A stretch of 64,000 nucleotides of DNA from contig JAHJCU010000004.1 in the NCBI GenBank assembly GCA_018812925.1, positions 186,001 through 250,000 of the forward strand. Direction: 5' to 3'. The DNA comes from Candidatus Omnitrophota bacterium (GTDB lineage Bacteria; CAIJMQ01). The notes beneath the pieces are model-generated. The model was not told the DNA's origin. It did no database searches and saw nothing but the letters and a program-made list of their open reading frames with translations. Shown here one piece after another: positions 1-64,000 of this stretch; position 1 is the first letter of the stretch; every line of letters begins with the position of its first letter. Position numbers and translations under genes: made by a program.

Positions 1-226
1 ATCATAATTTTGTAAGGTTATGTAGCGCTATTTATCAAAGTTTAAATTTTGCTCTGAACCAAGATTACTCTGATTCAGAACTTTGGGATGTGGATTATAT
101 ACGATAATATTATCTTTTTCAATTTTAGATATTTCTATATTACAGAATTTATCCTTCTTAGGAAATGACTGTTTACTGTAAAGATGATAATATACACAGT
201 GCATGAAATACAAAAATAAATTTAGT

Positions 227-346
227 GCCCCTAGTTTTCTTCCCCTATGATTTCCCTCTAGAAATTGCGAATGCAATTTCAGGGACTTTGGTCCTGGAAA
301 TTCCTTGAATTTCTCAGGGTATGAAATCAAGACTAGGGGACTAGGG
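227..346. repeat. Three-hairpin repeat, copy A1
   Basis: The core at 254-319 folds into three adjacent hairpins: GAAATTGC/GCAATTTC, GGACTTTGGTCC and GAAATTCC/GAATTTC, bracketed by CCCT and AGGG. Outside it, longer arms also pair (CCCCTAGT and TATGATTTC on the left with GAAATCA and ACTAGGGG on the right). The same core with altered stem sequences occurs at seven other intergenic places in the window. The rest of 1-378 shows no gene that I can support. The repeat ends about 30 bases before the start of the next gene. Confidence 0.8.
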
Positions 347-378
347 TCGAAAACAAACAGGGGTACAAGGAGGGAAAA

Positions 379-1437
379 ATGCGCAAAGAATCTTTAGAAT
401 TTTTAAAAGAGCTCGTGGAAACCCTATCTCCTTCGGGTTTTGAAACAGCAGTTCAAAAGGTTGTTGCAAACAGAATGAAAAAAATTACAAAAGATACTTC
501 TATTGATGTTATGGGAAATCTGACGGGGATTTTAAATAAAAACGCAAAGCCAAGAATTATGCTTGCAGCCCATTGCGATGAAATAGGGCTTATGGTTAAA
601 TTTATATCCGACGAGGGATTTATATATTTTACAACTATCGGTGGAATAGATTTGCATCTAATACCGGGAAGAAAAGTTTATATTAATACAAAAAAAGGCA
701 AGATATTGGGCGTAACGGGCAAAAAAGCAATCCACTTAATGGAAAAAGAGGAAAGAGAAAAAATATCCAAAATGGAAGATTTATGGATAGACATTGGCGC
801 AAAGGGCAAAAAACAAGCCCAAGAATTAGTGAGTATAGGAGACCCTATAACTTTTATAGAAGGCATGGATATTCTTAAGAACGATTTTCTGATTTCAAGA
901 GGTTTTGACGACAAAATGGGTGTTTATCTTGTTACAGAAATTATGGATGGACTTAAAGACAAAAAATTGTCTTCCTCGGTTTACGGAGTAATTACCGTTC
1001 AGGAAGAAGTAGGGCTAAGAGGAGCAATCCCTTCTACATTCAGGGTAGAACCTGATATAGGTATTTGTATCGAAGTGGCCCATGCAACAGACCATCCTTG
1101 TGTCGACAAAAAGAAAACAGGAGAATATAAAATTGGCTCAGGTCCTGTTATAAGCCGAGGCGCAAATATTAATCCAAAACTTTTTAATCTTTTGATAGAT
1201 ACAGCCAAGAAAGAAAAAATTCCCTGTCAAATTTTAGGCGAACCGGGAAGAACAGGAACTGATACAAATGTTATGCAATTAACAAAAGAGGGTGTTGCAA
1301 CCGCGCTTGTTTCCGTCCCTTTGAGATATATGCATACGCCGGTTGAATTGCTTTCCACCAAAGACCTTGACTATACAGCACGTCTGATTATTGCTTTAAT
1401 AAAAAGAATAAAACCCGGGATGGATTTTACACCGTAA
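379..1437 (+). CDS. M42 family metallopeptidase (glutamyl aminopeptidase/endoglucanase M type)
   Basis: This 352-residue protein is a cytoplasmic zinc aminopeptidase of the M42 family, which normally forms large oligomeric shells and trims peptides. Visible family features are AAHCDEIGLM (first metal ligands, about residue 62), GFDDKMG (bridging Asp), the VQEEVGLRGA motif with the catalytic and ligand glutamates (about 210), and the late GRTGTDTN motif. Length is normal. The ATG is preceded by AGGAGGG at the right distance. Family members are often misannotated as cellulases; peptidase activity is the better reading. It stands alone, 160 bases before rpsA. Confidence 0.93.
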   Translation: MRKESLEFLKELVETLSPSGFETAVQKVVANRMKKITKDTSIDVMGNLTGILNKNAKPRIMLAAHCDEIGLMVKFISDEGFIYFTTIGGIDLHLIPGRKVYINTKKGKILGVTGKKAIHLMEKEEREKISKMEDLWIDIGAKGKKQAQELVSIGDPITFIEGMDILKNDFLISRGFDDKMGVYLVTEIMDGLKDKKLSSSVYGVITVQEEVGLRGAIPSTFRVEPDIGICIEVAHATDHPCVDKKKTGEYKIGSGPVISRGANINPKLFNLLIDTAKKEKIPCQILGEPGRTGTDTNVMQLTKEGVATALVSVPLRYMHTPVELLSTKDLDYTARLIIALIKRIKPGMDFTP

Positions 1438-1596
1438 TAGCATAAAAGAAAAATTATCTAACGAATTTTCTCGCTTTGCCGTCAAGACAGGTCAAGTGGA
1501 AACGCTTGACAAAACTGATAAATTCAAATAACATACGCTTCCTTGTTGAAATTGTTATCACAAACAAATATTCTAAAAATAGGAATAAAGGGTTAA

Positions 1597-3216
1597 ATGA
1601 AAGTAACGGAATCCAAAAAAGATATGCAGTCCATTGAAGAATTGTACTTCTCTACTGTAAAATCTATTTCTGTTGGAGAAGTTGTGAAAGGCAAAATAGT
1701 CCAAATCAGCAAAGGAGAAGCCTTAATAGATATCGGGTATAAATCCGAAGGAATTATCTCCTTATCTAATTTTGATTCTCCCGAAGATTTAAAAGTTGGA
1801 GACGAAATGGAGGTTCTCGTTGAATCCAAAGAAAACCAAGACGGCATGGTAGGACTTTCTTTGGAAAAAGCAGATTTTATTAAAAATTGGGGTAAAATTC
1901 AGAAAGCTTATAATTCCGGCGAAATAATTAAGGGTAAAATTACCAAAAAAATCAAGGGTGGTTTTATTGTCAATGTGGGTATTCCGGGATTTCTACCCTC
2001 TTCGCAGGTAGATATAGAGCCATTAAAAAATCAAGATGATTTAGTAGGGAAAGAAAAAGAATTCAAGATCCTTAAGACCAACCAATGGAGAAAAAATGTA
2101 GTAGTTTCGCATAAAGCTTATCTGGAAGAAAATCGAGACCAGTCAAGGAAACATCTTCTTGAAACCTTAAAGCTAAAGGACATTGTTAAAGGCAGAGTTA
2201 AGAATATCACCGATTTTGGCGCGTTTATAGATCTTGGTGGACTTGATGGATTGCTTCATATTACCGATATTTCTTGGGGCAGAATTTCTCATCCTTCGGA
2301 GGTTTTAGCAATAGGCGAAGAAGTAGAAGTGGTAATATTGGAAATAGATCAAGAGAAAAAACGAGTTTCATTAGGATTAAAACAGAAGACTGCCGATCCT
2401 TGGGAATTGGTAGAGAAAAAATTTCCCCTTAATGCTAAAGTTAAGGGAACTGTTGTCAATATAACTAACTACGGGATTTTCCTTGAATTGGAAAAAGGGA
2501 TTGAAGGACTTATTCACATATCGGAATTGTCTTGGACAAAACATATATCCCATCCATCTCAGATGTTAAGCATAGGTGAAATAGTAGAAGCAATGGTAAT
2601 AAATATAGATAAAGCAAATAACAAGATTGCTTTGTCTATAAAGAGAACAGAATCCGACCCATGGCTTAAAATAAAAGATAAATATCCTAAAGGAACTAAA
2701 ATTAAGACCAAGGTGAGAACAATTACCGATTATGGGGTATTCGTTGAACTGGAAGAAGGAATAGAAGGGTTAGTACATGTTTCCGATTTGTCTTGGGCTC
2801 CCAGAACAGAGCATCCTTCCAAATCAGTCAAAAAAGGGGAAAAGTTAGAAGTATTGGTCTTGGATGTAGATCCTACCCAAAGGAAAATATCACTCGGCCG
2901 AAAACAGCTTTTACCTAACCCTTGGGAAGAAATTGACAAAAAATATAAAGTGGGAATGGAAATCAAAGGAACGGTTACTAAAGTAACCGATTTCGGCGCA
3001 TTTGTAGAAATTGAAGACGGAATAGAAGGACTTTTACATATATCTCAAATAAAAGACGAAACACCCAATGCCACTGAACAAGAGGGGGAAGTAATATCCG
3101 TTCAAGAGTTACTTAAGGTAGATGATAAAATAAAGGTAACAGTTGTAAGAATTAGTTCTGAAGAAAGAAAAATCGGGCTTAGTCTGGTAAAGAAGTTAAA
3201 GAAAAAGACAACCTAA
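1597..3216 (+). CDS. rpsA: 30S ribosomal protein S1
   Basis: The 539-residue protein has six S1 OB-fold repeats, at about residues 27-92, 108-175, 194-265, 280-350, 366-436 and 453-535. Repeats 3-6 carry the strong pattern TDFGAFIDLGGLDGLLHI or close variants. This is the six-repeat form of ribosomal protein S1, which binds mRNA leaders on the small subunit. Repeats 1 and 2 are the divergent ribosome-binding type. Length is close to the 557 residues of the E. coli protein. The ATG follows an AAGGG sequence. No cmk or ispH homologue, frequent partners elsewhere, is adjacent. Confidence 0.97.
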   Translation: MKVTESKKDMQSIEELYFSTVKSISVGEVVKGKIVQISKGEALIDIGYKSEGIISLSNFDSPEDLKVGDEMEVLVESKENQDGMVGLSLEKADFIKNWGKIQKAYNSGEIIKGKITKKIKGGFIVNVGIPGFLPSSQVDIEPLKNQDDLVGKEKEFKILKTNQWRKNVVVSHKAYLEENRDQSRKHLLETLKLKDIVKGRVKNITDFGAFIDLGGLDGLLHITDISWGRISHPSEVLAIGEEVEVVILEIDQEKKRVSLGLKQKTADPWELVEKKFPLNAKVKGTVVNITNYGIFLELEKGIEGLIHISELSWTKHISHPSQMLSIGEIVEAMVINIDKANNKIALSIKRTESDPWLKIKDKYPKGTKIKTKVRTITDYGVFVELEEGIEGLVHVSDLSWAPRTEHPSKSVKKGEKLEVLVLDVDPTQRKISLGRKQLLPNPWEEIDKKYKVGMEIKGTVTKVTDFGAFVEIEDGIEGLLHISQIKDETPNATEQEGEVISVQELLKVDDKIKVTVVRISSEERKIGLSLVKKLKKKTT

Positions 3217-3239
3217 TCCCCTACGGGTCAAACAAAAAA

Positions 3240-3557
3240 TTGAAAGCGGAAGTCATTAAGACAAATCTGTATTGTTTGCACTGCGAAAAAGAAACCCCGC
3301 ATGTTATAACATATGTAGGAGATTATGTTCATAAAATTGAATGTAATCTCTGTAATACACAGCTTCATATCGACAAAGAAAAAATATTAAAATTTTATAC
3401 TTCTAATGTTCTCAAAAGGCTTTTTACTAAACCTGAAAGGCTAACAGACGAATTGAGAAAAGACTTATCGTCTTTGTTAACTTCTCTGCCGTTTAGGATT
3501 GCATCAAAACCTTACCGTATGGCAAAGGAGCTTTTTAAAATTATTAAAGAAAAATGA
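3240..3557 (+). CDS. Small zinc-ribbon protein (bh-protein-like)
   Basis: A 105-residue protein with two CxxC pairs (LYCLHCEK near residue 11 and ECNLCNTQ near 35), a likely zinc ribbon, followed by a basic helical half containing TSLPFRIASKPYRMAKE. The overall pattern recalls the short uncharacterised 'bh protein' family of clostridia, recognised from memory. The reading frame opens with TTG at 3240 and has no clear Shine-Dalgarno sequence, so the start is uncertain. It lies 23 bases after rpsA and may be cotranscribed with it. No function is proposed. Confidence 0.7.
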   Translation: MKAEVIKTNLYCLHCEKETPHVITYVGDYVHKIECNLCNTQLHIDKEKILKFYTSNVLKRLFTKPERLTDELRKDLSSLLTSLPFRIASKPYRMAKELFKIIKEK

Positions 3558-3653
3558 TTGCAGACTCAGCTGCCATAATATTGGCAGGCGGAGATTATCA
3601 AATACAGCTTACAAAAATGAAGCAATTTTAAAATCACTGTAATCTTTTTAAAA

Positions 3654-3681
3654 ATCCCTGCCAAAATAGATAGGCGGGGAT
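3654..3681. repeat. Short GC-rich palindrome, intergenic relative of the in-frame elements
   Basis: Arms ATCCCTGCC (3654-3662) and GGCGGGGAT (3673-3681) pair around a 10-base loop. The ends CCCGCC and GGCAGG match those of the palindromes found inside five genes of this window. A second small hairpin, CTGCCA/TGGCAG at 3571-3588, lies just upstream and is followed by GCGG. A TATAAT sequence abuts the right arm (3681-3686), 11 bases before the next start codon; it lacks a good -35 partner. Confidence 0.55.
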
Positions 3682-3696
3682 ATAATCACGTCTTAA

Positions 3697-4848
3697 ATGA
3701 AAGCCAAAAACCTACTATCTCCCGTTCTTATAATCGCGCTTTTAGCTTTTATAGCAATAGGCAGTACGTTATTAATTAAAAATAAGAGAAACCAACTGCA
3801 TCAAATCCGATATCAAGAAGCCAATGCTCTCCTAAGAGATTCAAAATATGCAGAAGCGTTGACAATTCTAAAAGCTATTTATCCTAAAATTAAAGGGGAA
3901 ACACAAACGGAAATTCTTTATCAAATCGGGATTTGCTATCAAAAAACAGGCGAAATAACAGAAGCTAAAAAATATTGGGACAAGGTTTTGAATTCTAAAT
4001 ACTCTTTCCATCATCCGGAAATATATTACGAGTTTGCTCAACAAAGATTAAGAGAAGCAAATTTTGAAGAAGCGCAATTTTATTACTCACAGATTACAGA
4101 AAAATTCCCCTCTCACTCGTTAGCCGGAAATGCAACATTAGGTCCCGTAGACATATACATAGCCAAAAGAGAATTTGAGAAAGCAAGGCAATACTGCGAG
4201 GAAATAATAGAAAACCTAGATTATTCTTCAAAAATCAGAGAAATAACTATAGATAAACTTGGCGAAATTAATATAAATCTATTGTTTTCTCCCCTTGTTA
4301 CCGATATAAGCGAAATTTATTCAGTAAAAGCAGGAGATAGTTTGTTTTCAATATCCAGAAAATTTAATACAACGATTGCTCTGCTGGTGCGAGCAAATAA
4401 TCTGCCAAATAGCGTCATAAAACCCGGCCAAAAACTAAAAATCACTATCAATAAATTTTCTATTTTGGTGCATGTTGACAAACAAGATTTATTTTTACAT
4501 TACGACGATAAATCATTCAAAAGATACAAAATAGCTGTTGGAGCAAAAGAGACCCCTACTCCGCTGGGGACTTTCGAAATAAGAGAAAAAATTAAAGATC
4601 CTACGTGGTATCCTGCAGGAGGAGGAGTAGTGCCACCTCATTCAGCACAAAATCTTTTGGGTTCAAGATGGATGGGGTTATGGGAAACAGGTAAAAAAAC
4701 CGGTTACGGTCTCCATGAAGCTATCGAACCTTCAGACATAAGCACATATATAAGTAACGGATGTATTAGAATGGTAAAAAGCGACTTGGAAGAAATTTAT
4801 GATATTGTTACAATTGGAACTGGAGTAATTATACAAAGTAAAGAATAA
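3697..4848 (+). CDS. L,D-transpeptidase with TPR and LysM domains
   Basis: The 383-residue protein starts with one membrane anchor (residues 8-26), then TPR-like helices (35-185), a LysM peptidoglycan-binding domain (about 210-256, AGDSLFSISRKFNTTIALL) and a YkuD domain (262-382). The catalytic motif GYGLHEAIEP...SNGCIRM holds the conserved His, Ser-Asp and nucleophilic Cys. Such enzymes make 3-3 cross-links in peptidoglycan or attach proteins to it on the periplasmic side. The TPR-LysM-YkuD order is unusual but seen in candidate phyla. The gene is followed by accA after 18 bases. Confidence 0.92.
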   Translation: MKAKNLLSPVLIIALLAFIAIGSTLLIKNKRNQLHQIRYQEANALLRDSKYAEALTILKAIYPKIKGETQTEILYQIGICYQKTGEITEAKKYWDKVLNSKYSFHHPEIYYEFAQQRLREANFEEAQFYYSQITEKFPSHSLAGNATLGPVDIYIAKREFEKARQYCEEIIENLDYSSKIREITIDKLGEININLLFSPLVTDISEIYSVKAGDSLFSISRKFNTTIALLVRANNLPNSVIKPGQKLKITINKFSILVHVDKQDLFLHYDDKSFKRYKIAVGAKETPTPLGTFEIREKIKDPTWYPAGGGVVPPHSAQNLLGSRWMGLWETGKKTGYGLHEAIEPSDISTYISNGCIRMVKSDLEEIYDIVTIGTGVIIQSKE

Positions 4849-4866
4849 CAGATAGGGAAAGCATAG

Positions 4867-5826
4867 ATGCATATAAAAGAATTGGAATTTGAAAAACCGA
4901 TTATAGAACTGGAAAAAAGGATTCAGGAACTGAAATCTTCCAGTTCCGACGAGGGATTTGATTTATCAAAAGAAATAAAAGATTTAGAGGAAAAAGTTAA
5001 TGATAAAAAAATGGAAATATTCAGAAATATAACCGCTTGGCAAAGAACTCAAATAGCAAGACATCCCAAACGTCCATACACTCTTGATTACATTGGACTT
5101 ATAATGGAAGACTTCATAGAATTGCATGGAGACAGAACGTTTTACGACGACCTTGCAATTGTAGGAGGCATCGCTTCTTTGGATGAAAGAACAGTGGTTG
5201 TAATCGGACATCAAAAGGGGCGAGACACAAAAGAAAATTTAAAACGCAATTTCGGGATGGCCAATCCTGAAGGTTACAGAAAAGCACTGCGATTAATGAA
5301 ATTTGCTGAAAAATTCTCTTTTCCCGTAATAACTTTTATTGACACTCCTGGCGCATATCCAGGCATAGGTGCAGAAGAAAGAGGACAAGCTTGCGCTATA
5401 GCAACAAATTTAAAAGAAATGGCTTCTTTGACTGTTCCGATAGTTACAGTAGTAATCGGAGAGGGAGGAAGCGGCGGAGCTTTGGGTATAAGCATAGGCA
5501 ATTATATCTATATGCTGGAATACTCTGTTTATTACGTATGCAGTCCCGAAGCATGTAGTTCCATATTATGGAGAGATGTATCAAAGGCAACCATAGCGGC
5601 AGAACTGCAAGGCATTACCGGTAAAGACCTTTTAAAATTCGGCGTAATTGATGGAATAATTCCCGAAACACTTGGAGGAAGTCATAAAAACCCGGAAGAA
5701 ACCGCAAAGAACATCAAGACAACTTTAAAAAAGGCGTTTGAGGAACTCTGTTCTATGCCAACTGAAAAACTTATTAGTCAAAGATATGAAAAATATAGAA
5801 AAATAGGGGAATATTCTACAATTTAA
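4867..5826 (+). CDS. accA: Acetyl-CoA carboxylase carboxyltransferase subunit alpha
   Basis: This is the alpha half of the carboxyltransferase that moves the carboxyl group from biotin to acetyl-CoA, the first step of fatty acid synthesis. The 319 residues match the bacterial AccA length. The N-terminal coiled coil is followed by the typical [19 protein letters not shown] segment, [28 protein letters not shown] and [11 protein letters not shown] oxyanion-hole motifs. No accD is in the window, although a biotin ligase lies at 24.2 kb. It is tightly spaced between the L,D-transpeptidase and a lipoprotein. Confidence 0.97.
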
Positions 5827-5834
5827 ACAAAACA

Positions 5835-7079
5835 ATGAAAAAACTAATTTGGGCTTTTTTAACAATTCTCATTTTTTCCTGCGGATGCGCTACTACTTCC
5901 TTAAAAGAGGATAGATCAAGGCAAAGGTCTTCTCCTCCTAACGCATCACAAACTCGACTATCGCAGGAAGAACAAAAAGTTGCAAGTCAAGACGCATATG
6001 AAAATTTCAAATCGGCTTCAGAACTTATAGTCCCGGCCGACATATCAAATTTTCATATATTCACAGAAGTATTAAAAAAAGGATGGGGAGGAGAAAATAA
6101 AAATCTGGAAAAATTACTTTCAGATAACGAACCTGCATTTAAAGAGTTTCAAAACAGCTTGGATAAAAAGCAGTTAACTCTTCCTGCATTTAAAAACTAC
6201 GAAGAGCGCAGAGAATGTCTTTTCATTCTTGATAGATTGAGAGAACTTACGAGACTATTAAATTTAAAGTTCCAATTCCAAATTTATAAAAAGGATTATG
6301 TCAAAGCCATGCAATGTTGTTTTGACATTGCAAGATTTGGACAACTTTTGGAAAAAGGTGGCAATTCCTTATCTAAAAGAATGGGAATGGCGATAGAATC
6401 CAACGGATACAAGAATTTAAGAGATACTGTTTTCCTTCAAACAAATAGACCAAATTATCCCCACCTTTTAGAAAATATCCAATCCTTACAAAAGAACGTA
6501 GATGTCAGGAAACATTTCGAAGAAATATTGAAAAAAGAATTCGTTGATATCAAATTCAACGTTTCCCCTTTATTGTTATCTGAAATAGACTGGCAAAAAT
6601 TTATAGAGAGCTATCAAGCAAGCGGATATACTCAAGAAGATGTAGAGCAAAGTGTTAGAGCCTGTTATGTTGACGCCATGAAAGATATCAATTTACCTTA
6701 CAATAAAGGATTAAAAGCATGGGCATTGGAAGAAAATCCCCAGAATCCGGTAAGACAAATATTTATGCCTGTCTTGAGGAATATGTATATAGAGTGTGGG
6801 CGACTAGACACAGAGAGAGACGCAACTTTTATAATTATCGGATTGGAATATTACTATAATAAAAACAAGCAATATCCAGGAAAACTCTCCGACCTTGTCC
6901 CAACCTATCTTCCCTATTTGCCGAATGACCCTTTCAGCGCAGAGCCTTTTATTTATCAAAGAAGAGGCAAAGGTTGGATAATGCATAGCATAGGCAATGA
7001 TTTAAAAAACGACTTCGGGCAAATATCCAGCTACTTATCTAAAGACGGCACAGGCGATATAATATTTTATAAGGAATAA
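5835..7079 (+). CDS. Lipoprotein with a pseudopilin-like C-terminal segment
   Basis: The 414-residue product begins with a lipoprotein signal peptide (MKKLIWAFLTILIFSCGC), so it is probably lipid-anchored. A low-complexity linker is followed by a helical body. The last 90 residues (YYYNKNKQYPGKLSDLVP...LPNDPFS...) resemble the C-terminal part of GspG-like pseudopilins, where 'DPF/W' and a following glycine form the calcium loop. Similar lipoproteins occur in planctomycetes and related phyla. It starts 8 bases after accA and is likely cotranscribed. Function unknown. It converges on the phosphofructokinase gene. Confidence 0.75.
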   Translation: MKKLIWAFLTILIFSCGCATTSLKEDRSRQRSSPPNASQTRLSQEEQKVASQDAYENFKSASELIVPADISNFHIFTEVLKKGWGGENKNLEKLLSDNEPAFKEFQNSLDKKQLTLPAFKNYEERRECLFILDRLRELTRLLNLKFQFQIYKKDYVKAMQCCFDIARFGQLLEKGGNSLSKRMGMAIESNGYKNLRDTVFLQTNRPNYPHLLENIQSLQKNVDVRKHFEEILKKEFVDIKFNVSPLLLSEIDWQKFIESYQASGYTQEDVEQSVRACYVDAMKDINLPYNKGLKAWALEENPQNPVRQIFMPVLRNMYIECGRLDTERDATFIIIGLEYYYNKNKQYPGKLSDLVPTYLPYLPNDPFSAEPFIYQRRGKGWIMHSIGNDLKNDFGQISSYLSKDGTGDIIFYKE

Positions 7080-7091
7080 AGTATATTTTAT

Positions 7092-8162
7092 TTATCCAAA
7101 GAAAACCTTAGCTTCTTCCAAAAGGTCATTATTAACGACTCTTATTTCACCAACCGCTTCTTCAAGAGGAACAGACACAAGTTCTCCTTTTCTAAGGGCC
7201 GCCATTTTGCCGAATTCTTCTTTTTTAACCATATCTATGGCTTTAAGTCCTAATCTGGTGGCAAAATATCTGTCAAATGCCGAAGGAGAACCTCCTCTTT
7301 GCAGATGTCCTAAAATAACAGAACGAGTTTCAATACCCGTTCTGTTTTCTATTTCTTTTTCCAAAGCTTTTGCTATTCCGCCCAATTTTACATGTCCAAA
7401 AGAATCAGTTCCTTCAGATTGAGTGAAGAATTTTCCCGCCTGCTTGCTTTCGCAAGAAGCGGGCAGGTCTCCACCCTTTGGAAGCGCGCCTTCGGCAACC
7501 GCAATAATACTGTAAAGTTTGCCGTTTTCTTTTCTTTTATTTATTACTTTACAAACTTCATCTATGTTAAAAGGCTCTTCAGGAATAAGGATTACATGGG
7601 CTCCGCCCGCTATCCCGCCTTCAAGAGCAATCCAACCGGCATGTCGTCCCATTACTTCTACGACCAAAACTCTATGATGAGACTTTGCAGTTGTATGAAG
7701 AGAATCTATTGCTTCAGATACGCGATTGATTGCTGTATCAAAGCCAAAACAAATATCCGTAGCCGAAAGGTCGTTATCTATTGTTTTTGGGACACCTACT
7801 ACCTTAACGCCTTTTTTACTCAATTTATTTGCGACTCCGAGCGTATCGTCTCCGCCTATAGCTACTAAAGCATGAAGACCGAGTTGATTCATGTTCTCTA
7901 TCGCTTTTTGCTCTCCGCCTTCTTCTTTATACGGATTTGTTCTAGAAGTTCCAAGAATTGTTCCTCCTTCGCGATGAATATCTTCCACTTTATCTATACT
8001 TATTTCTTCGACGTTTTTGTTAAGCAGTCCGCGCCATCCGTCTTTTATTCCTATTATTTCGTACCCCAATTTTTCACCTTTTACTACCACAGCACGTATT
8101 ACCGCGTTTAACCCAGGAGCGTCTCCGCCACCGGTCAGCACGCCTATTTTCTTCTTTTCCAT
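7092..8162 (-). CDS. pfp: 6-phosphofructokinase, pyrophosphate-type
   Basis: A 356-residue phosphofructokinase that phosphorylates fructose 6-phosphate in glycolysis. Family motifs are GGGDAPGLNAVIRAVV, GTSRTNPY, the substrate motif PKTIDNDL and MGRHAGWIA. The donor-site signature reads GGDDT (Asp where ATP enzymes have Gly) and PKTIDND (Lys where ATP enzymes have PGTIDND); both changes mark PPi-dependent enzymes, which work reversibly. Residues about 233-243 (PASCESKQAG region) are encoded by an inserted 33-bp palindrome. The start overlaps the coaBC stop by 19 bases and has a GGGAGG ribosome site inside coaBC. Confidence 0.93.
   Translation of the reverse strand: MEKKKIGVLTGGGDAPGLNAVIRAVVVKGEKLGYEIIGIKDGWRGLLNKNVEEISIDKVEDIHREGGTILGTSRTNPYKEEGGEQKAIENMNQLGLHALVAIGGDDTLGVANKLSKKGVKVVGVPKTIDNDLSATDICFGFDTAINRVSEAIDSLHTTAKSHHRVLVVEVMGRHAGWIALEGGIAGGAHVILIPEEPFNIDEVCKVINKRKENGKLYSIIAVAEGALPKGGDLPASCESKQAGKFFTQSEGTDSFGHVKLGGIAKALEKEIENRTGIETRSVILGHLQRGGSPSAFDRYFATRLGLKAIDMVKKEEFGKMAALRKGELVSVPLEEAVGEIRVVNNDLLEEAKVFFG
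7435..7467 (-). repeat. In-frame palindromic element in the PPi-phosphofructokinase gene
   Basis: A 33-bp GC-rich palindrome: on the + strand it runs from CCCGCCTGCTTGC to GAAGCGGGCAGG, with arms GCTTGC/GCAAG and CCCGC/GCGGG. It adds 11 residues to the enzyme between GALPKGGD and FFTQSEG, where relatives have a short loop. It is nearly identical, as a reverse complement, to the element in valS at 10464-10496. Length is a multiple of 3, so the frame is preserved. Confidence 0.85.
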
Positions 8163-9427
8163 TTGTTCCTCCCGATGTTTTGTATTTTATCAAGAATTTT
8201 ATCCGCCAATTCTATTTTGGAAAGTAGCGGCATTTTTTCTATTTTACCGTTTTTATCAATAAAAACAGCTTTATTGGTATCACTACAAAAACCCGAGTTT
8301 TTCATAATGATGTCATTTGCTACAATCAAGTCAAGATTCTTTGTTTTCAATTTTTCCTTAGCTACATCTATCTGATTTTCTGTTTCTATGGAAAATCCGA
8401 CCGTTATTTTGTTTTTCTTTATTTTACCAACTTCCAATAATATATCGGAATTCGGGACAAGTTTAATATCCCACGACCCTTCTGCTCTTTTTCTTTTTTG
8501 CTTCGTAAAAGTTTTCGGCTTAAAATCACCTATCGCAGAAGCCATTATCAATACATCTGTAGAGGCTAAATTTTCAATTACTTTATCTCTCATTTGCCTT
8601 GCAGTTACAACATTTATAATTTCAATTCCACCTGGTTGAGAAAGCAAAGTTGGGGCTGAAATTAATTTAACATCTGCTCCTCTTATTTTTGCCGCTTGAG
8701 CCAAAGCATAACCCATTTTGCCTGATGAAGCATTCCCAATAAAACGAATAGGGTCAAGAAATTCCCGAGTGCCTCCTGCAGTTATTAGAATTTTCACGCT
8801 TCTAAGATCTTCCCCGCCTGCTTGTCCCGATGTAACATCAGGGCGGGCAGGTTTTGCTGATAGGGCATGCTTAATATTTTTTATAATACTCTCTATTGAA
8901 GCAAACCTTCCTTCTCCTATTTTACCGCTTGCTAAAACGCCTTTATCAACAGGAACTATATAATAGCCCTTATCTTTCAATTTACCTAAATTTTCTCTAA
9001 AAATTACATTTTTATACATACCCTCATCCATTGCGGGAGCAAAGATTATAGGACCTTGAAAAGAAATAAGAAGCGTAGAAAGTAAATCGTCGGCTATACC
9101 GCACGCTGTTTTCGATATTATGTTGGCGGTGGCAGGAGCTACAAACATCGCATCAGCCCACTGCGTAAGTTTGATATGAACAAGTTCCTCATGGTTTGAG
9201 GCCTGAATCTGGGTATTTTTGTCCAGTTTATTAAACATCTTCAAATAAACAGGATTTCCAGAAAGCGTTTGGAAAGTCAGAGGATTAATAAATTTAGTAG
9301 CATTATCTGTCATCACAACTTTTACCTGCGCGCCGTCTTCCTGTAATTTTCTTAGCAATTGGCACGATTTATAACAGGCAATGCTACCTGTTACACCTAA
9401 TATAAATTTTTTACCCTCAAATATCAT
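8144..9427 (-). CDS. coaBC: Bifunctional phosphopantothenoylcysteine decarboxylase / phosphopantothenate-cysteine ligase
   Basis: This 427-residue fusion carries out two steps of coenzyme A synthesis. The CoaC flavoprotein half (residues 1-185) has GVTGSIACYKSCQLLRKLQ and the PAMDEGMY segment. The CoaB half (205-427) has the nucleotide-binding ITAGGTREFLDPIRFIGN motif and ends with a typical KKNKITVGFS...ANDI stretch. Both halves are intact. The linker contains the peptide KPARPDVTSGQAGG encoded by an inserted palindrome. With coaX at 24.9 kb, two CoA-pathway genes lie in the window. It probably forms an operon with rpoZ upstream and PPi-PFK downstream. Confidence 0.96.
   Translation of the reverse strand: MIFEGKKFILGVTGSIACYKSCQLLRKLQEDGAQVKVVMTDNATKFINPLTFQTLSGNPVYLKMFNKLDKNTQIQASNHEELVHIKLTQWADAMFVAPATANIISKTACGIADDLLSTLLISFQGPIIFAPAMDEGMYKNVIFRENLGKLKDKGYYIVPVDKGVLASGKIGEGRFASIESIIKNIKHALSAKPARPDVTSGQAGGEDLRSVKILITAGGTREFLDPIRFIGNASSGKMGYALAQAAKIRGADVKLISAPTLLSQPGGIEIINVVTARQMRDKVIENLASTDVLIMASAIGDFKPKTFTKQKRKRAEGSWDIKLVPNSDILLEVGKIKKNKITVGFSIETENQIDVAKEKLKTKNLDLIVANDIIMKNSGFCSDTNKAVFIDKNGKIEKMPLLSKIELADKILDKIQNIGRNKWKRRK
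8813..8851 (-). repeat. In-frame palindromic element in coaBC
   Basis: A 39-bp palindrome with outer ends CCCGCCTGCTTG and GGGCGGGCAGG and an inner stem CCCGATGT/ACATCAGGG. It is placed exactly in frame (13 codons) in the linker between the CoaC and CoaB domains, a position where an insertion is harmless. Its ends match those of the elements in the PPi-PFK, valS and pflX-like genes, but the central part differs. Confidence 0.82.
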
Positions 9428-9488
9428 TTGCTTTTACTTTCTATAAGACAAATTTTCTCGTTAATTGAAAAAGGATTTTATATCCCCC

Positions 9489-9749
9489 TCAAGCTTTTTT
9501 TTGCTTTTCTTTCTTCTTCTCTTTTTTCTCGGGGATGTTTGGTTTTCTGCCAATTGTTATCTTTCCTTGAGCAATTTCTTCCAAAGCTATTTGCATAGGA
9601 CCTTCAATTTCCGCCTGAATTAGTTTGGGTGAGCCCGAAACCAATTCCCTCGCCCTCTTGCTTGCCAAAGTGATCAATTCGAAAACATTCTCAATCTTAT
9701 CACTTGAGCTATCTGAATGTTTCTTTTTCTCTTCTATTTTTTTTACCAT
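9489..9749 (-). CDS. rpoZ: DNA-directed RNA polymerase subunit omega
   Basis: The 86-residue protein has the omega core NVFELITLASKRARELVSG followed by ALEEIAQGKITIGRK. Omega helps assemble and stabilise RNA polymerase by clamping the beta' C-terminus. The N-terminus and the C-terminal tail are lysine-rich, as often in AT-rich genomes. It lies directly after valS (3 bases) and before coaBC (about 60 bases); omega next to coaBC is a widespread bacterial arrangement, which supports both calls. Confidence 0.93.
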   Translation of the reverse strand: MVKKIEEKKKHSDSSSDKIENVFELITLASKRARELVSGSPKLIQAEIEGPMQIALEEIAQGKITIGRKPNIPEKKEKKKEKQKKA

Positions 9750-9752
9750 TTT

Positions 9753-12482
9753 TTATTTTCCCCCAATAGTTTTTAGTATCTGGTATAACTTTTCTCTCTT
9801 TTTTAAGAATTCTTCTTTTTCTGCTTTACATTTCTCTATTGCGCTCGGCTGCGCCTTTGACATAAAATCTCGGTTCGCTAATTTCTTCTCTATCCTTATC
9901 ATTCCCTCGTCCATTTTTGACAATTCTTTTTTTATCCTTGTATTCTCCCTTTCCAAATCTATGTCCTTTAATAAAATATAAACGCAAGTTCCCGACGAAG
10001 TAACTTGAGAAGAGAACTTCTCTTTAGCAGATATTTCTTTTTTTATCTGGATATCTTCAGCGTTTATAACCGATATTATGCTGTCTTTTTCTTTTATGAA
10101 AATTCCTTCTTCCTCTTCAGAGGATGGAATAACAACAAACTTCAACTTTTCGTGAAACGAGATATTCCGCTCAGCTCTAATGTTTCTGCTTGCTTGAATA
10201 ACTTCATATTTCCAGGTCGCCTCCTCAACAACCTTGTCTTCCGTTTTATCGATTTTAGAAATTGGCCACTGCGCAATTGCAACGCTTTCAGAAAAATTGC
10301 CACTTTTATACTGCGAAAGATGACTCCAGATTTCTTCTGTTATAAAAGGCATAAAAGGGTGCAGTAATCTTACTATTTTATCCAGAACATAGAACAATGT
10401 CTGCCTGCTGATTTGCGCCGTTTCGGATAAAACAGGATTCGGGTCCAAAGGACCATTTTCTTTCCTGCCCGCTTCTTGCAGAAGCAAGCAGGCGGGCTTG
10501 AATTTATACTTGATTAATTCTATATACCAGTCACAAAACTCGTGCCAGAAAAATTTAAAAAGCAACTCTGCCGATTCACTGAATTTAAAGTTTTTCAATA
10601 GTTCTGTAACTTTTTTATTGACTTCTTCTGCCCTTCTTAAAATAAATTTCTCGTCCAACCCTAGGGAAAGTTCATATATGTCTTCTACAGGTTTAAATCC
10701 ATCCCCCAGGTTTCCAATAGCGAATCGGGAAGCATTCCATATCTTGTTGCTGAAATTTCTCATGCCTTCAAACCTGTCCAGAGAAAAAATTATATCCTGT
10801 CCGGCTCCGGTATTAAGCTGCACAAGCGCCATTCTTAACGCATCTGTTCCGAAATCTTCTATTAATTCCAGAGGGTCGACAACATTGCCTTTGGACTTTG
10901 ACATTTTTCTGCCTTTTTTATCCCTGATTATGGGATGAATATAAACAGTGCTAAAAGGAACATCACCCTTAAATTTAAGTCCCATTAAAATCATTCTTGA
11001 TACCCAAGAATATATAATGTCATATGCTGTGACAAGAGTAGAAGTCGGATAAAAATGTTTCAAGTCAACAGTATCCTGCGGCCAACCAAGAGTTGACATA
11101 GGCCATAGGCTTGAAGAAAACCAGGTGTCTAATACATCTGTTTCTTTGGTTATGTTTTTACTGTCGCATTTTTTGCAAGATTTACCATCCACAACCTCTT
11201 TATTAAGCATAATTTCGTTACAATCTTCGCAATAGGATACAGGAATGGTATGTCCCCACCATATTTGCCTTGAAATACACCAATCTTTTACATTATCCAT
11301 CCAATCAAGATATATTTTAGTCCATCTTTCGGGAACAAATTTTATTTTGCCGCTTTTTACCGCTTTAACAGCAGGGCCTTTAAGTTTTTGAACATCAACA
11401 AACCATTGGGTAGATAGATACGGCTCTATCATTGTCCCGCAACGGTCACAATACCCTACTGAATGTAAATGAGGAGTAATTTTTACAAGATATCCTTCTT
11501 CCCTTAAATCGTTGACTACTTCTTCTCTGCATTTAAATCGCTCAAGTCCTTCATATTTTTTAGGAACTTGTTTCATTTTGCCTTCTTTATCCATAATTAC
11601 AAGATTAGCTAAGCCGTGCGTTTTGCCCATCTCGAAATCTGCAGGATCGTGGGCAGGAGTTACTTTAACGGCACCTGTCCCGAATGAAATTGAAACCCTT
11701 TCATCTGATATTACAGGAATTTCCCTTTGCGTCAAAGGCAAAATAAGTGTCTTATTTATAAACCGTTTATACCTTTTGTCTTTAGGATTTACCGCAACCG
11801 CCACATCACCAAACATTGTCTCCGGCCTTGTAGTCGCCACAGTGAGCTGCCCCTTACCATCTTTTAAGGGATAATTTATATGGAACAATTTACCTTCAGT
11901 CTCTCGATATTCCACTTCCACATTAGAAAGAGCGGTTCTACAGCGCGGGCACCAGTTAACAATATAATTACCTCTATATATCAATCTGTCTTTAAATAAC
12001 TGCGCAAAAGCTTCTTCTACCGCTTTAGAGTGTTCTTTGTCCATCGTAAATGAAAACCTGGACCAATCACAAGAACATCCCAACTTTTCAAGCTGTTTGA
12101 TTATTCTCTTTTCCTGTTGTTCTTTCCAATCCCAAATTTTACTTATAAGCTTATCTTTGCCAAGTTCGTGTTTGTTTATATTTTGCTTTGCTAATTCTCT
12201 TTCTATGACATTTTCCGTAGCAATACCAGCATGGTCACAACCCGGTATCCAAAGCGCGTCAAATCCCTGCATTCTCTTAAAACGTATTATTATGTCCTGA
12301 AGCGTTCCGCCTAATGCGTGTCCCATATGCAAGGAACCCGTTACATTGGGTGGAGGAATAACAATACAATAGGGTTTCTTGGGAGAAGAAGTATGAACTT
12401 CAAAAAGTTTTCTTTCTTCCCAGAAGGTAAACCACTTATTTTCTACTTCTTTGGGATTGTACCGTGGGGATATTTCTTGCAT
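9753..12482 (-). CDS. valS: Valyl-tRNA synthetase
   Basis: A 909-residue class I synthetase that charges tRNA-Val. Motifs seen: PPPNVTGSLHMGHALGGT (HIGH equivalent, residue 40 region), the CP1 editing domain, KMSKSKGNVVDP (KMSKS) near residue 525, the anticodon-binding helical domain ending HPFMPFITEEIW, and a C-terminal coiled coil (last 70 residues) that is typical of ValS. Residues 663-673 (PACLLLQEAGR) come from an inserted 33-bp palindrome in the anticodon-binding domain. Length is otherwise normal. It leads the valS-rpoZ-coaBC-PFK cluster. Confidence 0.97.
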   Translation of the reverse strand: MQEISPRYNPKEVENKWFTFWEERKLFEVHTSSPKKPYCIVIPPPNVTGSLHMGHALGGTLQDIIIRFKRMQGFDALWIPGCDHAGIATENVIERELAKQNINKHELGKDKLISKIWDWKEQQEKRIIKQLEKLGCSCDWSRFSFTMDKEHSKAVEEAFAQLFKDRLIYRGNYIVNWCPRCRTALSNVEVEYRETEGKLFHINYPLKDGKGQLTVATTRPETMFGDVAVAVNPKDKRYKRFINKTLILPLTQREIPVISDERVSISFGTGAVKVTPAHDPADFEMGKTHGLANLVIMDKEGKMKQVPKKYEGLERFKCREEVVNDLREEGYLVKITPHLHSVGYCDRCGTMIEPYLSTQWFVDVQKLKGPAVKAVKSGKIKFVPERWTKIYLDWMDNVKDWCISRQIWWGHTIPVSYCEDCNEIMLNKEVVDGKSCKKCDSKNITKETDVLDTWFSSSLWPMSTLGWPQDTVDLKHFYPTSTLVTAYDIIYSWVSRMILMGLKFKGDVPFSTVYIHPIIRDKKGRKMSKSKGNVVDPLELIEDFGTDALRMALVQLNTGAGQDIIFSLDRFEGMRNFSNKIWNASRFAIGNLGDGFKPVEDIYELSLGLDEKFILRRAEEVNKKVTELLKNFKFSESAELLFKFFWHEFCDWYIELIKYKFKPACLLLQEAGRKENGPLDPNPVLSETAQISRQTLFYVLDKIVRLLHPFMPFITEEIWSHLSQYKSGNFSESVAIAQWPISKIDKTEDKVVEEATWKYEVIQASRNIRAERNISFHEKLKFVVIPSSEEEEGIFIKEKDSIISVINAEDIQIKKEISAKEKFSSQVTSSGTCVYILLKDIDLERENTRIKKELSKMDEGMIRIEKKLANRDFMSKAQPSAIEKCKAEKEEFLKKREKLYQILKTIGGK
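10464..10496 (-). repeat. In-frame palindromic element in valS
   Basis: A 33-bp palindrome running from CCTGCCCGCTTCTTGC to AAGCAAGCAGGCGGG on the + strand. It is the reverse complement of the PPi-PFK copy with about two mismatches, although both genes are on the minus strand, so the element sits in opposite orientations relative to the two coding directions and still stays open. It encodes residues 663-673 in a loop between WYIELIKYKF and the helix SRQTLFYVLD. Confidence 0.85.
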
Positions 12483-12505
12483 TTTTAAGCCCTACTTATA
12501 CAATA

Positions 12506-12540
12506 AAAACCCGCTTAATTCAAGTGATAGACAGGGTTTT
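12506..12540 (-). terminator. Possible intrinsic terminator
   Basis: Arms AAAACCC and GGGTTTT pair around a 21-base loop that itself can fold (CTTAATTCAAG). Read on the minus strand the right arm runs into TTTTTATTG. It could end transcripts arriving from the cassette region before valS. The stem is short, so confidence is limited. Confidence 0.4.
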
Positions 12541-12568
12541 AACAATTAAGTTGCTTCTAAACGAGGAT

Positions 12569-12663
12569 TTAATTCAAATTGCGAGTTTTCCTTCTTACAT
12601 ACAGAAAATAAAGTAGCGGGATTACAAAAAGAGTGAGCATTAAGATACCTATCTGATTTATAA
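12569..12663 (-). pseudogene. Remnant of an RND transporter 3' end
   Basis: Minus-strand translation gives ...ILMLTLFVIPLLYFLYVRR ending KTRNLN and a stop codon. This matches the C-terminus of the intact RND transporter at 15.8 kb (ILTLFVIPLLYFLYVSRR), including a run of near-identical DNA (the segment CATACAGAAAATAAAG is shared). Nothing of the upstream 1000 residues is present; the homology starts about 30 bases after the last attC-like site. It is therefore a 5'-truncated copy separated from the full gene by the cassette cluster. Confidence 0.8.
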
Positions 12664-12694
12664 GACAGGTCAAGTACCTTCTGCAAAAAAGGAA

Positions 12695-12755
12695 GTATAA
12701 CGATTGAACTAAGCCGCTCCGCTCTTGCGGCGTCGGCTTCAGTGATTGGTCAGGT
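12695..12755 (-). other. attC-like recombination site, 61 bp
   Basis: On the minus strand the site reads ACCTGAC (R'' box), then GAAGCCGACGCCGC, a short loop, GCGGAGCGGCTT, TTCAATC and GTTATAC (R' box). The AAGCCG/CGGCTT and CCGC/GCGG arms form the characteristic imperfect hairpin of short integron attC sites, and the sequence is close to the classical 60-bp attC family. It lies 14 bases after the stop codon of the serine hydrolase gene, the normal place of attC in a gene cassette. Confidence 0.78.
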
Positions 12756-12768
12756 ACTCCTTAGCGAC

Positions 12769-14160
12769 TTACTTAAATTTCTTAGCCGTCATTTCTCTGC
12801 CGCCCTGGTACAGGGTCAGGCTCTCGACCACACCCGCTTCGCTGAGGTTAAACATAATTTGCGCATCAACTACCTTATAGAAAAATTTAGTCTCTGCTTC
12901 AGGGAACACCTCGAACTTTCCTTGTCCAGTTGCTTGAGCATAGAGTCCGTCTCCCTCCCTGATGATTGTGATAATGAAATTCGGAGCAAGCTCATACTGG
13001 CCCACATAAGCATCATAGATTTTAGGGTCTAATTTAATTGCCGTACGTCCTTTAGAAGGTTCAAAATTTGTTAGTGCATATTTGTTTTCAAGCAAGTGAA
13101 GTCCAATATCATCTATGTCGTTTGTAGAATTTGAGAGCACTACCACACCAACACGCTTCTTTTTGTCAAAACCGATAAAAGAATGATAGCCTCCAGTCCC
13201 TCCATTATGCCACACGATTTCTGTGCCATATTTGTTTAGCACATGCCAGCCCAGCCCAATTTCTAAATTAAGCACGCCGGTGTTATTTCGAACGAGATGT
13301 GTTTCTTGCATAACCGGCAATAAGTCAGATTTGATTAAACCCAAATTAGCAGCCACGAATTTAAGCATGTCGTTTGCCGTCGAATGCAAAGCACCTGCAC
13401 CTGCTAAAGTTGGAATATCCCAATTCATTGCGGTTTTTCCAGCTTGATCATGCCCCATCGCCATAGTTGCTTGAAGTTCAGTCGAGAGCTTAATTCGTGT
13501 ACTGTTCATCTTGAGTGGCTCGCAGATGCGTGTTATTACCAGCGTTTCATAATCCATCCCCGCTTTAAGGGCTAGAATGTGGCCCAACAGTCCACCACCC
13601 AAATTAGAGTATTCGTATTTGGCGCCAATGTCTCTGGTTAGCGTGTAGTTCGACAGAAATTCATACATCTGCTCAACGGTATAATCCGCGTATGGATTAT
13701 TCATATTCTTGGGAGCAAAATTACCTGGTAATCGTGGAAGGCCCGAAGTATGGATAGCCAAATGAAAAAGCGTGATTTCTTTGCCATCTTTGGTTGGAAC
13801 TTTAACTGATTTAGGGAGGAATTTCGTTATCGGATCGCTAAGCCTCAGCTCTCCCCGCTTGACCATGTCCGCTAGTAATAGAGAAGTGAAGACTTTGGTA
13901 ATTGAGCCGATTTCAAACACTGTGTTGCCATCAGGTTTTTGGCTATGGTCTTGACTCAATTTACCGTAGCTAATAATCTTGCTTCCTTGGTCATTAACAA
14001 GGCCAACAATTAAGCCGACACTCTTCTTATACTTATCAACTCGCTCTTGGAGAATCCTTTCGACTTCAGTTTCGGCCTGACCGTCTTGAGCAGCAAACAC
14101 ATGTTGTGGCAACAAAATTAAAAGATACCCAAATACCAAGAGTTTGAACAGCTTGCTCAT
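12769..14160 (-). CDS. Serine hydrolase of the class C beta-lactamase / AmpH-like family, on an integron-type cassette
   Basis: The 463-residue protein has a signal peptide (MSKLFKLLVFGYLLILLPQH...FA) and the penicillin-binding fold motifs SITK (nucleophile Ser-x-x-Lys, about residue 86), YSN (Tyr-x-Asn, near 184) and HNGGTGG (the KTG/HxG box, about 308), then a C-terminal beta domain. It could be a peptidase, esterase or DD-peptidase; resistance to beta-lactams cannot be inferred. Base composition is visibly more GC-rich than the neighbours and the gene is followed directly by an attC-like site, both signs of transfer. AAAGGAGG precedes the ATG. Confidence 0.9.
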   Translation of the reverse strand: MSKLFKLLVFGYLLILLPQHVFAAQDGQAETEVERILQERVDKYKKSVGLIVGLVNDQGSKIISYGKLSQDHSQKPDGNTVFEIGSITKVFTSLLLADMVKRGELRLSDPITKFLPKSVKVPTKDGKEITLFHLAIHTSGLPRLPGNFAPKNMNNPYADYTVEQMYEFLSNYTLTRDIGAKYEYSNLGGGLLGHILALKAGMDYETLVITRICEPLKMNSTRIKLSTELQATMAMGHDQAGKTAMNWDIPTLAGAGALHSTANDMLKFVAANLGLIKSDLLPVMQETHLVRNNTGVLNLEIGLGWHVLNKYGTEIVWHNGGTGGYHSFIGFDKKKRVGVVVLSNSTNDIDDIGLHLLENKYALTNFEPSKGRTAIKLDPKIYDAYVGQYELAPNFIITIIREGDGLYAQATGQGKFEVFPEAETKFFYKVVDAQIMFNLSEAGVVESLTLYQGGREMTAKKFK

Positions 14161-14253
14161 TGGTCCTCCTTTGGTTTATTCTATCATGCCAAAAAGAGTT
14201 ACCTAATTAGTGAGCATAAACAACCGTCCCCTTTCCTGACAAATGTTATCTTG

Positions 14254-14267
14254 CAAGACCTGACCCC
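14254..14267 (-). repeat. REP-like repeat, copy 1
   Basis: On the minus strand this reads GGGGTCAGGTCTTG, and the same 14 bases recur on the + strand at 28285-28298. Similar GGGGTCAGGTCT sequences are familiar as short extragenic repeats tied to Y1 (IS200-like) REP transposases in other genomes; no such transposase is in this window. Here the repeat follows directly the truncated C_GCAxxG_C_C gene. Confidence 0.5.
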
Positions 14268-14276
14268 ATTATCCTG

Positions 14277-14432
14277 TTACATGCCTCCGCCAAAGCTGTC
14301 GGAAAGTTTCAACGCGATATTTCGATCAATATTAAATTTTTCGCCAAAGGTGGAAAGAACAGCTTGAGAACAGGAAAAACCATTTTTGAAAAGTACTACC
14401 GCCTTTTCTGGATAATTTATTTTTTTATTCAT
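14277..14432 (-). pseudogene. Truncated C_GCAxxG_C_C family gene
   Basis: A 51-residue frame starts with ATG after AGAAAGGAA and encodes NYPEKAVVLFKNGFSCSQAVL followed by ALKLSDSFGGGM, then TAA. This is the N-terminal third of the C_GCAxxG_C_C redox protein family, which normally continues beyond FGGGMG with its cysteine motifs. The frame stops where a REP-like repeat begins, so the gene was probably cut by that insertion. Members of this family are common integron cassette cargo, and the fragment starts immediately after an attC-like site. Confidence 0.7.
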
Positions 14433-14439
14433 TTTTCCT

Positions 14440-14547
14440 TTCTAACATTTCGCTTAAGCGGTAAAGCGTAATTGGCGCGGTTAGTGCCGAGCGCAGCGAC
14501 AGCACTAACCGTGACATAGCTTTGTCCGGTTGAAGCATTTGTTAGCT
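14440..14547 (-). other. attC-like recombination site, about 107 bp
   Basis: Read on the minus strand: GCTAAC (R''), TGCTTCAACCGG (L''), a long central hairpin with GGTTAGTGC/GCACTAACC, then CCGCTTAAGCGA (L') and GTTAGAA (R'). L'' and L' are complementary apart from an extra base, as in attC sites. It begins 18 bases after the stop codon of the C39-like gene and ends just before the next gene's ribosome site. Confidence 0.75.
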
Positions 14548-14564
14548 TTATTTTCCTATATTAA

Positions 14565-15200
14565 TCATTGAGAAATTGACAGATTCAGATGAATACCTTT
14601 AAATACTGCATTATTCCACTTATTAAGCAATTCTAAAGCTGGAACCGTGATATTTCCTGGTAAATCACCATTCATATCTGATTTTACAAGTGAATCATAT
14701 ACAAAATACTCATTAGTATTGAATCCCATCACTGTTATATAATGTAAGTACTTACTATTTCCAATGATTATAATAATTGGGATTTCATTAATAATTTTGT
14801 TTTTAATCCATTGTTCTTTTTGTTTATTTGATAATAAACCTAAATAATAATTTTTTGCTTTAATACTTTTGTTTTTCAGGTATCTCGTTAGACCCCATGG
14901 ATATATATATCCATTTCCAAGTTTTTCATTTATTGCTTCATATATTTTATATGGATCTTTAATTTCATTTTTTTCTAAATAAAGCACAGCCATTACAGAA
15001 TGTGCACCACATGTATTTCCTTCTTGAATCCGATTAAGCTTTGAATTCCATTTTAGTTCATATAAAGACTTATTTTTTGTTAAGCCTGGCGAGAAAACAA
15101 TTTCTATATCAAATACTCTGATCAAAACCAATAAAACCATTGATATAAGAATCAATAATATTACAGTTATATTTAAAAATGATTTTAATTGTTTAGTCAT
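14565..15200 (-). CDS. Membrane-anchored C39-like cysteine peptidase-like protein, on a cassette
   Basis: A 211-residue product with one N-terminal membrane helix (about residues 10-30) and a papain-like C39-type domain: GNTCGAHSVMAVLYLEKN carries the presumed catalytic Cys, KYLHYITVMGFN the His, and YDSL a following Asp. It may be a peptidase or an inactive relative such as seen in bacteriocin systems. The ATG at 15200 is chosen because AAGGAG lies nine bases upstream; an upstream TTG would run into the attC-like site. It is very AT-rich, unlike the other cassettes. attC-like sites lie on both sides. Confidence 0.72.
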   Translation of the reverse strand: MTKQLKSFLNITVILLILISMVLLVLIRVFDIEIVFSPGLTKNKSLYELKWNSKLNRIQEGNTCGAHSVMAVLYLEKNEIKDPYKIYEAINEKLGNGYIYPWGLTRYLKNKSIKAKNYYLGLLSNKQKEQWIKNKIINEIPIIIIIGNSKYLHYITVMGFNTNEYFVYDSLVKSDMNGDLPGNITVPALELLNKWNNAVFKGIHLNLSISQ

Positions 15201-15256
15201 TTCAATCAACTCCTTCAATTTATTAAATGCTAAATCTCTGCGCACGAAGCGCGTCA

Positions 15257-15354
15257 AGCTAACGTCCTTGCTTCACCAGCGTTGCTCAAACATAACATCA
15301 ACATTTTATTGCCGCAAGCGCTTATTCAACGTCGGGTGCAAGCAATTGTTAGGT
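15257..15354 (-). other. attC-like recombination site, 98 bp
   Basis: On the minus strand the site begins ACCTAAC (perfect RYYYAAC), continues TTGCTTGCACCCGACG, and ends CAACGCTGGTGAAGCAAGG then GTTAGCT. The two sides are imperfectly complementary with an extra base, the attC pattern. It starts 23 bases after the lipoprotein frame's stop codon and ends 57 bases before the C39-like start codon. Confidence 0.8.
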
Positions 15355-15376
15355 ATTTTGTTTTTTAAAAATTCCC

Positions 15377-15749
15377 TCAGTTTTGGTCATAGACTCTTGT
15401 CCACCAGCCAACAGCAGTTCCTTGGTATTGAAAGAGAGCAATCTTCTTCCCGAGGTCCGAATCAATCAGCGCCGCAAAATAGTCGTCAGGAAGTGATCCG
15501 CGTATTTTGACCTTCCTAATCTGTATTATTCTGTAGGTCTTTATGCGACCTTGATCGAAGCCCGTCATTTTGAAACACTGCGCAATAACATCTGCATTCG
15601 GAGCTATCTCTGGTAAATCAATAATTGGAAATACGCCGTTCTTGCCACACATGATCGTTTGATAGTTTGGTTACAAGTGTGTCTATTGGGTCTGCGCTTG
15701 CACAGCCGATAAGAAGGAAACAGACCAGTGTGACAATTGACTTTTTCAT
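15377..15749 (-). pseudogene. Cassette lipoprotein split by a frameshift
   Basis: The first frame (15749-15618) starts after AAGGAG with a lipoprotein signal peptide, MKKSIVTLVCFLLIGC, and stops after 43 residues. A second frame (15652-15377) overlaps it and continues with MCGKNGVFPIIDLPEIAP and a 91-residue domain ending YQGTAVGWWTRVYDQN. Joined at about 15650 they would give one lipoprotein of about 125 residues. A real frameshift or a sequencing/assembly error would look the same. Function unknown. An attC-like site follows, so this is the first cassette of the cluster. Confidence 0.6.
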
Positions 15750-15835
15750 TTTCTCTCCTTTAACACGTATTATACTGTCTAAATAATCTGGCAAATACTG
15801 CAATTTTTGCAGTGTCTGATTTTATTTTTACTATT

Positions 15836-18800
15836 CTACTCTTCTTCTGCCAAAAGAGAAGATTTTTTATTTGACCTGCGTTGTCTTCTGCTTACATACA
15901 GAAAATAAAGCAGAGGAATTACAAAAAGAGTGAGGATTAATGCGCTGAATGCTCCCGATATAACGGTAACACCCATAGGAGATTTAAAAGCAGTAGCTTT
16001 CCCCACTCCAAAAGCAAGGGGAATCATTGCGGTAATCGTGGTAAAGGTCGTCATAAGGCAAGGTCTTAATCTTATAGAACTTGCCTCCACAATAGCTTCA
16101 AGCGGTTTCTTCCCCTGCTCAATAAGCGTCTTTGCAAAATTAATAATAAGGATGCCATTGTTCACACCTATACCGGTTAGGATCATAACTCCAAGAAGAC
16201 TAAACATATTAATAGTCTTGCCAAAGATGAAAAGACCGAAAAGTATTCCAATCGTTGCCAATGGTAAAGCTGAGATTATAATGAATGGTTCGAACCAGCT
16301 TTCGAATTGAGCCGCCATAACCAAATAAACGAGAATAATTGCAATAAGTATGGCAGTTCCTATATCGCGAAAAGCCTCCTGCATCATCTTTATATTTCCA
16401 CCTGTATTTAAATTGACTTCACGAGGAACATTTATTTCTGTCAGTTTTCTCATAAATTCATTCGCGACGGTTCCTACTGGCTTGGTGGTATTAGCGGTGA
16501 GAGTAATGCTTGGTTGACGATTATATCTTTGTCTTTGAGTCGGGCCTGATGTTTCCTGTATGTCGGAAATTTGTTTTAATAAAAACATGTCGTTCATTCT
16601 GTTGGATAAAGGAATATTCTCTAAAACCTGTCTTTGTTTTTTCAATTTTTCGGGTATAGTGACGCGTATATCATATTCGTTTTCACCCTCGCGAAACGTT
16701 GTAGGCACAATACCTTCCAAAGCCGCGCGCACATTTAACGCCACAGAATTAACATCCATATCAACATCTGCTAATTTTGCGCGATTGATTGCAAAATTTA
16801 TTTCGGGTTTTCCGGGATGATAAGAAGAATCCGCATCCGAAATACCGGGCGTATTCTGTAAAACCGTTAAAATATCCTTTGCCGCGCTTGTAACAATTTC
16901 ATGATTGGGACCGGTAACATAATATGTAATTGGCATGCCGCCGCCGCCAACACTTGAGCTTATTTCTTGAACATTAATAGTGGCTCCCGGCAAAGACGCA
17001 AGAAAATGTTTTGTATCCTTTAACAATTCTACCGCCGAGAGGCTTCTATCATCTTTCCAATTGATTACTATTTGCGCATATTCGGGTCCTTGAGAGCCGA
17101 CACTAATCTCTCCGCCGGAAACAGCGCCGATAGTGGTAAAAGTGCTGTCCAGTTCCGGAATTGTTCTCAACTTTTCTTCAATTTGCTCTACCATAGACTG
17201 TGTTTTTTCTAAATTTGTCCCGGCCGGCATTCTTATCATTATGGAAGAAACGCCTTGGTCCGTTTGGGTGGCAAATTCCGACCCGATCATAGGAAGAAGC
17301 GCAATACTTGCAATTAGGAGTCCAATAACAATTCCAAAAACTAATTTAGGCCGTTTTAATAAAATGGGCAAAAACTCTTTATATTGGGCTTTCAATAATA
17401 TAAATCCTTTTTCCCATTTTTTTGACAACCAAGATTCCTTTGTAACATGCAAAAATTTGCTTGATAACATGGGAATTAATGTAAATCCGACACAAAAAGC
17501 AATTATTGTGGCAAAAATTTGCACTAATCCGAATTCTTTGAAGAACTGCCCCATCAGTCCCGACATAAACACAATAGGTAAAAAGACCACAATATTGGTG
17601 CAAATAGAAGCAATCACGGCAGGGGCAACCTCCATAGTAGCTTCTTCAGCCGCCTGTTTTAAATTTTTACCCAATTCTTTCGTATGCCTGTGAATATTTT
17701 CCATGATAACTATGGAACTATCAATAAGAACTCCTACGCATAAAGCTAAACTTGTAAGTGTAAGAATATTAAAACTAAAACCCGTCATATACATAAAAAA
17801 CATAGTCCCTATAAGCGAGACCGGTATTGTTATACTGACAATCAATGTGCTTCCTACTCCGTGCAAGAATAAAAATAGCACAATACCCGTAATAATAACT
17901 CCTAAAAACAAATTGCTTCTAACATCCGCAACAGCGTTTCTTATAAACAAAGAATCGTCCACGACCACTTTTAATTCATAACCCTCCGGCAAAGTTTCAT
18001 TGAGCCGGGCAATTTCCGACCTTACATTATCCACAACTTCAATTGTATTTGAATCCGGCTGTTTTTGGACAGTCAATGAAACTGCGTCTTTTCCGTCTAT
18101 CCTTGCAGTATCTCTGACTTCAGCATAGGTATCTTTTACTTCGGCTAAACTTGAAAGATTCACTTTTCTTGTCTGACGGGTTCTCTGGTCCATCAATGGA
18201 ATTTCCATTGAACTTATCTGCGATATATCGGTAAATTCGGCATCTGTTCTGCCGGATATTTCTAAATTCCCGCTGGAAAAATGACCTGCGGGCAAATTTA
18301 CGTTTTCCGATTTCAACCTATTAGATATATCAAGTAAAGTTATCCCATAAAATTTGAGTTTATCCGGCACCGCTTCCACTCTTATTTCCCGCCTTAATCC
18401 GCCCACAATATCAATATTGCCGACTCCCTTGACCGTTTGAAGAATTGGTTTTATGTTATCTTTTGCCTGCTGATAAACGCTTTGCAAATCAGGACCTGAA
18501 AAAGCTATATAAAGAATAGGGCTTGCGTTAATGTCGAGTTTAAGGATTTCGGGTTCTTTCACATCGTCGGGCAATTGTTCTCTTACTGAAGAAACTTTCT
18601 CCCTTACATCCGAAGCAGCCACATCTGCAGAAACATCCATAGTAAATTCACAGATAATAATCGATACTCCTTCCGACGATACAGACTGAATATTTTTCAA
18701 ATTATTCGTTGTACTGATTGCATCCTCGAGAGGTTTTGATATCAACGTTTCTACCTGGTCGGGACCTGCGCCCGGATACAAAGTTTTAACCGTAACGTAA

Positions 18801-18928
18801 GGAAGGTCGACATTGGGCATAAGCGTAACATTTAACTTAAATGCCGAATATATGCCTATAACCGCCAATGCCAAGAAAAAGACGGAAATAAAAACCGGTT
18901 TATTTATAGCTATTCTGGGTAAATTCAT
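15836..18928 (-). CDS. RND efflux transporter, HAE1/AcrB type
   Basis: A 1030-residue inner-membrane pump with the RND layout: helix 1, a large periplasmic porter loop, helices 2-6 (IVLFLFLHGVGSTLIVSITIPVSLIGTMFF, ALCVGVLIDSSIVIMENIHRH with the proton-relay segment), a second periplasmic loop and helices 8-12 (LPLATIGILFGLFIFGKTIN). It expels drugs or other amphiphiles with the adaptor and TolC-like protein encoded upstream. Last gene of the marR-controlled operon. Its 3' end has a truncated duplicate at 12.6 kb. Confidence 0.95.
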   Translation of the reverse strand: MNLPRIAINKPVFISVFFLALAVIGIYSAFKLNVTLMPNVDLPYVTVKTLYPGAGPDQVETLISKPLEDAISTTNNLKNIQSVSSEGVSIIICEFTMDVSADVAASDVREKVSSVREQLPDDVKEPEILKLDINASPILYIAFSGPDLQSVYQQAKDNIKPILQTVKGVGNIDIVGGLRREIRVEAVPDKLKFYGITLLDISNRLKSENVNLPAGHFSSGNLEISGRTDAEFTDISQISSMEIPLMDQRTRQTRKVNLSSLAEVKDTYAEVRDTARIDGKDAVSLTVQKQPDSNTIEVVDNVRSEIARLNETLPEGYELKVVVDDSLFIRNAVADVRSNLFLGVIITGIVLFLFLHGVGSTLIVSITIPVSLIGTMFFMYMTGFSFNILTLTSLALCVGVLIDSSIVIMENIHRHTKELGKNLKQAAEEATMEVAPAVIASICTNIVVFLPIVFMSGLMGQFFKEFGLVQIFATIIAFCVGFTLIPMLSSKFLHVTKESWLSKKWEKGFILLKAQYKEFLPILLKRPKLVFGIVIGLLIASIALLPMIGSEFATQTDQGVSSIMIRMPAGTNLEKTQSMVEQIEEKLRTIPELDSTFTTIGAVSGGEISVGSQGPEYAQIVINWKDDRSLSAVELLKDTKHFLASLPGATINVQEISSSVGGGGMPITYYVTGPNHEIVTSAAKDILTVLQNTPGISDADSSYHPGKPEINFAINRAKLADVDMDVNSVALNVRAALEGIVPTTFREGENEYDIRVTIPEKLKKQRQVLENIPLSNRMNDMFLLKQISDIQETSGPTQRQRYNRQPSITLTANTTKPVGTVANEFMRKLTEINVPREVNLNTGGNIKMMQEAFRDIGTAILIAIILVYLVMAAQFESWFEPFIIISALPLATIGILFGLFIFGKTINMFSLLGVMILTGIGVNNGILIINFAKTLIEQGKKPLEAIVEASSIRLRPCLMTTFTTITAMIPLAFGVGKATAFKSPMGVTVISGAFSALILTLFVIPLLYFLYVSRRQRRSNKKSSLLAEEE

Positions 18929-18935
18929 AATTTAT

Positions 18936-19003
18936 TCCAGATTCCAGATTTAAAATTCAAGATTCAATTAAAGAATCTTAAAATCTTCAATCTTTAATTT
19001 TTA
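18936..19003. repeat. Word-hairpin element between adaptor and RND genes
   Basis: The left arm repeats short related words (CCAGATTCCAGATTT, AATTCAAGATTCAATT) and the right arm holds their rough complement (AAGAATCTTAAAATCTTCAA). The arms pair imperfectly. The right arm overlaps the last codons of the adaptor gene, so the adaptor's 3' end is partly made from this repeat. Confidence 0.55.
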
Positions 19004-20133
19004 ATAATTTTTATAAGTGAACCTTCTTTCACATTCTCTTTCCCGAAGGTTATAATTTTAGTTCCAAAATCTATCCCCGATATAATTTCGAACTTATCCT
19101 CAGACCTATTGCCCAATTTTACCTGCTTTTTTACTGCATGGTTATCTTCGACAGCAAACACAAAATATTCCATACCCTCTTTTATCAGCGCTTCGTTTGA
19201 TAAGGTCATAATATTTTCCTTTGTGTCGACCAAGATTTTACCCTGCAAGAAAATTCCGGGAATTATATTGTTGGACATGTCTTCAAAGCGTATATATACG
19301 TCAAACAACCTCGTATTTGCGTCCGGAGCGCCGGAAATTCTTGTAACTTGCCCTTTTAATTGTTTACTAGCCGATACATCAAGTGTTAGTATTGCGCGTT
19401 GACCGATTTGCAAACCGGAAATATCCTTTTCGGCAACTTTTACTTGAGCATTTAACTTTTGAGGGTTATATAAGCTGATTATAGATTGCCCTGGGCTAAT
19501 AATTTCACCGACATCGGCTCTTCTTATCCCCACAACTCCGTCAAAAGGAGCAAATATGCCGTGGTCTTGGATATTCACATCTACTATTCTTAAATTATCT
19601 TTTGCAACTTCAAGTTGAGCATAAGCGGATTCAAGAGTTTGCTTTGCAGTTTTAAAATTCAGTTCAAATTGTTCCAATTCTCTCTTAGAAATTGTGCCGT
19701 CTTTAAATAAATTATTCATTCTATCTAAGTTTCGCTTTACGTCTTCAAATTGCGCTTGAGACTGATTTAAATTATTTTCAGCAATTTTTACCTGATTTTG
19801 CGCTTGGGTTTTTTGAATTTCTAAAGAAGAAGTATCTATTTCAACTAGTTTTTCCCCGTCTATAACAACATCACCGGCATCTTTATGAAATTCTAATATT
19901 CTGCCCCCTGCTTTACTCGAAAGATATGCTTCTTGTTCGCTGCCTACTCTGCCTGTTACATTAAGAAATTCGAGCAAAGAATCAGGCCTAATTTCAACTG
20001 CTTCTACGGGAATCCCTTCTTTTTCTTGAATTTGAGTAATACTTAGAGGTAATTTCGCGTTAAATTTTTGAATTATTATTAAAGCAATTACTCCCAATAA
20101 AAGTATTGATACTATGACTGTTATTTTTCTCAT
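18994..20133 (-). CDS. RND periplasmic adaptor subunit (HlyD/MFP family)
   Basis: The 379-residue protein has an N-terminal membrane segment (residues 4-23), a split lipoyl domain (GRILEFHKDAGDVV and FAPFDGVVGIRRADVGEII), a central coiled-coil hairpin rich in Gln and Lys (about 100-190) and beta-barrel and membrane-proximal domains. Adaptors of this kind bridge the RND pump and the outer-membrane channel. It lies between tolC (18 bases) and the RND gene (65 bases) in the same operon. Confidence 0.93.
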   Translation of the reverse strand: MRKITVIVSILLLGVIALIIIQKFNAKLPLSITQIQEKEGIPVEAVEIRPDSLLEFLNVTGRVGSEQEAYLSSKAGGRILEFHKDAGDVVIDGEKLVEIDTSSLEIQKTQAQNQVKIAENNLNQSQAQFEDVKRNLDRMNNLFKDGTISKRELEQFELNFKTAKQTLESAYAQLEVAKDNLRIVDVNIQDHGIFAPFDGVVGIRRADVGEIISPGQSIISLYNPQKLNAQVKVAEKDISGLQIGQRAILTLDVSASKQLKGQVTRISGAPDANTRLFDVYIRFEDMSNNIIPGIFLQGKILVDTKENIMTLSNEALIKEGMEYFVFAVEDNHAVKKQVKLGNRSEDKFEIISGIDFGTKIITFGKENVKEGSLIKIIKN

Positions 20134-20151
20134 CTATTTTCTCCTATGATT

Positions 20152-21435
20152 CTAATCCCAATTCTTAAATGTTGTTATTCCCATCGCTCTTTCAAGTTGC
20201 GAAAAGGCAATATTATATCCATAAAGAGCTTGATAATAACTTGTTCTTGCCTGACTAAGTAAAACTTGCGCATCCAGAACATCCGTATTTGTTGAAAGCC
20301 CCTCTTTGAATCTTAGTGAAGTGTCACGGAAATTTTTCTCGGCTTCTTTTACTGCTATCTCCTGCACTTTTATCTTTTCTTTTTCCGATAGCAATGTGAA
20401 ATACGCTTGTCTTACTTCAAGTTCTATATTATTTGCAAGAAGCTCTAAACTGCTACGCGCTTGCTCAAATTGAGCTTTTACCTTTCTAACTTCGTTTAAA
20501 TTTTCTCCCCAGTCCCATATATCCATTTCTACCGATACAATTGCGCTCCAGGATTCTTTCCACTCATCTATAGGAACCTCCGCTCCTTTAATCTTATCCC
20601 ACTTTCCGATAAGCGAAACTTGAGGCAGAAAAGAAGAACGTGAAATACTTACTCCGCTTTGTGAAATTTTCATCCTGCTATTAGCTTCTTTTATTTCAGG
20701 TCTTGAATTAATTGCTTGGCGCATAGCCGAAGAAAGGTCGATATTATAATCATCTAAATATAGGACATCTTCTATCATTACCTCTTGCCCGAGGTTTCTA
20801 TTCAAAAGACTGTTAAAATAGGATTTTGACAATTCTAAGACATTATTTGCATCTATTAGACTCTGCTGAGCGTTTGCTAAAGCAACTTTTGCTCTTAAAA
20901 CTTCAACTTCGGAAACGAGCCCCTCTTTAAAATATGCTTCTACAGTATTAAGATGAGCCTTTGTTAAAGTTACTGACTCTTCCGCTACTTGCTTAATTTT
21001 TCCCGTGCCCAAAACTTGGAAATACGCCTTTTTAACCTCCATAACCAGATTATTTTGGGTCGATTCGAAGTAGCTTTGACTCGCTTTAAGGTTTTCATTT
21101 TGCAAATTATATGCAGGCAAAAGACCCCCGTGAAAAATAGGCTGTACTAAATTTAGATTGTAATCGTAAATCTCATCATCGCTTAAAACCACTGATGCCA
21201 TTTCGCTTTTTTCATCTAAACGCGTATAAGAAGAAGAACTGTAAATTTTAGGAAAGAAATAGCTTAATGCCTGGTTTTTTTCCGCTTGCGCTTCTTTTAT
21301 TTTTTCATTGGCTAATTTTATGGACGCGTTATTCTCCAACGCAATAGATACACTTTGTTTGAGAGTAAGCACGTCCCCCTGCGCAAAGACAAAAAACGGC
21401 AAGCTAAATATAACCAAAAAAACGAATCTTTTCAT
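20152..21435 (-). CDS. TolC family outer-membrane efflux protein
   Basis: The 427-residue protein has a signal peptide (MKRFVFLVIFSLPFFVFAQG) and two repeats of the outer-membrane efflux domain, each a long alpha-helical pair with a strand: SVSIALENNASIKLANEKI and QAINSRPEIKEANSRM are the matching repeat starts. It would form the trimeric exit duct for the RND pump. The start overlaps the marR stop by four bases (ATGA), which indicates translational coupling. Confidence 0.93.
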   Translation of the reverse strand: MKRFVFLVIFSLPFFVFAQGDVLTLKQSVSIALENNASIKLANEKIKEAQAEKNQALSYFFPKIYSSSSYTRLDEKSEMASVVLSDDEIYDYNLNLVQPIFHGGLLPAYNLQNENLKASQSYFESTQNNLVMEVKKAYFQVLGTGKIKQVAEESVTLTKAHLNTVEAYFKEGLVSEVEVLRAKVALANAQQSLIDANNVLELSKSYFNSLLNRNLGQEVMIEDVLYLDDYNIDLSSAMRQAINSRPEIKEANSRMKISQSGVSISRSSFLPQVSLIGKWDKIKGAEVPIDEWKESWSAIVSVEMDIWDWGENLNEVRKVKAQFEQARSSLELLANNIELEVRQAYFTLLSEKEKIKVQEIAVKEAEKNFRDTSLRFKEGLSTNTDVLDAQVLLSQARTSYYQALYGYNIAFSQLERAMGITTFKNWD

Positions 21436-21848
21436 AACAGCTCCTCCATTTTTTGGGTTACTTCAAGAAAATTTTTTCTATCCTGGGCAGAAAACCCTTT
21501 AAAAATAGAAAAAAACAGTTCATTGGATTGGTTTTTAATTTTCAATATGACTGTCTTACCTTTGGGTGTAAGAGAAACAATTATTATCCTTCTGTCAGAA
21601 GAAGAGAAATCTCTTTGCACTAATTGCATTTTTACAAGTTTATCTACTAACCCGGTTACAGCCGGAGGAGTTACAAAAAGATAATCAGCAACTTCATGCA
21701 TAGTAGTTTCACCTTTATCATTAAGATGCTCGAGAATATGATATTGAGGAATAGTTATTTCCCCTTGGCTCAATTCGTTAGATAATTTTGCTCTCATTTT
21801 TCTCTGTAGCCGAGAAATACTTTCTGCTATTTTTTCTATCTCCTGCAT
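21432..21848 (-). CDS. MarR family transcriptional regulator
   Basis: A 138-residue winged-helix protein: helix 1, then ITIPQYHILEHLNDKGETT, the recognition-helix region VTPPAVTGLVDKLVKMQLV, and the wing RDFSSSDRRIIIVSLTPKG, which has the conserved D-x-R-x-x-x-x-x-L-T pattern. It probably represses its own operon with the efflux genes downstream: a perfect 13-bp inverted repeat overlies the likely transcription start 26 bases before the gene. The effector is unknown; MarR-controlled pumps often respond to phenolic or antibiotic compounds. Confidence 0.95.
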   Translation of the reverse strand: MQEIEKIAESISRLQRKMRAKLSNELSQGEITIPQYHILEHLNDKGETTMHEVADYLFVTPPAVTGLVDKLVKMQLVQRDFSSSDRRIIIVSLTPKGKTVILKIKNQSNELFFSIFKGFSAQDRKNFLEVTQKMEELL

Positions 21849-21873
21849 AACATCACCAAAAACTCCCAGAAAC

Positions 21874-21902
21874 TTAACGTTCTTAATAATTAAGAACGTT
21901 AA
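21874..21902. promoter_or_regulatory. Probable MarR operator palindrome
   Basis: Perfect inverted repeat with arms TTAACGTTCTTAA (21874-21886) and TTAAGAACGTTAA (21890-21902) around three bases. Size and position, immediately after the -10 box and before marR, fit a MarR dimer site that blocks RNA polymerase. Autoregulation is inferred from position. Confidence 0.82.
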
Positions 21903-21929
21903 TTATATCAGAAAAATATTTATGGTCAA
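21902..21929 (-). promoter_or_regulatory. Sigma-70-type promoter of the marR-efflux operon
   Basis: On the minus strand TTGACC (21924-21929) is followed after 16 bases by a consensus TATAAT (21902-21907). The -10 box touches the operator palindrome. The -35 box lies inside one arm of the inverted repeat at 21924-22034, so the repeat appears to supply part of the promoter. Confidence 0.75.
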
Positions 21930-22034
21930 CCCCGTTAAGAATTTAACAGGTTGAAATTAAGTATTATATAGCGTAATAATTACTTATCTGGTTGATAAAT
22001 ATTTTGCGTTTTAAAATCTCTAATGGGGTCAAAC
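21924..22034. repeat. Inverted pair of a GTTGACCCC repeat
   Basis: The left copy GGTCAACCCCGTTAAGAA (from 21924) and the right copy, which on the opposite strand reads GTTTGACCCCATTAGAGA (from 22034), face each other across 70 AT-rich bases. A third copy, GTTCACCCCGTTAGAGATT, lies at 30819-30837. The pair resembles the imperfect REP/inverted-REP doublets of other bacteria. It fills the divergent region between marR and the kinase gene. Confidence 0.55.
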
Positions 22035-22092
22035 TTGAATTGATATTAGCTTATATGATAAATTGCATCGTTAAGATTACTAAAGACAAAAA

Positions 22093-23016
22093 ATGGAAAA
22101 AGGAACCGAATTTCAAATAGGCGGCGAAACTTACGTTTTTGACAAACTTATAGGTCAAGGAGGAATGAGCCAAGTATACACCGCTTACAAAAAAACTAGT
22201 GACGATGCAGAAATACACTACATAGCAGTCAAATTCCTCCCTCCTAGTATGGAGAGCGACAAGAGAAGAATCAAAGCGTTAAGAGAAGAATTTAATATTA
22301 TAAATAAGATACCCGACCCGGAAAGTTACAACATAGTAAAGATATATGATATGTTGAAACTAAAGGATGGGTATTGTCTGATTATGCCGTATCTGCAAGG
22401 CGGCAATCTTATAGAAAGGGTAATAAACAGAGAAAAGACTACAGGAGAAAAGTTCCCTTTTATCGAAAAGGTGAGAATTGCAAGAGATATAGCATACGGG
22501 CTTGCGTATTTACATGCTTACGACATAATCCATGGAGATGTTAAACCGTCCAATATACTATTTGATGAAGAAGGACACGTAAGAATAACTGATTTTGGTC
22601 TATCGCATTTTTCTTCAAATGCATTTACCCATATCATGTCTCGCCTGTTTTTGGTTGGTTTTTTACTTAAGAAAGATTTAAAAGGCGGAACCCCTGCTTA
22701 TATGAGCCCCGAACAACTTAAAGGTGCAAAACCCGATAAAAGCGTTGATATTTACGCTTTGGGAGTGCTTTTATTCGAACTGTTTACAGGCAATTTACCT
22801 TATTCCCCTTATGTATTTTCCAACAATAGAAAAAGCATTATAAGGGGATATTATATGGCAAGAAAAAATGACCGAAATTCAATGACAGTGAAAAGCCAGC
22901 TTCTCCATCTCCCATTCTCCTTACAAGAAATAATTCTGGGATGCTTGATGTTTGATAAAAAAGACCGATTCCCCACGATTGGGAGTGTCTATGTCAAATT
23001 AGACCAGATAAGATAA
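22093..23016 (+). CDS. Serine/threonine protein kinase (Hanks type)
   Basis: The 307 residues are almost exactly one eukaryotic-like kinase domain: glycine loop GQGGMSQVYTAYKK, lysine in YIAVKFLPP, catalytic loop HGDVKPSNIL (HRD replaced by HGD, with catalytic Asp and Asn kept), DFGLSHF, and GGTPAYMSPEQL (APE equivalent). No membrane segment or sensor domain follows, so it is probably a soluble kinase regulated by a partner. It stands alone and is divergent from marR. The substrate is unknown. Confidence 0.93.
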   Translation: MEKGTEFQIGGETYVFDKLIGQGGMSQVYTAYKKTSDDAEIHYIAVKFLPPSMESDKRRIKALREEFNIINKIPDPESYNIVKIYDMLKLKDGYCLIMPYLQGGNLIERVINREKTTGEKFPFIEKVRIARDIAYGLAYLHAYDIIHGDVKPSNILFDEEGHVRITDFGLSHFSSNAFTHIMSRLFLVGFLLKKDLKGGTPAYMSPEQLKGAKPDKSVDIYALGVLLFELFTGNLPYSPYVFSNNRKSIIRGYYMARKNDRNSMTVKSQLLHLPFSLQEIILGCLMFDKKDRFPTIGSVYVKLDQIR

Positions 23017-23054
23017 CCTTCTTAACAAATTGCAATATCAGAAATCAAAACAAC

Positions 23055-23233
23055 GAATAAATTGATACTTGATACTAGTAGAAACAAGAAACAAACTTCC
23101 ATTAACGAGAATCGAGAATCAGATAGCTTTAGTTTTTAAATTTTGATATGTATTTTTGATTTTTAATCTTCCCTCTGGAATCTTGGAAAGATTCCGAGGA
23201 CTTAGTCCCGGAAATTCTCTGAATTTCTCGGGG
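23055..23233. repeat. Word repeat followed by three-hairpin repeat copy A2
   Basis: The stretch between kinase and nadC holds word-type sequence (GATACTTGATACTAGTAG, GAGAATCGAGAATCAG, ATATGTATTTTTGAT), the last shared with 48.2 kb. Then comes a three-hairpin core (23171-23233): GGAATCTT/AAGATTCC, GGACTTAGTCC and GAAATTC/GAATTTC between CCCT and CGGGG. The first stem differs from copy A1 at several positions on both sides, so pairing is kept. Confidence 0.75.
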
Positions 23234-23269
23234 TGATATTTAATTTTAGCCGAGCAAAGCGAGGATTAT

Positions 23270-24142
23270 ATGGATTTTAAAAAATTAAAAAACATTATTA
23301 AATCTGCTTTAATAGAAGACATCGGCAAAAAGGATATTACTACAGAAACTATTATCGGAGATATTAAAGTCAAAGCCGTAATCATCAGTAAAAACGAAGG
23401 CGTAATAGCCGGTTTAGATATTGCAAATACCGCATTTCAACTGGTATCAAAAAACACAAAATTCAAGAAACTAGTAAAAGATGGCGACAAAGTTCATAAA
23501 AACCAAATTCTTGCAATTTTAGACGGTAAAGCAAAAAAAATACTGATTGCCGAAAGAACTGCTTTAAATTTTTTGAGCCATTTAAGCGGAATTGCAACAT
23601 TGACTTCAAAATATACAGAAAAAATCAAGCCCTACAGATGCAAACTCCTTGATACCCGGAAAACAACTCCCCTTTTGAGGGAAATGGAAAAATACGCGGT
23701 AAGAATGGGAGGCGGACATAACCATCGCAAAGGGCTTTACGATATGGTGCTTATAAAAGATAATCATCTTAAACTTATATCCTATTGTGAAATAAAAAAG
23801 GTTATAGATTCGGTTAAAAAGAGAATCTCAAAGAGCGTCAAAATAGAAGTGGAAGTTGATACATTAGATTCTTTTAAGAAAATATATGATTGCAAAGCAG
23901 ATATAATCATGCTTGACAATATGAGCCCCGACAAGATGAAAAAAGCAGTCAAATGGATGAAAAAACAAAAAGCACTAGCAAAATCTAAAAAAATAATTCT
24001 CGAAGCTTCAGGAGGAATTAACCTTTCAAATATAAAAGAAATTGCAAAAACAGGCGTAGATTTAATTTCCATAGGAGAAATAACACATTCAGCGCCTGCG
24101 CTTGATGTAAGTTTGGAAATAATAACACTAAAAAATAGATAG
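23270..24142 (+). CDS. nadC: Nicotinate-nucleotide pyrophosphorylase (quinolinate phosphoribosyltransferase)
   Basis: NadC converts quinolinate and PRPP to nicotinate mononucleotide in de novo NAD synthesis. The 290 residues are full length and show NFLSHLSGIATLT, LDTRKTTPLLREMEKYAVRMGGG with the phosphate-binding Arg and Lys, NHRKGLYDMVLIKDNH, VEVDTLD and ASGGINLSNI...ISIGEITHS. nadA and nadB are not in the window. It is followed by birA and coaX, a cofactor-gene neighbourhood common in bacteria. Confidence 0.96.
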   Translation: MDFKKLKNIIKSALIEDIGKKDITTETIIGDIKVKAVIISKNEGVIAGLDIANTAFQLVSKNTKFKKLVKDGDKVHKNQILAILDGKAKKILIAERTALNFLSHLSGIATLTSKYTEKIKPYRCKLLDTRKTTPLLREMEKYAVRMGGGHNHRKGLYDMVLIKDNHLKLISYCEIKKVIDSVKKRISKSVKIEVEVDTLDSFKKIYDCKADIIMLDNMSPDKMKKAVKWMKKQKALAKSKKIILEASGGINLSNIKEIAKTGVDLISIGEITHSAPALDVSLEIITLKNR

Positions 24143-24143
24143 G

Positions 24144-24217
24144 ATAATAGATGCTTGATACTAGATTCTAGTTAAACGATAACTGTAGTTACTAGTATCT
24201 AGAATCCAGAATCAAAA
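24144..24217. repeat. Word-hairpin element between nadC and birA
   Basis: The left arm GCTTGATACTAGATTCTAG is roughly complementary to the right arm ACTAGTATCTAGAATCC, with a loop of about 15 bases. The same words occur at 23.06, 54.06 and 60.3 kb. It occupies nearly the whole intergenic space. Confidence 0.65.
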
Positions 24218-24228
24218 GGTTTTGCATT

Positions 24229-24873
24229 ATGGAACTATTACTTCCAAATTTTGAAGACACGCTTAAGACCAAAATCATCGGTCATCCTCTTTACATTTAT
24301 ACTCAACTTGATTCCACACAAACAACTGCAAAAATTTTAGCGGAAAACGGCGCAAAAGAAGGCGCCACTATCCTTGCATATTCTCAAAAAAAAGGAACGG
24401 GAAGAAACGGAAAAAAATGGTTTTCTCCCGAAGGAGGAGTTTGGTTCACTGTAATCTTAAGGCCTTCTTTTTCTTTAGAACAAACAAACATTATAAATGT
24501 AATTTTCACCACTGCCTGCGCAGAAGTTTTGCACTCTTTTAAAATATCTAAACCCACAATTAAATGGCCCAACGACATATTGATAAACGGTAAAAAAATA
24601 TGCGGAATACTAACACAGACAAAAAGCGGAAACGACATAGAATATGCTTTAGTAGGCGTAGGTATAAATCTAAACGCTGGAATAAAAGATTTTCCGAAAG
24701 AATTAAATAATACAGCCACATCTCTTGGGAATGAGACAGGAAAAAGGATAAAATTAGACGAATTTTTAACATTGCTTTTAGAAAAAATAGAAAAATATTA
24801 TCTCATGCTGAAAAACGGAAAATCCAAAACAATTCAGGCTGAATGGGAAAAATTTTCTTTAATCGGAACATAG
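24229..24873 (+). CDS. birA: Biotin-[acetyl-CoA-carboxylase] ligase, C-terminally shortened
   Basis: The 214-residue catalytic domain attaches biotin to the carrier subunit of acetyl-CoA carboxylase. It has GTGRNGKKWFSPEGGVWFT (biotinyl-AMP loop), KWPNDILINGKKICGIL and VGVGINLNAG. There is no N-terminal DNA-binding domain, so it is not a repressor. The small C-terminal SH3-like domain is missing: the frame ends EWEKFSLIGT in a palindrome that is also found at the end of hisG and provides the TAG stop. Activity may be retained but with altered affinity. Confidence 0.92.
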   Translation: MELLLPNFEDTLKTKIIGHPLYIYTQLDSTQTTAKILAENGAKEGATILAYSQKKGTGRNGKKWFSPEGGVWFTVILRPSFSLEQTNIINVIFTTACAEVLHSFKISKPTIKWPNDILINGKKICGILTQTKSGNDIEYALVGVGINLNAGIKDFPKELNNTATSLGNETGKRIKLDEFLTLLLEKIEKYYLMLKNGKSKTIQAEWEKFSLIGT

Positions 24874-24882
24874 TTCTGATTA
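24860..24882. repeat. 23-bp palindrome at the end of birA
   Basis: Arms TAATCGGAAC (24860-24869) and GTTCTGATTA (24873-24882) flank ATA. The minus strand of 30967-30989, at the end of hisG, has the same sequence with one change, and flanking bases also agree (TTAATC... and ...GATTAC). The birA stop codon TAG lies in the centre. Confidence 0.75.
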
Positions 24883-24912
24883 CAAAATAAACAAAGGGGA
24901 GAATAAACACGT

Positions 24913-25671
24913 ATGCTTTTGGCGATAAACATTGGCAACACCAATATAAATATGGGATTATTTGTAAACAAAAATTTGGTTTCCTGTTTGCAAATCCGAA
25001 CGCAAAAAACCCCAACTGATAATTATTATAGAACCATTTTAAAAAATCTTTCACCATTCAAAAATATTGAAGCAGTCGCAATCTGTTCAGCCGTTGCATC
25101 TTTAACAAAACCTTTTCAAAAATTATTAAAGAAACACTTAAAGTTGAAATCGATTATCATAAAAGAAGATTTAAATCTCGGGATAAGATTAAATTATAAA
25201 AAGAAAAACTTGGGCGCCGATAGAATAGCAAACGCAGTCGCAGCTAATTACTTATACAAAAAAGGGTGCATAGTGATAGACCTGGGCACAGCCATAACCT
25301 TCGACATAATTTCCGCCAAAGGCGTATATTTAGGCGGAGCAATAGCACCCGGAATAGGCATTTCCTCTAAAGCGCTTTTTTCAAATACGAATCTGCCTAA
25401 TATAAAAAATTTAAACGATACAAAATTTGCAATAGGCAAAAATACAAACGAAAATCTGCAAATGGGGATATTACACGGATTTGCTTCTATGATAGAGGGA
25501 ATGCTCAATAAATTCAAAAAGAAATTGAATTTTAAACCGCTTATAATACTTACAGGTGGGGATGCAAAAAAAATAAGTAAAATGATAAACTTTGCCCATA
25601 TAATCAATCCATTCATAACTTTGGAAGGAATAAAAATAATATACGAGAGAAACTATAAAACATCGAAATAG
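24913..25671 (+). CDS. coaX: Type III pantothenate kinase
   Basis: The 252-residue enzyme catalyses the first step of coenzyme A synthesis. It belongs to the ASKHA fold: LLAINIGNTNINMGLF (phosphate 1 motif), GADRIANAVAAN, VIDLGTAITFD (phosphate 2) and GGAIAPGIGIS, then TGGDAKKIS. Length is normal. Together with coaBC in the same window it supplies two non-adjacent steps of the pathway. birA-coaX neighbourhood is widespread. An AGGGGAG sequence lies before the ATG. Confidence 0.95.
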   Translation: MLLAINIGNTNINMGLFVNKNLVSCLQIRTQKTPTDNYYRTILKNLSPFKNIEAVAICSAVASLTKPFQKLLKKHLKLKSIIIKEDLNLGIRLNYKKKNLGADRIANAVAANYLYKKGCIVIDLGTAITFDIISAKGVYLGGAIAPGIGISSKALFSNTNLPNIKNLNDTKFAIGKNTNENLQMGILHGFASMIEGMLNKFKKKLNFKPLIILTGGDAKKISKMINFAHIINPFITLEGIKIIYERNYKTSK

Positions 25672-25728
25672 TTGCATACTTCAAAGGAAAATGCTATGTT
25701 TATTTCATTAGATAACAGGAGGGAATAT

Positions 25729-26484
25729 ATGAATATCAAAAAAATAAGGTGCAAAGTAGCAAAGGCACAAAGTGACAAAGGAAAAGGAAAAAACTCTGTG
25801 CCTCTGTGCTTCTGTGCCTTTGTGCCTGATAAAAAAGGGTTTACTCTCATGGAACTCCTTGTTGTTATTGCGATTATAGGGATACTTGCAGGAATTTTGT
25901 TGCCCACCCTAAGTAATGCAAGAGAAAGAGCCAACAGAGTTGTTTGTATAGGTAATTTGAAAGTTATAGGCGAAGCATTTAATATGTACAATATAGACCA
26001 CGGCGAGATGCCCCCAGCGCCACCTGCTAACACCGCAACCAATATAATCAAAACTAGTGGCGGGAATATAGTCGGTCTGGGCTATTTCTCTGAAGCAGGC
26101 TCAGGAGATACTTACATAGAAGACTTCTCAACTTATGTGTGTCCTTCAAGCGACCACGTTGGAAATGCGCAGGAATTAAGAACCAATTGGGGTACTCCTC
26201 CAGCATATTCCACCTACATTTACAGAGCAGAATCAGGAGGAAGTACACTAATGCTCAGCGATTCAAAACCGGCAATAGTTATGGATTATAACGATATAAG
26301 TGGTGCTTCTCCTCAATACAACCATAAAGGAGAAAGCGTTAATATTCTCTTCAAGAACGGGAATGTTAAGGCAATTCAAAATAAGCTTACTACAGGAGAA
26401 CCCAATAAAAACGGGACACTAACTCTCGGAGGAGATGCAGCAGATAGAGATGAGCTTTTCAAAAATGCTGACAAAGAACAATAA
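25729..26484 (+). CDS. Type II secretion / type IV pilin-like prepilin
   Basis: A 251-residue prepilin: the cleavage motif KKG|FTLMELLVVIAIIGILAG starts the long hydrophobic helix, and the C-terminus has NHKGESVNILFKNGNV, the counterpart of the H-x9-DG motif of planctomycete and PVC pseudopilins. The start at 25729 is preferred over an earlier ATG at 25696 because AGGAGGG lies just before it. The leader is then 37 residues, far longer than the usual 6-10. Residues 7-33 derive from an in-frame repeat hairpin; without it the leader would be about 10 residues. Confidence 0.88.
   Translation: MNIKKIRCKVAKAQSDKGKGKNSVPLCFCAFVPDKKGFTLMELLVVIAIIGILAGILLPTLSNARERANRVVCIGNLKVIGEAFNMYNIDHGEMPPAPPANTATNIIKTSGGNIVGLGYFSEAGSGDTYIEDFSTYVCPSSDHVGNAQELRTNWGTPPAYSTYIYRAESGGSTLMLSDSKPAIVMDYNDISGASPQYNHKGESVNILFKNGNVKAIQNKLTTGEPNKNGTLTLGGDAADRDELFKNADKEQ
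25748..25828 (+). repeat. Word-hairpin element in frame in the prepilin leader
   Basis: The left arm GTGCAAAGTAGCAAAGGCAC... (25748-25780) is complementary in a degenerate way to the right arm, which repeats CTGTGCCT / CTGTGCTT / TTGTGCCT (25794-25828). About 81 bases, a multiple of 3, are read through in frame between MNIKKI and the KKGFTL processing site. This is the only member of the word-hairpin class found well inside a coding region. Confidence 0.7.
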
Positions 26485-26490
26485 GAAATT

Positions 26491-26603
26491 TTAACCTTGA
26501 ATTAAACTCTCAATAGATAGTTCTTTTAAACTATCCATCATAAAGTCAGCTTCTTGGAGTTTGTCTTTGGTAAAAGTACTTGCAACTCCAACAACAATTG
26601 CAA
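26491..26603 (-). pseudogene. Remnant of a HAD phosphatase 3' end
   Basis: Minus-strand translation IVVGVASTFTKDKLQEADF followed by MMDSLKELSIESLIQG and stop matches the C-terminus of the intact HAD gene at 28.4 kb (IVVGVANTFTKDKLQQADF...). Upstream homology stops abruptly. A full, different gene (26638-28152) lies between remnant and intact gene. The proteins differ at several positions, so the duplicate is not recent or came from a relative. Confidence 0.82.
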
Positions 26604-26637
26604 TTAACTAATTGTAAAAAAATCCCAATATTATGCG

Positions 26638-28152
26638 CTATTTAATGTAATAACCGCACACCTGCCACGAACCGTTTTCGTTCAGCATGAGCATCGTCAC
26701 TTCAATAACATTAGCTTTATTTTCAAATGATGTATCGAATTCTATAATTATATATTCGCCATAAAACATATCTTTTAAGAACTCGTATTCCTTCGATTTA
26801 ATTTTTCTTGAAATCACTTTGCCAAGTAAAGCTCTTTCTTTCAGCAAAGATTTATTCCACTGCTCTTTATCGATGGCTGCCTTAAAATATTCCGCTGTTT
26901 TCTCCCAACTTTCAGGGTAATCACCATTGTCAATCAACTTCAGCCATTCTAAAGCGACTTGAGATGCGAGCTCTTCAGGACTAAATTCACCTGACCGTTT
27001 TCCCACATCAGAAATAACTCGAGGTTTGCGTTTTTCTTTAACCGGCTCGGTAAGTTCCACGTTTGCATATTTGGAAATGTACGGTTTAAAATCAATTGGC
27101 TGATTAATAATAATATTTCTGTGAATTTCCGTAATGACCGTTTCCATCGTTGATAAAAGTTTGCACTGTGCTTTATATTCTTCCTGGTATTGGCGAATAG
27201 TTTCATTGGTTACAGGCCGTCCCCGATACTCCATTTGCTGTATTGCATTATCTTGCGATATTTCCAATGGGATTTGTTCAAATCTTAAAACCTGCTGTCT
27301 TTTCTTTATTAAAAAAGACTTTTGGGATATCCAGTATTTCATATCCGAATTAGTAATAACATAACATTCATCTGAATCAATGATTTCGTCATCTTCTCGC
27401 TTAACACCCTTAGATAAATCGAGGAGATCAGACCCAATGGGAACAAACAAAAATGGTATAATAGTACCTGCACCATTAAAATAATCCCTCGCTGATGCCA
27501 ATGCTGCAAGTTGGTTATGAGAAAGAACTTTCCACTTGTCAAAATATACAAAATTCTGTTTGCCTTCAGACCAAACCGCACCAGCCAAACTTACTCCATC
27601 GCCTCCTTGCTTCTTCCATTCAATATAGTAATCCGGACGAGCCAGCTTCACACTAAATGTACCATTTAAACTATAACGGTTTATCGAATCATCAAAATCC
27701 TTTTTGTTTATTCCTGCTTTTTTAAAATCTTCCTCTGTCGTTTCGGATAATCTATTAACGGATAATGAAGCTTCTCCCTGCGATGAATATGAATCGAGAC
27801 CGACATACAACGATTTCACTTTTTCTACAATTTCAACTGCATTCGGTTCAGCCGTCTTAACAGTGAGTTTATCTGCTCTTGTTGTCGGTAGCAAAACCAC
27901 AGCGAAAATCAAAATCGTAAATAAGCCCGTAATCCCTAATTTTGCACTTTTTGGTATGGACATATTTAGCATTCTCTCAACTATGTTTTGATTGCCTGAT
28001 AACTGCCTGACATCTTCTTTTTTGAAAACATAAACTCTTTCTAAAATTGAATCTGGAAATTCTTGAAGGCTACATTCGCCTTTCAAAACTTGGGCAAAGA
28101 GACCTTTTATACTAAGTTTTCCTTCTGCGGGTTTGTAGAATTTTTCTGTCAT
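26638..28152 (-). CDS. Membrane protein with LolA-like middle part and DUF4019-like C-terminus
   Basis: The 504-residue protein has a short cytoplasmic N-terminal part (about 70 residues), one membrane helix (LGITGLFTILIFAVVLLP, about 73-92) and a large exported region. Residues 105-290 resemble outer-membrane lipoprotein-sorting-type domains (SYSSQGEASLSV...DYYIEWKKQGGDG...YWISQKSFLIKK). The last 110 residues (ASQVALEWLKLIDNGDYPESW...) look like DUF4019. A cytoplasmic head with a single helix recalls anti-sigma or sensor proteins, but no sigma factor is adjacent. It lies between two copies of a HAD 3' end and may be acquired. Confidence 0.65.
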   Translation of the reverse strand: MTEKFYKPAEGKLSIKGLFAQVLKGECSLQEFPDSILERVYVFKKEDVRQLSGNQNIVERMLNMSIPKSAKLGITGLFTILIFAVVLLPTTRADKLTVKTAEPNAVEIVEKVKSLYVGLDSYSSQGEASLSVNRLSETTEEDFKKAGINKKDFDDSINRYSLNGTFSVKLARPDYYIEWKKQGGDGVSLAGAVWSEGKQNFVYFDKWKVLSHNQLAALASARDYFNGAGTIIPFLFVPIGSDLLDLSKGVKREDDEIIDSDECYVITNSDMKYWISQKSFLIKKRQQVLRFEQIPLEISQDNAIQQMEYRGRPVTNETIRQYQEEYKAQCKLLSTMETVITEIHRNIIINQPIDFKPYISKYANVELTEPVKEKRKPRVISDVGKRSGEFSPEELASQVALEWLKLIDNGDYPESWEKTAEYFKAAIDKEQWNKSLLKERALLGKVISRKIKSKEYEFLKDMFYGEYIIIEFDTSFENKANVIEVTMLMLNENGSWQVCGYYIK

Positions 28153-28221
28153 AAGAAAAAGTTGAAATTTTTATTTTTTTCTATTATATTCCTCCAAGAA
28201 AGGATTGGCAATTAGTTTTAA

Positions 28222-28298
28222 AAAGGCACAGAGATACTAAGCAAACGAGTAAGCAGATAAACGAGTAAAGGTCATACATAAGTGGGGGTCAGGTCTTG
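28222..28298. repeat. Word repeat and REP-like repeat copy 2
   Basis: Short repeated words (GCAAACGAGTAAGCAGATAA then ACGAGTAAAGG) are followed by GGGGGTCAGGTCTTG (28284-28298), the second copy of the REP-like sequence seen at 14.25 kb. They fill the gap between the DUF4019-like gene and the HAD gene. No gene is visible in 28153-28418. Confidence 0.45.
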
Positions 28299-28418
28299 TC
28301 CCAAATACTTTCGGGGCGGACAAGCTGTGAACCCTAAACTTTCTTAGAGCTAGTGGTTCCCTATTTTATATGATAAGCGATATTATGTTTTTACAACTTA
28401 GAACTTATTCCTCACTAC

Positions 28419-29075
28419 TTAAAGCTGATTTTTAAAATCCCTTATAGACAGTTCTTTCAGATTTTCCACCACAAAATCGGCTTGCTGGAGTTTGTCTTTG
28501 GTAAAAGTGTTTGCAACTCCAACAACAATAAATCCTCCCTTTTTACCCGCTTGGATACCGGCGGGAGAATCTTCTATTACGAGAGCTTCTTGAGGTAAAA
28601 CATCGAGTTTTTTTGCGGTCAATAAGAATATTTCAGGGTCGGGCTTTACATTCCTACATTCTTCGGCGGTAGTAATTGCGTCAAAATCCCCTATATCTAT
28701 ACCTGCCCCTTTTAAAGTTATCCCTAAAATCGACCTATGAGAAGATGTTGCGATTGCGGTTTTTAATCCTAATCTTTTCGCTTCTTTTATGAGTGCAACA
28801 GCTCCCGGGAAAGGTTTTATACCGCCGGCAATGGCAATCTTAGAGAAATTGTCCTCTCTTTTTTTCAATGCTTTTTCCATATCAAAGGTTACTTTGTATT
28901 TTTCGGAAACTCCCGTAATGTATTTTTTTGCTCCCGTGCCCACAAACGGCAGGAAATCTTCTTTTTTTACTTTCGCGCCGTAGAGTTCGTCGAACATATC
29001 AACCGTGGCTTGAGCAACGGCGTCTTCCGTATCGACTATCACCCCGTCCATATCAAAAATAACCGCTTTTATCAT
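28419..29075 (-). CDS. HAD family hydrolase, beta-phosphoglucomutase-like
   Basis: A 218-residue haloacid dehalogenase phosphatase with motif I FDMDGVIVDTE (nucleophile Asp and acid/base Asp), a helical cap, motif II TAIATSSH, motif III Lys in RNVKPDPEIF and motif IV VIEDSPAGIQAG. Likely a sugar phosphatase or phosphoglucomutase; the substrate is not predictable. The start overlaps the stop of the TPR gene upstream by four bases. A truncated duplicate of its 3' end lies at 26.5 kb. Confidence 0.92.
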   Translation of the reverse strand: MIKAVIFDMDGVIVDTEDAVAQATVDMFDELYGAKVKKEDFLPFVGTGAKKYITGVSEKYKVTFDMEKALKKREDNFSKIAIAGGIKPFPGAVALIKEAKRLGLKTAIATSSHRSILGITLKGAGIDIGDFDAITTAEECRNVKPDPEIFLLTAKKLDVLPQEALVIEDSPAGIQAGKKGGFIVVGVANTFTKDKLQQADFVVENLKELSIRDFKNQL

Positions 29076-30781
29076 TTCTCTTTCAACTCATTTTCTAATA
29101 CTTCCAGTTTCTTTTTTACTTCTTCTCTTTTCTGGTCAAGCGAAATAGATATTTCCCACTGTTCTTTGGCTTGTTCAAGATTTCCTTTTTTGTAGTATGC
29201 GTCTCCGAGGTGTTCTCTTATTATGGAATCATCTGTATTATATTTTTGCAAAAGTTCAATGGCTCTACTAAGTTCAAAAAGTGCTTTATCAATAAGCCCT
29301 TTCTGATAATAAACCCACCCCAGAGAATCGACGAAATAGCCATTGTCAGGTTCTATTTTTAATGCTTTCTCTATTAGAAAAGTAGCTTCGTTAAGGTTTG
29401 TGCCTTTTTCAGCAAACATATAACCCAGATAGTTTAACGCTTCGGCGTTTTCGGGGTTCATTTTTATTGTTTTCCTTAAATAATAAACTGCTTTAAACCA
29501 ATTTTTGTTTTGCTCGTAAGAAGCCGCAAGCTGAAATGCAATGAAGTCGTCATCAGGATTAAATTCGTGCGCTTTTCTTAAATAATTTATTGCTTCGTTA
29601 TAATTTTTAAATTGCAAATGGACTATTCCAAATAACAGATTTGTCCTGTCTTTGGCAAGCAAAGATTTTTCTAAAGCATCATTTAACAAAGCCAGCGCCT
29701 CATCTTTTTTCTCTTGCTCACCATATACGTGAATGAGGAGAAAATAAGAAACATAAGAATTCGGCATAAGTTGAATGGATTTTTTTAAATTTTCTTCCGC
29801 TTCATCCATACTGTTAAGTTGTACTAATAACGTTCCCAAAAGATAATAGATGCTGGCATCTTTAATAGGATAATCTTGCAAAACTTTTAGCCCCTTTGAG
29901 TACTCTCCTTTCCTATAATACAGTTGGGCTAAATTCGTCGCGCTTACATAATCGCTGTTATTTATTTGCAGAGCTTTCTCGTATATAAAAATCGCCTCAT
30001 TCACATTGTCCAAACGGCTATATATTTCGCCCAACTTATAATGAAGAACAGGGGAAAAAGGCGCAAGCTCAAAGGCTTTCTTGTACTCTTTTAAAGCTTC
30101 TTCAAGTTGTTCGTCTGCTTCGTAAAAAGTTCCAAGCGCCGCGTATAACTCCACGTCATCAGGATAAAGAACCTGCGCTTGCTTTAAATACCCTAAACCC
30201 TCCGCAAAATTTTCAACTCTCGCATATTCCATCCCGATTAAAAGATAAATTCTTTTCAGGTCCTCGGTCCCTTCGCTGTCTATAAGCTCTATCATTTTTT
30301 GGGCATATTTTTCGGCTGTTTCCCACTTCTTATCGTTTAAAAAAAGCGTAAAAAGTAAATAATTGACTTTTTGATTCTGCGGATTTCTTTTTAAAATCCT
30401 CTCTGCAATCTTAAAAGCATTTTTGTTTTTGCCTTCGCTTTTATATATTTGCGCCAGAATCAATTCCAAATCTTCTTCACCCGGGAACCGTTTTAAAGTT
30501 TCTTCCAATAAATCCCTTGCCAATTTGATTTTATTGTGGCTGATAAATAGAGTTATCAACTCTTTTCGCAAATAAAACGAGGAAGGGTCGCACTGGATAG
30601 CTTTTTCGTATTCCTGGATAACTTTTTCGCTATCACCTTTTACTCTTTCCAGTTGAGCATTTAAGAAATGGGCGTAAGCGCAAGAAGTTCCTTTTGAAGC
30701 AGAATAGCTATACTGCGGAACAATGATATTACCCAGAAGAAAAATGAACAAAAAAACAAAGAATTGGATTATTTTATTCAT
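29072..30781 (-). CDS. Exported TPR-repeat protein
   Basis: The 569-residue protein has a signal peptide (MNKIIQFFVFLFIFLLGNII) and is otherwise a continuous row of tetratricopeptide repeats, for example NYLGYMFAEKGTNLNEATFL and DSLGWVYYQKGLIDKALFEL. TPR solenoids bind proteins; an envelope role such as assembly or scaffold is likely but not specific. The 'GYMFAEKG...DSLGWVYYQKG' pair is common in TPR proteins of deltaproteobacteria and candidate phyla. Translationally coupled to the HAD gene. Confidence 0.88.
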   Translation of the reverse strand: MNKIIQFFVFLFIFLLGNIIVPQYSYSASKGTSCAYAHFLNAQLERVKGDSEKVIQEYEKAIQCDPSSFYLRKELITLFISHNKIKLARDLLEETLKRFPGEEDLELILAQIYKSEGKNKNAFKIAERILKRNPQNQKVNYLLFTLFLNDKKWETAEKYAQKMIELIDSEGTEDLKRIYLLIGMEYARVENFAEGLGYLKQAQVLYPDDVELYAALGTFYEADEQLEEALKEYKKAFELAPFSPVLHYKLGEIYSRLDNVNEAIFIYEKALQINNSDYVSATNLAQLYYRKGEYSKGLKVLQDYPIKDASIYYLLGTLLVQLNSMDEAEENLKKSIQLMPNSYVSYFLLIHVYGEQEKKDEALALLNDALEKSLLAKDRTNLLFGIVHLQFKNYNEAINYLRKAHEFNPDDDFIAFQLAASYEQNKNWFKAVYYLRKTIKMNPENAEALNYLGYMFAEKGTNLNEATFLIEKALKIEPDNGYFVDSLGWVYYQKGLIDKALFELSRAIELLQKYNTDDSIIREHLGDAYYKKGNLEQAKEQWEISISLDQKREEVKKKLEVLENELKEK

Positions 30782-30879
30782 AGCGCGGATTATACAAGAA
30801 ACGGAAAGTTGCTTAAATGTTCACCCCGTTAGAGATTAATTTCCCAGTGCTAAAGTACGGAAGTCCCTTATCGGATCAA

Positions 30880-30966
30880 CCCCGCGACGTAAAACATAGG
30901 GAAAATTTCTCCCGAGGAATTCGAAAAATTCCAGAGGGTTCGATATTTTCCCTATACTCTGCGGGG
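30880..30966. repeat. Three-hairpin repeat, reduced copy A3 with long outer arms
   Basis: Only one core hairpin is present (30911-30938, CCCGAGGAATT.../...AATTCCAGAGGG), but it is enclosed by an 11-bp perfect stem ATAGGGAAAAT (30896-30906) / ATTTTCCCTAT (30945-30955) and an outermost CCCCGC/GCGGGG pair. A copy of the GTTxACCCCGTTA repeat lies just upstream (30819-30837). Together these fill 30782-30966, where no gene is seen. Confidence 0.7.
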
Positions 30967-30989
30967 TAATCGGAACTATGTTCCGATTA
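30967..30989. repeat. 23-bp palindrome at the end of hisG
   Basis: Arms TAATCGGAAC and GTTCCGATTA around TAT (+ strand). The hisG stop codon TAA is the first three bases of the palindrome on the minus strand. Nearly the same sequence forms the end of birA at 24860-24882. It could act as a transcription-end hairpin, but no T-run follows. Confidence 0.75.
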
Positions 30990-31868
30990 AGGAACAACTT
31001 TATTCAACGGATATTCTATAATATCGGAAGCGCCTGTTTTTTTAAGTAGGGGAATAAGGTCTCTTACCTTCTTCTCCTCTATTATTACCTCAATAGCCCA
31101 GCCTTTGCCATCGGCAAGTTGAGAAACAGTAGGATTGATTCCCATTTCTAAGAAAAAATCTGTAAGTGGAAGATAGTTCTCCTTCCCCTGCAGCATAAAA
31201 TTCATTTTCAGCCCTACTTTTCCCTCAGCGTTTAACGCGCCGTTAAGCAGTAAAGCAATGTTGTTTAGTTTTGCTTTCTTCCACCCATCTGCATAGGATT
31301 TCTTGTTTGCAATAAGTCTAGTAGTAGATTCCATAATGGTATCTACTATTCTTAAGTTACTGGCTCGCAGTGAAGCTCCTGTTTCCGTCAACTCAACAAT
31401 AGCATCAGCCAAATAAGGAGGTTTTACTTCGGTTGCGCCCCACGAAAATTCAACTATAGCGTTGACTTTATTTTTTTTAAGATATTCCTTCGTAACTTCC
31501 ACAAGCTCGGTAGCTATTCGCTTGCCTTGTAAATCTTTGACACTCTTAATTTTTGAATTATTGGGAACAGCAAGCACCCACTTAACGGGCTTCATTCCCT
31601 CTTTGGCATATATAAGCTCACAAACCTCAGTCACTTCTGCTTTGTTTTCTTTTACCCAATCCATACCCGTAAGTCCGGCATCTATAACACCGCTGGCAAC
31701 ATATTTAGGGATTTCCTGGGCTCTTATAAGCATCGGCTCAATATCTTCATCGTCTATAGTAGGGAAATAAGAACGCCTGCCTACTATCATATTAAAGCCT
31801 GCCTTTGCAAAAAGCCTCAAGGTTGATTCCTGTAAACTACCTTTTGGTATTCCAAGTTTTAATTTCAT
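30987..31868 (-). CDS. hisG: ATP phosphoribosyltransferase, long form
   Basis: HisG catalyses the first step of histidine synthesis, joining ATP and PRPP. The 293-residue length is the long form with a C-terminal ACT-like regulatory domain (last 75 residues, [22 protein letters not shown]), so no HisZ partner is needed and histidine feedback is expected. Core motifs are [28 protein letters not shown] and the PRPP-binding [21 protein letters not shown]. No other his genes are in the window. CAGGAG lies before the ATG. Confidence 0.96.
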
Positions 31869-31889
31869 GTAATCTCCTGTTGCATTAAA

Positions 31890-32064
31890 GATTTAAGATT
31901 TTTCAACAACTAATCTTCAATTTTGCCCCGAGGAATCTGAAAGATTCCCGGGACTAAAGTCCTTGAGATTGCTTTGCAATCTCTAAGGGCAATTTCTAGG
32001 GGAATCTTTAATAAACTGTGATTATTTTACCATAAACCATAAATTATGAACTATGGACCTAAGT
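31890..32064. repeat. Three-hairpin repeat copy A4 with flanking word arms
   Basis: The core (31926-31989) is in the opposite orientation to copy A1: GGAATCT/AGATTCC, GGACTAAAGTCC and GAGATTGC/GCAATCTC, closed by GCCCC/AAGGGC. To the left lie AGATTTAAGATTTTTC-type words, to the right CCATAAACCATAAATTATG with its complement CTATGG. The whole hisG-dehydrogenase gap is made of this composite. Confidence 0.75.
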
Positions 32065-32066
32065 AT

Positions 32067-33089
32067 CTATGGTATAACAGCGATTTTTATGCCTTCACCT
32101 TTTATTATTTTTTCAAACGCATCTAAGACTTTATCCAACGGAATTTTATCCGTAATTAAACGCGATAAGTTTAGTTTTTTTCTTATAATTAAATCATACG
32201 CTTTTTTCACATGCGCAGGAGTATGATGAAAAACGCCTTTCATCGTAATTTGGGAATAATGCACAAGTTCGGTGTCTAATTCTATTTTCTCGACTTGTTT
32301 GCAACCTCCAAAAAATAGAACCCTACCGCCTCCTCTTACCATTTTTATACTATCTTCCCACGCTTTGGCAATACCTGTTGCTTCTATCGCTATATCCGCG
32401 CCTTTATCAAAAAATCTTTTAACCTCTACTATAAAATCATCGTTTTCTTTAATCAAAAATCCCTTATCGCATCCCAAAGTTTCGGCTACTTTCAACCTTT
32501 GCTCGTTTTTTTCCATCACTACGACATTTACCTCTATACTTTTTAAAACAATAAGAAAAATAAGTCCGATGGGACCTGCTCCGCTTATAACTACTTTGTC
32601 GCCTTTTTTTACGCCTATTTCTTCAACTCCGTGAACAACACAAGAAAGCGGTTCCAGAAATGCTGCTTCTTCGTATATGATATCCGCAGGAATTTGGAAC
32701 ATATTCGTTTCTACAATTGCTTCGGGAACTTTTATGTATTCCGCATAAGCTCCGTTCAAAAAAGTTAGGTGTTCGCATAAAGAGAATTGATTTATTTTGC
32801 AGTAATAACATTTAAAACAAGGGGCAGAATTTGCCGCAACAACTCTATCGCCTTTTTTAAAATTCTTTATGTGGCTGCCTACTTCTTCTACGATACCCGC
32901 CCATTCGTGCCCAAATACGGAAGGAACACTTAACATTTTAGAATGTCCACCTCTTTGATATACTTTGGCATCGGTCCCGCAGGTTAGGGCAACTTTAATT
33001 TTTACCAGAACTTCCCTATCGCTTATGGAAGGTTTTTCTACGTCTTCCAACCTTATATCTTTTACACCGCAAAGAACTGCCGCTTTCAT
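32067..33089 (-). CDS. Zinc-dependent alcohol dehydrogenase family protein
   Basis: The 340-residue medium-chain dehydrogenase has the catalytic zinc ligands (CGTDAKVY, GHEWAGIV), the four-Cys structural zinc loop (CFKCYYCKINQFSLC) and a Rossmann fold (GAGPIGLIFLIVL). It is closest in pattern to threonine/sorbitol dehydrogenase-like members. The substrate is a polyol, sugar or amino alcohol; it cannot be fixed. Its ATG overlaps the fmt stop by four bases, so it is coexpressed with fmt, an unusual pairing. Confidence 0.92.
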   Translation of the reverse strand: MKAAVLCGVKDIRLEDVEKPSISDREVLVKIKVALTCGTDAKVYQRGGHSKMLSVPSVFGHEWAGIVEEVGSHIKNFKKGDRVVAANSAPCFKCYYCKINQFSLCEHLTFLNGAYAEYIKVPEAIVETNMFQIPADIIYEEAAFLEPLSCVVHGVEEIGVKKGDKVVISGAGPIGLIFLIVLKSIEVNVVVMEKNEQRLKVAETLGCDKGFLIKENDDFIVEVKRFFDKGADIAIEATGIAKAWEDSIKMVRGGGRVLFFGGCKQVEKIELDTELVHYSQITMKGVFHHTPAHVKKAYDLIIRKKLNLSRLITDKIPLDKVLDAFEKIIKGEGIKIAVIP

Positions 33090-34024
33090 TCGGAAAACCT
33101 CATCCCTTTTTCTAATTTATGCCCTTGTAAAAAATCTTGTATGCTCATTTTCCTTTTGCCTTCAATCTGTACTTCTAAAAGACTTAAGTCTCCCTCGCCT
33201 GTTGCAACAACAAGATTGTTTTTATCAACTTCTATTATTTCCCCGGAATTTGTTTTTGCATCGCCAAGTTGAAGTATCTGTGCTTTATGTATTTTGAACA
33301 TTTTCCCGTTTAAATGTGTGTAAGCAGACGGCCATGGATTTAGCCCCCGGACAAGATTGAAAATTTCTTCGGCGCTTTTATCCCAATCTATCAATCCGTC
33401 TTCTTTTTTTAACAAAGGAGCATAAGTTACTTTGCTATCGTCTTGTCTGGTAGCAACCACTTTATTTTCTTTAATATTTTGCAAAGTGTAATACAATAGT
33501 TCCGCACCTTCTTTAGATAATTTTTCACGGAGCGTTCCTGCGGTATCTTCCGGCTTAATTTCTACTTTCTTCTGGGAAATTATATCTCCCGCATCCATCG
33601 CTTCATTCATATACATTGTCGTAACTCCCGTATGCGTATAGCCGCGAGTAATACTGTAAGTGATAGCTCCGGCGCCTCGCAACTGCGGCAAAAGCGATGA
33701 ATGCAAATTCACGCATCCTCGGGTAGGAATTTCTAATATTTTTTTAGGCAGAATTCCGCCATAAGCTACAACAACTATTAATTCTGGCGCAAGCGATTTT
33801 ATATAAGATATCGCTTCATCTTTGAGTTTTTCGGGCTGATAAACGTTAATACCAAGTTCTAAGGCAACAGTTTTTATTTCTAATGGAATAACCTTTAATC
33901 CCCTGCCTTTTTTTCTGTCAGGTTTGGTAACAACGCCGATAATACTGATATCCTGCTTCTTTTGTGACAATAACTTCAAGGAAGCAATAGCAAAATTATC
34001 GGAACCAAAAAATAGTATTTTCAT
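33086..34024 (-). CDS. fmt: Methionyl-tRNA formyltransferase
   Basis: Fmt formylates initiator Met-tRNA with 10-formyltetrahydrofolate. The 312 residues include FFGSDNFAIASLKLL, the catalytic region VNLHSSLLPQLRGAGAITYSI (family HxSLLPxxRG) and MDAGDIISQKKVEI, then the C-terminal OB-like domain. The usual partner def is not in the window, but the initiator tRNA gene lies at 42.2 kb. It is preceded by the glucosidase-like gene after 1 base, so four to five genes form one operon. Confidence 0.96.
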   Translation of the reverse strand: MKILFFGSDNFAIASLKLLSQKKQDISIIGVVTKPDRKKGRGLKVIPLEIKTVALELGINVYQPEKLKDEAISYIKSLAPELIVVVAYGGILPKKILEIPTRGCVNLHSSLLPQLRGAGAITYSITRGYTHTGVTTMYMNEAMDAGDIISQKKVEIKPEDTAGTLREKLSKEGAELLYYTLQNIKENKVVATRQDDSKVTYAPLLKKEDGLIDWDKSAEEIFNLVRGLNPWPSAYTHLNGKMFKIHKAQILQLGDAKTNSGEIIEVDKNNLVVATGEGDLSLLEVQIEGKRKMSIQDFLQGHKLEKGMRFSE

Positions 34025-34025
34025 A

Positions 34026-35192
34026 TTATCTGATTCCTTCTAAAAAGGGAGTCTTTTTTTGTTCTACACATTCGGCGGCATAAAGATACATAGCGGCAGA
34101 CCATGTTTGCCAATCCTGTCCCTGTGGTGTGCCATCTTGTGCACGATGCCACTCGTTAAATCCGAATTCCACTTTTGCTTCACGCGTCTGTTTAATGAGC
34201 TTTGCCAATGAGAGCAATTTCTTTCTTGCAAGTTTAAATCTTTTCGCAGAAACTAAAGCCGCAATATAAAACCCGCAAACAAAAGGCCAAATACCGCCAT
34301 TGTGATATTCTCCCGGCGAATTGTATTTTTTATAACGCGGCAGCCAGTCAGGATCTCCTTCCTTTATGTAAGGGAAAAAATTGGGTGGCAAATCAACAGC
34401 CAATTCTCCACGTTCTCTCATTGTTTTACATTCCGTCTCTATCCAAGTAATAAGTTTTTTTGTCCTGGAAGGTTTTGCAATTCCAGACAAAATTGCCAAA
34501 CTATTACCTAATAAATCAAACCGTTCGCTCCTATATGTCTTGTAGGACCATAGAGCATAATAGGGCTTAGATCTTAATACTAAACCTTCATGAACATGAC
34601 GATTTTGTCTATCGCCTTTTACGGTTAAACGAGTCATCTGCCCTTTAAAGAGTTCTGAGCGCTCATTTAATCCGAATAACCGAAGATAAATATACACAAG
34701 TGTATTTACAAATAATCCGTATCCCAAAACCCACTGTTCGTCACGCCAATCACTCGTGGGTAATTGCGAAACCATAATGCGATTAGTAGGGCTGCGATAT
34801 TGCATCCATGTAAGAGATTTTTGCACTGCATCCTCAAGAAAGTCAGGCTCATTCATAACTTTTCTCCAAAGACCGACACCGATTAGAAATAATGGTGTAC
34901 AATCACTTGAGCCCCTATCTTGAGAGTCATTAACCAAAGAAGAAATATGACCTAAATGAGACTGGTTTTTTGCTAATGTTTCCAGAACATGTTTCAATGA
35001 TTTAATTAATTCTTCATTCTTTGTCGTTAAAATCCCTAATGAGCTAATTAACAAATCTCGAGTGTATGGTTCAGGATAACCCCAGCCCGCCGTTCTCGGT
35101 AAACCGTGATAGGGACCGTGTTTATTATGCAATAATACTTCCAAAGCCGCATGCTTTGCTTTTTCTATAAACTTTTCATCTCTTTTTATCAT
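34026..35192 (-). CDS. Alpha/alpha-barrel glycoside hydrolase-like protein (glycogen-debranching / GH100-like)
   Basis: This 388-residue soluble protein has features of the six-hairpin glycosidase fold: an early YTRDLLISSLG acid motif, STHR-like SPGEYHNGGIWPFVCG region, and late EFGFNEWHRAQDGTPQGQ then QTWSAAMYLYA, which resembles the end of neutral invertases and amylo-1,6-glucosidases. Specificity is unknown. It lies directly downstream of a GT4 glycosyltransferase and a PIG-L deacetylase, so a role in making or breaking a small glycoside is plausible. Confidence 0.75.
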   Translation of the reverse strand: MIKRDEKFIEKAKHAALEVLLHNKHGPYHGLPRTAGWGYPEPYTRDLLISSLGILTTKNEELIKSLKHVLETLAKNQSHLGHISSLVNDSQDRGSSDCTPLFLIGVGLWRKVMNEPDFLEDAVQKSLTWMQYRSPTNRIMVSQLPTSDWRDEQWVLGYGLFVNTLVYIYLRLFGLNERSELFKGQMTRLTVKGDRQNRHVHEGLVLRSKPYYALWSYKTYRSERFDLLGNSLAILSGIAKPSRTKKLITWIETECKTMRERGELAVDLPPNFFPYIKEGDPDWLPRYKKYNSPGEYHNGGIWPFVCGFYIAALVSAKRFKLARKKLLSLAKLIKQTREAKVEFGFNEWHRAQDGTPQGQDWQTWSAAMYLYAAECVEQKKTPFLEGIR

Positions 35193-35193
35193 A

Positions 35194-36336
35194 CTATGAA
35201 ATTCCTAATCGTTTTGATATTATTTCAACAAATTTCTTAGCTATAATTCTATAATCGAAATTTTCGACAACTCGTTTTCTTCCTTCTTTCCCCATTTTTT
35301 CTCTTAAACTTGGATTCTCCATCAAATCCATTAGATAATTAGCAATATCGTGAACACTTGCTCTGTAATCTACTGTTCTCGGTTTCTTGAAAGTATGTCG
35401 GTGTCCTTCTTTATAACCGGAATCATCTCCAAGAATGGTTTCTCTGAGCCGAATTTCTTGAGCAACATCAGCTAAAAAAGCAGTTTTGCCGTGAACCAAT
35501 GTATCCAACATCCCCATTGCTTTTATGCCTATTACCGGTTTTCCGCATGCGTTCGCTTCTATTTGGATCATTCCAAAACCCTCTAAGCGGGATGGGGCGG
35601 CATAAATATCACATGCAGATAATAAATAGGGCATAAAATTTCTGGAAACTGTATTTGTGGTATAAATCACATTTTTATCTATTCCTAAATGTGTAGCTAA
35701 TTGTAAATCCGCCAAATTTTGTTGATGTGTGCGGGGTTGAGGCCAGACTTTACAAACATATTTCCAATCAGGAGACTTAGTATCATTTATTGCCAAAGCC
35801 TGCATAACTTCTTGGGCCCCTTTAGATGCGGCATCGCCGCCTACAGTTAAAATCATTATTTGGTCATCTGCTACGCCTAAAGCTTCACGAACAGCAGCAA
35901 CTTTGGGTTCCTTTTTGTCACGAGGCGAAAAAGCATCCGTATCGCATCCAACATGCAAAACTTCAATATTTTTACCGTTAAGACCATCGCGTATATATAT
36001 TTTTTTTACCCAATTTGAAGTAACGAGCACTAAAGGTAAACTGTCAAGTATCTCTCTATAGTTTGCCATATAACCGTCAGCTACAAACCAAGGTACCACA
36101 GTTACTCCATATCGTTGAGGGTGAAGAACTAAATGAGGTGTATGTCCCCAGTATCCGATACCTACAACAATATCCGGTTTAAACCAACGATAATACCATT
36201 CTTTTTCTTGAGCTGACTCAAAATTTACAGAATGAACATCAACTCCCATCTCTTCCAGTCCCCTGTGCAGCAAATATCCCTGTGTTGCAAGACCAGCAGG
36301 AGAAGGAGGATAATCATACAAAAGTAAAACTTTCAT
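35194..36336 (-). CDS. Glycosyltransferase family 4 protein
   Basis: A 380-residue GT-B retaining glycosyltransferase. The N-terminal domain begins VLLLYDYPPSPAGLATQGY, the donor domain contains ILTVGGDAASKG and the EGFGMIQIEANACGKPVIG motif (E-x7-E) that binds the nucleotide sugar. Lengths are normal. In an operon with a PIG-L deacetylase (15 bases upstream) and a glucosidase-like gene (1 base downstream). The pairing of GT4 and PIG-L recalls bacillithiol or mycothiol synthesis, but the motifs do not settle it. Confidence 0.9.
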   Translation of the reverse strand: MKVLLLYDYPPSPAGLATQGYLLHRGLEEMGVDVHSVNFESAQEKEWYYRWFKPDIVVGIGYWGHTPHLVLHPQRYGVTVVPWFVADGYMANYREILDSLPLVLVTSNWVKKIYIRDGLNGKNIEVLHVGCDTDAFSPRDKKEPKVAAVREALGVADDQIMILTVGGDAASKGAQEVMQALAINDTKSPDWKYVCKVWPQPRTHQQNLADLQLATHLGIDKNVIYTTNTVSRNFMPYLLSACDIYAAPSRLEGFGMIQIEANACGKPVIGIKAMGMLDTLVHGKTAFLADVAQEIRLRETILGDDSGYKEGHRHTFKKPRTVDYRASVHDIANYLMDLMENPSLREKMGKEGRKRVVENFDYRIIAKKFVEIISKRLGIS

Positions 36337-36350
36337 TTAAGCTCTCCTTT

Positions 36351-36968
36351 CTAAATTTTTATATGCCAGAATGCCTCTTTCCTTGGAATTGTTTTTGCCT
36401 CAAAACTATTTTTATCAAATCCATATATCTCGGTTATAATATTACATTTCTTTTGCCATATTTTATCATTTAATTCAATTAACAAATCTGCTTTATCTAT
36501 CGCTTTTGGGAGATAGTCTCCCCTGCCATCTTCATATGCAAACTTCCAAAACTGATTTGTGTGTATTTCATAATTATGACACAAATCCGAAACTGCCTTT
36601 GCTGTTTCTTCGTGTCTCAAGTGTCTCGTATATTCGCCGGATTCGCTATGCGTAACAACAAGATCAAAATTATTGCAAGGCAGTAATTCCGTTATAGTTT
36701 CCTGAACGTCCTTGATAGGTAACGGATTTTGCTCAGGTTCATCGTCAAGGTCACCCATAAAACCGGTAGCATTTAATTTACTAAGCGCTTTAAAAAATTT
36801 AGGGGCTCGGTTAGTATCACTTTTTCTGCAAATGGTAATTACAATCCATTTGGCTTGAGGATTTAAAAGTATTAAACCTCCGGCCCATAAAGTTTCATCA
36901 TCCGGATGAGCAACAATAACAAGACATTTGCTGTTCCTGTTTATTATCAATTTGTCTCCAGGGTACAA
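36351..36968 (-). CDS. PIG-L family deacetylase
   Basis: The 205-residue protein has the zinc-binding AHPDDETLWAGG motif (residues 20-31) and the later VVTHSESGEYTRHLRHEE segment with the third ligand His. The family removes N-acetyl groups from GlcNAc-type substrates. The frame opens with TTG (36966-36968) and no ATG is available near it, so translation may start from TTG without a strong ribosome site. It heads the operon with the GT4 protein and starts 12 bases after a metallopeptidase remnant. Confidence 0.9.
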   Translation of the reverse strand: MYPGDKLIINRNSKCLVIVAHPDDETLWAGGLILLNPQAKWIVITICRKSDTNRAPKFFKALSKLNATGFMGDLDDEPEQNPLPIKDVQETITELLPCNNFDLVVTHSESGEYTRHLRHEETAKAVSDLCHNYEIHTNQFWKFAYEDGRGDYLPKAIDKADLLIELNDKIWQKKCNIITEIYGFDKNSFEAKTIPRKEAFWHIKI

Positions 36969-36979
36969 AATGCTTAAGA

Positions 36980-37058
36980 TTACTTTAACTCTTCTTCATT
37001 TAAACCGAAATGATGTCCTATTTCATGATAAAGCACGTCTGCAACTCTTTTTTCTATT
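36980..37058 (-). pseudogene. Remnant of a metallopeptidase 3' end
   Basis: Minus-strand translation EKRVADVLYHEIGHHFGLNE, EELK and stop equals the end of the intact gene at 39.3 kb (KKRVADVLYHEIGHHFGLNE, EELR). About 79 bases are shared with only a few differences. The homology stops abruptly where a repeat element (37059-37139) begins. A 629-codon gene separates remnant and intact copy. Confidence 0.85.
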
Positions 37059-37139
37059 TAGTCCTCCCTGCTACATTTCGTTACCCGATGATTTCTTCGA
37101 AATCACCCCTTGGGCACAAGAGAAATGTAGGGGGGACTA
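37059..37139. repeat. Nested palindromic repeat, variant A6
   Basis: Outer arms TAGTCCTCCCTGCTACATTT (from 37059) and GAAATGTAGGGGGGACTA (to 37139) enclose a small GATTTC/GAAATC hairpin. The outer arm is also present at 52461-52500 (TCCTCCCTGTTACATTTC/GAAATGTTAGGAGGA) and in shortened form at 58.8 kb (CCCCCCTGCTAG). Bases 37140-37233 hold no further feature that I recognise. Confidence 0.7.
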
Positions 37140-37233
37140 TATCTTTGCAATATTAAAAACCTCCGTAATCTTTATGACATTTTAAGAAACTTTTGTGGGG
37201 ATTGCAATTAAGGGTATAGTGACAGAGCAGTAA

Positions 37234-39123
37234 TTATTCTTTTACCAAGCCATAAACAGGGATTTCTATTTTGGGCTGGTCGGGATTATTGGTGTGGATG
37301 GTTATGTTTCCTTTTATGCTGCCTGTTGGTGCATTATCCTTTAGAGTAGCAGTTATCTCATATTCCTTGTCTTCGGTTTTAGGAGTAATGGCTACAGAAA
37401 TGCAATCAAGGGGATTTTCTATTCTCTCTATCTTTAATGGTTCCTTGCCTGTTGTGAAAATGGTCATTTTAGATGCAGGAGTTTCTCCTTTATTTACAAA
37501 ACCAAAGAAAAACATATTAGGACGGGATTCTATCATCTTTTCTTCTTTGATATTTCCTGTAACTGGAATCTCTATCTTTGGGTATTTTTCACTTGTGGTA
37601 TAAATAGTAACTTTCTCTTCAAATTTACCAACGGGAATATCGGGACTAAGACTCACTTCTACTTCAAAACCCTGGTAGTTTTTCTCAATACCCTTATAAC
37701 TTATCTTTTTATTTTTGGAAACTTGGACAAAAAGATACTTAGATGTTGATTCTGTGTTAGTAATAATAAATTCTTCGTCTTCAGGTGTAATAATGTATGT
37801 CTTTTTACTTATGAAAGCTCCTTTGTTTATGTCCTCCCCCATAACATCCCCAAAATCAATATTGGTAGGGAAGATTACAATTCTTGTCTTAATAGGTTCT
37901 TCTTCTTCCTTAACTATCCCTTTTATCTGAAGTTTGACTACTGGAGATTTTATATCAATCTCTTTACCAGCGTTCGGAGGAATTACATCAATCAGTTCGC
38001 CTGTTTTCATATCCACTATGCTTTTATACTCCCCAGAATCAATATCTGGAACTCCAACATCTTTATCAGTAACAGCGTTAAGAACGCAATTGGTTATTTT
38101 GATATGTTCTTCACTCGCTACATACATACTAAGATTCTCTACCTTTTTGCAATATGGTTTATCTAATTTTTCACAGAACTCATCAAGGAATTGGTAATTT
38201 TTTTCCACGCCTTCCTCTGGAACCCAGACATCTCCTGTTAGATTTTTAACAGTGTAAAAACATTCAGCTCCGATAAATTCACGCTTTGTATCTCCCTGTT
38301 TCAACGTGACACTATTGATCATTTTTGAAACAGTATATCCCTTGTTAGGGTCTATCCACCATTTAGCTTTGGAGTTATATTCAGGAAAAGAGGCCTCCAA
38401 AACATAGCACATAGAATCATTAACTTCCTCCTGACCAGCCAATTTAAGTTTTCCTTCTTTTAATAACTTCTGAAGATTCTCACTTAATAATTCTACTCCC
38501 TTTTTATCTGACCACCACCACCTCAAGCCAAACTGAAGAGGGAAAGTAAATGGGCGTTGAGGACCTTCCCCAACTAAAAGTTTTTTATCGGCATGAAAAA
38601 ATGTGTATGAATCAGTGGGAGAATAGTAATAGGTGTATTTTCTTGACGGGAATTCGGAATATTTTTCTTCTTCCAAGTCTGAATGAGGGTCAACAGGACC
38701 TTTGAATAGAATTCCTGTATATTCAACATCTATGCGGATTCTGTTGTCTTTAATGGAGAAACGTGCTTTCCCGACCTGACGAGAACTACCTGAAAGCCAA
38801 GGGTCTTCTTCACTTTTCTCGAGAGCCTCAATGTGTTCTTTAAGAGATTTTTCAATTTCTTCGGACCGCAATCCTGCTTCCTTACCTAACCTTCTAATGT
38901 CATCTTTAATTACCTCCACATTATACTTCTTAGTTTGGTGATATTTTTCAAAATTTAACTCAAAGGTGGCACTCTGAATAAACGACTCATTATAAGAGAC
39001 TCCTTTGATGATTGTCTCAAGGAGCTCTTCGTTTGTTTGTGAGAATAGTATAAGTGGATATGTTGCTATCAAAATTAAAATACTAATAAACTGCAAAAAT
39101 ATTCTACTTCGCTGTAATACCAT
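37234..39123 (-). CDS. Exported protein with DUF1573-like repeats
   Basis: The 629-residue protein has a signal peptide (residues 6-29), a central LolA/outer-membrane-sorting-like part (residues 30-330, with YVLEASFPEYNSKAKWWIDP) and two C-terminal DUF1573-like immunoglobulin-type segments, each ending in a 'KVTIYTTSEKYPKIEIPV' or 'NITIHTNNPDQPKIEIPV' strand. These families are common in planctomycetes and related phyla. GGGAGAG precedes the ATG. The 13-base word ACATTTTAAGAAA flanks the gene on both sides (37.18 and 39.16 kb), and it lies between two copies of a metallopeptidase end. Confidence 0.7.
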   Translation of the reverse strand: MVLQRSRIFLQFISILILIATYPLILFSQTNEELLETIIKGVSYNESFIQSATFELNFEKYHQTKKYNVEVIKDDIRRLGKEAGLRSEEIEKSLKEHIEALEKSEEDPWLSGSSRQVGKARFSIKDNRIRIDVEYTGILFKGPVDPHSDLEEEKYSEFPSRKYTYYYSPTDSYTFFHADKKLLVGEGPQRPFTFPLQFGLRWWWSDKKGVELLSENLQKLLKEGKLKLAGQEEVNDSMCYVLEASFPEYNSKAKWWIDPNKGYTVSKMINSVTLKQGDTKREFIGAECFYTVKNLTGDVWVPEEGVEKNYQFLDEFCEKLDKPYCKKVENLSMYVASEEHIKITNCVLNAVTDKDVGVPDIDSGEYKSIVDMKTGELIDVIPPNAGKEIDIKSPVVKLQIKGIVKEEEEPIKTRIVIFPTNIDFGDVMGEDINKGAFISKKTYIITPEDEEFIITNTESTSKYLFVQVSKNKKISYKGIEKNYQGFEVEVSLSPDIPVGKFEEKVTIYTTSEKYPKIEIPVTGNIKEEKMIESRPNMFFFGFVNKGETPASKMTIFTTGKEPLKIERIENPLDCISVAITPKTEDKEYEITATLKDNAPTGSIKGNITIHTNNPDQPKIEIPVYGLVKE

Positions 39124-39281
39124 ATCTCTCCCTTAATATCTTGCTTCCTTTTGTAACATTTTAAGAAATCCTAAGACTGTTTTTGATGTAGTTAATGAGG
39201 CTATTCATTTATGTATTTTAAAACATCATACCAAAAAATTCACGTGTCCATACAGTAAGTATTGAGAAGTTACCTCAAATT

Positions 39282-39629
39282 TTACCTTAACTCTTCTTCA
39301 TTTAAACCAAAATGATGCCCAATTTCATGATAAAGCACGTCTGCAACTCTTTTTTTTATTTCGGCGTCACTACCGCACATTTTTTCTATAGTATTTTTAT
39401 ATATCGTTATTTTATCCGGCAAAGTCGAACTATGCCAAACACTCCGCTTCTTCAACGGTATACCCCTATACAGTCCCAACAAAACCGTTCCGGGTGATGT
39501 AAAACCTCGAGGCATATTTTCTTCCACGACTATTTCCACATTTTGCAATTTATCTCTAAATTGCGCAGGCAACTCTTTCAAAGCTTCTATTATCAATTTT
39601 TGAAATTCGTCCTTGGTCTTTTTGATCAT
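39282..39629 (-). CDS. Zincin-like metallopeptidase family protein
   Basis: A 115-residue protein with the zinc motif YHEIGHHFGL (HExxH plus a later Glu) at the C-terminus, resembling the short 'metallopeptidase family' (COG3824) of bacteria. These have no established substrate. The start overlaps the CAP-domain gene by four bases. A truncated 3' duplicate is at 36.98 kb. Confidence 0.87.
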   Translation of the reverse strand: MIKKTKDEFQKLIIEALKELPAQFRDKLQNVEIVVEENMPRGFTSPGTVLLGLYRGIPLKKRSVWHSSTLPDKITIYKNTIEKMCGSDAEIKKRVADVLYHEIGHHFGLNEEELR

Positions 39630-40501
39630 TCAGCTTTTATCAGAAGATATTCTATCCTTTTTTCCACTATGCGTATCAGAACCACAGCCGAATAGCCCTG
39701 AGAGGTTATAAGTTGACTAAAACTTCCTTTCTCGTCTTCAAGTCCTTTATCCGTAAAATCAATAATAAAACCGTTGCCAACCATTAAGTCGATTTTCAAT
39801 TTAAGCGCAGGAGAGTTTCCCAAAAAACCCTCCACAACAAAATCCCTTTTAACAGGAATATTGGCATTTATGAATTCCTTTGAGAGCCTTTTCTTTAACG
39901 CAATATTTCTATAATCAGAGCTTTTTATAGCGTCTTTTACCATATTGAATATTTTGTCTATTTCATCTTCAGACAGTTTTGAAGGCAAAGGGACAAACCC
40001 TAAAGCCCTCTTAATAAAATTTTGAGTAATATAATATTCATCCTCTCCGTTAACTTTATATACTCCAACACCTGCCTCTTCAACCTGAACGTTAAGAATA
40101 TTTTTCCTATGTCCCGGACTTTGCATCCAACCTCTCACCGATTCTTCCGCAACATCCTGATAATTTAGACATTTAAATAAGTTTTCAGCCGACACGGTAA
40201 AAACAATTCCGTCTTTTTCCAAGCGCTCGCCAACTAATTCCCCCTCTTTATTTTCGTGCGCAAAATATCCTTTAATAGCCATATCCTGCGAATGCTTGCG
40301 CGCAACCTCTGTAATATCGCTTGACCATTCTAACTTGGGAAGATTATGTTTAAATCTTTCCTCGTTTACCCTGTCATAAATAAGTCTTTCTAAAAAAGAT
40401 ATGGACCTTGTTTCAACCGGTTCAGTTCTAAAAAAAGAAAAAACTTTTATATTCCCAAAGACCATTAACAAAACAACAAGAATAAACAACCGACTTTTCA
40501 T
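39626..40501 (-). CDS. CAP (SCP) domain exported protein
   Basis: The 291-residue protein has a signal peptide (MKSRLFILVVLLMVFGNIKVFS) and a CAP domain from about residue 30 to 165: RKHSQDMAIKGYFAHEN, GWMQSPGHRKNIL and VGVYKVNGEDEYYITQNFI are its classic motifs with the two conserved His. Bacterial CAP proteins are extracytoplasmic and of varied function. The C-terminal 120 residues are not recognised. It sits between tilS (22 bases) and the metallopeptidase gene. Confidence 0.9.
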   Translation of the reverse strand: MKSRLFILVVLLMVFGNIKVFSFFRTEPVETRSISFLERLIYDRVNEERFKHNLPKLEWSSDITEVARKHSQDMAIKGYFAHENKEGELVGERLEKDGIVFTVSAENLFKCLNYQDVAEESVRGWMQSPGHRKNILNVQVEEAGVGVYKVNGEDEYYITQNFIKRALGFVPLPSKLSEDEIDKIFNMVKDAIKSSDYRNIALKKRLSKEFINANIPVKRDFVVEGFLGNSPALKLKIDLMVGNGFIIDFTDKGLEDEKGSFSQLITSQGYSAVVLIRIVEKRIEYLLIKAE

Positions 40502-40523
40502 ATATTTATCTTTGCCTTTCCGG

Positions 40524-41942
40524 TCAATCTAAGGTTATCCGTCCTACCCTGCGCGTTTTTTTTGTGATTGCCCCCAAATTGCTCCTTCTATAACCCGCAA
40601 TCCATAGAATTTTCCTGTCTTTTGTAACTAAAATAGGAACCTTATCGCGCTCTTTAAGAGTAATTTTTTCATCAATAAAAAAGTCTTTGAGTTTTTTTTC
40701 TTTATTCATACCAAACGGGCAAAAACGATCGCCTTTTTGTCTGGTTCTTATTGTCAACGGAAGTTTTATTTTATCCGCATCAAAGTATATTTGATTGGAG
40801 TCTTCAAGTTTTAGCATGATTTTTTTATCTTTTTTCTTTATATCTAAAAAGACAGTCTTCCCTATCTCCGAGATAAGACATTTACTCTTTTTTTTAAGGA
40901 CATAAGAATAATTCTTGTTATTGGCGGATTTTTTAGAATTTTTGACCTTGCGTATAAAAAGAGTTGTGTATTCCTTGGCTATTTCAACTCCCGACGACAA
41001 ACGTAGAACTAAATTTGCTCGTTTAGAATTAATGACTTTTTCTATTTCTTTCAAGTTTGCGTAATCAAGCTCTTTAAATTCTTTGGCGACTTCTCTTAAA
41101 ATGTTGTTGTGTAAAACACGGGGATAAGTCATAAGTTTGTCAATTTCTATTTTTACGGCATCCGGCATGCGGGTAGATATGCGTTTTAATATTTTGCGGG
41201 TGTTCTGTTTTATATATTCACTGTTTTCTTTTGAAATTTGAGAAATCTTAAGCAACCCCTCTTTTATTTTGGGATTAAACTTTTCAAGATAAGGAATAAG
41301 TTCATGTCTTATTTTATTTCTAAAAAACTTTACATCTAGGTTCGACGAATCGATTCTGGGCTTTATCTTCTTTGATCCTAGATACGCTTCAATGTCTTTT
41401 CTCCAAATATCAAGCAAAGGACGAATTATTTCAACATTTGAACCAAGGGCTCTTACCTCCGGAATCCCACCCAAACCATCTTCTCCGGTGCCTCTTACTA
41501 TCCTGAAAAGGACTGTTTCTATCTGGTCGTTTTTATTATGCCCCAAAGCAATCTTATTAGCATCTAAATCTTTCGCAATTTTTTCCAATGCACCATATCT
41601 GACTCTTCTTGCCGCTTCTTCCAAAGACTCACCTTTCTTTTTTAGTTTATTTATATCTTTTTCTACTGACTTGCAGGGAATTTTTAAGTCTTTGCATATT
41701 TTTTTTACTATTTCTTCATCCTTTAGAGATTCTTTTCCTCTTAGCATATGATTTATATGCCCTGCGCATATTGAAATATCGTATTCTTTCTTTAGCTCAT
41801 TAAGTATATATAATAAAGCGCAAGAATCCGGACCACCTGAAAAAGCGACCAGTACCTTGTCGCCTTTTCTAATCATATTAAACTTCTCAATCGTTTGTCG
41901 CAGTTTCCTGACTATTGGAGAACGGACGTTGTTCAATGTCAT
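40524..41942 (-). CDS. tilS: tRNA(Ile)-lysidine synthase
   Basis: TilS converts C34 of the CAU-anticodon isoleucine tRNA to lysidine so that it reads AUA. The 472-residue protein has the PP-loop FSGGPDSCALLYIL, the HINHMLRGKESLKDEE region, GHNKNDQIETVLFRIVRGTG and the C-terminal TilS-C domain (LPLTIRTRQKGDRFCPFGM). Length is normal. A tRNA gene with a CAU anticodon that is not the initiator lies 110 bases upstream and is a candidate substrate. Confidence 0.96.
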   Translation of the reverse strand: MTLNNVRSPIVRKLRQTIEKFNMIRKGDKVLVAFSGGPDSCALLYILNELKKEYDISICAGHINHMLRGKESLKDEEIVKKICKDLKIPCKSVEKDINKLKKKGESLEEAARRVRYGALEKIAKDLDANKIALGHNKNDQIETVLFRIVRGTGEDGLGGIPEVRALGSNVEIIRPLLDIWRKDIEAYLGSKKIKPRIDSSNLDVKFFRNKIRHELIPYLEKFNPKIKEGLLKISQISKENSEYIKQNTRKILKRISTRMPDAVKIEIDKLMTYPRVLHNNILREVAKEFKELDYANLKEIEKVINSKRANLVLRLSSGVEIAKEYTTLFIRKVKNSKKSANNKNYSYVLKKKSKCLISEIGKTVFLDIKKKDKKIMLKLEDSNQIYFDADKIKLPLTIRTRQKGDRFCPFGMNKEKKLKDFFIDEKITLKERDKVPILVTKDRKILWIAGYRRSNLGAITKKTRRVGRITLD

Positions 41943-42051
41943 GAATTTAGTATATCACCAATAAGAAGTATTGAACAAATTAGGAAATTGCTGAAATAGG
42001 AGATACTACTAGGTTTTTGAGGTTATCTGAACGAAATCAATAATAATACGG

Positions 42052-42125
42052 TGGCGGTGCAGGGACTCGAACCCCGGACATGCGGATTATGATCCCGCCG
42101 CTCTAACCAACTGAGCTACACCGCC
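42052..42125 (-). tRNA. tRNA with CAU anticodon (elongator Met or Ile2)
   Basis: A full cloverleaf is readable on the minus strand: acceptor GGCGGTG/CACCGCC, D arm GCTCAGTTGGTTAGAGC, anticodon arm GCGGG-ATCATAA-TCCGC with CAU, T arm CGGGGTTCGAGTCCCTG, discriminator A. CCA is not encoded. It could be tRNA-Met or the tilS-modified tRNA-Ile2; the loop ATCATAA followed by TCC is seen in some Ile2 genes, but this is not decisive. Confidence 0.88.
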
Positions 42126-42130
42126 TTTTT

Positions 42131-42212
42131 CAGGAGACAGAAAACAGAGGACAGACAACAGAAACAAAAATCTTATCTCTGACTTCTGTTTTCTGATATC
42201 TGTCTTCTGTAT
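42131..42212. repeat. Word-hairpin element between two tRNA genes
   Basis: The left arm repeats GACAGAAAACAGAG and GACAGACAACAG; the right arm repeats their complements (CTTCTGTTTTCTG, ATCTGTCTTCTG). The loop is about 11 bases. It fills the whole space between the two tRNAs. Confidence 0.75.
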
Positions 42213-42213
42213 T

Positions 42214-42290
42214 TGGTTGCGGGGGACGGATTTGAACCGTCGACCTTAGGGTTATGAGCCCTACGAGCTACCTGACTGCTCCACCCCGCG
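42214..42290 (-). tRNA. Initiator tRNA-fMet (CAU)
   Basis: Minus strand: CGCGGGG acceptor with the C1-A72 mismatch, D arm with GGAGCAGTCAGGTAGCTC, anticodon stem with three GC pairs (GGG-CTCATAA-CCC) and T arm ACGGTTCAAATCCGT. These are the hallmarks of the bacterial initiator. CCA is encoded at 42214-42216. The substrate of fmt at 33 kb. Confidence 0.95.
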
Positions 42291-42385
42291 CGAGCATTGT
42301 AGTATAAGCCCTCTTAATTTGTCAATCTGATATCCCCCTATACGCATTTCATTCGCCTATTCTTCTGTGATAAAATTCCGTCCCT

Positions 42386-45352
42386 ATGAGCAAGGACAAA
42401 ATCATAATAAGGGGAATTCGACAACACAATCTTAAAAACATCAATGTGGATATCCCCCGCAATAAATTAGTCGTGATTACGGGCCTTTCAGGTTCAGGGA
42501 AATCGTCGCTTGCATTCGACACCATTTATGCGGAAGGACAAAGACGTTACGTGGAATCGCTTTCGGCATATGCAAGACAGTTTCTGGAGATGATGGAAAA
42601 ACCCGATGTTGATTATATCGAGGGACTTTCGCCCGCCATAGCCATAGAGCAAAAATCGGTTTATAGGAATCCCCGCTCTACAGTGGGAACAATAACGGAA
42701 ATATATGATTACTTGCGATTACTCTTTGCTCATATCGGAACTGTTTTCTGTTATAAATGCGGCAAAAAAATACAAAGCCAATCGCCCTCTCAAATAGTAG
42801 AAAAGATAATGAAATATCCCGTTTCCACAAAAATACAAGTCCTTGCGCCGCTTGTCAGAGGTAGAAAAGGAGAATATACCGCGCTTTTGGAAAAAATACA
42901 GCAAGAAGGATATGTAAGAGTTCGCATAGACGGAATTATTCATGATTTGGAAGAAGACATCGGAATAGACAAAAACAAGAAGCATAACATTGAAGTCGTA
43001 ATCGACAGATTAGTCGTAAAATCGGATAACAAGCCCTATATTGCTGATTCCGTTGAAACAGCACTAAAATTGTCTGAAGGTTTAGTGCTTATAGTGGTAA
43101 AGAATAAAAAAACTACCCCCCGACGTCCGTCAGATGTCGGGGCGGGCAGCCCCGACGGACGTCGGGACGGGAATGAGAAGCTCTTTTCGCAAAAGTTTTC
43201 TTGCCCGCATTGTGATATATCTTACCCCGAACTTGCTCCCCGAATGTTTTCTTTTAATTCTCCCTACGGCGCCTGCCAGCAATGTCACGGGTTGGGAGAA
43301 AAGATGGAAGTAGATGAGGATTTGATAGTGCCCGATAAGAATAAATCGATTGCCGAAGGAGCTATAGAGCCATGGGCTAACCCTGTAACCACAAAAATGC
43401 ACAGATGGGAAAATTCTGTCAGTAGATATTTCTCAACCATACTTAAGTCGTTGTCGTATCATTATAAATTCAATCTAAATATACCGTTTAAGGATTTAGA
43501 TGAAAATATCAGGAAGATAATTTTATATGGTTCCGGTGAAGAATTAGTGCAATTCGATGTTGAAAGAGCAGGGCAACTGCATTCTTATGAAGACGCTTTT
43601 GAAGGAGTAGTCGGTAATATAGAAAGAAGATACCACGACACTGATTCAGAATATGTTAAAGGAGAAATTTACAGAAAATATATAATCCTCAAAACTTGCC
43701 CAGAATGCGGGGGGCAACGTTTAAAAAAAGAAGCATTATCGATAAAAATAAACAATAAAACGATATCTGAAGTTACTTCGTTAACCATAGAAAAAGTTTT
43801 GATATTTTTTGAAAATTTAGAATTAACTTCTCAAGAAGAATTAATCGCGCATCAAATACTGAAAGAAATAAAAGCGCGATTAACATTTTTAATGAATGTA
43901 GGGCTTGATTACATATCATTAGAAAGAAAAGCAGAGACGCTTTCCGGAGGTGAAACCGCAAGGACCCGTCTTGCAACTCAAATAGGTTCTTCCTTAGTGG
44001 GAGTGTTATATATTTTAGACGAACCCACCGTAGGACTTCACCAAAGAGACACGCGCAGATTAATAACCACCTTGAAAAATTTGCGCGATTTAGGCAATAC
44101 TATAATTATAGTCGAACACGACGAGAACACCATAAAATCTGCCGACCATATAATCGATCTAGGACCCGGTGCAGGAGAATACGGAGGCGAAATCGTAGCG
44201 CAAGGAACACCAAAAGAAATAATGCAGTCAAAAAATTCTTTAACAGGGAAATACTTAAAAAAAGAATTAACTATTCCTGTCCCTGAAAAAAATAGAATTC
44301 CTAAAAAAGGATATCTTGAAATTTGGGGGGCGCAAGAACATAATTTAAAAAATATAGATGTAAAGTTTCCACTAGGATTATTTATATGTATAACTGGCGT
44401 TTCAGGTTCAGGCAAGTCAACCCTAATAGACGAAATCCTTTTTAAAGGTCTGTCAAAAATACTATATCATTCAAAAATAAAAGTCGGCAAGCATGACAAA
44501 ATAACGGGTGCGGACAAAATTGATAAAGTAATAAACATCACGCAGGAGCCTATCGGTAGAACGCCTCGTTCCAATCCCGCAACTTATACGGATACATTCG
44601 GTCCGATAAGAGAAATTTTTTCAAAAATAAAAACAGCGCGAATAAGAGGATATAAATCGGGTCGTTTCTCGTTTAACGTAAAAGGAGGAAGATGCGAAAA
44701 ATGTAACGGTGAAGGATTATTAAAAATAGAAATGCATTTCCTCCCCGACGTATATGTTACTTGTGAATTATGCAAAGGAAAAAGATATAATAACGAGACA
44801 TTAGAGGTTAAATATAAAGGTAAAAACATCGCCGAAGTTTTGAGTATGAGTGTTGAAGAAGCATTGAAGTTTTTGGAGAATATTCCTGTTATTCAAAGGA
44901 AATTACAAACTCTGCATGATGTGGGGCTCGGATACATAAAATTGGGGCAATCAGCTACAACTCTTTCCGGCGGAGAAGCGCAAAGGATAAAATTGGCTAA
45001 GGAATTGAGTAAAGTGGCAACCGGAAATACGCTGTATATTTTAGACGAGCCTACTACAGGACTCCACTTTGCAGATACGGACAAATTACTTAAAGTTCTT
45101 AATCGGCTTGTAGACAAGGGGAATACCCTAATAGTTATAGAGCATAATCCCGATGTGATAAAAATTGCGGATTATATTATAGATCTCGGGCCAGAAGGCG
45201 GAGATAAAGGCGGCAAAATTGTAGCGAAAGGAACACCAAAAGAAGTTAGTTTATGCAAGAAATCGTATACTGGGAAAATCATAGAAAACATATTAACCCC
45301 CAAGAAAATAAAGCCCATCAATAAATCCGTCTCCAAAAAAGGGATCTCTTAA
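42386..45352 (+). CDS. uvrA: Excinuclease ABC subunit A
   Basis: UvrA recognises bulky DNA damage as a dimer in nucleotide excision repair. The 988-residue protein has two ABC ATPase modules ([12 protein letters not shown] and [11 protein letters not shown] Walker A, two LSGGE signatures), and zinc fingers CYKCGKK, CPHC...CQQCHG and CEKC...CELCKG. It is longer than the usual 940; part of the excess is an 18-codon palindrome at residues 245-262 before the second zinc module. No strong ribosome site precedes the ATG. It is followed closely by a TPR gene. Confidence 0.97.
43118..43171 (+). repeat. In-frame palindromic element in uvrA
   Basis: A 54-bp GC-rich palindrome: outer arms CCCGACGTCCGTC (43119-43131) and GACGGACGTCGGG (43154-43166), inner part with CGGGGCGGGCAGCCCCG. 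It encodes [18 protein letters not shown] between VVKNKKTT and NEKLFSQ, where E. coli UvrA has a variable loop. The GGGGCGGGCAG segment is shared with the other in-frame elements; it looks like one element nested in another. Confidence 0.82.
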
Positions 45353-45367
45353 AATATTGATACTAAT

Positions 45368-48019
45368 ATGAAAATTAAGGCGTTTCTTATTGTTTTAATT
45401 TTTTCTCTTATCTTTCCATTATGCATTACTGCAAGTGAAAGGGGGGATTTCTCTGTTGCAAAAAAATTCTATGACGATGGTTTGTACTCTATGGCTATCG
45501 ACGCTTTGGAGATATTCATAAAACAATATACCCATTCCCCCTTTATCGGCGATGCTTACTATTGGCTTGGAGAAACTCTAGTAAAAGAAAATCGTTTTAA
45601 AGAATCCGAAGAAGTTTTGCAAAAGGTTATTTTATTATATTCCCAAAATCAATACATAGAATACGCTTATCAAACTCTTGCATATTCTCAACTACAGCAG
45701 GAAAAATTTATGGAAGCCCGTTCCACATTAAAAAATTTTACAGATAAATTTCCCAACTCAGCGCTGCTACCTTCAATTTATATTCTTACGGGAGAAATAT
45801 TATATAAAGAGAACAATATCCCCGAAGCCATCAATAGCTTTACAATGGTTTCACAGGGACAAACACTTGTGGACCAAGCTTTATATTCATTAGGGAAAGC
45901 ATATTCTTCAATCAAAGACTGGGAGAAAGCCAAGCAATATTATCAAGAAATTTTATCGAATTTCCCCCAAAGCGATTTTGCACCCCTTGCTTTATACAGC
46001 ATAGGTATTTGTCAATTTGAAGAAGAAAATTTTGACGAGAGTCTAAAAACATTTTCAGCCCTTGCACGCAAATTCCCAAGAAGCAATGTCATCCCAGCAT
46101 CTCGTTATTATTCCGGCAGTGTCTATATGAAACAAGCGGATTTTAGCAGAGCCATAAGAATATATGAGGGATTTTTAAGGCAACACAAAGATAGCCAGTG
46201 GGTTGATGAAACCCTTCTTGCTCTTTCTAATTGCTATAAAGCCATCGGCAAACAGAAAGAAAGCATCCAGACACTTCAGAGAATTATAGATGAATTCCCC
46301 GAAAGCAGTTTAATGCCGGAAGCGTTTTACCAATTGGGCATTTTTTACTATTCGGAAAATAATTTTCCCAAAGCGATTGAATATTATTCAAAAATAAAAA
46401 AAGAATACCCTGATTATGAAAAAATGGACAACGTGCTTATAGATTTGGGGTTTAGTTTCTATAAACAACAACAATATAAAAACGCATGGGAAATGTTTTC
46501 TTTATTTAATGAGAACTACTTTAAACATCCCAAAAATGCGGAAATTATATATTGGATAGGCAACACTCTTTTTAAAGAAGGCAACTTTGAAAAAGCTTTA
46601 GAGAGATATAATCAAATTGCAGAAGACGCTTTCGACATGGGAATTTCCGATGACGTTATGTTTCAAAAAGCCCTTTGTTATCAGGCATTAGGCAATAGGG
46701 CTGACGCTTTGCTTACTCTTGAAAATCTTATGTCAAAATATCCACAAAGCAAATTGGTTCCGTTTTCTCTTTTGCGCTTGGGCGAGCTTTTTTTGGAAGA
46801 AAAAAACTTTTCAAGCGCTAGAAGATATTTCAAAGACATAGAAGAAAAATTTCCCAAACATCCAATAGTTGTGGACGCAATATTTAAAACTGCGTTAAGT
46901 TTTTATCAAGAGGCAAAATTTAACGAAGCCATATATATTCTGCAAAGCATTCAGGAGAAATGGAAAAATTCGGCTCTTATCCCAGAAGCTCTATATTGGA
47001 CAGGATGGTGCTATTTCAGGAAAGGTGAATACGAAGAAGCTATAAAATTTTACCAGAGAATTTTGGATGAATTTCCTAACACTCAATCTTGCGAAGAAGC
47101 ACTCTACCAAATAGGAAACTGCCGTTACAACCTTACAAACTATGCCGAGGCAAAAAATACTTTCCAAAAAGTTCTCAACATTTATACAAAAGGGGAAAGA
47201 GAAGATGAATCATATTACTCTATCGCATCAACTTGTTTTAAAATGGGCAATAATGCCGAGGCCCTATCCTATTTGGGGAAATATGAGACAGAGTTCCCTA
47301 ACGGTAAATTCATAGCAGAAGTTTATCTACAAACTGCCTATTATCACTATGGCAGAGAAGATTACAACGAGGCAAGGAAATATTTTGTTATGCTTACAGC
47401 AAAAATGCCAGGCCATAAATTGACATCTGAAGCTTATTACTGGATAGGTTGGACTTATTATCATCAACAAAATTTTGCGGAGGCAATAGAGGCATTCACA
47501 AAAATTAAAGCAGACTCATGGGAGAAAGAAGACGCGCAGTTTAGAATAGCTGAATGCTTATATATGCAAGAAAAATGGGACGAAGCTTATCCGCTTTATT
47601 CGGCTTTCATCCAAAATTATCCGCAAAGTCAACTTATCCCCGAAGCCTTATACAAAATAGGGCTTTCGCTTCAAAACACGGGGAAATTATACGAAACACT
47701 GGATTATTTAAGAAAAGCAATGAATACAAACGCTCCGGATTATCTAAAAGTAAACTGCCAGTATGAAATAGGCAGAACCTTTGATAAATTAAACGAATTT
47801 TCGAGCGCATGTTTTGAATACCTTAAAGTGTCATATTTGTACCCTTCTTATACTAAACTGGTTATAAGTTCCTACAAAAGAGCCGCTGAAATTTTGGAAG
47901 AGGAAGCTAAATTGATTCAGGCAAAAAACATATATACCAAATTATTGGATTTTCCGGAAGAAAAAAACTTTGCGCAAGACAAAATTATAGAACTGAATAA
48001 AAAAATCTCGGGAGAATAG
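45368..48019 (+). CDS. Large exported TPR-repeat protein
   Basis: The 883-residue protein has a signal peptide (MKIKAFLIVLIFSLIFPLCITA) and some twenty TPR or YbgF/BamD-type repeats of about 36 residues, with recurring pieces such as ALYSIGICQFEEENFDESL and EALYWTGWCYFRKGEYEEAI. The 'YYWLGE' and 'FPNS' spacing is typical of the outer-membrane-associated tol-pal YbgF/BamD class. A role as periplasmic scaffold is likely. 15 bases after uvrA. Confidence 0.88.
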   Translation: MKIKAFLIVLIFSLIFPLCITASERGDFSVAKKFYDDGLYSMAIDALEIFIKQYTHSPFIGDAYYWLGETLVKENRFKESEEVLQKVILLYSQNQYIEYAYQTLAYSQLQQEKFMEARSTLKNFTDKFPNSALLPSIYILTGEILYKENNIPEAINSFTMVSQGQTLVDQALYSLGKAYSSIKDWEKAKQYYQEILSNFPQSDFAPLALYSIGICQFEEENFDESLKTFSALARKFPRSNVIPASRYYSGSVYMKQADFSRAIRIYEGFLRQHKDSQWVDETLLALSNCYKAIGKQKESIQTLQRIIDEFPESSLMPEAFYQLGIFYYSENNFPKAIEYYSKIKKEYPDYEKMDNVLIDLGFSFYKQQQYKNAWEMFSLFNENYFKHPKNAEIIYWIGNTLFKEGNFEKALERYNQIAEDAFDMGISDDVMFQKALCYQALGNRADALLTLENLMSKYPQSKLVPFSLLRLGELFLEEKNFSSARRYFKDIEEKFPKHPIVVDAIFKTALSFYQEAKFNEAIYILQSIQEKWKNSALIPEALYWTGWCYFRKGEYEEAIKFYQRILDEFPNTQSCEEALYQIGNCRYNLTNYAEAKNTFQKVLNIYTKGEREDESYYSIASTCFKMGNNAEALSYLGKYETEFPNGKFIAEVYLQTAYYHYGREDYNEARKYFVMLTAKMPGHKLTSEAYYWIGWTYYHQQNFAEAIEAFTKIKADSWEKEDAQFRIAECLYMQEKWDEAYPLYSAFIQNYPQSQLIPEALYKIGLSLQNTGKLYETLDYLRKAMNTNAPDYLKVNCQYEIGRTFDKLNEFSSACFEYLKVSYLYPSYTKLVISSYKRAAEILEEEAKLIQAKNIYTKLLDFPEEKNFAQDKIIELNKKISGE

Positions 48020-48020
48020 G

Positions 48021-48252
48021 GTCATAAATTTAAAAATCAAAATGTAAAAAGTAAAATGACAAATCAAATACTTAAAAATTACAAACAAATCAAAATTACC
48101 AAAACCTGATGCTCAAACATCTATCACTGTGTAGAATTTCGGTCATTGGGTCATTGTATATTATTTGTGGTTTGTTTACTGTAATTTATGATTTACTTCT
48201 ATTTACATTTTGGTATGTATTTTTGATATTTAATATTTGATATTTAATTTGG
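48021..48252. repeat. Long word-hairpin element before the GTPase gene
   Basis: Arms about 85 bases each: left AT-rich words (AAATCAAAATGTAAAAAG, GACAAATCAAATAC) and right TTTACATTTTGGTATG, TTTTTGATATTTAATATTTG. The right arm shares ATGTATTTTTGAT with 23.15 kb. The arms pair imperfectly around a less biased 60-base centre. No gene is visible here. Confidence 0.55.
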
Positions 48253-48262
48253 GAGTTTATAT

Positions 48263-49234
48263 ATGCCGGCTAATCTTACCCCTCAATATCACGAAGCAGA
48301 CAAAGAATATAAGCAAGCCAAAACATATTCTGAAAAAATAGAAGCACTGAAGAAAATGTTAGCTATTATGCCGAAACATAAAGGCACGGAAAGACTTCAA
48401 GGAGATCTGAAAACAAAAATTTCCAAGTTAAACAAGATTAGTCAGAAAAAATCCGTCAAGAAAGAGTCGGATTCCTTATCTCATATAGATAAAGAAGGTG
48501 CAGGGCAAGTAATATTAATCGGAAAACCCAACGTCGGAAAATCGCATATTATATCGGGGCTAACAAATGCCAATTCTCCGGTAACCGAATATCCTTTCGC
48601 CACAAGAAAGCCAATCGTGGGAATGATGAAGTTTGAAGATATTAAAATCCAGCTTATCGACACTCCGTCAATAACAAAAACTTTTACCGAAAGGTATTTG
48701 TTCCCGCTCATCAGAGAAGCAGATATGGTGATATTGATAGTCGATTTGGCTCAAGAAGACGTTTTAGAACAAGTCGAAGAAATAACCGAGATACTTAAAT
48801 CGGAATTAATATCACTGAAAAATGAAAGAGCGGAGGGATTACTCCCTAAAAAATGCCTACTTATAGGCAATAAAAACGATTTTTCGGAAGCGTTACCACA
48901 GCTTAATGTGTTGAAAGAATTGTATGGAAATGATTTTACTTCTATTTTTAGCATTTCTGCTTTAAAAGAAAACTGGGGAGACTTAAAACGCAAAGTGTTC
49001 CATACATTAGAAGTTATAAGAGTATATACAAAACAACCGGGTAAACCGTTTGAGAAAGGAGAACCCTTTGTTATGAAAAAGGGCTCAAACGTCCACGAAG
49101 TTGCAATTGCCGTGCATAAAGATTTCACAAATTTAAAATTTGCTCGTCTTTGGGATGAAGGGAATTATTCGGGGCAAAGGGTCGAAAGAAACCATATCTT
49201 AAAAGATAAAGACATCCTGGAGTTACATATGTAA
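48263..49234 (+). CDS. DRG/Obg-related GTPase with TGS domain
   Basis: The 323-residue protein has a helical N-terminal segment (residues 1-65), a GTPase domain with GKPNVGKSHI (P-loop), VTEYPFATRKPIVG (switch I, as in DRG/Obg), DTPS (usually DTPG) and NKND, and a C-terminal TGS domain (about 245-323, KPGKPF...GSNVHEVAIAVHKDF). This order is that of the DRG-like family, common in archaea and eukaryotes and occasional in bacteria. It likely acts on ribosomes or RNA; the specific role is unknown. GGGAG precedes the ATG. Confidence 0.85.
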   Translation: MPANLTPQYHEADKEYKQAKTYSEKIEALKKMLAIMPKHKGTERLQGDLKTKISKLNKISQKKSVKKESDSLSHIDKEGAGQVILIGKPNVGKSHIISGLTNANSPVTEYPFATRKPIVGMMKFEDIKIQLIDTPSITKTFTERYLFPLIREADMVILIVDLAQEDVLEQVEEITEILKSELISLKNERAEGLLPKKCLLIGNKNDFSEALPQLNVLKELYGNDFTSIFSISALKENWGDLKRKVFHTLEVIRVYTKQPGKPFEKGEPFVMKKGSNVHEVAIAVHKDFTNLKFARLWDEGNYSGQRVERNHILKDKDILELHM

Positions 49235-49268
49235 CTTTCCATACCAATTTTTTCATACAATAGGAATT

Positions 49269-49297
49269 TTGACATCGGTATGCTCTGTTAGTATAAT
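49269..49297 (+). promoter_or_regulatory. Strong sigma-70-type promoter upstream of eno
   Basis: TTGACA (49269-49274) and TATAAT (49292-49297) are both perfect and 17 bases apart. Transcription would start near 49304 and give a leader of about 130 bases before eno. The leader begins with TTCCGTT and contains AACGGAA at 49372-49378, and an inner TACTTG/CAAGTA pair, so it may fold into a branched structure. No known riboswitch pattern is recognised. Confidence 0.72.
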
Positions 49298-49435
49298 CCC
49301 AATTTCCGTTAGACTCGCAAGGCCAACATTTTTGACCTACTTGACGTAACGTTGAAACAGGCAAGTAATCAACGGAAGCTAAGGAGTTTATTTAAAAGTG
49401 GAAACAGTTGATTTTAAAAATATGGAGGTTAATCT

Positions 49436-50710
49436 ATGAACAGTATAGTCGAAGTTAAGGCAAGAGAGATTTTGGATTCAAGAGGCAACCCAACGGTTGA
49501 AGCAGAAGTAAAACTTTCATCGGGAACAATAGGCAGAGCCGATGTTCCTTCAGGCGCTTCTACCGGCGAACACGAAGCATTGGAACTGCGAGACGGTGAT
49601 AAAACAAGATTTAAAGGAAAAGGAGTAACAAAAGCCGTAAATAATATAAATAAGATAATATCGCCGGAACTAAAGGGAAAAGACGTTACTGCACAAAGAG
49701 AAATAGACGAATTTCTTATAAAGTTAGACGGCACAGCGAATAAAGGCAAATTGGGCGCAAACGCAATCTTGGGTGTTTCTATGGCTTGTGCTCGAGCCGC
49801 TGCAATAGAAAAAAAACTTCCGCTTTATAAATATCTCAACGTAAATTCAAACCTTTTGCCTGCGCCATGTTTAAATATATTAAACGGCGGTATGCATGCC
49901 GATAATAATGTTGACATACAGGAATTTATGATAGTTCCCACCGGCGCTTCTTCTTTCAAAGAAGCAATGCGCATGGCGGCAGAAGTTTATCAAACCTTAA
50001 AAAGTGTATTGCAAGCAAAGAAACTTTCCTCAGCCGTGGGAGATGAAGGCGGGTTCGCCCCTAACCTCGCATCAAACGAAGATGCAATAAAAATAATAAT
50101 CGACGCCATTAAAAATGCCGGGTACACAGAAGGAAAAGATATTAACTTAGGTTTGGATGTTGCAGCTTCAAACCTATTTGAAGATGGTAAATATGTGTTA
50201 GAAAGCGAAGGAAAAACTTTATCCGCAGAGGAAATGTCAGATTACTATAGCTCACTGGTAGAAAAATATCCGATATTATTTATTGAAGACGGATTAGCAG
50301 AAGATGATTGGGACGGATGGAAATTAATGACCGAAAAATTAGGAGGCAAAATCCGCCTCATAGGAGATGATTTGTTCGTCACAAATCCCATAAGATTAAA
50401 CAAAGGGATACAAATGAAAGTAGCTAATTCCATTCTCATAAAACTTAACCAGATAGGGACATTGACCGAAACATTGGACACCATTAAAATCGCAAAACAA
50501 GCAGGATATACATCATTAGTATCGCACCGTTCCGGCGAAACGGAAGATTCTTTCATTGCAGATTTGGTTGTTGCCACAGGCGCTGGAAAAATCAAAACTG
50601 GGGCCCCATGTCGTTCTGAACGTACTTGCAAATATAATCAGCTTCTGAGAATAGAAGAAGAATTGGGTACCAATGCAATATACGCAGGCAGGAAATCTTT
50701 CGAATTATGA
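49436..50710 (+). CDS. eno: Enolase
   Basis: Enolase converts 2-phosphoglycerate to phosphoenolpyruvate. The 424 residues are full length. Motifs: [42 protein letters not shown], the metal ligands in [11 protein letters not shown] and [26 protein letters not shown] and [21 protein letters not shown] precedes the ATG. The stop overlaps the start of an ftsB-like gene by four bases, an arrangement found in many bacteria. With PPi-PFK it gives two glycolytic genes in the window. Confidence 0.98.
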
Positions 50711-51042
50711 GAAAGAGGGGGAATGATAAAAAATGGGTTTGGGTAATAGCGTTTGTCTTTTTAGGGGGGTTTTTAATGTATCTTCTAATCCCCAATTATT
50801 CGACGCTTGTAAGATACCAAGAAGACTACGAAGCTTTAAACATTCAAATAAACGAATTAGAGAAAGAAAATGAAAATCTAAAAATAGAGATTAGAAAGTT
50901 AAAAACAGACCCATTATATATTGAAAAAATTGCCAGAAAAGAGCTCGGGATGACTAGGCAAGGCGAGATAATTTACAGAATAACGCCTACCCACCCCGCA
51001 GGGGATTCGGAGCTAAATGACTCAGCTGATAAAAAGGAATAG
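50707..51042 (+). CDS. Septum formation initiator family protein (FtsB/DivIC-like)
   Basis: The 111-residue protein has a short cytoplasmic start, one membrane helix ([17 protein letters not shown]) and a coiled coil (residues 37-68, [20 protein letters not shown]) followed by the conserved ending [11 protein letters not shown]. FtsB/DivIC proteins form a complex with FtsL and FtsQ/DivIB in the divisome. Overlap with eno by ATGA supports translational coupling and the call. Confidence 0.92.
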
Positions 51043-51047
51043 AAAAA

Positions 51048-52376
51048 ATGTTTCAGAATTTAACCGATAAATTACAAACAATTTTTAAAAATTTAAGAGG
51101 GCAGGGAGTAATTAGCGAAAGCAACATAAAGGAAGGATTGCGCGAAATCCAACTTGCTCTGCTTGAAGCGGATGTTAATTATCGGATAGTGAAAGAATTT
51201 ATTGAAAACATTGCTCAAGAAGCCGTTGGACAAAAAGTTATAAACAACATTACTCCTTCTCAAAAATTAATTAAAATAGTTCACGATAAATTAATAGAAC
51301 TGCTTGGGAAAGAAGCTTCCTCAATAAAGCATTCATCAAATCCGCCGAATATTATTATGTTAGTTGGATTACAAGGAAGCGGCAAAACAACAACAAGCGC
51401 TAAATTGGCAAAGTTTTTGAATAAGAAAGAGCAAAGTATTCTTCTTGCCGGAACAGACACGCAAAGGCCTGCAGCAAGAGAACAACTCCAATTTCTTGGG
51501 AAAAATTTGGGATTGCCGGTTATCACGGAAGGAAAAACACCGCTTGATATTGCCATAAATGCCGTAAAAAAAGCAGGTTCAATAAGCGCAGATGTTTTAA
51601 TCATAGACACTCAGGGAAGGCTCCATATAAACGAAGAATTGATGGATGAACTTATAAAAATGAAAAAAGCGGTTTCTCCTTCTGAAATTCTGCTCGTTGC
51701 AGATGCAATGACAGGACAAGACGCAGTCAATATTGCAAAGAGCTTTAATGAGAAATTAGGCATAACAGGTGTAATCCTTACTAAACTGGATACCGATACT
51801 CGAGGAGGAGCAGCAATCTCAATCAGAAAAGTTACAGGTGTGCCTATTAAATTTATAGGCACAGGTGAAAAAACAGAGGACTTAGAAATCTTTTATCCCG
51901 AACGCATGGCTTCGCGAATACTGGGGATGGGAGACATTTTAACATTAGTTGAAAAAGCCGAAAGCGAAGTTAACAAAGATGATGCGAAAAAATTAGTAAA
52001 AAAACTAAAATCGGAAAAACTGGACCTTGAAGATTTCCTGTCGCAACTTAGACAGATGAAAAAAATCGGGCCATTGTCTAAAATGCTGGATTATCTTCCC
52101 GTAGAGCCTGGTTTGAAAAATATGGACATTTCCGAAGAACGTTATAAACATATTGAAGCGATAATTTTGTCTATGACTCCGGAAGAAAGAAGTGAGCCTC
52201 GCATAATAGACGGCAGCAGAAGAAAAAGAATTGCTAAAGGAAGCGGGACAAATGTTCAGGATATCAACCAGTTATTGAAACAGTTTTACTCTGTTCAAAA
52301 ATTTATAAAAGGAATGGTAGGTAAAGGGTCAGAAATGAAAAGGAAAGGGTTTCTATCCCCCTTGATTTCCCCCTAG
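51048..52376 (+). CDS. ffh: Signal recognition particle protein
   Basis: Ffh binds signal peptides and SRP RNA and delivers ribosomes to the membrane. The 442 residues hold N, G and M domains: GLQGSGKTTTSAKLA, DTQGRLHI (usual form DTAGR), TKLDTDTRGGAAIS, and the RNA-binding motif SRRKRIAKGSGT. The C-terminal tail RKGFLSPLISP and the stop codon come from a repeat element that begins at about 52355; the ancestral stop is likely lost. GAATAG with AGGAA precedes the ATG. 4.5S RNA is not seen here. Confidence 0.96.
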   Translation: MFQNLTDKLQTIFKNLRGQGVISESNIKEGLREIQLALLEADVNYRIVKEFIENIAQEAVGQKVINNITPSQKLIKIVHDKLIELLGKEASSIKHSSNPPNIIMLVGLQGSGKTTTSAKLAKFLNKKEQSILLAGTDTQRPAAREQLQFLGKNLGLPVITEGKTPLDIAINAVKKAGSISADVLIIDTQGRLHINEELMDELIKMKKAVSPSEILLVADAMTGQDAVNIAKSFNEKLGITGVILTKLDTDTRGGAAISIRKVTGVPIKFIGTGEKTEDLEIFYPERMASRILGMGDILTLVEKAESEVNKDDAKKLVKKLKSEKLDLEDFLSQLRQMKKIGPLSKMLDYLPVEPGLKNMDISEERYKHIEAIILSMTPEERSEPRIIDGSRRKRIAKGSGTNVQDINQLLKQFYSVQKFIKGMVGKGSEMKRKGFLSPLISP

Positions 52377-52500
52377 AAATTGCATCCTGCAATTTCAGGG
52401 ACTTTAGTCCCGGAAATTCTTTGAATTTCTCGGGACCAGAAATCAAGATATGGGGATGAAATCCTCCCTGTTACATTTCATGGAAATGTTAGGAGGACTA
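52355..52500. repeat. Three-hairpin repeat copy A5 plus a second nested palindrome
   Basis: The core at 52370-52434 has GAAATTGC/GCAATTTC, GGGACTTTAGTCCC and GAAATTC/GAATTTC. Outer arms TCCCCCTTGATTTC and GAAATCAAGATATGGGGA also pair. It is followed by TCCTCCCTG...ACATTTC / GAAATGTTAGGAGGA (52461-52500), which matches the outer arm of copy A6 at 37 kb. The left arm is translated as the last residues of ffh. Confidence 0.8.
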
Positions 52501-52537
52501 TGCTTAAATTGGCTTAAACTCATAAATGGAGGAAATA

Positions 52538-52783
52538 ATGGCAATAAGAATTAGATTAAAAAGAATAGGTAAAAAGAAACAAAGTTATTACAGAATAGTA
52601 GTTGCGGACGTTCGTTTTCCAAGAGACGGCAGATCAATCGAAGAAATCGGACTCTATGACCCAAATCAAGATCCTGCAAAAGTAGATATCAACAAAGAAC
52701 GTTTAGAATACTGGATGGGAAACGGAGCTACCCTTACTCCTACTGTGGAGAATATTCTCAAAAGCAGACCCAAATTAAAATAA
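52538..52783 (+). CDS. rpsP: 30S ribosomal protein S16
   Basis: An 81-residue protein, MAIRIRLKRIGKKKQSYYRI, with the S16 core RDGRSIEEIGLYDPNQDP and ERLEYWMGNGATLTPTV. An upstream ATG at 52526 in the same frame is less likely; GGAGGA at 52528-52533 is correctly placed for 52538. It precedes trmD and rplS as in many bacteria, but rimM is missing from between rpsP and trmD. Confidence 0.97.
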   Translation: MAIRIRLKRIGKKKQSYYRIVVADVRFPRDGRSIEEIGLYDPNQDPAKVDINKERLEYWMGNGATLTPTVENILKSRPKLK

Positions 52784-52842
52784 CGGATAGTATTTTTCAG
52801 TCAGTTTTTTCTAAATACTAAATACTATCTACTAAATACTTG
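52784..52842. repeat. Word-hairpin element between rpsP and trmD
   Basis: GGATAGTATTTTT (left) pairs with AAATACTAAATACTATC (right), and AATACT words recur four times. It fills the 67-base gap between the genes and may slow or end transcription. Confidence 0.55.
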
Positions 52843-52850
52843 TTTTAAAA

Positions 52851-53591
52851 ATGGACATTCACATACTCACTCTTTTCCCGAATACATTCCGCGGGGTTTT
52901 TGAAGAAAGTATAATAAAAAGAGCTCAAGAAAAAGGTCTAGTTAAGATATTCCTGCACGATTTGAGACAATTCGGATTAGGCAAACACAAAGTTACAGAC
53001 GATGCTCCTTATGGCGGCGGAGCAGGAATGATTATGCAAATAGAGCCTATATATGCAGCGATAAAAAAAATAAACAAAAATAACCGAAAGAAAAAAATAA
53101 AAAGCAGAACAATTCTTCTCACTCCGCAAGGTGAAGTTCTAAACGAAAAGAAAAGTAAAAAATTGGCAAAAGAGTCGTCTCTTGTTCTTATATGCGGACA
53201 TTACAAGGGGTTAGATGAAAGAATCCGACTAAATCTTATAGACGAAGAAATATCTGTAGGGGATTATGTTTTAAGCGGAGGAGAAATCGCGGCTATGACC
53301 GTTGTAGATACAGTAGTAAGACTTATCCCTAAAGTTGTGGGGAATAAAGAGTCAATTAAGTTAGATTCCTTCTATCAAAATATTCTGGAAGGGCCATTAT
53401 ATACGCGACCCGCAGAATTTGAAGGGATGAAAGTTCCCGACATTCTCTTGTCGGGCAATCACGAAGAAATATCTAAATGGAGAAGGAAGGAAGCTTTAAG
53501 AAGAACATATTTAAAAAGACCCGAACTTCTTGATACGATTAAATTAAACAAAGAAGACAAACAAATGTTAAAGGAAATCAAAAAAGAATAA
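52851..53591 (+). CDS. trmD: tRNA (guanine-N1)-methyltransferase
   Basis: TrmD methylates G37 of tRNAs reading CNN codons. The 246 residues begin MDIHILTLFPNTFRGVFEES and have the SPOUT knot motifs LTPQGEVLNE, LICGHYKGLDERI and ISVGDYVLSGGEIAAM. Full length. No close ribosome site is visible before the ATG, so translation may depend on coupling. It lies between rpsP and rplS. Confidence 0.97.
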   Translation: MDIHILTLFPNTFRGVFEESIIKRAQEKGLVKIFLHDLRQFGLGKHKVTDDAPYGGGAGMIMQIEPIYAAIKKINKNNRKKKIKSRTILLTPQGEVLNEKKSKKLAKESSLVLICGHYKGLDERIRLNLIDEEISVGDYVLSGGEIAAMTVVDTVVRLIPKVVGNKESIKLDSFYQNILEGPLYTRPAEFEGMKVPDILLSGNHEEISKWRRKEALRRTYLKRPELLDTIKLNKEDKQMLKEIKKE

Positions 53592-53676
53592 GTAGAGTTC
53601 ATCTTTTTCCGAGCGATTAGGCACATAAGGGTCATTTCAGGTATAATCACTGAAATTATTAATAGGGGGCAATAAA

Positions 53677-54045
53677 ATGTTAGATATCAGACAAACTGTA
53701 GAAAAACCGAGAATGAGAGAAAAAATTTCTGAGTTTCGAGTAGGAGACACGGTAAAAGTTTCGCTAAAAATTAAAGAAATAATTAAAGAAGAAAGAAATA
53801 AGAAGAAGGGCAGTAAAGAAAAGGTTACAGAAAAAGAAAAAATTTATCCGTTTCAAGGAATAGTGATAAAAAGAAAAGGCGGGGGTATAAGAGAAACCTT
53901 CACTGTTAGAAAAGAAAGCCATGGCATAGGTGTAGAAAGAATATTTCCGCTTCATTCACCGATAATCAGCGAAATCCACGTCCTGAAAAAAGGTAACGTA
54001 AAAAGAGCAAAGCTTTATTATTTGAGAGATGGGAAGAAGAGATAG
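53677..54045 (+). CDS. rplS: 50S ribosomal protein L19
   Basis: The 122-residue protein has the L19 core [15 protein letters not shown]...[22 protein letters not shown]...[11 protein letters not shown] and KLYYLR at the end. A lysine-rich insertion (residues 37-50, [16 protein letters not shown]) lengthens the first loop. L19 bridges the subunits. A hairpin TTTCAG/CTGAAA around 53635-53655 overlaps a TATAAT in the leader, possibly regulatory. GGGGG precedes the ATG. Confidence 0.96.
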
Positions 54046-54080
54046 TTTAGATACTTGATGCTGGATACTTGATACTCGTA
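54046..54080. repeat. Word-type repeat after rplS
   Basis: GATACTTGATGCTGGATAC followed by TTGATACTCGTAAATTAG repeats the words of the 60.3 and 24.15 kb elements, but only one arm is clear here. Confidence 0.45.
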
Positions 54081-54082
54081 AA

Positions 54083-54484
54083 TTAGTCGTTTCTCATTCT
54101 TCTATTTAGTTCTGAAATGAAATCATCTCTATTTTTGGGAGACACCAATGTAAATCCTTTCCTGTGATTAATCATCACCCTTTTTAAAGAGAAAGCAGGG
54201 GCACTCAGTATATTAGAACTCTTCTCTACGTTTATTATATCTTCGTATTTGATTTTCTCCTTCAAAATGCCTGCTTGCACAAGTAAGTGGTTATCATACA
54301 TAATATATCTACAGGGTGAAAATAAAAGAATTAGAAAAACTAAAAACGCTCCACTTGCAATAGAAATGATTCCTCCCCCCTTAGAATATCGAAACGCACA
54401 AATGCCGAGTCCGATAGAAAACAGGAAGGATATGGCAAAGACAATTATCAGCCATATATCGACTTTTGTTGGATATATTTTCAT
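54083..54484 (-). CDS. Bacterial PH-domain membrane protein
   Basis: The 133-residue protein has two hydrophobic helices at its N-terminus (residues 11-31 and 37-57) followed by a small PH-like domain (MYDNHLLVQAGILKEKIKYEDIINVEKSSN...VSPKNRDDFISELN). Such 'bPH' membrane proteins are widespread and of unknown role. It faces rplS and is opposite in direction to all neighbours. The gap 54485-54587 shows nothing. Confidence 0.75.
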   Translation of the reverse strand: MKIYPTKVDIWLIIVFAISFLFSIGLGICAFRYSKGGGIISIASGAFLVFLILLFSPCRYIMYDNHLLVQAGILKEKIKYEDIINVEKSSNILSAPAFSLKRVMINHRKGFTLVSPKNRDDFISELNRRMRND

Positions 54485-54587
54485 ATAATTAACTATTAAT
54501 TCTGTTTTAGATTACTTACCTTGCAAAAATAAGTTATGTCTGATAACATTTTTTATCACAATAGATAAAGAATAACAAGGGATTTTT

Positions 54588-55229
54588 ATGCCTGAAAAAA
54601 TAGACATTACCGTTTATGAAAGAAACTTGTGGCAAAAAGATATAAAGTTAGTGGCAGGCATAGACGAAGCTGGCAGAGGTCCATTAGCAGGTCCCGTAGT
54701 AGCCGCAGTGGTAATCTTCTCCCCTTTCAAGAAAATAGAAGGGGTTAAAGACAGCAAAAAACTCTCGCCTTCCAAAAGAGAACAACTCTTTGAACTGATA
54801 ACCAAAGAGGCTCTGGACTGGGGTGTTGGAATAGTAAGCGAGAGAACAATAGAAGAAATAAACATCTTACAGGCAACACGTCTGGCAATGTTAAGGGCCA
54901 TAAAAAATTTAAAAAGAACTCCCGAATTCCTGTTAATAGACGGGCCTATCTCTCTTGATATAAAAATATCGCAAAAACCAATAATAGGAGGCGATGGTAA
55001 ATCTTTTTCGATAGGCGCGGCTTCAATAATAGCCAAAGTTACAAGGGATAGATTAATGCAGAAATACCACAAATTATTCCCCAAATACGGGTTTGATAAA
55101 CATAACGGATACGGCACCCGGAAACATCTCCAAGCCCTGCAAGTATATGGACCCTGCTCTATTCATAGGAGAACTTATGAACCTGTTAAGAAACTTATTA
55201 AAGAAAATCAAATTATCCATTTTCCTTAA
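54588..55229 (+). CDS. rnhB: Ribonuclease HII
   Basis: RNase HII removes ribonucleotides from DNA. The 213 residues carry the catalytic DEAGRGPLAGPVVAAVV (Asp-Glu), VKDSKKLSPSKRE, the later LIDGP Asp and SIGAASIIAKVTRD, and KYGFDKHNGYGTRKHLQAL near the end. Normal length. It follows rplS, with the PH gene inserted, and overlaps yraN. Confidence 0.97.
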   Translation: MPEKIDITVYERNLWQKDIKLVAGIDEAGRGPLAGPVVAAVVIFSPFKKIEGVKDSKKLSPSKREQLFELITKEALDWGVGIVSERTIEEINILQATRLAMLRAIKNLKRTPEFLLIDGPISLDIKISQKPIIGGDGKSFSIGAASIIAKVTRDRLMQKYHKLFPKYGFDKHNGYGTRKHLQALQVYGPCSIHRRTYEPVKKLIKENQIIHFP

Positions 55230-55593
55230 AAAAAGGGATAGAAAAGATGCGGGGAAGATTGGGGAGAACATTGCCACAAAATTTTTAACCCGTAAAGGTT
55301 ATAGCATTCTTGAACAAAACTTCAGAGTAAAAGGAGGCGAAATAGATATAATCGCTTCTAAAGACAATACTTTAGTTTTTGTAGAAGTAAAATCACGCAC
55401 ATCTACAGAATACGGAACAGGAGAAGAGGCAGTTACTTATACAAAAAGAAAAAGATTAATTCTTGCCGCAAAGATTTATCTAAAATACAAGGGTGAAGAT
55501 TATAACTGCAGATTTGATGTAATCGCTATACTTTTCGATAAGACAAGAAAAGCGAAAGAAATAAATCATATTGAAGATGCGTTTACATTATAA
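55177..55593 (+). CDS. yraN: YraN/UPF0102 family nuclease-like protein
   Basis: A 138-residue protein of the UPF0102 family with the endonuclease-like signature GENIATKFLTRKGY, GGEIDIIASKDNTLVFVEVKSR and FDVIAIL. The start at 55177 is chosen because AGGAG lies five bases upstream; the frame is open further up to 55093, which would overlap rnhB by 137 bases. With this start the overlap is 53 bases. rnhB-yraN pairing is very common in bacteria. Biochemical role uncertain, probably DNA processing. Confidence 0.9.
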   Translation: MNLLRNLLKKIKLSIFLKKRDRKDAGKIGENIATKFLTRKGYSILEQNFRVKGGEIDIIASKDNTLVFVEVKSRTSTEYGTGEEAVTYTKRKRLILAAKIYLKYKGEDYNCRFDVIAILFDKTRKAKEINHIEDAFTL

Positions 55594-55603
55594 AATAACG
55601 TTA

Positions 55604-55672
55604 CAAAACTAACGGTTTTCGGTTGTCGGTGTTCGTAGTAGCGAAAACCTAAAACCGATAACCGATTTACTT
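55604..55672. repeat. Word-hairpin element before the radical SAM gene
   Basis: Left arm AACGGTTTTCGGTTGTCGG, right arm CGAAAACCTAAAACCGATAA; the words (CGGTT-, AACCG-) are complementary. It fills the gap between yraN and the next gene. Confidence 0.7.
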
Positions 55673-55684
55673 ATTTGAACTGAC

Positions 55685-56671
55685 ATGTATTCGATTTATT
55701 TAGAATCATACGGAAATGGAAACTTATTAAAAGTAATTGAAAAAACTTTTAAATTATTGGAATCCTGCGTTATCTGTCCGCGCAAATGCAAAATAAATCG
55801 TCTGAAACCCGCCACTGAAAACTCGGCGGGCAGGGGCGAAAAAGGGTTTTGTAAGACCGCACTACTGCCTAAAGTTTTCAGTTATACGCAACACTATGGC
55901 GAAGAACCCCCTATTTCAGGGCAAAACGGTTCCGGAACAATCTTTTTTTCAGAGTGCAATATGCGTTGTCTCTATTGCCAGAATTACAAATTCAGCCAAG
56001 CGGGATTGGGAAAAGAAGTAGAGACAGAAGAATTAGCCAACTATATGTTGCGATTACAAGATTTGGGATGTCATAACATAAATTTTGTTACTCCAACACA
56101 TATACTCCCCCAAATTTTAAAAGCACTATACATCGCAATCCCAAAAGGTCTTAAAATCCCGCTTTGTTACAATACAAGCGGTTATGAACTGCCAGAAATA
56201 ATAAAACTACTTGACGGTATTATAGACATATATCTCCCCGATATGCGTTATAGTGACAATGAATCTGCAATAAAATATTCTTCTGCGCCTGATTATCCTT
56301 TATATAATCAACATTCCATAAAAGAAATGCACCGCCAAGTCGGTATTGCACAAATCGACAAAAATGGCATAATAAAAAGGGGAATGATTATCAGGCACCT
56401 TGTCCTGCCCAGTAAAATATCAGGAACGAAAAAGATTATGAAATTTATTGCGGAAGAATTATCCAAAGAAACATACATCAGTTTAATGAGCCAATATTTC
56501 CCCTGCCATAAGATAAAAAAAACAGACCAGCTCGGCAGAAGAATTACTATTGAAGAATATGAAGAGGCTCAGAATATAATGCATAAATACGGCTTGCATA
56601 ACGGCTGGATTCAAGAACCGGACGGATTGAAAAAATTTGCCGGTGTGAATATGAAACAGAATTTATCATAA
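55685..56671 (+). CDS. Radical SAM protein of the PflX (COG1313) type
   Basis: A 328-residue radical SAM enzyme of the PflX/AmmeMemoRadiSam-related group. The N-terminus has CVICPRKCKINR and GEKGFC, cysteines of an extra cluster; the radical SAM motif CNMRCLYCQNY (CxxxCxxC) begins at about residue 98. The usual role is activating a glycyl-radical-like or unknown partner. Residues 42-50 (PATENSAGR) stem from an inserted 27-bp palindrome placed between the two extra-cluster cysteine segments. Confidence 0.88.
   Translation: MYSIYLESYGNGNLLKVIEKTFKLLESCVICPRKCKINRLKPATENSAGRGEKGFCKTALLPKVFSYTQHYGEEPPISGQNGSGTIFFSECNMRCLYCQNYKFSQAGLGKEVETEELANYMLRLQDLGCHNINFVTPTHILPQILKALYIAIPKGLKIPLCYNTSGYELPEIIKLLDGIIDIYLPDMRYSDNESAIKYSSAPDYPLYNQHSIKEMHRQVGIAQIDKNGIIKRGMIIRHLVLPSKISGTKKIMKFIAEELSKETYISLMSQYFPCHKIKKTDQLGRRITIEEYEEAQNIMHKYGLHNGWIQEPDGLKKFAGVNMKQNLS
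55808..55834 (+). repeat. In-frame palindromic element in the PflX-like gene
   Basis: A 27-bp element: CCCGCC...GGCGGG arms around ACTGAAAACTC, then CAGG. The shortest of the five in-frame palindromes; ends agree with the others (CCCGCC... and GCGGGCAGG). It adds nine residues exactly in frame. Confidence 0.78.
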
Positions 56672-56737
56672 AAATAAGATTACACAGATTTCTATTTCTT
56701 TTAGAATTCTCATAAAGAAGAGTACAATTAGAAGAAA

Positions 56738-57928
56738 ATGAAACTCAACTTAAGCCGTAGAGCAAAGAAATATATAAAATGGATACTAATTCTATATCTC
56801 TTATTTGATTTAAGACCCATCTTGCTGATACCTAATGTTGTTCTTTTCTTTACCTCAAAAAATACCTACTGTGTCGAAGGGATTAAATGTTATCAAGTTC
56901 AGATTTCCCCCAGACTGAACGTTGGCGGTGATTCAGTTATGGCAATATTTTCAGAGAAAAATATATCAAGTAATACTATTAAGTCCGATGACATCTTTGG
57001 ACGAAGTGGCGACCGCTCAGGTGCTTTTTCGGACTTTCAACTATCCGGCAAAATAGGATTGAATACAGAGATAGAAACTCTTTATCTCCTTCTGCACGGA
57101 GGAATAGGCGGAGGATTGGGAGGAGGCCCTGTTGAATTAACCCCGGATGCCAAAGTGAAAAAAACAATCAGCGTAAATAATTATATAAGAATATCAAAAG
57201 CAGGATTATATCGCGTTAATTTCAACTATGGGGAATCTAATTCTGGGCAACCGTATAAGGAACATAATCTTAAAAACTTCTTCATTTTACAATTCCCCGA
57301 AAATTATGTTTCTAAAACACTGCAGTCTGTCATTTTTACTTATGCATCTCTTATTATTCCAAACGAAAATATTAAGGAGTGGTGCGTACAGCATCTCGGC
57401 TATCAAGACAGCTGGCTATCAACTTATTTTCTCATCAAATATTTACCTTATTATTCTGGGAATGCCAATTTTTGGGCAAATACAGGAATCATAAGAAATA
57501 AAAATATTCCTATGGTAAGTCGTTTAATAGCCTTTTGGGAAAGAAAAAATAAAGATGATTATAATGAATTAAGACACATCTATCTTTGGGCGCATACTTC
57601 TCATTTATTAGAAAATAATATTAAAGAAAATACAGCAAAAGAACGTCTTACTTTTTTAATGGATCATTTTTATGAAAGATTAAATGATAAACATAAGGAA
57701 AACTGGAAAAACACTTGGAGTAAGAGTCGGGAAAGACAAACAGATGAAAATTATCTAAAAGTCCTTAAGAATATAGACCAGAGAATAGTAGATGCTACCA
57801 CACAGGAACAAAAAGATAATTTGGCTGAACATAAAAAATGGATGTTGGACGAGTATAACAACAAGGAAAAGAGAGATAGACAAATAAGATTAATTGATTT
57901 TATGTTAGCTAAAATAGAAGGTATTTGA
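56738..57928 (+). CDS. Hypothetical membrane-anchored protein
   Basis: The 396-residue product begins with a basic segment and one membrane helix (WILILYLLFDLRPILLIPNVVLFF), followed by a glycine-rich stretch (HGGIGGGLGGGP, about residue 128) within a beta-rich exported part, and a long charged helical region (residues 250-396) rich in Lys, Glu and Trp. I do not recognise the family. It is next to the PflX-like gene (66 bases) and converges with a TPR gene. Codon use looks like that of the neighbours. Confidence 0.6.
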   Translation: MKLNLSRRAKKYIKWILILYLLFDLRPILLIPNVVLFFTSKNTYCVEGIKCYQVQISPRLNVGGDSVMAIFSEKNISSNTIKSDDIFGRSGDRSGAFSDFQLSGKIGLNTEIETLYLLLHGGIGGGLGGGPVELTPDAKVKKTISVNNYIRISKAGLYRVNFNYGESNSGQPYKEHNLKNFFILQFPENYVSKTLQSVIFTYASLIIPNENIKEWCVQHLGYQDSWLSTYFLIKYLPYYSGNANFWANTGIIRNKNIPMVSRLIAFWERKNKDDYNELRHIYLWAHTSHLLENNIKENTAKERLTFLMDHFYERLNDKHKENWKNTWSKSRERQTDENYLKVLKNIDQRIVDATTQEQKDNLAEHKKWMLDEYNNKEKRDRQIRLIDFMLAKIEGI

Positions 57929-57931
57929 GAC

Positions 57932-58720
57932 CTAAAAACTTTTTTGTGTTAAACCAGCTATTTCTTTTTTGATAGCATTTGATAAAGCTTGCTCACCCGA
58001 TTTATCGTAAACTTCGGCTAAGGTCTTCAGTATATCCGTTTCATCATAAATTAAACCTAACTCGATTCTTTTTCTGTTCTTAATTTTAATCCTCTTTCTC
58101 AAATCCTCAAGATATTTAATGGCTTCTTTATGTTTTCCCTGAATCACGGCAACTTTACCCAAAACATAAGCGACAACCAGTTCTTGTTTATCCGTGAATT
58201 TCTCTATATTTCGACAAATAGCTTTCACCTTCTCTATTTCGGTATCCACTTGGGTTGTAAGCCCGTGTTGGAAATATACTAATGTAAGCCAAAAATGAAC
58301 AGCAAGGTCTTCTTCATTTCCATCATTAGCCATTTTCAACCAACCTGCCGCTTTGGATAATTCACCTTTTAGAAAATAAACATAACCCATACCTTTGCAA
58401 GCACGCCAATCGTTGGAAGATAAAGAAAGCGCCTTTTCAAAATTTAAAAGCGCTTTGTCTTCTTCGCCTTTAATAATATTCACATTTGCAAGTTCTATAC
58501 GCGCCTTTACCGAACGGGGATTAAGAGCGATTTCCTTTGTGTACATTTCCTTAGCTATATCGAACCGACTTTGTTTTAGATTAATATCTCCAAGCCCTAA
58601 ATGCGCGCCTCTTATCTTCGGGTCTTGGACAAGCGCTTTTTTTAAATAATCTTCCGCTTTTTCCAATTGACCTTTAAGTTGACAGGTCAGCCCAATATCC
58701 AATAGTTCTTCTGCATTCAT
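57932..58720 (-). CDS. TPR-repeat protein
   Basis: A 262-residue protein without a signal peptide, built from about seven TPR repeats (AEDYLKKALVQDPKIRGAHL, KGMGYVYFLKGELSKAAGWL). Likely a cytoplasmic protein-protein adaptor; partner unknown. It ends three bases from the hypothetical gene on the opposite strand and starts beside a repeat cluster. Confidence 0.82.
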   Translation of the reverse strand: MNAEELLDIGLTCQLKGQLEKAEDYLKKALVQDPKIRGAHLGLGDINLKQSRFDIAKEMYTKEIALNPRSVKARIELANVNIIKGEEDKALLNFEKALSLSSNDWRACKGMGYVYFLKGELSKAAGWLKMANDGNEEDLAVHFWLTLVYFQHGLTTQVDTEIEKVKAICRNIEKFTDKQELVVAYVLGKVAVIQGKHKEAIKYLEDLRKRIKIKNRKRIELGLIYDETDILKTLAEVYDKSGEQALSNAIKKEIAGLTQKSF

Positions 58721-58740
58721 AATAATCTTGATTAGTTTTT

Positions 58741-58935
58741 TAGAAGTTAATTACCATTTACTATTTACCCGAAGCACTCCTGTTGGAGTGCGAAGTCCCC
58801 CCTGCTAGTTTTGCCCCGTGAAATTCGAAGAATTCCCTGCCCCTTGAAATTACATCCGCAATTTCTAAGGGTAAAAGCAAAACTAGGGGGGATCGTTTAT
58901 CCATTTACCAATTACGAGTTTTTCATTTTACACTT
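58741..58935. repeat. Three-hairpin repeat copy A7 with flanking word arms
   Basis: The core (58814-58870) has GAAATTC/GAATTCC and GAAATTAC/GCAATTTC. Arms TCCCCCCTGCTAGTTTTGC and GCAAAACTAGGGGGGAT surround it. Farther out are the words ATTACCATTTACTATTTACC on the left and CCATTTACCAATTACGAG on the right. A separate hairpin GCACTCC/GGAGTGC lies at 58773-58790. No gene is visible between the TPR and radical SAM genes. Confidence 0.75.
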
Positions 58936-58940
58936 TCTTA

Positions 58941-60266
58941 TTATATTTTTCTATTAAGAGCTGAAACCTTATCCCTTAATTTCCTTATACTGCTAAACGA
59001 AAAGTTGCCCCGTATCAACGGTAATATAGTATCATTATGCCATAGCGGGTCTAAATTATCGTCTATTATTCCTTCATCTTTTAATATCTTCTCATCCATT
59101 GTATGGGGAACAAGAGAATAGGTTACAAGTGTTATGTGAACTTTAAGGTTATGCAGAAATTTAATTCCTTCTTCAACTTCTTCTTGCTTCTGATAAGGCA
59201 TTCCTATCATCAGATATACTCCGATATCTTTACCGCTAAATCCGACACTTTTTAAATTTTCAACCGCTGTCTTGAATTCTTCGGTAGTAACTTTACCGCC
59301 TGTGTTTTTCTGGCGTATAGGATTAACCGTCTCAAAAGATAATGTTATAGTTTTGAAATTGGATTCTTTAAGTTTTTTAGCTAATTTTTTATCTATAAAC
59401 CTTACGTGCAAACCATTTGGCGTATGAAAATTAACAGTAATACCCCTTCTCAAAACTCCGTCCAGAATGGGAATAATATGTTTATCGGCATTTACCAGTA
59501 GCGCATCATCATAAAAAGCAATATCTTTAACCCCGTATTTTTCACGGTAAAACTCAATTTCATCGACCACTTCTTTTGGTTGCCTTTGTACAAATTGTCC
59601 ATGAAACAACTTGGAACCACAATAAGAACAATTAAAAGGGCATCCTTTAGAGGTCTCTACCACCAGGGAAGAAGTATCAGAGAGTAGACTATATTCGGGA
59701 TAAATATAGTACTTGGGAGATGCGATATTCTGACCTAAGATTGAGGACAACTGCACACAAACCGAAGACAAATCACTTCCTGAAATAACATAACCTATTC
59801 CCTCTAAACTTTTTGCGTGTTCGGGAAGCAAGGTGGCGTATATACCACCCAAGAGAATCGGAACATCGGGGAATTCTCCTTTCAAAAATTTTGCAGTATG
59901 TTCAACTCCTGGATACCAATATGTCATTCCCGAAGTCATAAAAATAAAGTCAGGTTTTAGAATATTTTTCACTTCTTCAATGGCAAGCTTTTCAGGTAAC
60001 CCATAGATAGAATAAGGACGCTGGATATCTTTTATTGGCTCCGGTTTTTGAATTTTTCTTTTATAAAATTTACCGCAACCAAAACTATCATTTCTCGCCA
60101 GATTTTTTATTTTGGGATGATTGCGGTTTAAAAAATCAATATACGAAAGATTACATCCGTGTGCTTTGAGCAGGGAGGCTATTCGTAAAAGTCCGACAGG
60201 CCTCATCCATAAATCATATGCCGCAAAATCACATATCCAGGGATTAACGAGTAGAATGTTTTTCAT
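58941..60266 (-). CDS. B12-binding-domain radical SAM protein
   Basis: The 441-residue protein has an N-terminal B12-binding-like domain (residues 1-180, IFMTSGMTYWYPGVEHTAKF, VPILLGGIYATLLPEH), the radical SAM cluster motif CPFNCSYCG (about residue 209) and an Elp3/MiaB-like core (ETVNPIRQKNTGGKVTTEEF, VYLMIGMPYQKQEEVEEGI). COG1032-type enzymes are mostly of unknown substrate; methyl transfer or ring rearrangement is typical. It stands alone between two repeat clusters. Confidence 0.9.
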   Translation of the reverse strand: MKNILLVNPWICDFAAYDLWMRPVGLLRIASLLKAHGCNLSYIDFLNRNHPKIKNLARNDSFGCGKFYKRKIQKPEPIKDIQRPYSIYGLPEKLAIEEVKNILKPDFIFMTSGMTYWYPGVEHTAKFLKGEFPDVPILLGGIYATLLPEHAKSLEGIGYVISGSDLSSVCVQLSSILGQNIASPKYYIYPEYSLLSDTSSLVVETSKGCPFNCSYCGSKLFHGQFVQRQPKEVVDEIEFYREKYGVKDIAFYDDALLVNADKHIIPILDGVLRRGITVNFHTPNGLHVRFIDKKLAKKLKESNFKTITLSFETVNPIRQKNTGGKVTTEEFKTAVENLKSVGFSGKDIGVYLMIGMPYQKQEEVEEGIKFLHNLKVHITLVTYSLVPHTMDEKILKDEGIIDDNLDPLWHNDTILPLIRGNFSFSSIRKLRDKVSALNRKI

Positions 60267-60275
60267 AATAATTTA

Positions 60276-60352
60276 AAGATTGATGCTGGATGATAGATAC
60301 TTGATACTAGTAAAAATCTTCTACCAGCAACTGAAATCTAGTATCTAGAATC
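60276..60352. repeat. Word-hairpin element upstream of rdgB
   Basis: Left arm GATAGATACTTGATACTAG, right arm ATCTAGTATCTAGAATC, loop about 25 bases; the words GATACT/AGTATC are the same as at 24.15 kb. It fills most of the divergent space between the radical SAM gene and rdgB. Confidence 0.7.
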
Positions 60353-60399
60353 GTTTTTATTTTAAAAAATAGTTTATCATTTTGATATAATTAAAAACA

Positions 60400-60999
60400 A
60401 TGGAAATAGTGCTGGCTACTCAAAACAGAGATAAAATAAAAGAGATTAGGGAAATCTTAAAAGGTATTCCCGTTAAACTCATAACTTTTGATGAACATTC
60501 GCGGGAACTTTGCGTTGAAGAAGACGGGAAAACACTGGAAGAAAATGCAATAAAAAAAGCAGAAGTATGGATGAAAGAGACCGAAAAACCCGCCTTAGCA
60601 GACGATTCGGGACTTGAAGTAGATTATTTAAACGGAGCGCCTGGTGTATATTCATCGCGTTTTGCAGGAGAAAATGTAAATTATGCAGACAATAATGTTA
60701 AATTATTAAAAATGATGGAAGGTGTGCCAGAAGAAAAAAGAACAGCTCGGTTTAGATGCATTGCCGCTTTAATATTTCCCGACGGGGGAAAAGAACTGTT
60801 TGAAGGAACAATAGAAGGAATAATCATAAATGCTCCCCGAGGCGAATCAGGTTTCGGCTATGACCCGATATTTCTTATACCCGAATATAACAAAACATTT
60901 GCGGAACTTGGAGATGAAATAAAAAATAAAATTTCGCATAGGGCAATGGCTTTCAGCAAGTTTAGGAAATACCTTGAGATTTATTTAAACAAGGGATAG
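60400..60999 (+). CDS. rdgB: Non-canonical purine NTP pyrophosphatase (ITPase)
   Basis: RdgB removes dITP/XTP from the nucleotide pool. The 199 residues have the start IVLATQNRDKIKEI, the catalytic LADDSGLEVDYLNGAPGVYSSRFAG and SGFGYDPIF...ISHRAMAF. Full length. The likely promoter region is occupied by a word-hairpin. trpF follows after a repeat cluster. Confidence 0.96.
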   Translation: MEIVLATQNRDKIKEIREILKGIPVKLITFDEHSRELCVEEDGKTLEENAIKKAEVWMKETEKPALADDSGLEVDYLNGAPGVYSSRFAGENVNYADNNVKLLKMMEGVPEEKRTARFRCIAALIFPDGGKELFEGTIEGIIINAPRGESGFGYDPIFLIPEYNKTFAELGDEIKNKISHRAMAFSKFRKYLEIYLNKG

Positions 61000-61004
61000 C
61001 TGAT

Positions 61005-61150
61005 ACATTGGTTAGATTTCGTAATTGGTAACTCGCCCCGTGGAATCTAAAAGATTCCCGGGACCAAAGTCCTTGAGATTGCTCAGCAATCTCTAAGGGT
61101 AAACTGTAATTCGTAATTTTTTAATTACCATTTACCATTTACTATTTGCG
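61005..61150. repeat. Three-hairpin repeat copy A8 with flanking word arms
   Basis: The core (61035-61099) has GGAATCT/AGATTCC, GGGACCAAAGTCC and GAGATTGC/GCAATCTC, orientation as copy A4, which it matches closely. Words TCGTAATTGGTAACTC on the left and TAATTACCATTTACCATT on the right flank it; the left one is the complement of a word at 58.9 kb. The whole rdgB-trpF gap is repeat. Confidence 0.75.
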
Positions 61151-61156
61151 GGAATT

Positions 61157-61783
61157 ATGACTAAAATTAAAATCTGCGGTATAACAAATCTGGAAGACGC
61201 GCTTTTTGCTGCATCACTTGGAGTAGATGCTCTCGGATTTGTATTTGCCAAAAGCAAGCGAAGAATAACTGCGGTGGATGCCAGCCAAATAATCGATGAA
61301 CTTCCGCAATCTGTGCTAAAAATAGGAGTATTTGTTAACGAAGAAGAACAAAGAGTGAGAGAGATACTTCAAGTCTGCCGCCTTAATATGATCCAATTCC
61401 ACGGCGATGAATCCCCCGAATATATATTGAAATTCAGAGAAGAAGTAATCAAATCTTTTAGAATAGAAAATGAAAATTCCTTAAAAGATATTCCTAAATA
61501 TAAAGCGATTGCATATCTTTTAGACACATATTCTAAAGAAAGTTATGGAGGTACAGGCGAAACATTCAACTGGGATTTGGCAGTCAAAGCCAAAAAATTC
61601 GGTCCGATAATCTTGGCAGGCGGTTTAACACCGGATAATGTTGTAGAAGCAATCAAGAAAGTCCAACCCTACGGCGTAGATGTTTCTTCAGGCGTCGAAT
61701 CCTACCCCGGCAAAAAAGACCCGCAAAAGTTAGAAGAGTTTGTGAAGAGGGTGAGGGGGATTTCGAATACAGACATGACTTAA
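61157..61783 (+). CDS. trpF: Phosphoribosylanthranilate isomerase
   Basis: TrpF catalyses the third dedicated step of tryptophan synthesis. The 208-residue TIM barrel shows KICGITN, GFVFAKSKRRI, IQFHGDESPEY, DTYSKESYGGTGETFNWDL and LAGGLTPDNV...DVSSGVES. Length normal. No other trp gene is adjacent, so the pathway is dispersed or incomplete. It overlaps the opposite gene by four bases. Confidence 0.95.
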   Translation: MTKIKICGITNLEDALFAASLGVDALGFVFAKSKRRITAVDASQIIDELPQSVLKIGVFVNEEEQRVREILQVCRLNMIQFHGDESPEYILKFREEVIKSFRIENENSLKDIPKYKAIAYLLDTYSKESYGGTGETFNWDLAVKAKKFGPIILAGGLTPDNVVEAIKKVQPYGVDVSSGVESYPGKKDPQKLEEFVKRVRGISNTDMT

Positions 61784-62718
61784 GGGGATTTTACTTGAAT
61801 GGATTCATCTGAAATGCAATCTGCGATCTTGCGATAAACGGTAGTAATTTCATCCGTAATGTTCCACGCATAACTCAGAGCGTCAATCTGTTTTTCAGAA
61901 GAAAACTTTTTATGAGAATAAGCTTTAGGATTGTCAGGAAGAATAATAGATACTGCCCATAAGTTGTCCCCCAGATGGTTCATTATAGGTAAAAGCCAAC
62001 CCGTCTTAGTTAAAGTATAATAATGTTGTATGCAATCTCGATACTCTTTTGCTTTTGCTCCATAATTTCCCCAACTTTCATTCAGTCTATCAATCAATAG
62101 CTTAGGCAATAAATTTGAGCGCTTACATACAGCGAGGAATTTCTCAAAAGACCTAGGACAACCTTCTTTCTTGAAAAAGACAGACCAAAGAACTATGCGT
62201 ATCATTTCATAACAGCGTATCGCAACAGTAATAAGAGCATCAAATTCGTAAAGTGGCTCACAAGTATGCATTGGAGCAAATGTTTGACCTGTTTCTTCCC
62301 CTTCGAATCTACCTTTTGAATTAGCAAATCGCAAAGCAATATCACAATAACTATACGCTAATCTTTTACAGTGATATTCCAAAGCTCCCAAAACATAAAC
62401 TAAGTCATGAAACTGCTCAACAGACAGACCTTTCTTGCCTATAAGCAACGTCTCAGCTTCGAAATATAGATCCAAACAGGATGGATTTGTTGGAGATAAT
62501 AAATCTTCTTGAAACCCTTGAGGTACCCAAAAGGCTTTTAATAATGGGCGAAGACCATATTTCTTTTCTATAAGTTGTGGCTTCCATGGGACGAAATTTC
62601 CACCTCTTACCGAACGATAGTGCCATATACCATTATCATTTAAAACTACTTCGATTCCTTTTTCATAGATTATACGAATTAAGCCATATTTTTCTTTGGC
62701 AATCTTTTTAGATACCAC
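61780..62718 (-). CDS. Hypothetical soluble protein
   Basis: A 312-residue product with no signal peptide or membrane helix. Most of it is helical, with tyrosine- and leucine-rich segments (LEYHCKRLAYSYCDIALRFA; EYRDCIQHYYTLTKTGW) that recall the helical HEPN-type fold, but I recognise no motif with certainty. The frame opens with GTG (62716-62718) and lacks a clear ribosome site. trpF ends four bases inside it on the other strand. A small membrane-protein gene is upstream. Possibly of horizontal origin. Confidence 0.55.
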   Translation of the reverse strand: MVSKKIAKEKYGLIRIIYEKGIEVVLNDNGIWHYRSVRGGNFVPWKPQLIEKKYGLRPLLKAFWVPQGFQEDLLSPTNPSCLDLYFEAETLLIGKKGLSVEQFHDLVYVLGALEYHCKRLAYSYCDIALRFANSKGRFEGEETGQTFAPMHTCEPLYEFDALITVAIRCYEMIRIVLWSVFFKKEGCPRSFEKFLAVCKRSNLLPKLLIDRLNESWGNYGAKAKEYRDCIQHYYTLTKTGWLLPIMNHLGDNLWAVSIILPDNPKAYSHKKFSSEKQIDALSYAWNITDEITTVYRKIADCISDESIQVKSP

Positions 62719-62766
62719 GATTTTAATTTATACTCCGCTGTATTCAAAAAATCAATTTTCAGGCGT

Positions 62767-62982
62767 TTATTTTTTGTTTTTGTCGACGATATTAAATACA
62801 AAGGTGAGCAGTAGTGATATGGTCACGCTAATAATAACGGAAATCAATACAATATGCAGAAGACTTAATCCCATAGTAATGCCGACACCTACTGAAACTC
62901 CACCTGCAACACCGGATGAAATTCCTGTAATCATACCCGCTCGCCTTTTTATATTTATGCTATCTTCCCGTTTCAGAAACAT
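62767..62982 (-). CDS. Small glycine-zipper membrane protein
   Basis: A 71-residue protein with two predicted helices: GMITGISSGVAGGVSVGVGITMG (glycine-zipper) and LLHIVLISVIISVTISLLLTFVF. A good ribosome site AAGGAGGAAT lies eight bases before the ATG, so it is probably translated. Such small proteins may be pore-forming or membrane-packing. It follows the release-factor-like gene closely. Family unknown. Confidence 0.7.
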   Translation of the reverse strand: MFLKREDSINIKRRAGMITGISSGVAGGVSVGVGITMGLSLLHIVLISVIISVTISLLLTFVFNIVDKNKK

Positions 62983-62985
62983 TCT

Positions 62986-63405
62986 CTATTCCTCCTTGAT
63001 TCCTACTTTAGACCTAAGCGACTTTTTATCTGACTGTTTGTGTTTTGCCTCAAGCATCTTTTCTTTGGCGCGTTTGGAGCGTCTGCGTTTTTGTCTGCGG
63101 ATTTTTTCAATGCGTTTTCTTTCCGCCGCAACAAAGCCTTTTTGTTTTTTTTCGATTAAATCAAGAATGCGTCTTCGCGCAAGGAGACGGTTTAGCACTT
63201 GACTACGCGTTTCCTGGCATTTGACAGAAAGCCCTGTAGGAATATGGGTTAGTACAACGCAGGTTGAGGTTTTGTTGACATTTTGTCCGCCAGGGCCGGA
63301 TGAACGGATAAATTTTTCTTCCATGTCGCTTTCTTTAACTCCGAGTTGCACCATACGCTTATCAAGTTCTTGCTGTTTTCCTGAAGAGACATTGAATTGA
63401 TTCAT
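62986..63405 (-). CDS. Peptide chain release factor-like protein (GGQ domain only)
   Basis: The 139-residue protein has the RF catalytic domain alone: FIRSSGPGGQNVNKTSTCV holds the GGQ loop, then HIPTGLSVKCQETRSQVLN and a basic C-terminal tail (QKRRRSKRAKEK). No stop-codon recognition domain is present, so it fits the ArfB/PrfH group that frees stalled ribosomes. The strongly basic tail would contact mRNA or rRNA. It is followed by the small membrane protein and preceded by the dGTPase-like gene. Confidence 0.9.
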   Translation of the reverse strand: MNQFNVSSGKQQELDKRMVQLGVKESDMEEKFIRSSGPGGQNVNKTSTCVVLTHIPTGLSVKCQETRSQVLNRLLARRRILDLIEKKQKGFVAAERKRIEKIRRQKRRRSKRAKEKMLEAKHKQSDKKSLRSKVGIKEE

Positions 63406-63448
63406 TTGGAATGTATTATTCTAATTAACGCTATAGATTGCCCTGATT

Positions 63449-64000
63449 TCATCTCCTACCTATTTGGGAAAGAATTTTCATGTGCGGCTGGAAAATCATA
63501 TCGTAAATATCCATAGCGTAACGGTCGGTCATACCTGAGATATAATCCGATATATATATTAATTCTTCCTTTTTGTTTTTTCTTATTCTTTCCTGCACAT
63601 TTATAGGTAGAAGTTCGCGTTTATCTTTGAATTTGTTGAATAGCCGTCTTATTATTTCCCTGCCTTTTTCTATCATTAAAAGCACATTGGGATGCTGATA
63701 CATCTCTTTCTCAAGTATATTTCTCAGTTGATTAAAATCTTCTATTTCATCTTTAGCAAAGCCGACTATGGGATGGGATAATTTTCTAATATCAAGACAA
63801 CTGTTTACTTTTTTCTTCTGCAGGTTTTCATAAGTCTGGGTCAGGACTTTCACATTGCAATATTCAATTAAATGTCTTACAGACCTGCGATATATAAGTT
63901 CTTTGTTTTGGGAACCTACTTCTTTTTTAGCTTTGGTAAAAACTTTTTTCCACAGCAGGTTACCGGATTCATTTAAAATATCGTCGGTTATAAGCCCCAC
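63449..64000 (-). CDS. dgt: dGTPase-like protein, C-terminal part (cut by window edge)
   Basis: Only the last 183 or so residues are visible; the N-terminus with the HD metal motifs lies outside the window. The end contains LVYISDYISGMTDRYAMDIY-like sequence (IYISDYISGMTDRYAM), which is characteristic of dNTP triphosphohydrolases of the deoxyguanosinetriphosphate triphosphohydrolase family, and the preceding helices fit. The identification rests on the C-terminal half only. Confidence 0.75.
   Translation of the reverse strand: MGLITDDILNESGNLLWKKVFTKAKKEVGSQNKELIYRRSVRHLIEYCNVKVLTQTYENLQKKKVNSCLDIRKLSHPIVGFAKDEIEDFNQLRNILEKEMYQHPNVLLMIEKGREIIRRLFNKFKDKRELLPINVQERIRKNKKEELIYISDYISGMTDRYAMDIYDMIFQPHMKILSQIGRR

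Follow-up and report, generated by a model that had tools for sequence, protein, structure and literature searches.

Short GC-rich palindromes sit in frame inside five protein-coding genes of a 64,000-nucleotide stretch of the Candidatus Omnitrophota genome G000 (the window, 36.6% GC overall; Table 1), and we consider it very probable that they are mobile, protein-invading elements. Mobility, which the initial annotation of this DNA had inferred, is supported by clean filled and empty sites in a sister species, by an outgroup that points mostly to gains, by nesting of one copy in another and by copies in other phyla and in phages. The five in-frame inserts reported in that annotation are borne out by protein alignments, which give exact additions of 11, 13, 11, 18 and 9 residues in host genes that we identified by Pfam; so are the near-identity and opposite orientation of the PFK and valS copies, which share 31 of 33 bases and run in opposite directions relative to their genes. 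The ends had been described as common to all five. This is so for four (PFK, coaBC, valS and radical SAM), which have the form CCCGCC...GCGGGCAGG and make up a family that we term F1, defined by CCCGCC, a variable hairpin tip and GCGGGCAGG; the uvrA insert, by contrast, reads CCCCGACGTCCGTC...GACGTCGGGACGGG with GCGGGCAG inside, carries neither F1 end and belongs to another palindrome family. Since this insert falls outside F1, several palindrome families are involved.

Table 1. Palindromes inserted in frame in genes of the window (strand refers to the palindrome).
Feature	Position	Strand	Host gene and effect
F1 palindrome, 33 bp, CCCGCCTGCTTGCTTTCGCAAGAAGCGGGCAGG	7435..7467	+	In frame in PFK gene (7092-8162, minus strand); 11 extra residues
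F1 palindrome, 39 bp	8813..8851	+	In frame in coaBC (8144-9427, minus strand); 13 extra residues
F1 palindrome, 33 bp	10464..10496	-	In frame in valS (9753-12482, minus strand); 11 extra residues
Composite palindrome, non-F1 family, 54 bp	43118..43171	+	In frame in uvrA (42386-45352, plus strand); 18 extra residues
F1 palindrome, 27 bp, plus strand reads CCCGCCACTGAAAACTCGGCGGGCAGG	55808..55834	+	In frame in radical SAM (PflX-like) gene (55685-56671, plus strand); 9 extra residues

The protein alignments place the additions at different depths of the phylogeny. Those in PFK and ValS are found in this genome only, being missing in the sister species G001, in its congener G002, in G003 of the same family and in distant orthologues, and at valS the G001 sequence is an exact empty site; those in UvrA and the radical SAM protein are missing in G001 and G002. 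The coaBC insert is common to the genus (13 residues in G000 and G001, 9 in G002) and missing in G003, G005 and G006. It falls within the linker that connects the Flavoprotein and DFP domains, and the uvrA insert lies between the UvrA interaction and DNA-binding domains; the inserts would occupy loops, as judged by gap-prone alignment columns and domain borders. While the genus-wide presence of the coaBC insert in a domain linker is what one would expect if the inserts were conserved functional parts of the proteins, we hold this to be extremely improbable: inserts are missing in the sister species or, outside the genus, in every orthologue; one and the same sequence is read in different frames in unrelated proteins; and in-gene copies that are shared have diverged by 17%, as compared to 8% for their flanks, with two poorly aligned cases counted in.

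Filled and empty sites were collected by aligning 835 kb of G000 with 607 kb of G001 (about 90% average identity over the aligned parts), taking gaps of 15–90 bp with well-aligned flanks and calling genes with a simple codon-usage caller. Among the 66 such gaps, 49 are GC-rich hairpins; 45 of these lie in genes, and 41 of the 45 have a length divisible by three. When the empty site is used to define the gene, the same holds for 39 of 44 palindromic differences (p=4e-14); at least the PFK case, listed among the exceptions, reflects alignment jitter, its true length being 33. Two of the 45 in-gene differences, both in L064, resemble tandem-repeat units and are to be discounted. Palindromes account for 45 of the 55 in-gene differences of 15–90 bp, about four in five, so that elements, not random indels, supply most of the mid-size change in protein length in this genus. 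The host genes include gatA, pdxA, carB, purL, trpE, valS, uvrA, a RecB/AddA-like helicase gene and a relative of PEP carboxykinase; pdxA carries different inserts at different sites in G000 and G001.

The direction of change was read from G002, an outgroup to the two sister species (its ValS is 78% identical to that of G000, as compared to 97% for the G001 protein). Fifteen of the 17 inserts that could be tested against it, from a total of 41, are absent there and are therefore gains, so that most inserts are recent gains. The other two are present in both G001 and G002 and missing in G000, which has a clean empty site, and this fits either footprint-free loss or parallel insertion.

The F1 family is far more abundant than expected by chance. 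GCGGGCAGG occurs four times in the window as compared to 0.10 expected from shuffles, and a search of the whole genome for family ends, as proposed in the initial annotation, returned 77 matches to the degenerate form CCYGCCCGC versus 5 to the reversed pattern. The corresponding counts are 86 versus 4 and 39 versus 9 in two congeneric genomes, and 45 versus 5 and 52 versus 4 in two genomes from another family of the class, with no excess in G003 (3 versus 1). The inserts have many relatives elsewhere in both sister genomes and their shuffles have none. Two observations had been named in the initial annotation as telling against its reading, namely the same residues in distant orthologues and a likeness no greater than that among random hairpins: the residues are missing in the former, and the similarity is far above that of shuffled or random genomic sequence. 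The unequal ends are fixed, CCCGCC...GGGCAGG being found in 45 and 29 copies in the two samples and the perfect palindrome CCTGCCC...GGGCAGG in none. F1 copies are seen in both orientations relative to genes, and are nested with exact boundaries in other palindromes, for example in CCCTGAACC...GGTTCGGGG elements (L124:5533, L039:19387), as well as in other F1 copies (L102, L129).

Template switching during replication makes hairpins and might have created the palindromes locally, in which case they would not be mobile. Several non-F1 inserts, which have no second copy in the sampled sequence and therefore may have arisen otherwise, agree with such an origin; however, F1 and several other families share sequence at many unrelated sites, the unequal ends are fixed and insertion into other palindromes respects exact boundaries. 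Template switching is strongly disfavoured for F1 and, as an account of the inserts as a whole, highly improbable.

Genic and intergenic copies differ in length. The two samples hold 86 F1 copies, 48 genic, 35 intergenic and 3 at the edge of a gene, and the length is a multiple of three in 47 of the 48 genic versus 19 of the 35 intergenic copies (Fisher p=1e-6). In-gene lengths are 24, 27, 33, 39 bp and so on; the commonest intergenic form whose length is not a multiple of three, a 25-mer (10 copies), is never found inside a gene. Part of the excess is inherent in the element, since intergenic copies also lean towards multiples of three, both here (19 of 35) and in the unrelated genome G007, where the copies are intergenic and yet nine of nine have such lengths. 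Orientation and frame in genes are skewed as well (8, 3, 2, 14, 3 and 17 copies; p=9e-5), the favoured peptides being PAR..GG, LPA..AG and PAC..AGR. Half of the in-gene copies are open in all six frames, somewhat above the expectation from GC-rich composition alone.

These biases bear on whether the inserts are translated. The byp elements are mobile mitochondrial hairpin insertions, short and GC-rich, that lie in genes of AT-rich genomes; the palindromes described here are likewise short GC-rich hairpins within genes of AT-rich genomes, although their hosts are bacteria and phages and their lengths are filtered to multiples of three. Given hairpin shape and position within essential genes, one could suppose that the inserts are skipped in translation, as byp elements are, or removed from the RNA, leaving the protein unchanged. 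A length divisible by three, an open frame and a preferred frame would then be unneeded, and all three biases are seen or implied; the length filter and the frame bias argue for translation over bypass, and we give skipping or removal very little chance.

The family extends beyond the class. The exact 24-mer is found in groundwater Bacteroidia MAGs, in repetitive and apparently intergenic DNA, and also in a Desulfotomaculum MAG and two viral contigs, these contigs being GC-rich. Of 386 genomes sampled, 23 contain CCCGCCTGC...GCGGGCAGG, and the reversed control gave almost none, although single matches in GC-rich genomes may be due to chance. As most copies in G007, and likewise in the second family of the class, are intergenic, heavy gene invasion is a trait of this genus, in which the palindrome families are unusually active.

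In phages, five environmental viral contigs carry the 27-mer form, which lies in frame within portal genes (phrog_64); no viral contig yielded the 33-mer form. Among 83 portal homologues (with L328 being a second extract of the L293 contig), the 27-mer lies at residue 37 in L291, L293 and L348 and at residue 167/168 in L290, L293 and L292, and many relatives have the empty site, for example L292 and L294 at residue 37. The portal loops at residues 68-77 and 166-175 contain other palindrome families in other phages (the ATTGCGAGCGAAGCAATC type and the GTCGGGG...CCCCGAC type). In-frame copies together with empty sites in the same genes make phages plausible carriers of the palindromes.

As a whole, these observations are in all likelihood best explained by non-autonomous mobile palindromes that are filtered for frame by selection. 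The elements are imperfect palindromes of approximately 24–54 bp with unequal fixed ends and a variable tip, which would copy themselves or move into new sites, genic and intergenic, without target duplication. Selection would purge the copies that break a reading frame; the survivors in genes would have a length that is a multiple of three and no stop, and the protein would usually gain 8-18 residues, presumably translated and harmless. The elements may move as folded single strands cut in trans by an HUH (Y1/TnpA-type) enzyme, and phages may help to carry them between hosts.

The insertion sites provide some information on how such movement could proceed. None of 80 F1 copies is flanked by a direct repeat of at least 4 bp, nor are the empty sites, and the target-site duplication of DDE-type MITEs is thus missing from both. 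The target preference is weak (A(-3) T(-2) / T(+1) A(+2) T(+3)), with no dyad symmetry above chance at the target sites. Movement of single strands through an HUH enzyme, which has been proposed for REPs (PMC8266576), fits because of the unequal ends, the missing duplication, the nesting and the possible footprint-free loss, and we put forward an enzyme of this type as a possible, tentatively assigned mover. Searches for Y1, RVT_1 and PF07282 genes found no transposase linked to F1. The G000 draft, in which the family has 77 ends, has no Y1 (PF01797) gene; G001, G002 and G005 do have Y1 genes, but F1 is not a consistent neighbour of them (one F1-like copy each in L166 and L168); RVT_1 is absent across the class, and the TnpB-type PF07282 is found in G002 only. 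One Y1 gene of G001 is flanked by copies of a different palindrome, and classical REP-transposase pairs may therefore also exist in the genus.

F1 is, like REPs, a multi-copy imperfect palindrome with unequal arms. Intragenic REPs of the GTAG and CGTC families, known from several genera, are multi-copy imperfect palindromes of 20-40 bp that are sometimes in frame, uvrA included, while REPs in general are mainly extragenic (PMC3733652). One could accordingly take the palindromes for ordinary REPs, of the TnpA-REP (RAYT) type already known, that fell in genes by chance: they resemble REPs in size, in palindromy, in asymmetric imperfect pairing and in the scatter of their copies (PMC3733652, PMC8266576), Y1 genes are present in G001, G002 and G005, and short multi-copy imperfect palindromes in frame in genes, uvrA among them, have already been described. 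However, there is no fixed GTAG tetranucleotide beside the F1 hairpin and no CGTC end, the ends being CCCGCC and CAGG instead; the Y1 gene is missing from the very genome with 77 family ends and a G001 Y1 gene has another palindrome at its flanks; and 48 of 86 F1 copies are genic in this genus. We therefore regard the RAYT assignment as unlikely. To MITEs and non-autonomous IS200/IS605 elements the palindromes compare in being short, non-coding, multi-copy and presumably moved in trans; they differ from DDE-type MITEs in the target site, as above, and no parent insertion sequence was found.

Protein-invading palindromes are best known from Rickettsia. In the cited accounts, the RPEs (Ogata et al. 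2000, 2002) form several families within one AT-rich genome, their palindromic repeats being inserted in frame in numerous unrelated genes, where loops and interdomain positions tolerate them; RPE-1 types measure about 150 bp, and some RPEs have a CGTC tag, which is reported for RPE-4 and RPE-6 (PMC10969869, PMC3733652). The palindromes analysed here are likewise in-frame repeats in many unrelated genes; compared by description, they differ in length (24-54 bp), in their ends (CCCGCC/GCGGGCAGG), in lineage and in also occurring in phages. The label 'Rickettsia-like' given in the initial annotation therefore stands as an analogy, drawn from descriptions of RPEs, and as nothing beyond that.

RPEs and intragenic REPs being known, the phenomenon belongs to an established kind. 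As far as the papers searched go, what is new is the set of families, the lineage, how many filled and empty sites separate two species, and the in-frame phage copies; the terms tried returned no paper on palindromes in candidate phyla. It is conceivable, and we suggest it with reserve, that a RAYT-less family of mobile palindromes circulates among phages and bacteria of several phyla, and that new segments of 8-18 residues in the essential metabolic proteins of this genus stem mainly from it. With dozens of site differences in a sample of two sister genomes, the insertion rate, target choice, frame filter and loss become measurable, and a route across phyla, suggested by the copies that lie in frame in phage portal genes, is amenable to phage and bacterial laboratory systems.

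Copies of the F1 palindromes (ends CCCGCC and CAGG) also lie between genes. In G007, an unrelated genome, all nine copies (L269-L277) are intergenic, and the length of each is nonetheless divisible by three (27, 33 or 36 bp). Many of the intergenic F1 copies of the window's own genome, G000, sit within AT-rich, imperfect short-period repeats of the CTAGTATCTAG and GTAATTGGTA types, and the filler surrounding the Bacteroidia copies (L141-L160) is similar to these repeats.

Single loci differ between G000 and its sister species, G001: in pdxA, the two species carry a different palindrome each, at different sites, and an intergenic palindrome of the window is missing from G001 (see table). Other palindrome families are abundant as well. 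In the G001 sample (L101-L140), the word GTCATTGCGAG belongs to an abundant repeat of the ATTGCGAG..CGAAGCAATC type, with GTCATTGCGA counted 48 times; no repeat of this type was found among the repeated words of G000. A second abundant family (CCCCGTTAGA), of the form CCCCGTTAGAG...CTCTAACGGGG, is present in the samples of both genomes and includes in-frame copies within genes, two of which are tabulated.

Phage portal proteins (L290-L293 and L348, from viral contigs, and other portal loci) carry several palindrome families, among them the ATTGCGAG..CGAAGCAATC type, inserted in frame at a few permissive sites; at these positions close relatives show empty sites, i.e. the same position without the palindrome.

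Coordinates of palindromes and associated loci
Feature	Location	Length	Remark
Intergenic palindrome	window 52381-52437	57 bp	absent from G001
pdxA, G000	L045 15769-16899		
pdxA, G001	L103 10747-11763		
CCCCGTTAGAG...CTCTAACGGGG copy	L129:14696	42 bp	in frame
CCCCGTTAGAG...CTCTAACGGGG copy	L136:7791	75 bp	in frame
Palindrome beside Y1 gene	L170 ~1248-1280		perfect
Palindrome beside Y1 gene	L170 ~1964-1994		perfect

Finally, on a G001 stretch (L170, G001:C39), a Y1 (PF01797) transposase gene lies between two perfect palindrome copies of the CCTC..CCCACCTC g GAGGTGGG..GAGG type. This family numbers approximately 10 copies in G001, with none among the repeated words of G000. Together, the gene and its two flanking palindromes look like a REP-transposase pair, i.e. 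short palindromic repeats paired with a TnpA-REP (RAYT) transposase.

Follow-up and report, generated by a model that had tools for sequence, protein, structure and literature searches.

The 64 kb window analysed here (the whole stretch of 64,000 nucleotides, G000:C11:186001-250000) contains a chromosomal CALIN, that is, an integrase-less array of gene cassettes, and it is one of two such arrays in the genome G000. The array consists of three cassettes in one orientation behind a promoter-like head, and we consider it probable that these cassettes were placed by IntI-type recombination at attC sites and were exchanged after G000 and its congener G002 had split. CALINs, which are defined by two or more attC sites, gaps under 4 kb and no IntI, are common, and in surveys they equal or outnumber complete integrons (PMC9668308, PMC9024848). 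They are already known as a kind, and what appears to be new is the membership of the phylum CAIJMQ01 among their hosts. We infer that the host belongs to this GTDB phylum, which is called Candidatus Ocupiota in PMC11382960. This placement follows from G001, a genome of the same family that includes, with identical sequence, contig CAIJMQ010000009.1, whose accession stem is that of CAIJMQ01. In a search of open-access literature, the terms used brought up no report of integrons from candidate phyla or from CAIJMQ01, which is weak evidence. Less ordinary in the present case are a 48-bp element at the head of arrays, which terminates at G^TT and has four copies although no integrase was found, and the duplicated 3' ends of flanking genes.

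Setting of the array

The genome G000 comprises 1.47 Mb in 14 contigs and is 92% complete. The contig carrying the array is more than 579 kb long, and the array lies between valS and an RND efflux operon. Read along the - strand, the MarR-TolC-MFP-RND operon is followed by cassette 1, the attC site at 15257-15354, cassette 2, the attC site at 14440-14547, cassette 3, the attC site at 12695-12755, and then a short border and valS. In this border, the 3' end of an RND gene is present for a second time. The cassettes extend, on the - strand, from 15763 to 15263, from 15262 to 14446 and from 14445 to 12701. Each of them ends in a single attC site at the 3' end of its gene, and all three sites are on the - strand in a single orientation. 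Neighbouring sites are spaced 1685 and 710 nt apart and all fall within 2.7 kb, well inside the 4 kb limit for CALINs. The array has the features that mark a CALIN (at least two covariance-model attC sites, gaps of <4 kb, the same orientation and no integron integrase nearby), while the intI gene of a complete integron was not found in G000. The CALIN reading of the initial annotation is thus supported by the published definition. A DNA search of phage sequences gave no match to the array.

The three attC sites

Covariance model R1 was built from 13 attC sites of plasmid resistance cassettes; its R and L helices, like its extrahelical base, were specified manually. This model found 65 attC sites in stretches adjoining integrases, in Omnitrophota and other phyla, and model R2 was built from those 65 integrase-adjacent sites, with no window or plasmid site included. 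A homemade palindrome finder was used only for choosing training sites and for spotting a border site in G002, since on GC-rich plasmids it produced numerous false positives and at site 1 it did not recover the correct ends.

Over the full 64 kb, R1 identifies site 1 (12695-12755; 29.1 bits, E 1e-5), which is the last in the array, site 2 (14440-14547; 18.1 bits, E 0.014) and site 3 (15257-15354; 20.6 bits, E 0.0027), which is the first. Just one further R1 match reaches E<=10, and it is site 2, a palindrome, read on the other strand. R2 recovers the same three sites with 38.3, 22.7 and 28.9 bits, respectively. The initial annotation had proposed three attC sites, on one strand and in one orientation, at exactly these coordinates and had named a covariance-model check as the one on which the claim could fail; the sites are matched significantly by both of these independently built models. 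Its further observation that the sites directly follow stop codons also holds, with site 1 starting 13 nt past the stop of the serine hydrolase gene (12769), site 2 starting 17 nt past that of the C39-like gene (14565) and site 3 starting 22 nt past that of the first-cassette ORF (15377). The R'' and R' boxes it described are readable at all three sites, in a layout (R''/L''/L'/R') that fits both models. In the sense direction they read ACCTGAC/GTTATAC at site 1, where the R'' box is degenerate, AGCTAAC/GTTAGAA at site 2 and ACCTAAC/GTTAGCT at site 3. The corresponding G^TT crossovers are located between 12701 and 12700, between 14446 and 14445, and between 15263 and 15262.

The background of R2 is close to nothing: in 79 other bacterial loci, amounting to 1.27 Mb, it gave one match with E<=10, of 43 bits. 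This lone match (L050:14607-14680) lies in the Omnitrophota genome bin103, near its valS, and may be a genuine attC site. Rfam searched at gathering thresholds gave no attC match. Among 31 sites of the phylum, 83% of the pair cells hold standard pairs. Changes on both sides are seen in 92 cells, compared with 38.9 after shuffling and 15-22 when the partner is slid; as the 31-site alignment was fitted to the model, this covariation count is biased in favour of the structure. Single-strand DNA folding gives z-scores of -2.45 for site 1, -4.31 for site 2 and -1.45 for site 3, the last being unremarkable.

Site 2 is 78-82% identical at the DNA level to sequences in 16 plasmid records. One of these relatives is the attC site of the DUF3788/aac(6')-Ia cassette in a class 1 integron, beside intI1; unlike the cassette in the window, it accompanies an unrelated gene in a clinical array that bears its own intI1. 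On Acinetobacter baumannii plasmids, a relative of site 2 adjoins an NmrA-family gene (L269:2501-2611), with no integrase annotated in 5 kb. Site 1 has no strong DNA relative on plasmids, its matches there (E 0.009 and worse, 77-78%) lying in attC-type regions, and for site 3 the plasmid search returned only a chance-level match. Taken together, model, structure and DNA similarity show that the three sites are genuine attC sites.

Cassette cargo

The gene of cassette 1 (15377-15750, - strand) is a lipoprotein-like ORF in two overlapping frames, one for the signal part and one for the remainder, and it appears to be frameshifted. Cassette 2 codes for a small secreted or membrane protein (14565-15200, - strand; 26.0% GC), for which a C39-peptidase-like match (PF13529, E 0.004) is weak and below the cut-off. 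Cassette 3 contains a serine hydrolase with a beta-lactamase/AmpH-like fold and a DUF3471 domain (12769-14160, - strand; PF00144, E 1.5e-61; PF11954, E 4e-14), which, among the matches listed, stays under the NCBIfam cut-offs for named enzymes. The same cassette also carries a 51-aa truncated fragment of a C_GCAxxG_C_C redox protein (14277-14432, - strand), matching positions 1-33 of the 118 in PF09719 with 27.3 bits. The initial annotation had named both families as cargo; the hydrolase stands as described, whereas the redox gene is only this truncated piece. Its remark on differing base composition is borne out by GC contents of 43.0, 35.3, 26.0 and 42.3%, where the window as a whole averages 36.6%.

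Between the truncated gene and the hydrolase lies a repeat (14158-14270, - strand), pieces of which are 90-97% identical elsewhere in G000 and G002, and which is probably the scar of an insertion or deletion. Elsewhere in the two genomes the pieces are also intergenic (GGGGTCAGGTCTTGCAA...ACATTTGTCAG). The repeat is possibly an IS end carrying a promoter.

Search for an integrase

An IntI profile gave nothing over the cut-off in G000 (assembly 92% complete) and six other genomes of the phylum, in line with the initial annotation, which had seen no integrase in view and had asked for intI to be sought elsewhere in the genome. As a positive control, the same profile scores plasmid IntI1 at 505-508 bits, and the same search finds IntI in 18 of 384 Omnitrophota. 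The tyrosine recombinases found in G000 are two, assigned by curated models to XerD (381 bits, cut-off 330) and XerC (343 bits, cut-off 335), and neither match to the profile includes its IntI-specific stretch. XerC and XerD are likewise the only tyrosine recombinases found in G002. Given the completeness of the assembly, an IntI gene may be present on an unbinned plasmid.

Second cluster and comparison with relatives

The second cluster of G000, the comparison with its relatives and the truncation of the redox gene were absent from the initial annotation. R2 finds seven sites in G000, namely the three in the window (locus A) and four on contig C10 (38802-42626), in one orientation, between genes for an adenylate cyclase and a histidine kinase (locus B). 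In the relatives, it finds 10 sites in the congener G002, nine in G005 and two in G004, and no match with E<=1 in G001, G003 and G006. In G001, a more distant member of the same family, the cyclase and kinase genes are 46 bp apart and thus present locus B empty. G005 and G004, further relatives at the level of genera and without IntI, carry their attC sites on L204-L210, several of those in G005 being alike.

Arrays are present at both loci in G002, with cassettes different from those of G000. The valS and RND operon flanks of the window are 95-98% identical to those of G002 (valS 97% at the protein level), and a DNA search of the window array against G002 returns these flanks and short repeats only, with no cassette similarity. 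Array cargo includes toxin-antitoxin, HEPN and HNH genes; in the G002 arrays there are a HEPN protein and YafQ-RelB and ParE-Phd/YefM pairs (L198:3516-4540 and L200:71-331). The G002 contigs of L198 and L200 overlap by 150 identical bases and are likely joined there. The contigs of G002 are short, and its locus A is spread over two of them (C24 and C12) that are joined by inference only. On sequence comparison, cassettes have probably been exchanged since the species split, the main alternative being an ancestral array of greater length from which the two species lost different cassettes.

Borders and head elements

The downstream (3') border of the array (12598-12700, - strand) starts right after the crossover and is common to G000 and contig C12 of G002. 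From G^TT onwards, 94 of 103 bases are identical in the two genomes, but on the cassette side only 23 of 60 are, so the similarity begins at the G^TT crossover. In the last ten cassette-side bases 7 of 10 agree, which the R' and L' boxes explain in part. At locus B, three arrays terminate in three different sites, and the shared sequence begins after the R' box. In the last site on C10, the R' box reads ATTATAG, with its G mutated.

Upstream of the first cassette, the head of the window array (15763-15853, - strand) ends in ...TATAATACGTG^TTAAAG at 15764/15763. Alignment reveals that it is homologous to the array head of G002. Promoter-like hexamers are degenerate in the window head, while TTGTCA-17-TATAAT can be read by eye in that of G002. 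An identification of this element as attI was dropped, similar promoter-bearing stretches being present upstream of non-cassette genes.

A different, B-type head of 48 bp is located upstream of first cassettes in four copies, two in G000 (L196:4217-4264 and 8132-8179) and two in G002 (L200 on contig C32 and L197 on contig C22, near 2180-2240). Before the crossover, 39-43 of 48 bases agree among the copies, and beyond the box 9-18 of 41. G^TT marks the end of the B-type head, directly before the first cassette, and in some copies promoter-like hexamers can be seen by eye. The copy on C22 precedes a GH99-like cassette with no adjoining cyclase. This repeated head may be attI-like or attG-like in nature, or it may be ordinary DNA of the flanks, copied along.

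Both clusters have a further copy of the upstream gene's 3' end, inside or beyond the array. The window has a diverged second copy, or remnant, of the RND efflux pump gene 3' end (12568-12643, - strand), which is 80% identical over 76 nt to 15865-15940 and 90.6% over 53 nt. Such copies are 80-90% identical in G000 and 100% identical over 51 bp at locus A of G002. Outside the window, the duplicated 3' ends are located at L196:4103-4286 / 7865-8201 and at L148:1-51 / 11087-11137, and at locus B of G002 the downstream border is present twice. The duplication suggested an integrative element that uses the 3' end of the RND gene for attachment, an idea that was dropped as no integrase was found for it. 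A separate interspersed repeat of about 75-125 bp, MITE-like in appearance, has dozens of copies in G000 and its relatives; in the window it is present at 31919-31995 (-), 52390-52434 (+), 23183-23233 (+), 61035-61099 (-) and 254-319 (+).

Origin of the array

In the proposed mechanism, each cassette would be a gene or gene pieces with an attC hairpin, inserted through attC recombination by an IntI-type integrase at an attG-like or attI-like chromosomal site. The enzyme would have acted in trans, its source being a mobile element or an integron that has since disappeared, and exchange of cassettes would have followed the split of G000 and G002. Such an IntI is the likely agent because in relatives it is IntI that recombines cassettes at G^TT.

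A competing account, that a complete integron lost its integrase long ago and its cassettes have been static since, is somewhat improbable in our judgement but deserves serious weight. It agrees with the absence of IntI from seven genomes of the phylum, with the truncated gene, frameshifted gene and repeat scar in the window array, and with the general view of CALINs as degraded integrons (PMC9024848); unequal losses from a longer ancestral array could moreover imitate exchange. However, static decay would leave shared cassettes, while two congeners with valS proteins of 97% identity differ in their cassettes at both of the positions they share, and no DNA similar to the cassettes of the window is present in G002. 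Movement of cassettes by XerC/XerD without any IntI is very unlikely. No tyrosine recombinases other than these enzymes were found in G000 and G002, and IntI belongs to the same family, but both are ordinary XerC and XerD by the curated models. Recombination of attC hairpins by Xer has not been reported to our knowledge, and XerCD is present in nearly all bacteria whereas attC clusters are patchy.

It is also extremely improbable that the sites are terminators, REP or MITE hairpins or chance palindromes after stop codons. They are inverted repeats directly past genes, the usual place of a terminator, but they have no T-run, a terminator scan gave none there, and the R''/L''/L'/R' layout fits two attC models. 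The three site sequences differ from one another, in contrast to members of a repeat family; the background in 1.27 Mb is near zero, and site 2 is like the attC sites of clinical cassettes. This reading has largely been refuted. A foreign array joined to the genome by binning or assembly error is scarcely credible either: the genomes of G000 and its relatives are fragmentary, but the array is placed inside a large contig with flanks that are nearly identical in the congener, which independently has an array at the same place.

Relation to known systems

In carrying three attC sites of the same orientation in 2.7 kb, one per cassette end, in a genome where no IntI was found, the array resembles CALINs as defined by IntegronFinder; it differs from CALINs in general in its candidate-phylum host, in the array-head element that recurs and in the second copies of flanking-gene 3' ends. 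Xanthomonas is known to have CALINs that lie apart from intI, at chromosomal loci that are conserved (PMC12444791). As here, those cassette clusters have no local IntI and occupy the same chromosomal positions in related species (PMC12444791), but many Xanthomonas genomes have an ancestral intI elsewhere, in contrast to none of the seven genomes of this phylum. Insertion of cassettes into genomes at attG sites has also been described (Loot et al. 2024, as cited in PMC12901181 and PMC12444791). As presented in those citing papers, it shares with the present arrays the G^TT crossover and chromosomal positions that are neither attC nor beside intI. On the same accounts, E. coli insertions are broadly dispersed, whereas the present arrays recur at the same positions and have, in the B-type head, 48 bp of conserved sequence.

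The 48-bp head stands at three array positions, on two loci and one further contig. It is conceivable, though we hold it to be unlikely, that the lineage keeps dedicated cassette-receiving sites without encoding IntI and that an enzyme from outside the chromosome performs the exchange. If the head elements are true receiving sites kept without an integrase, cassette exchange by a borrowed integrase would become testable. The second copies of flanking-gene 3' ends offer a hint as to how arrays may capture the ends of host genes. The present array adds to the range of the cassette pool a candidate phylum known from a handful of metagenome assemblies, and one attC site of this phylum resembles attC sites on clinical resistance plasmids.
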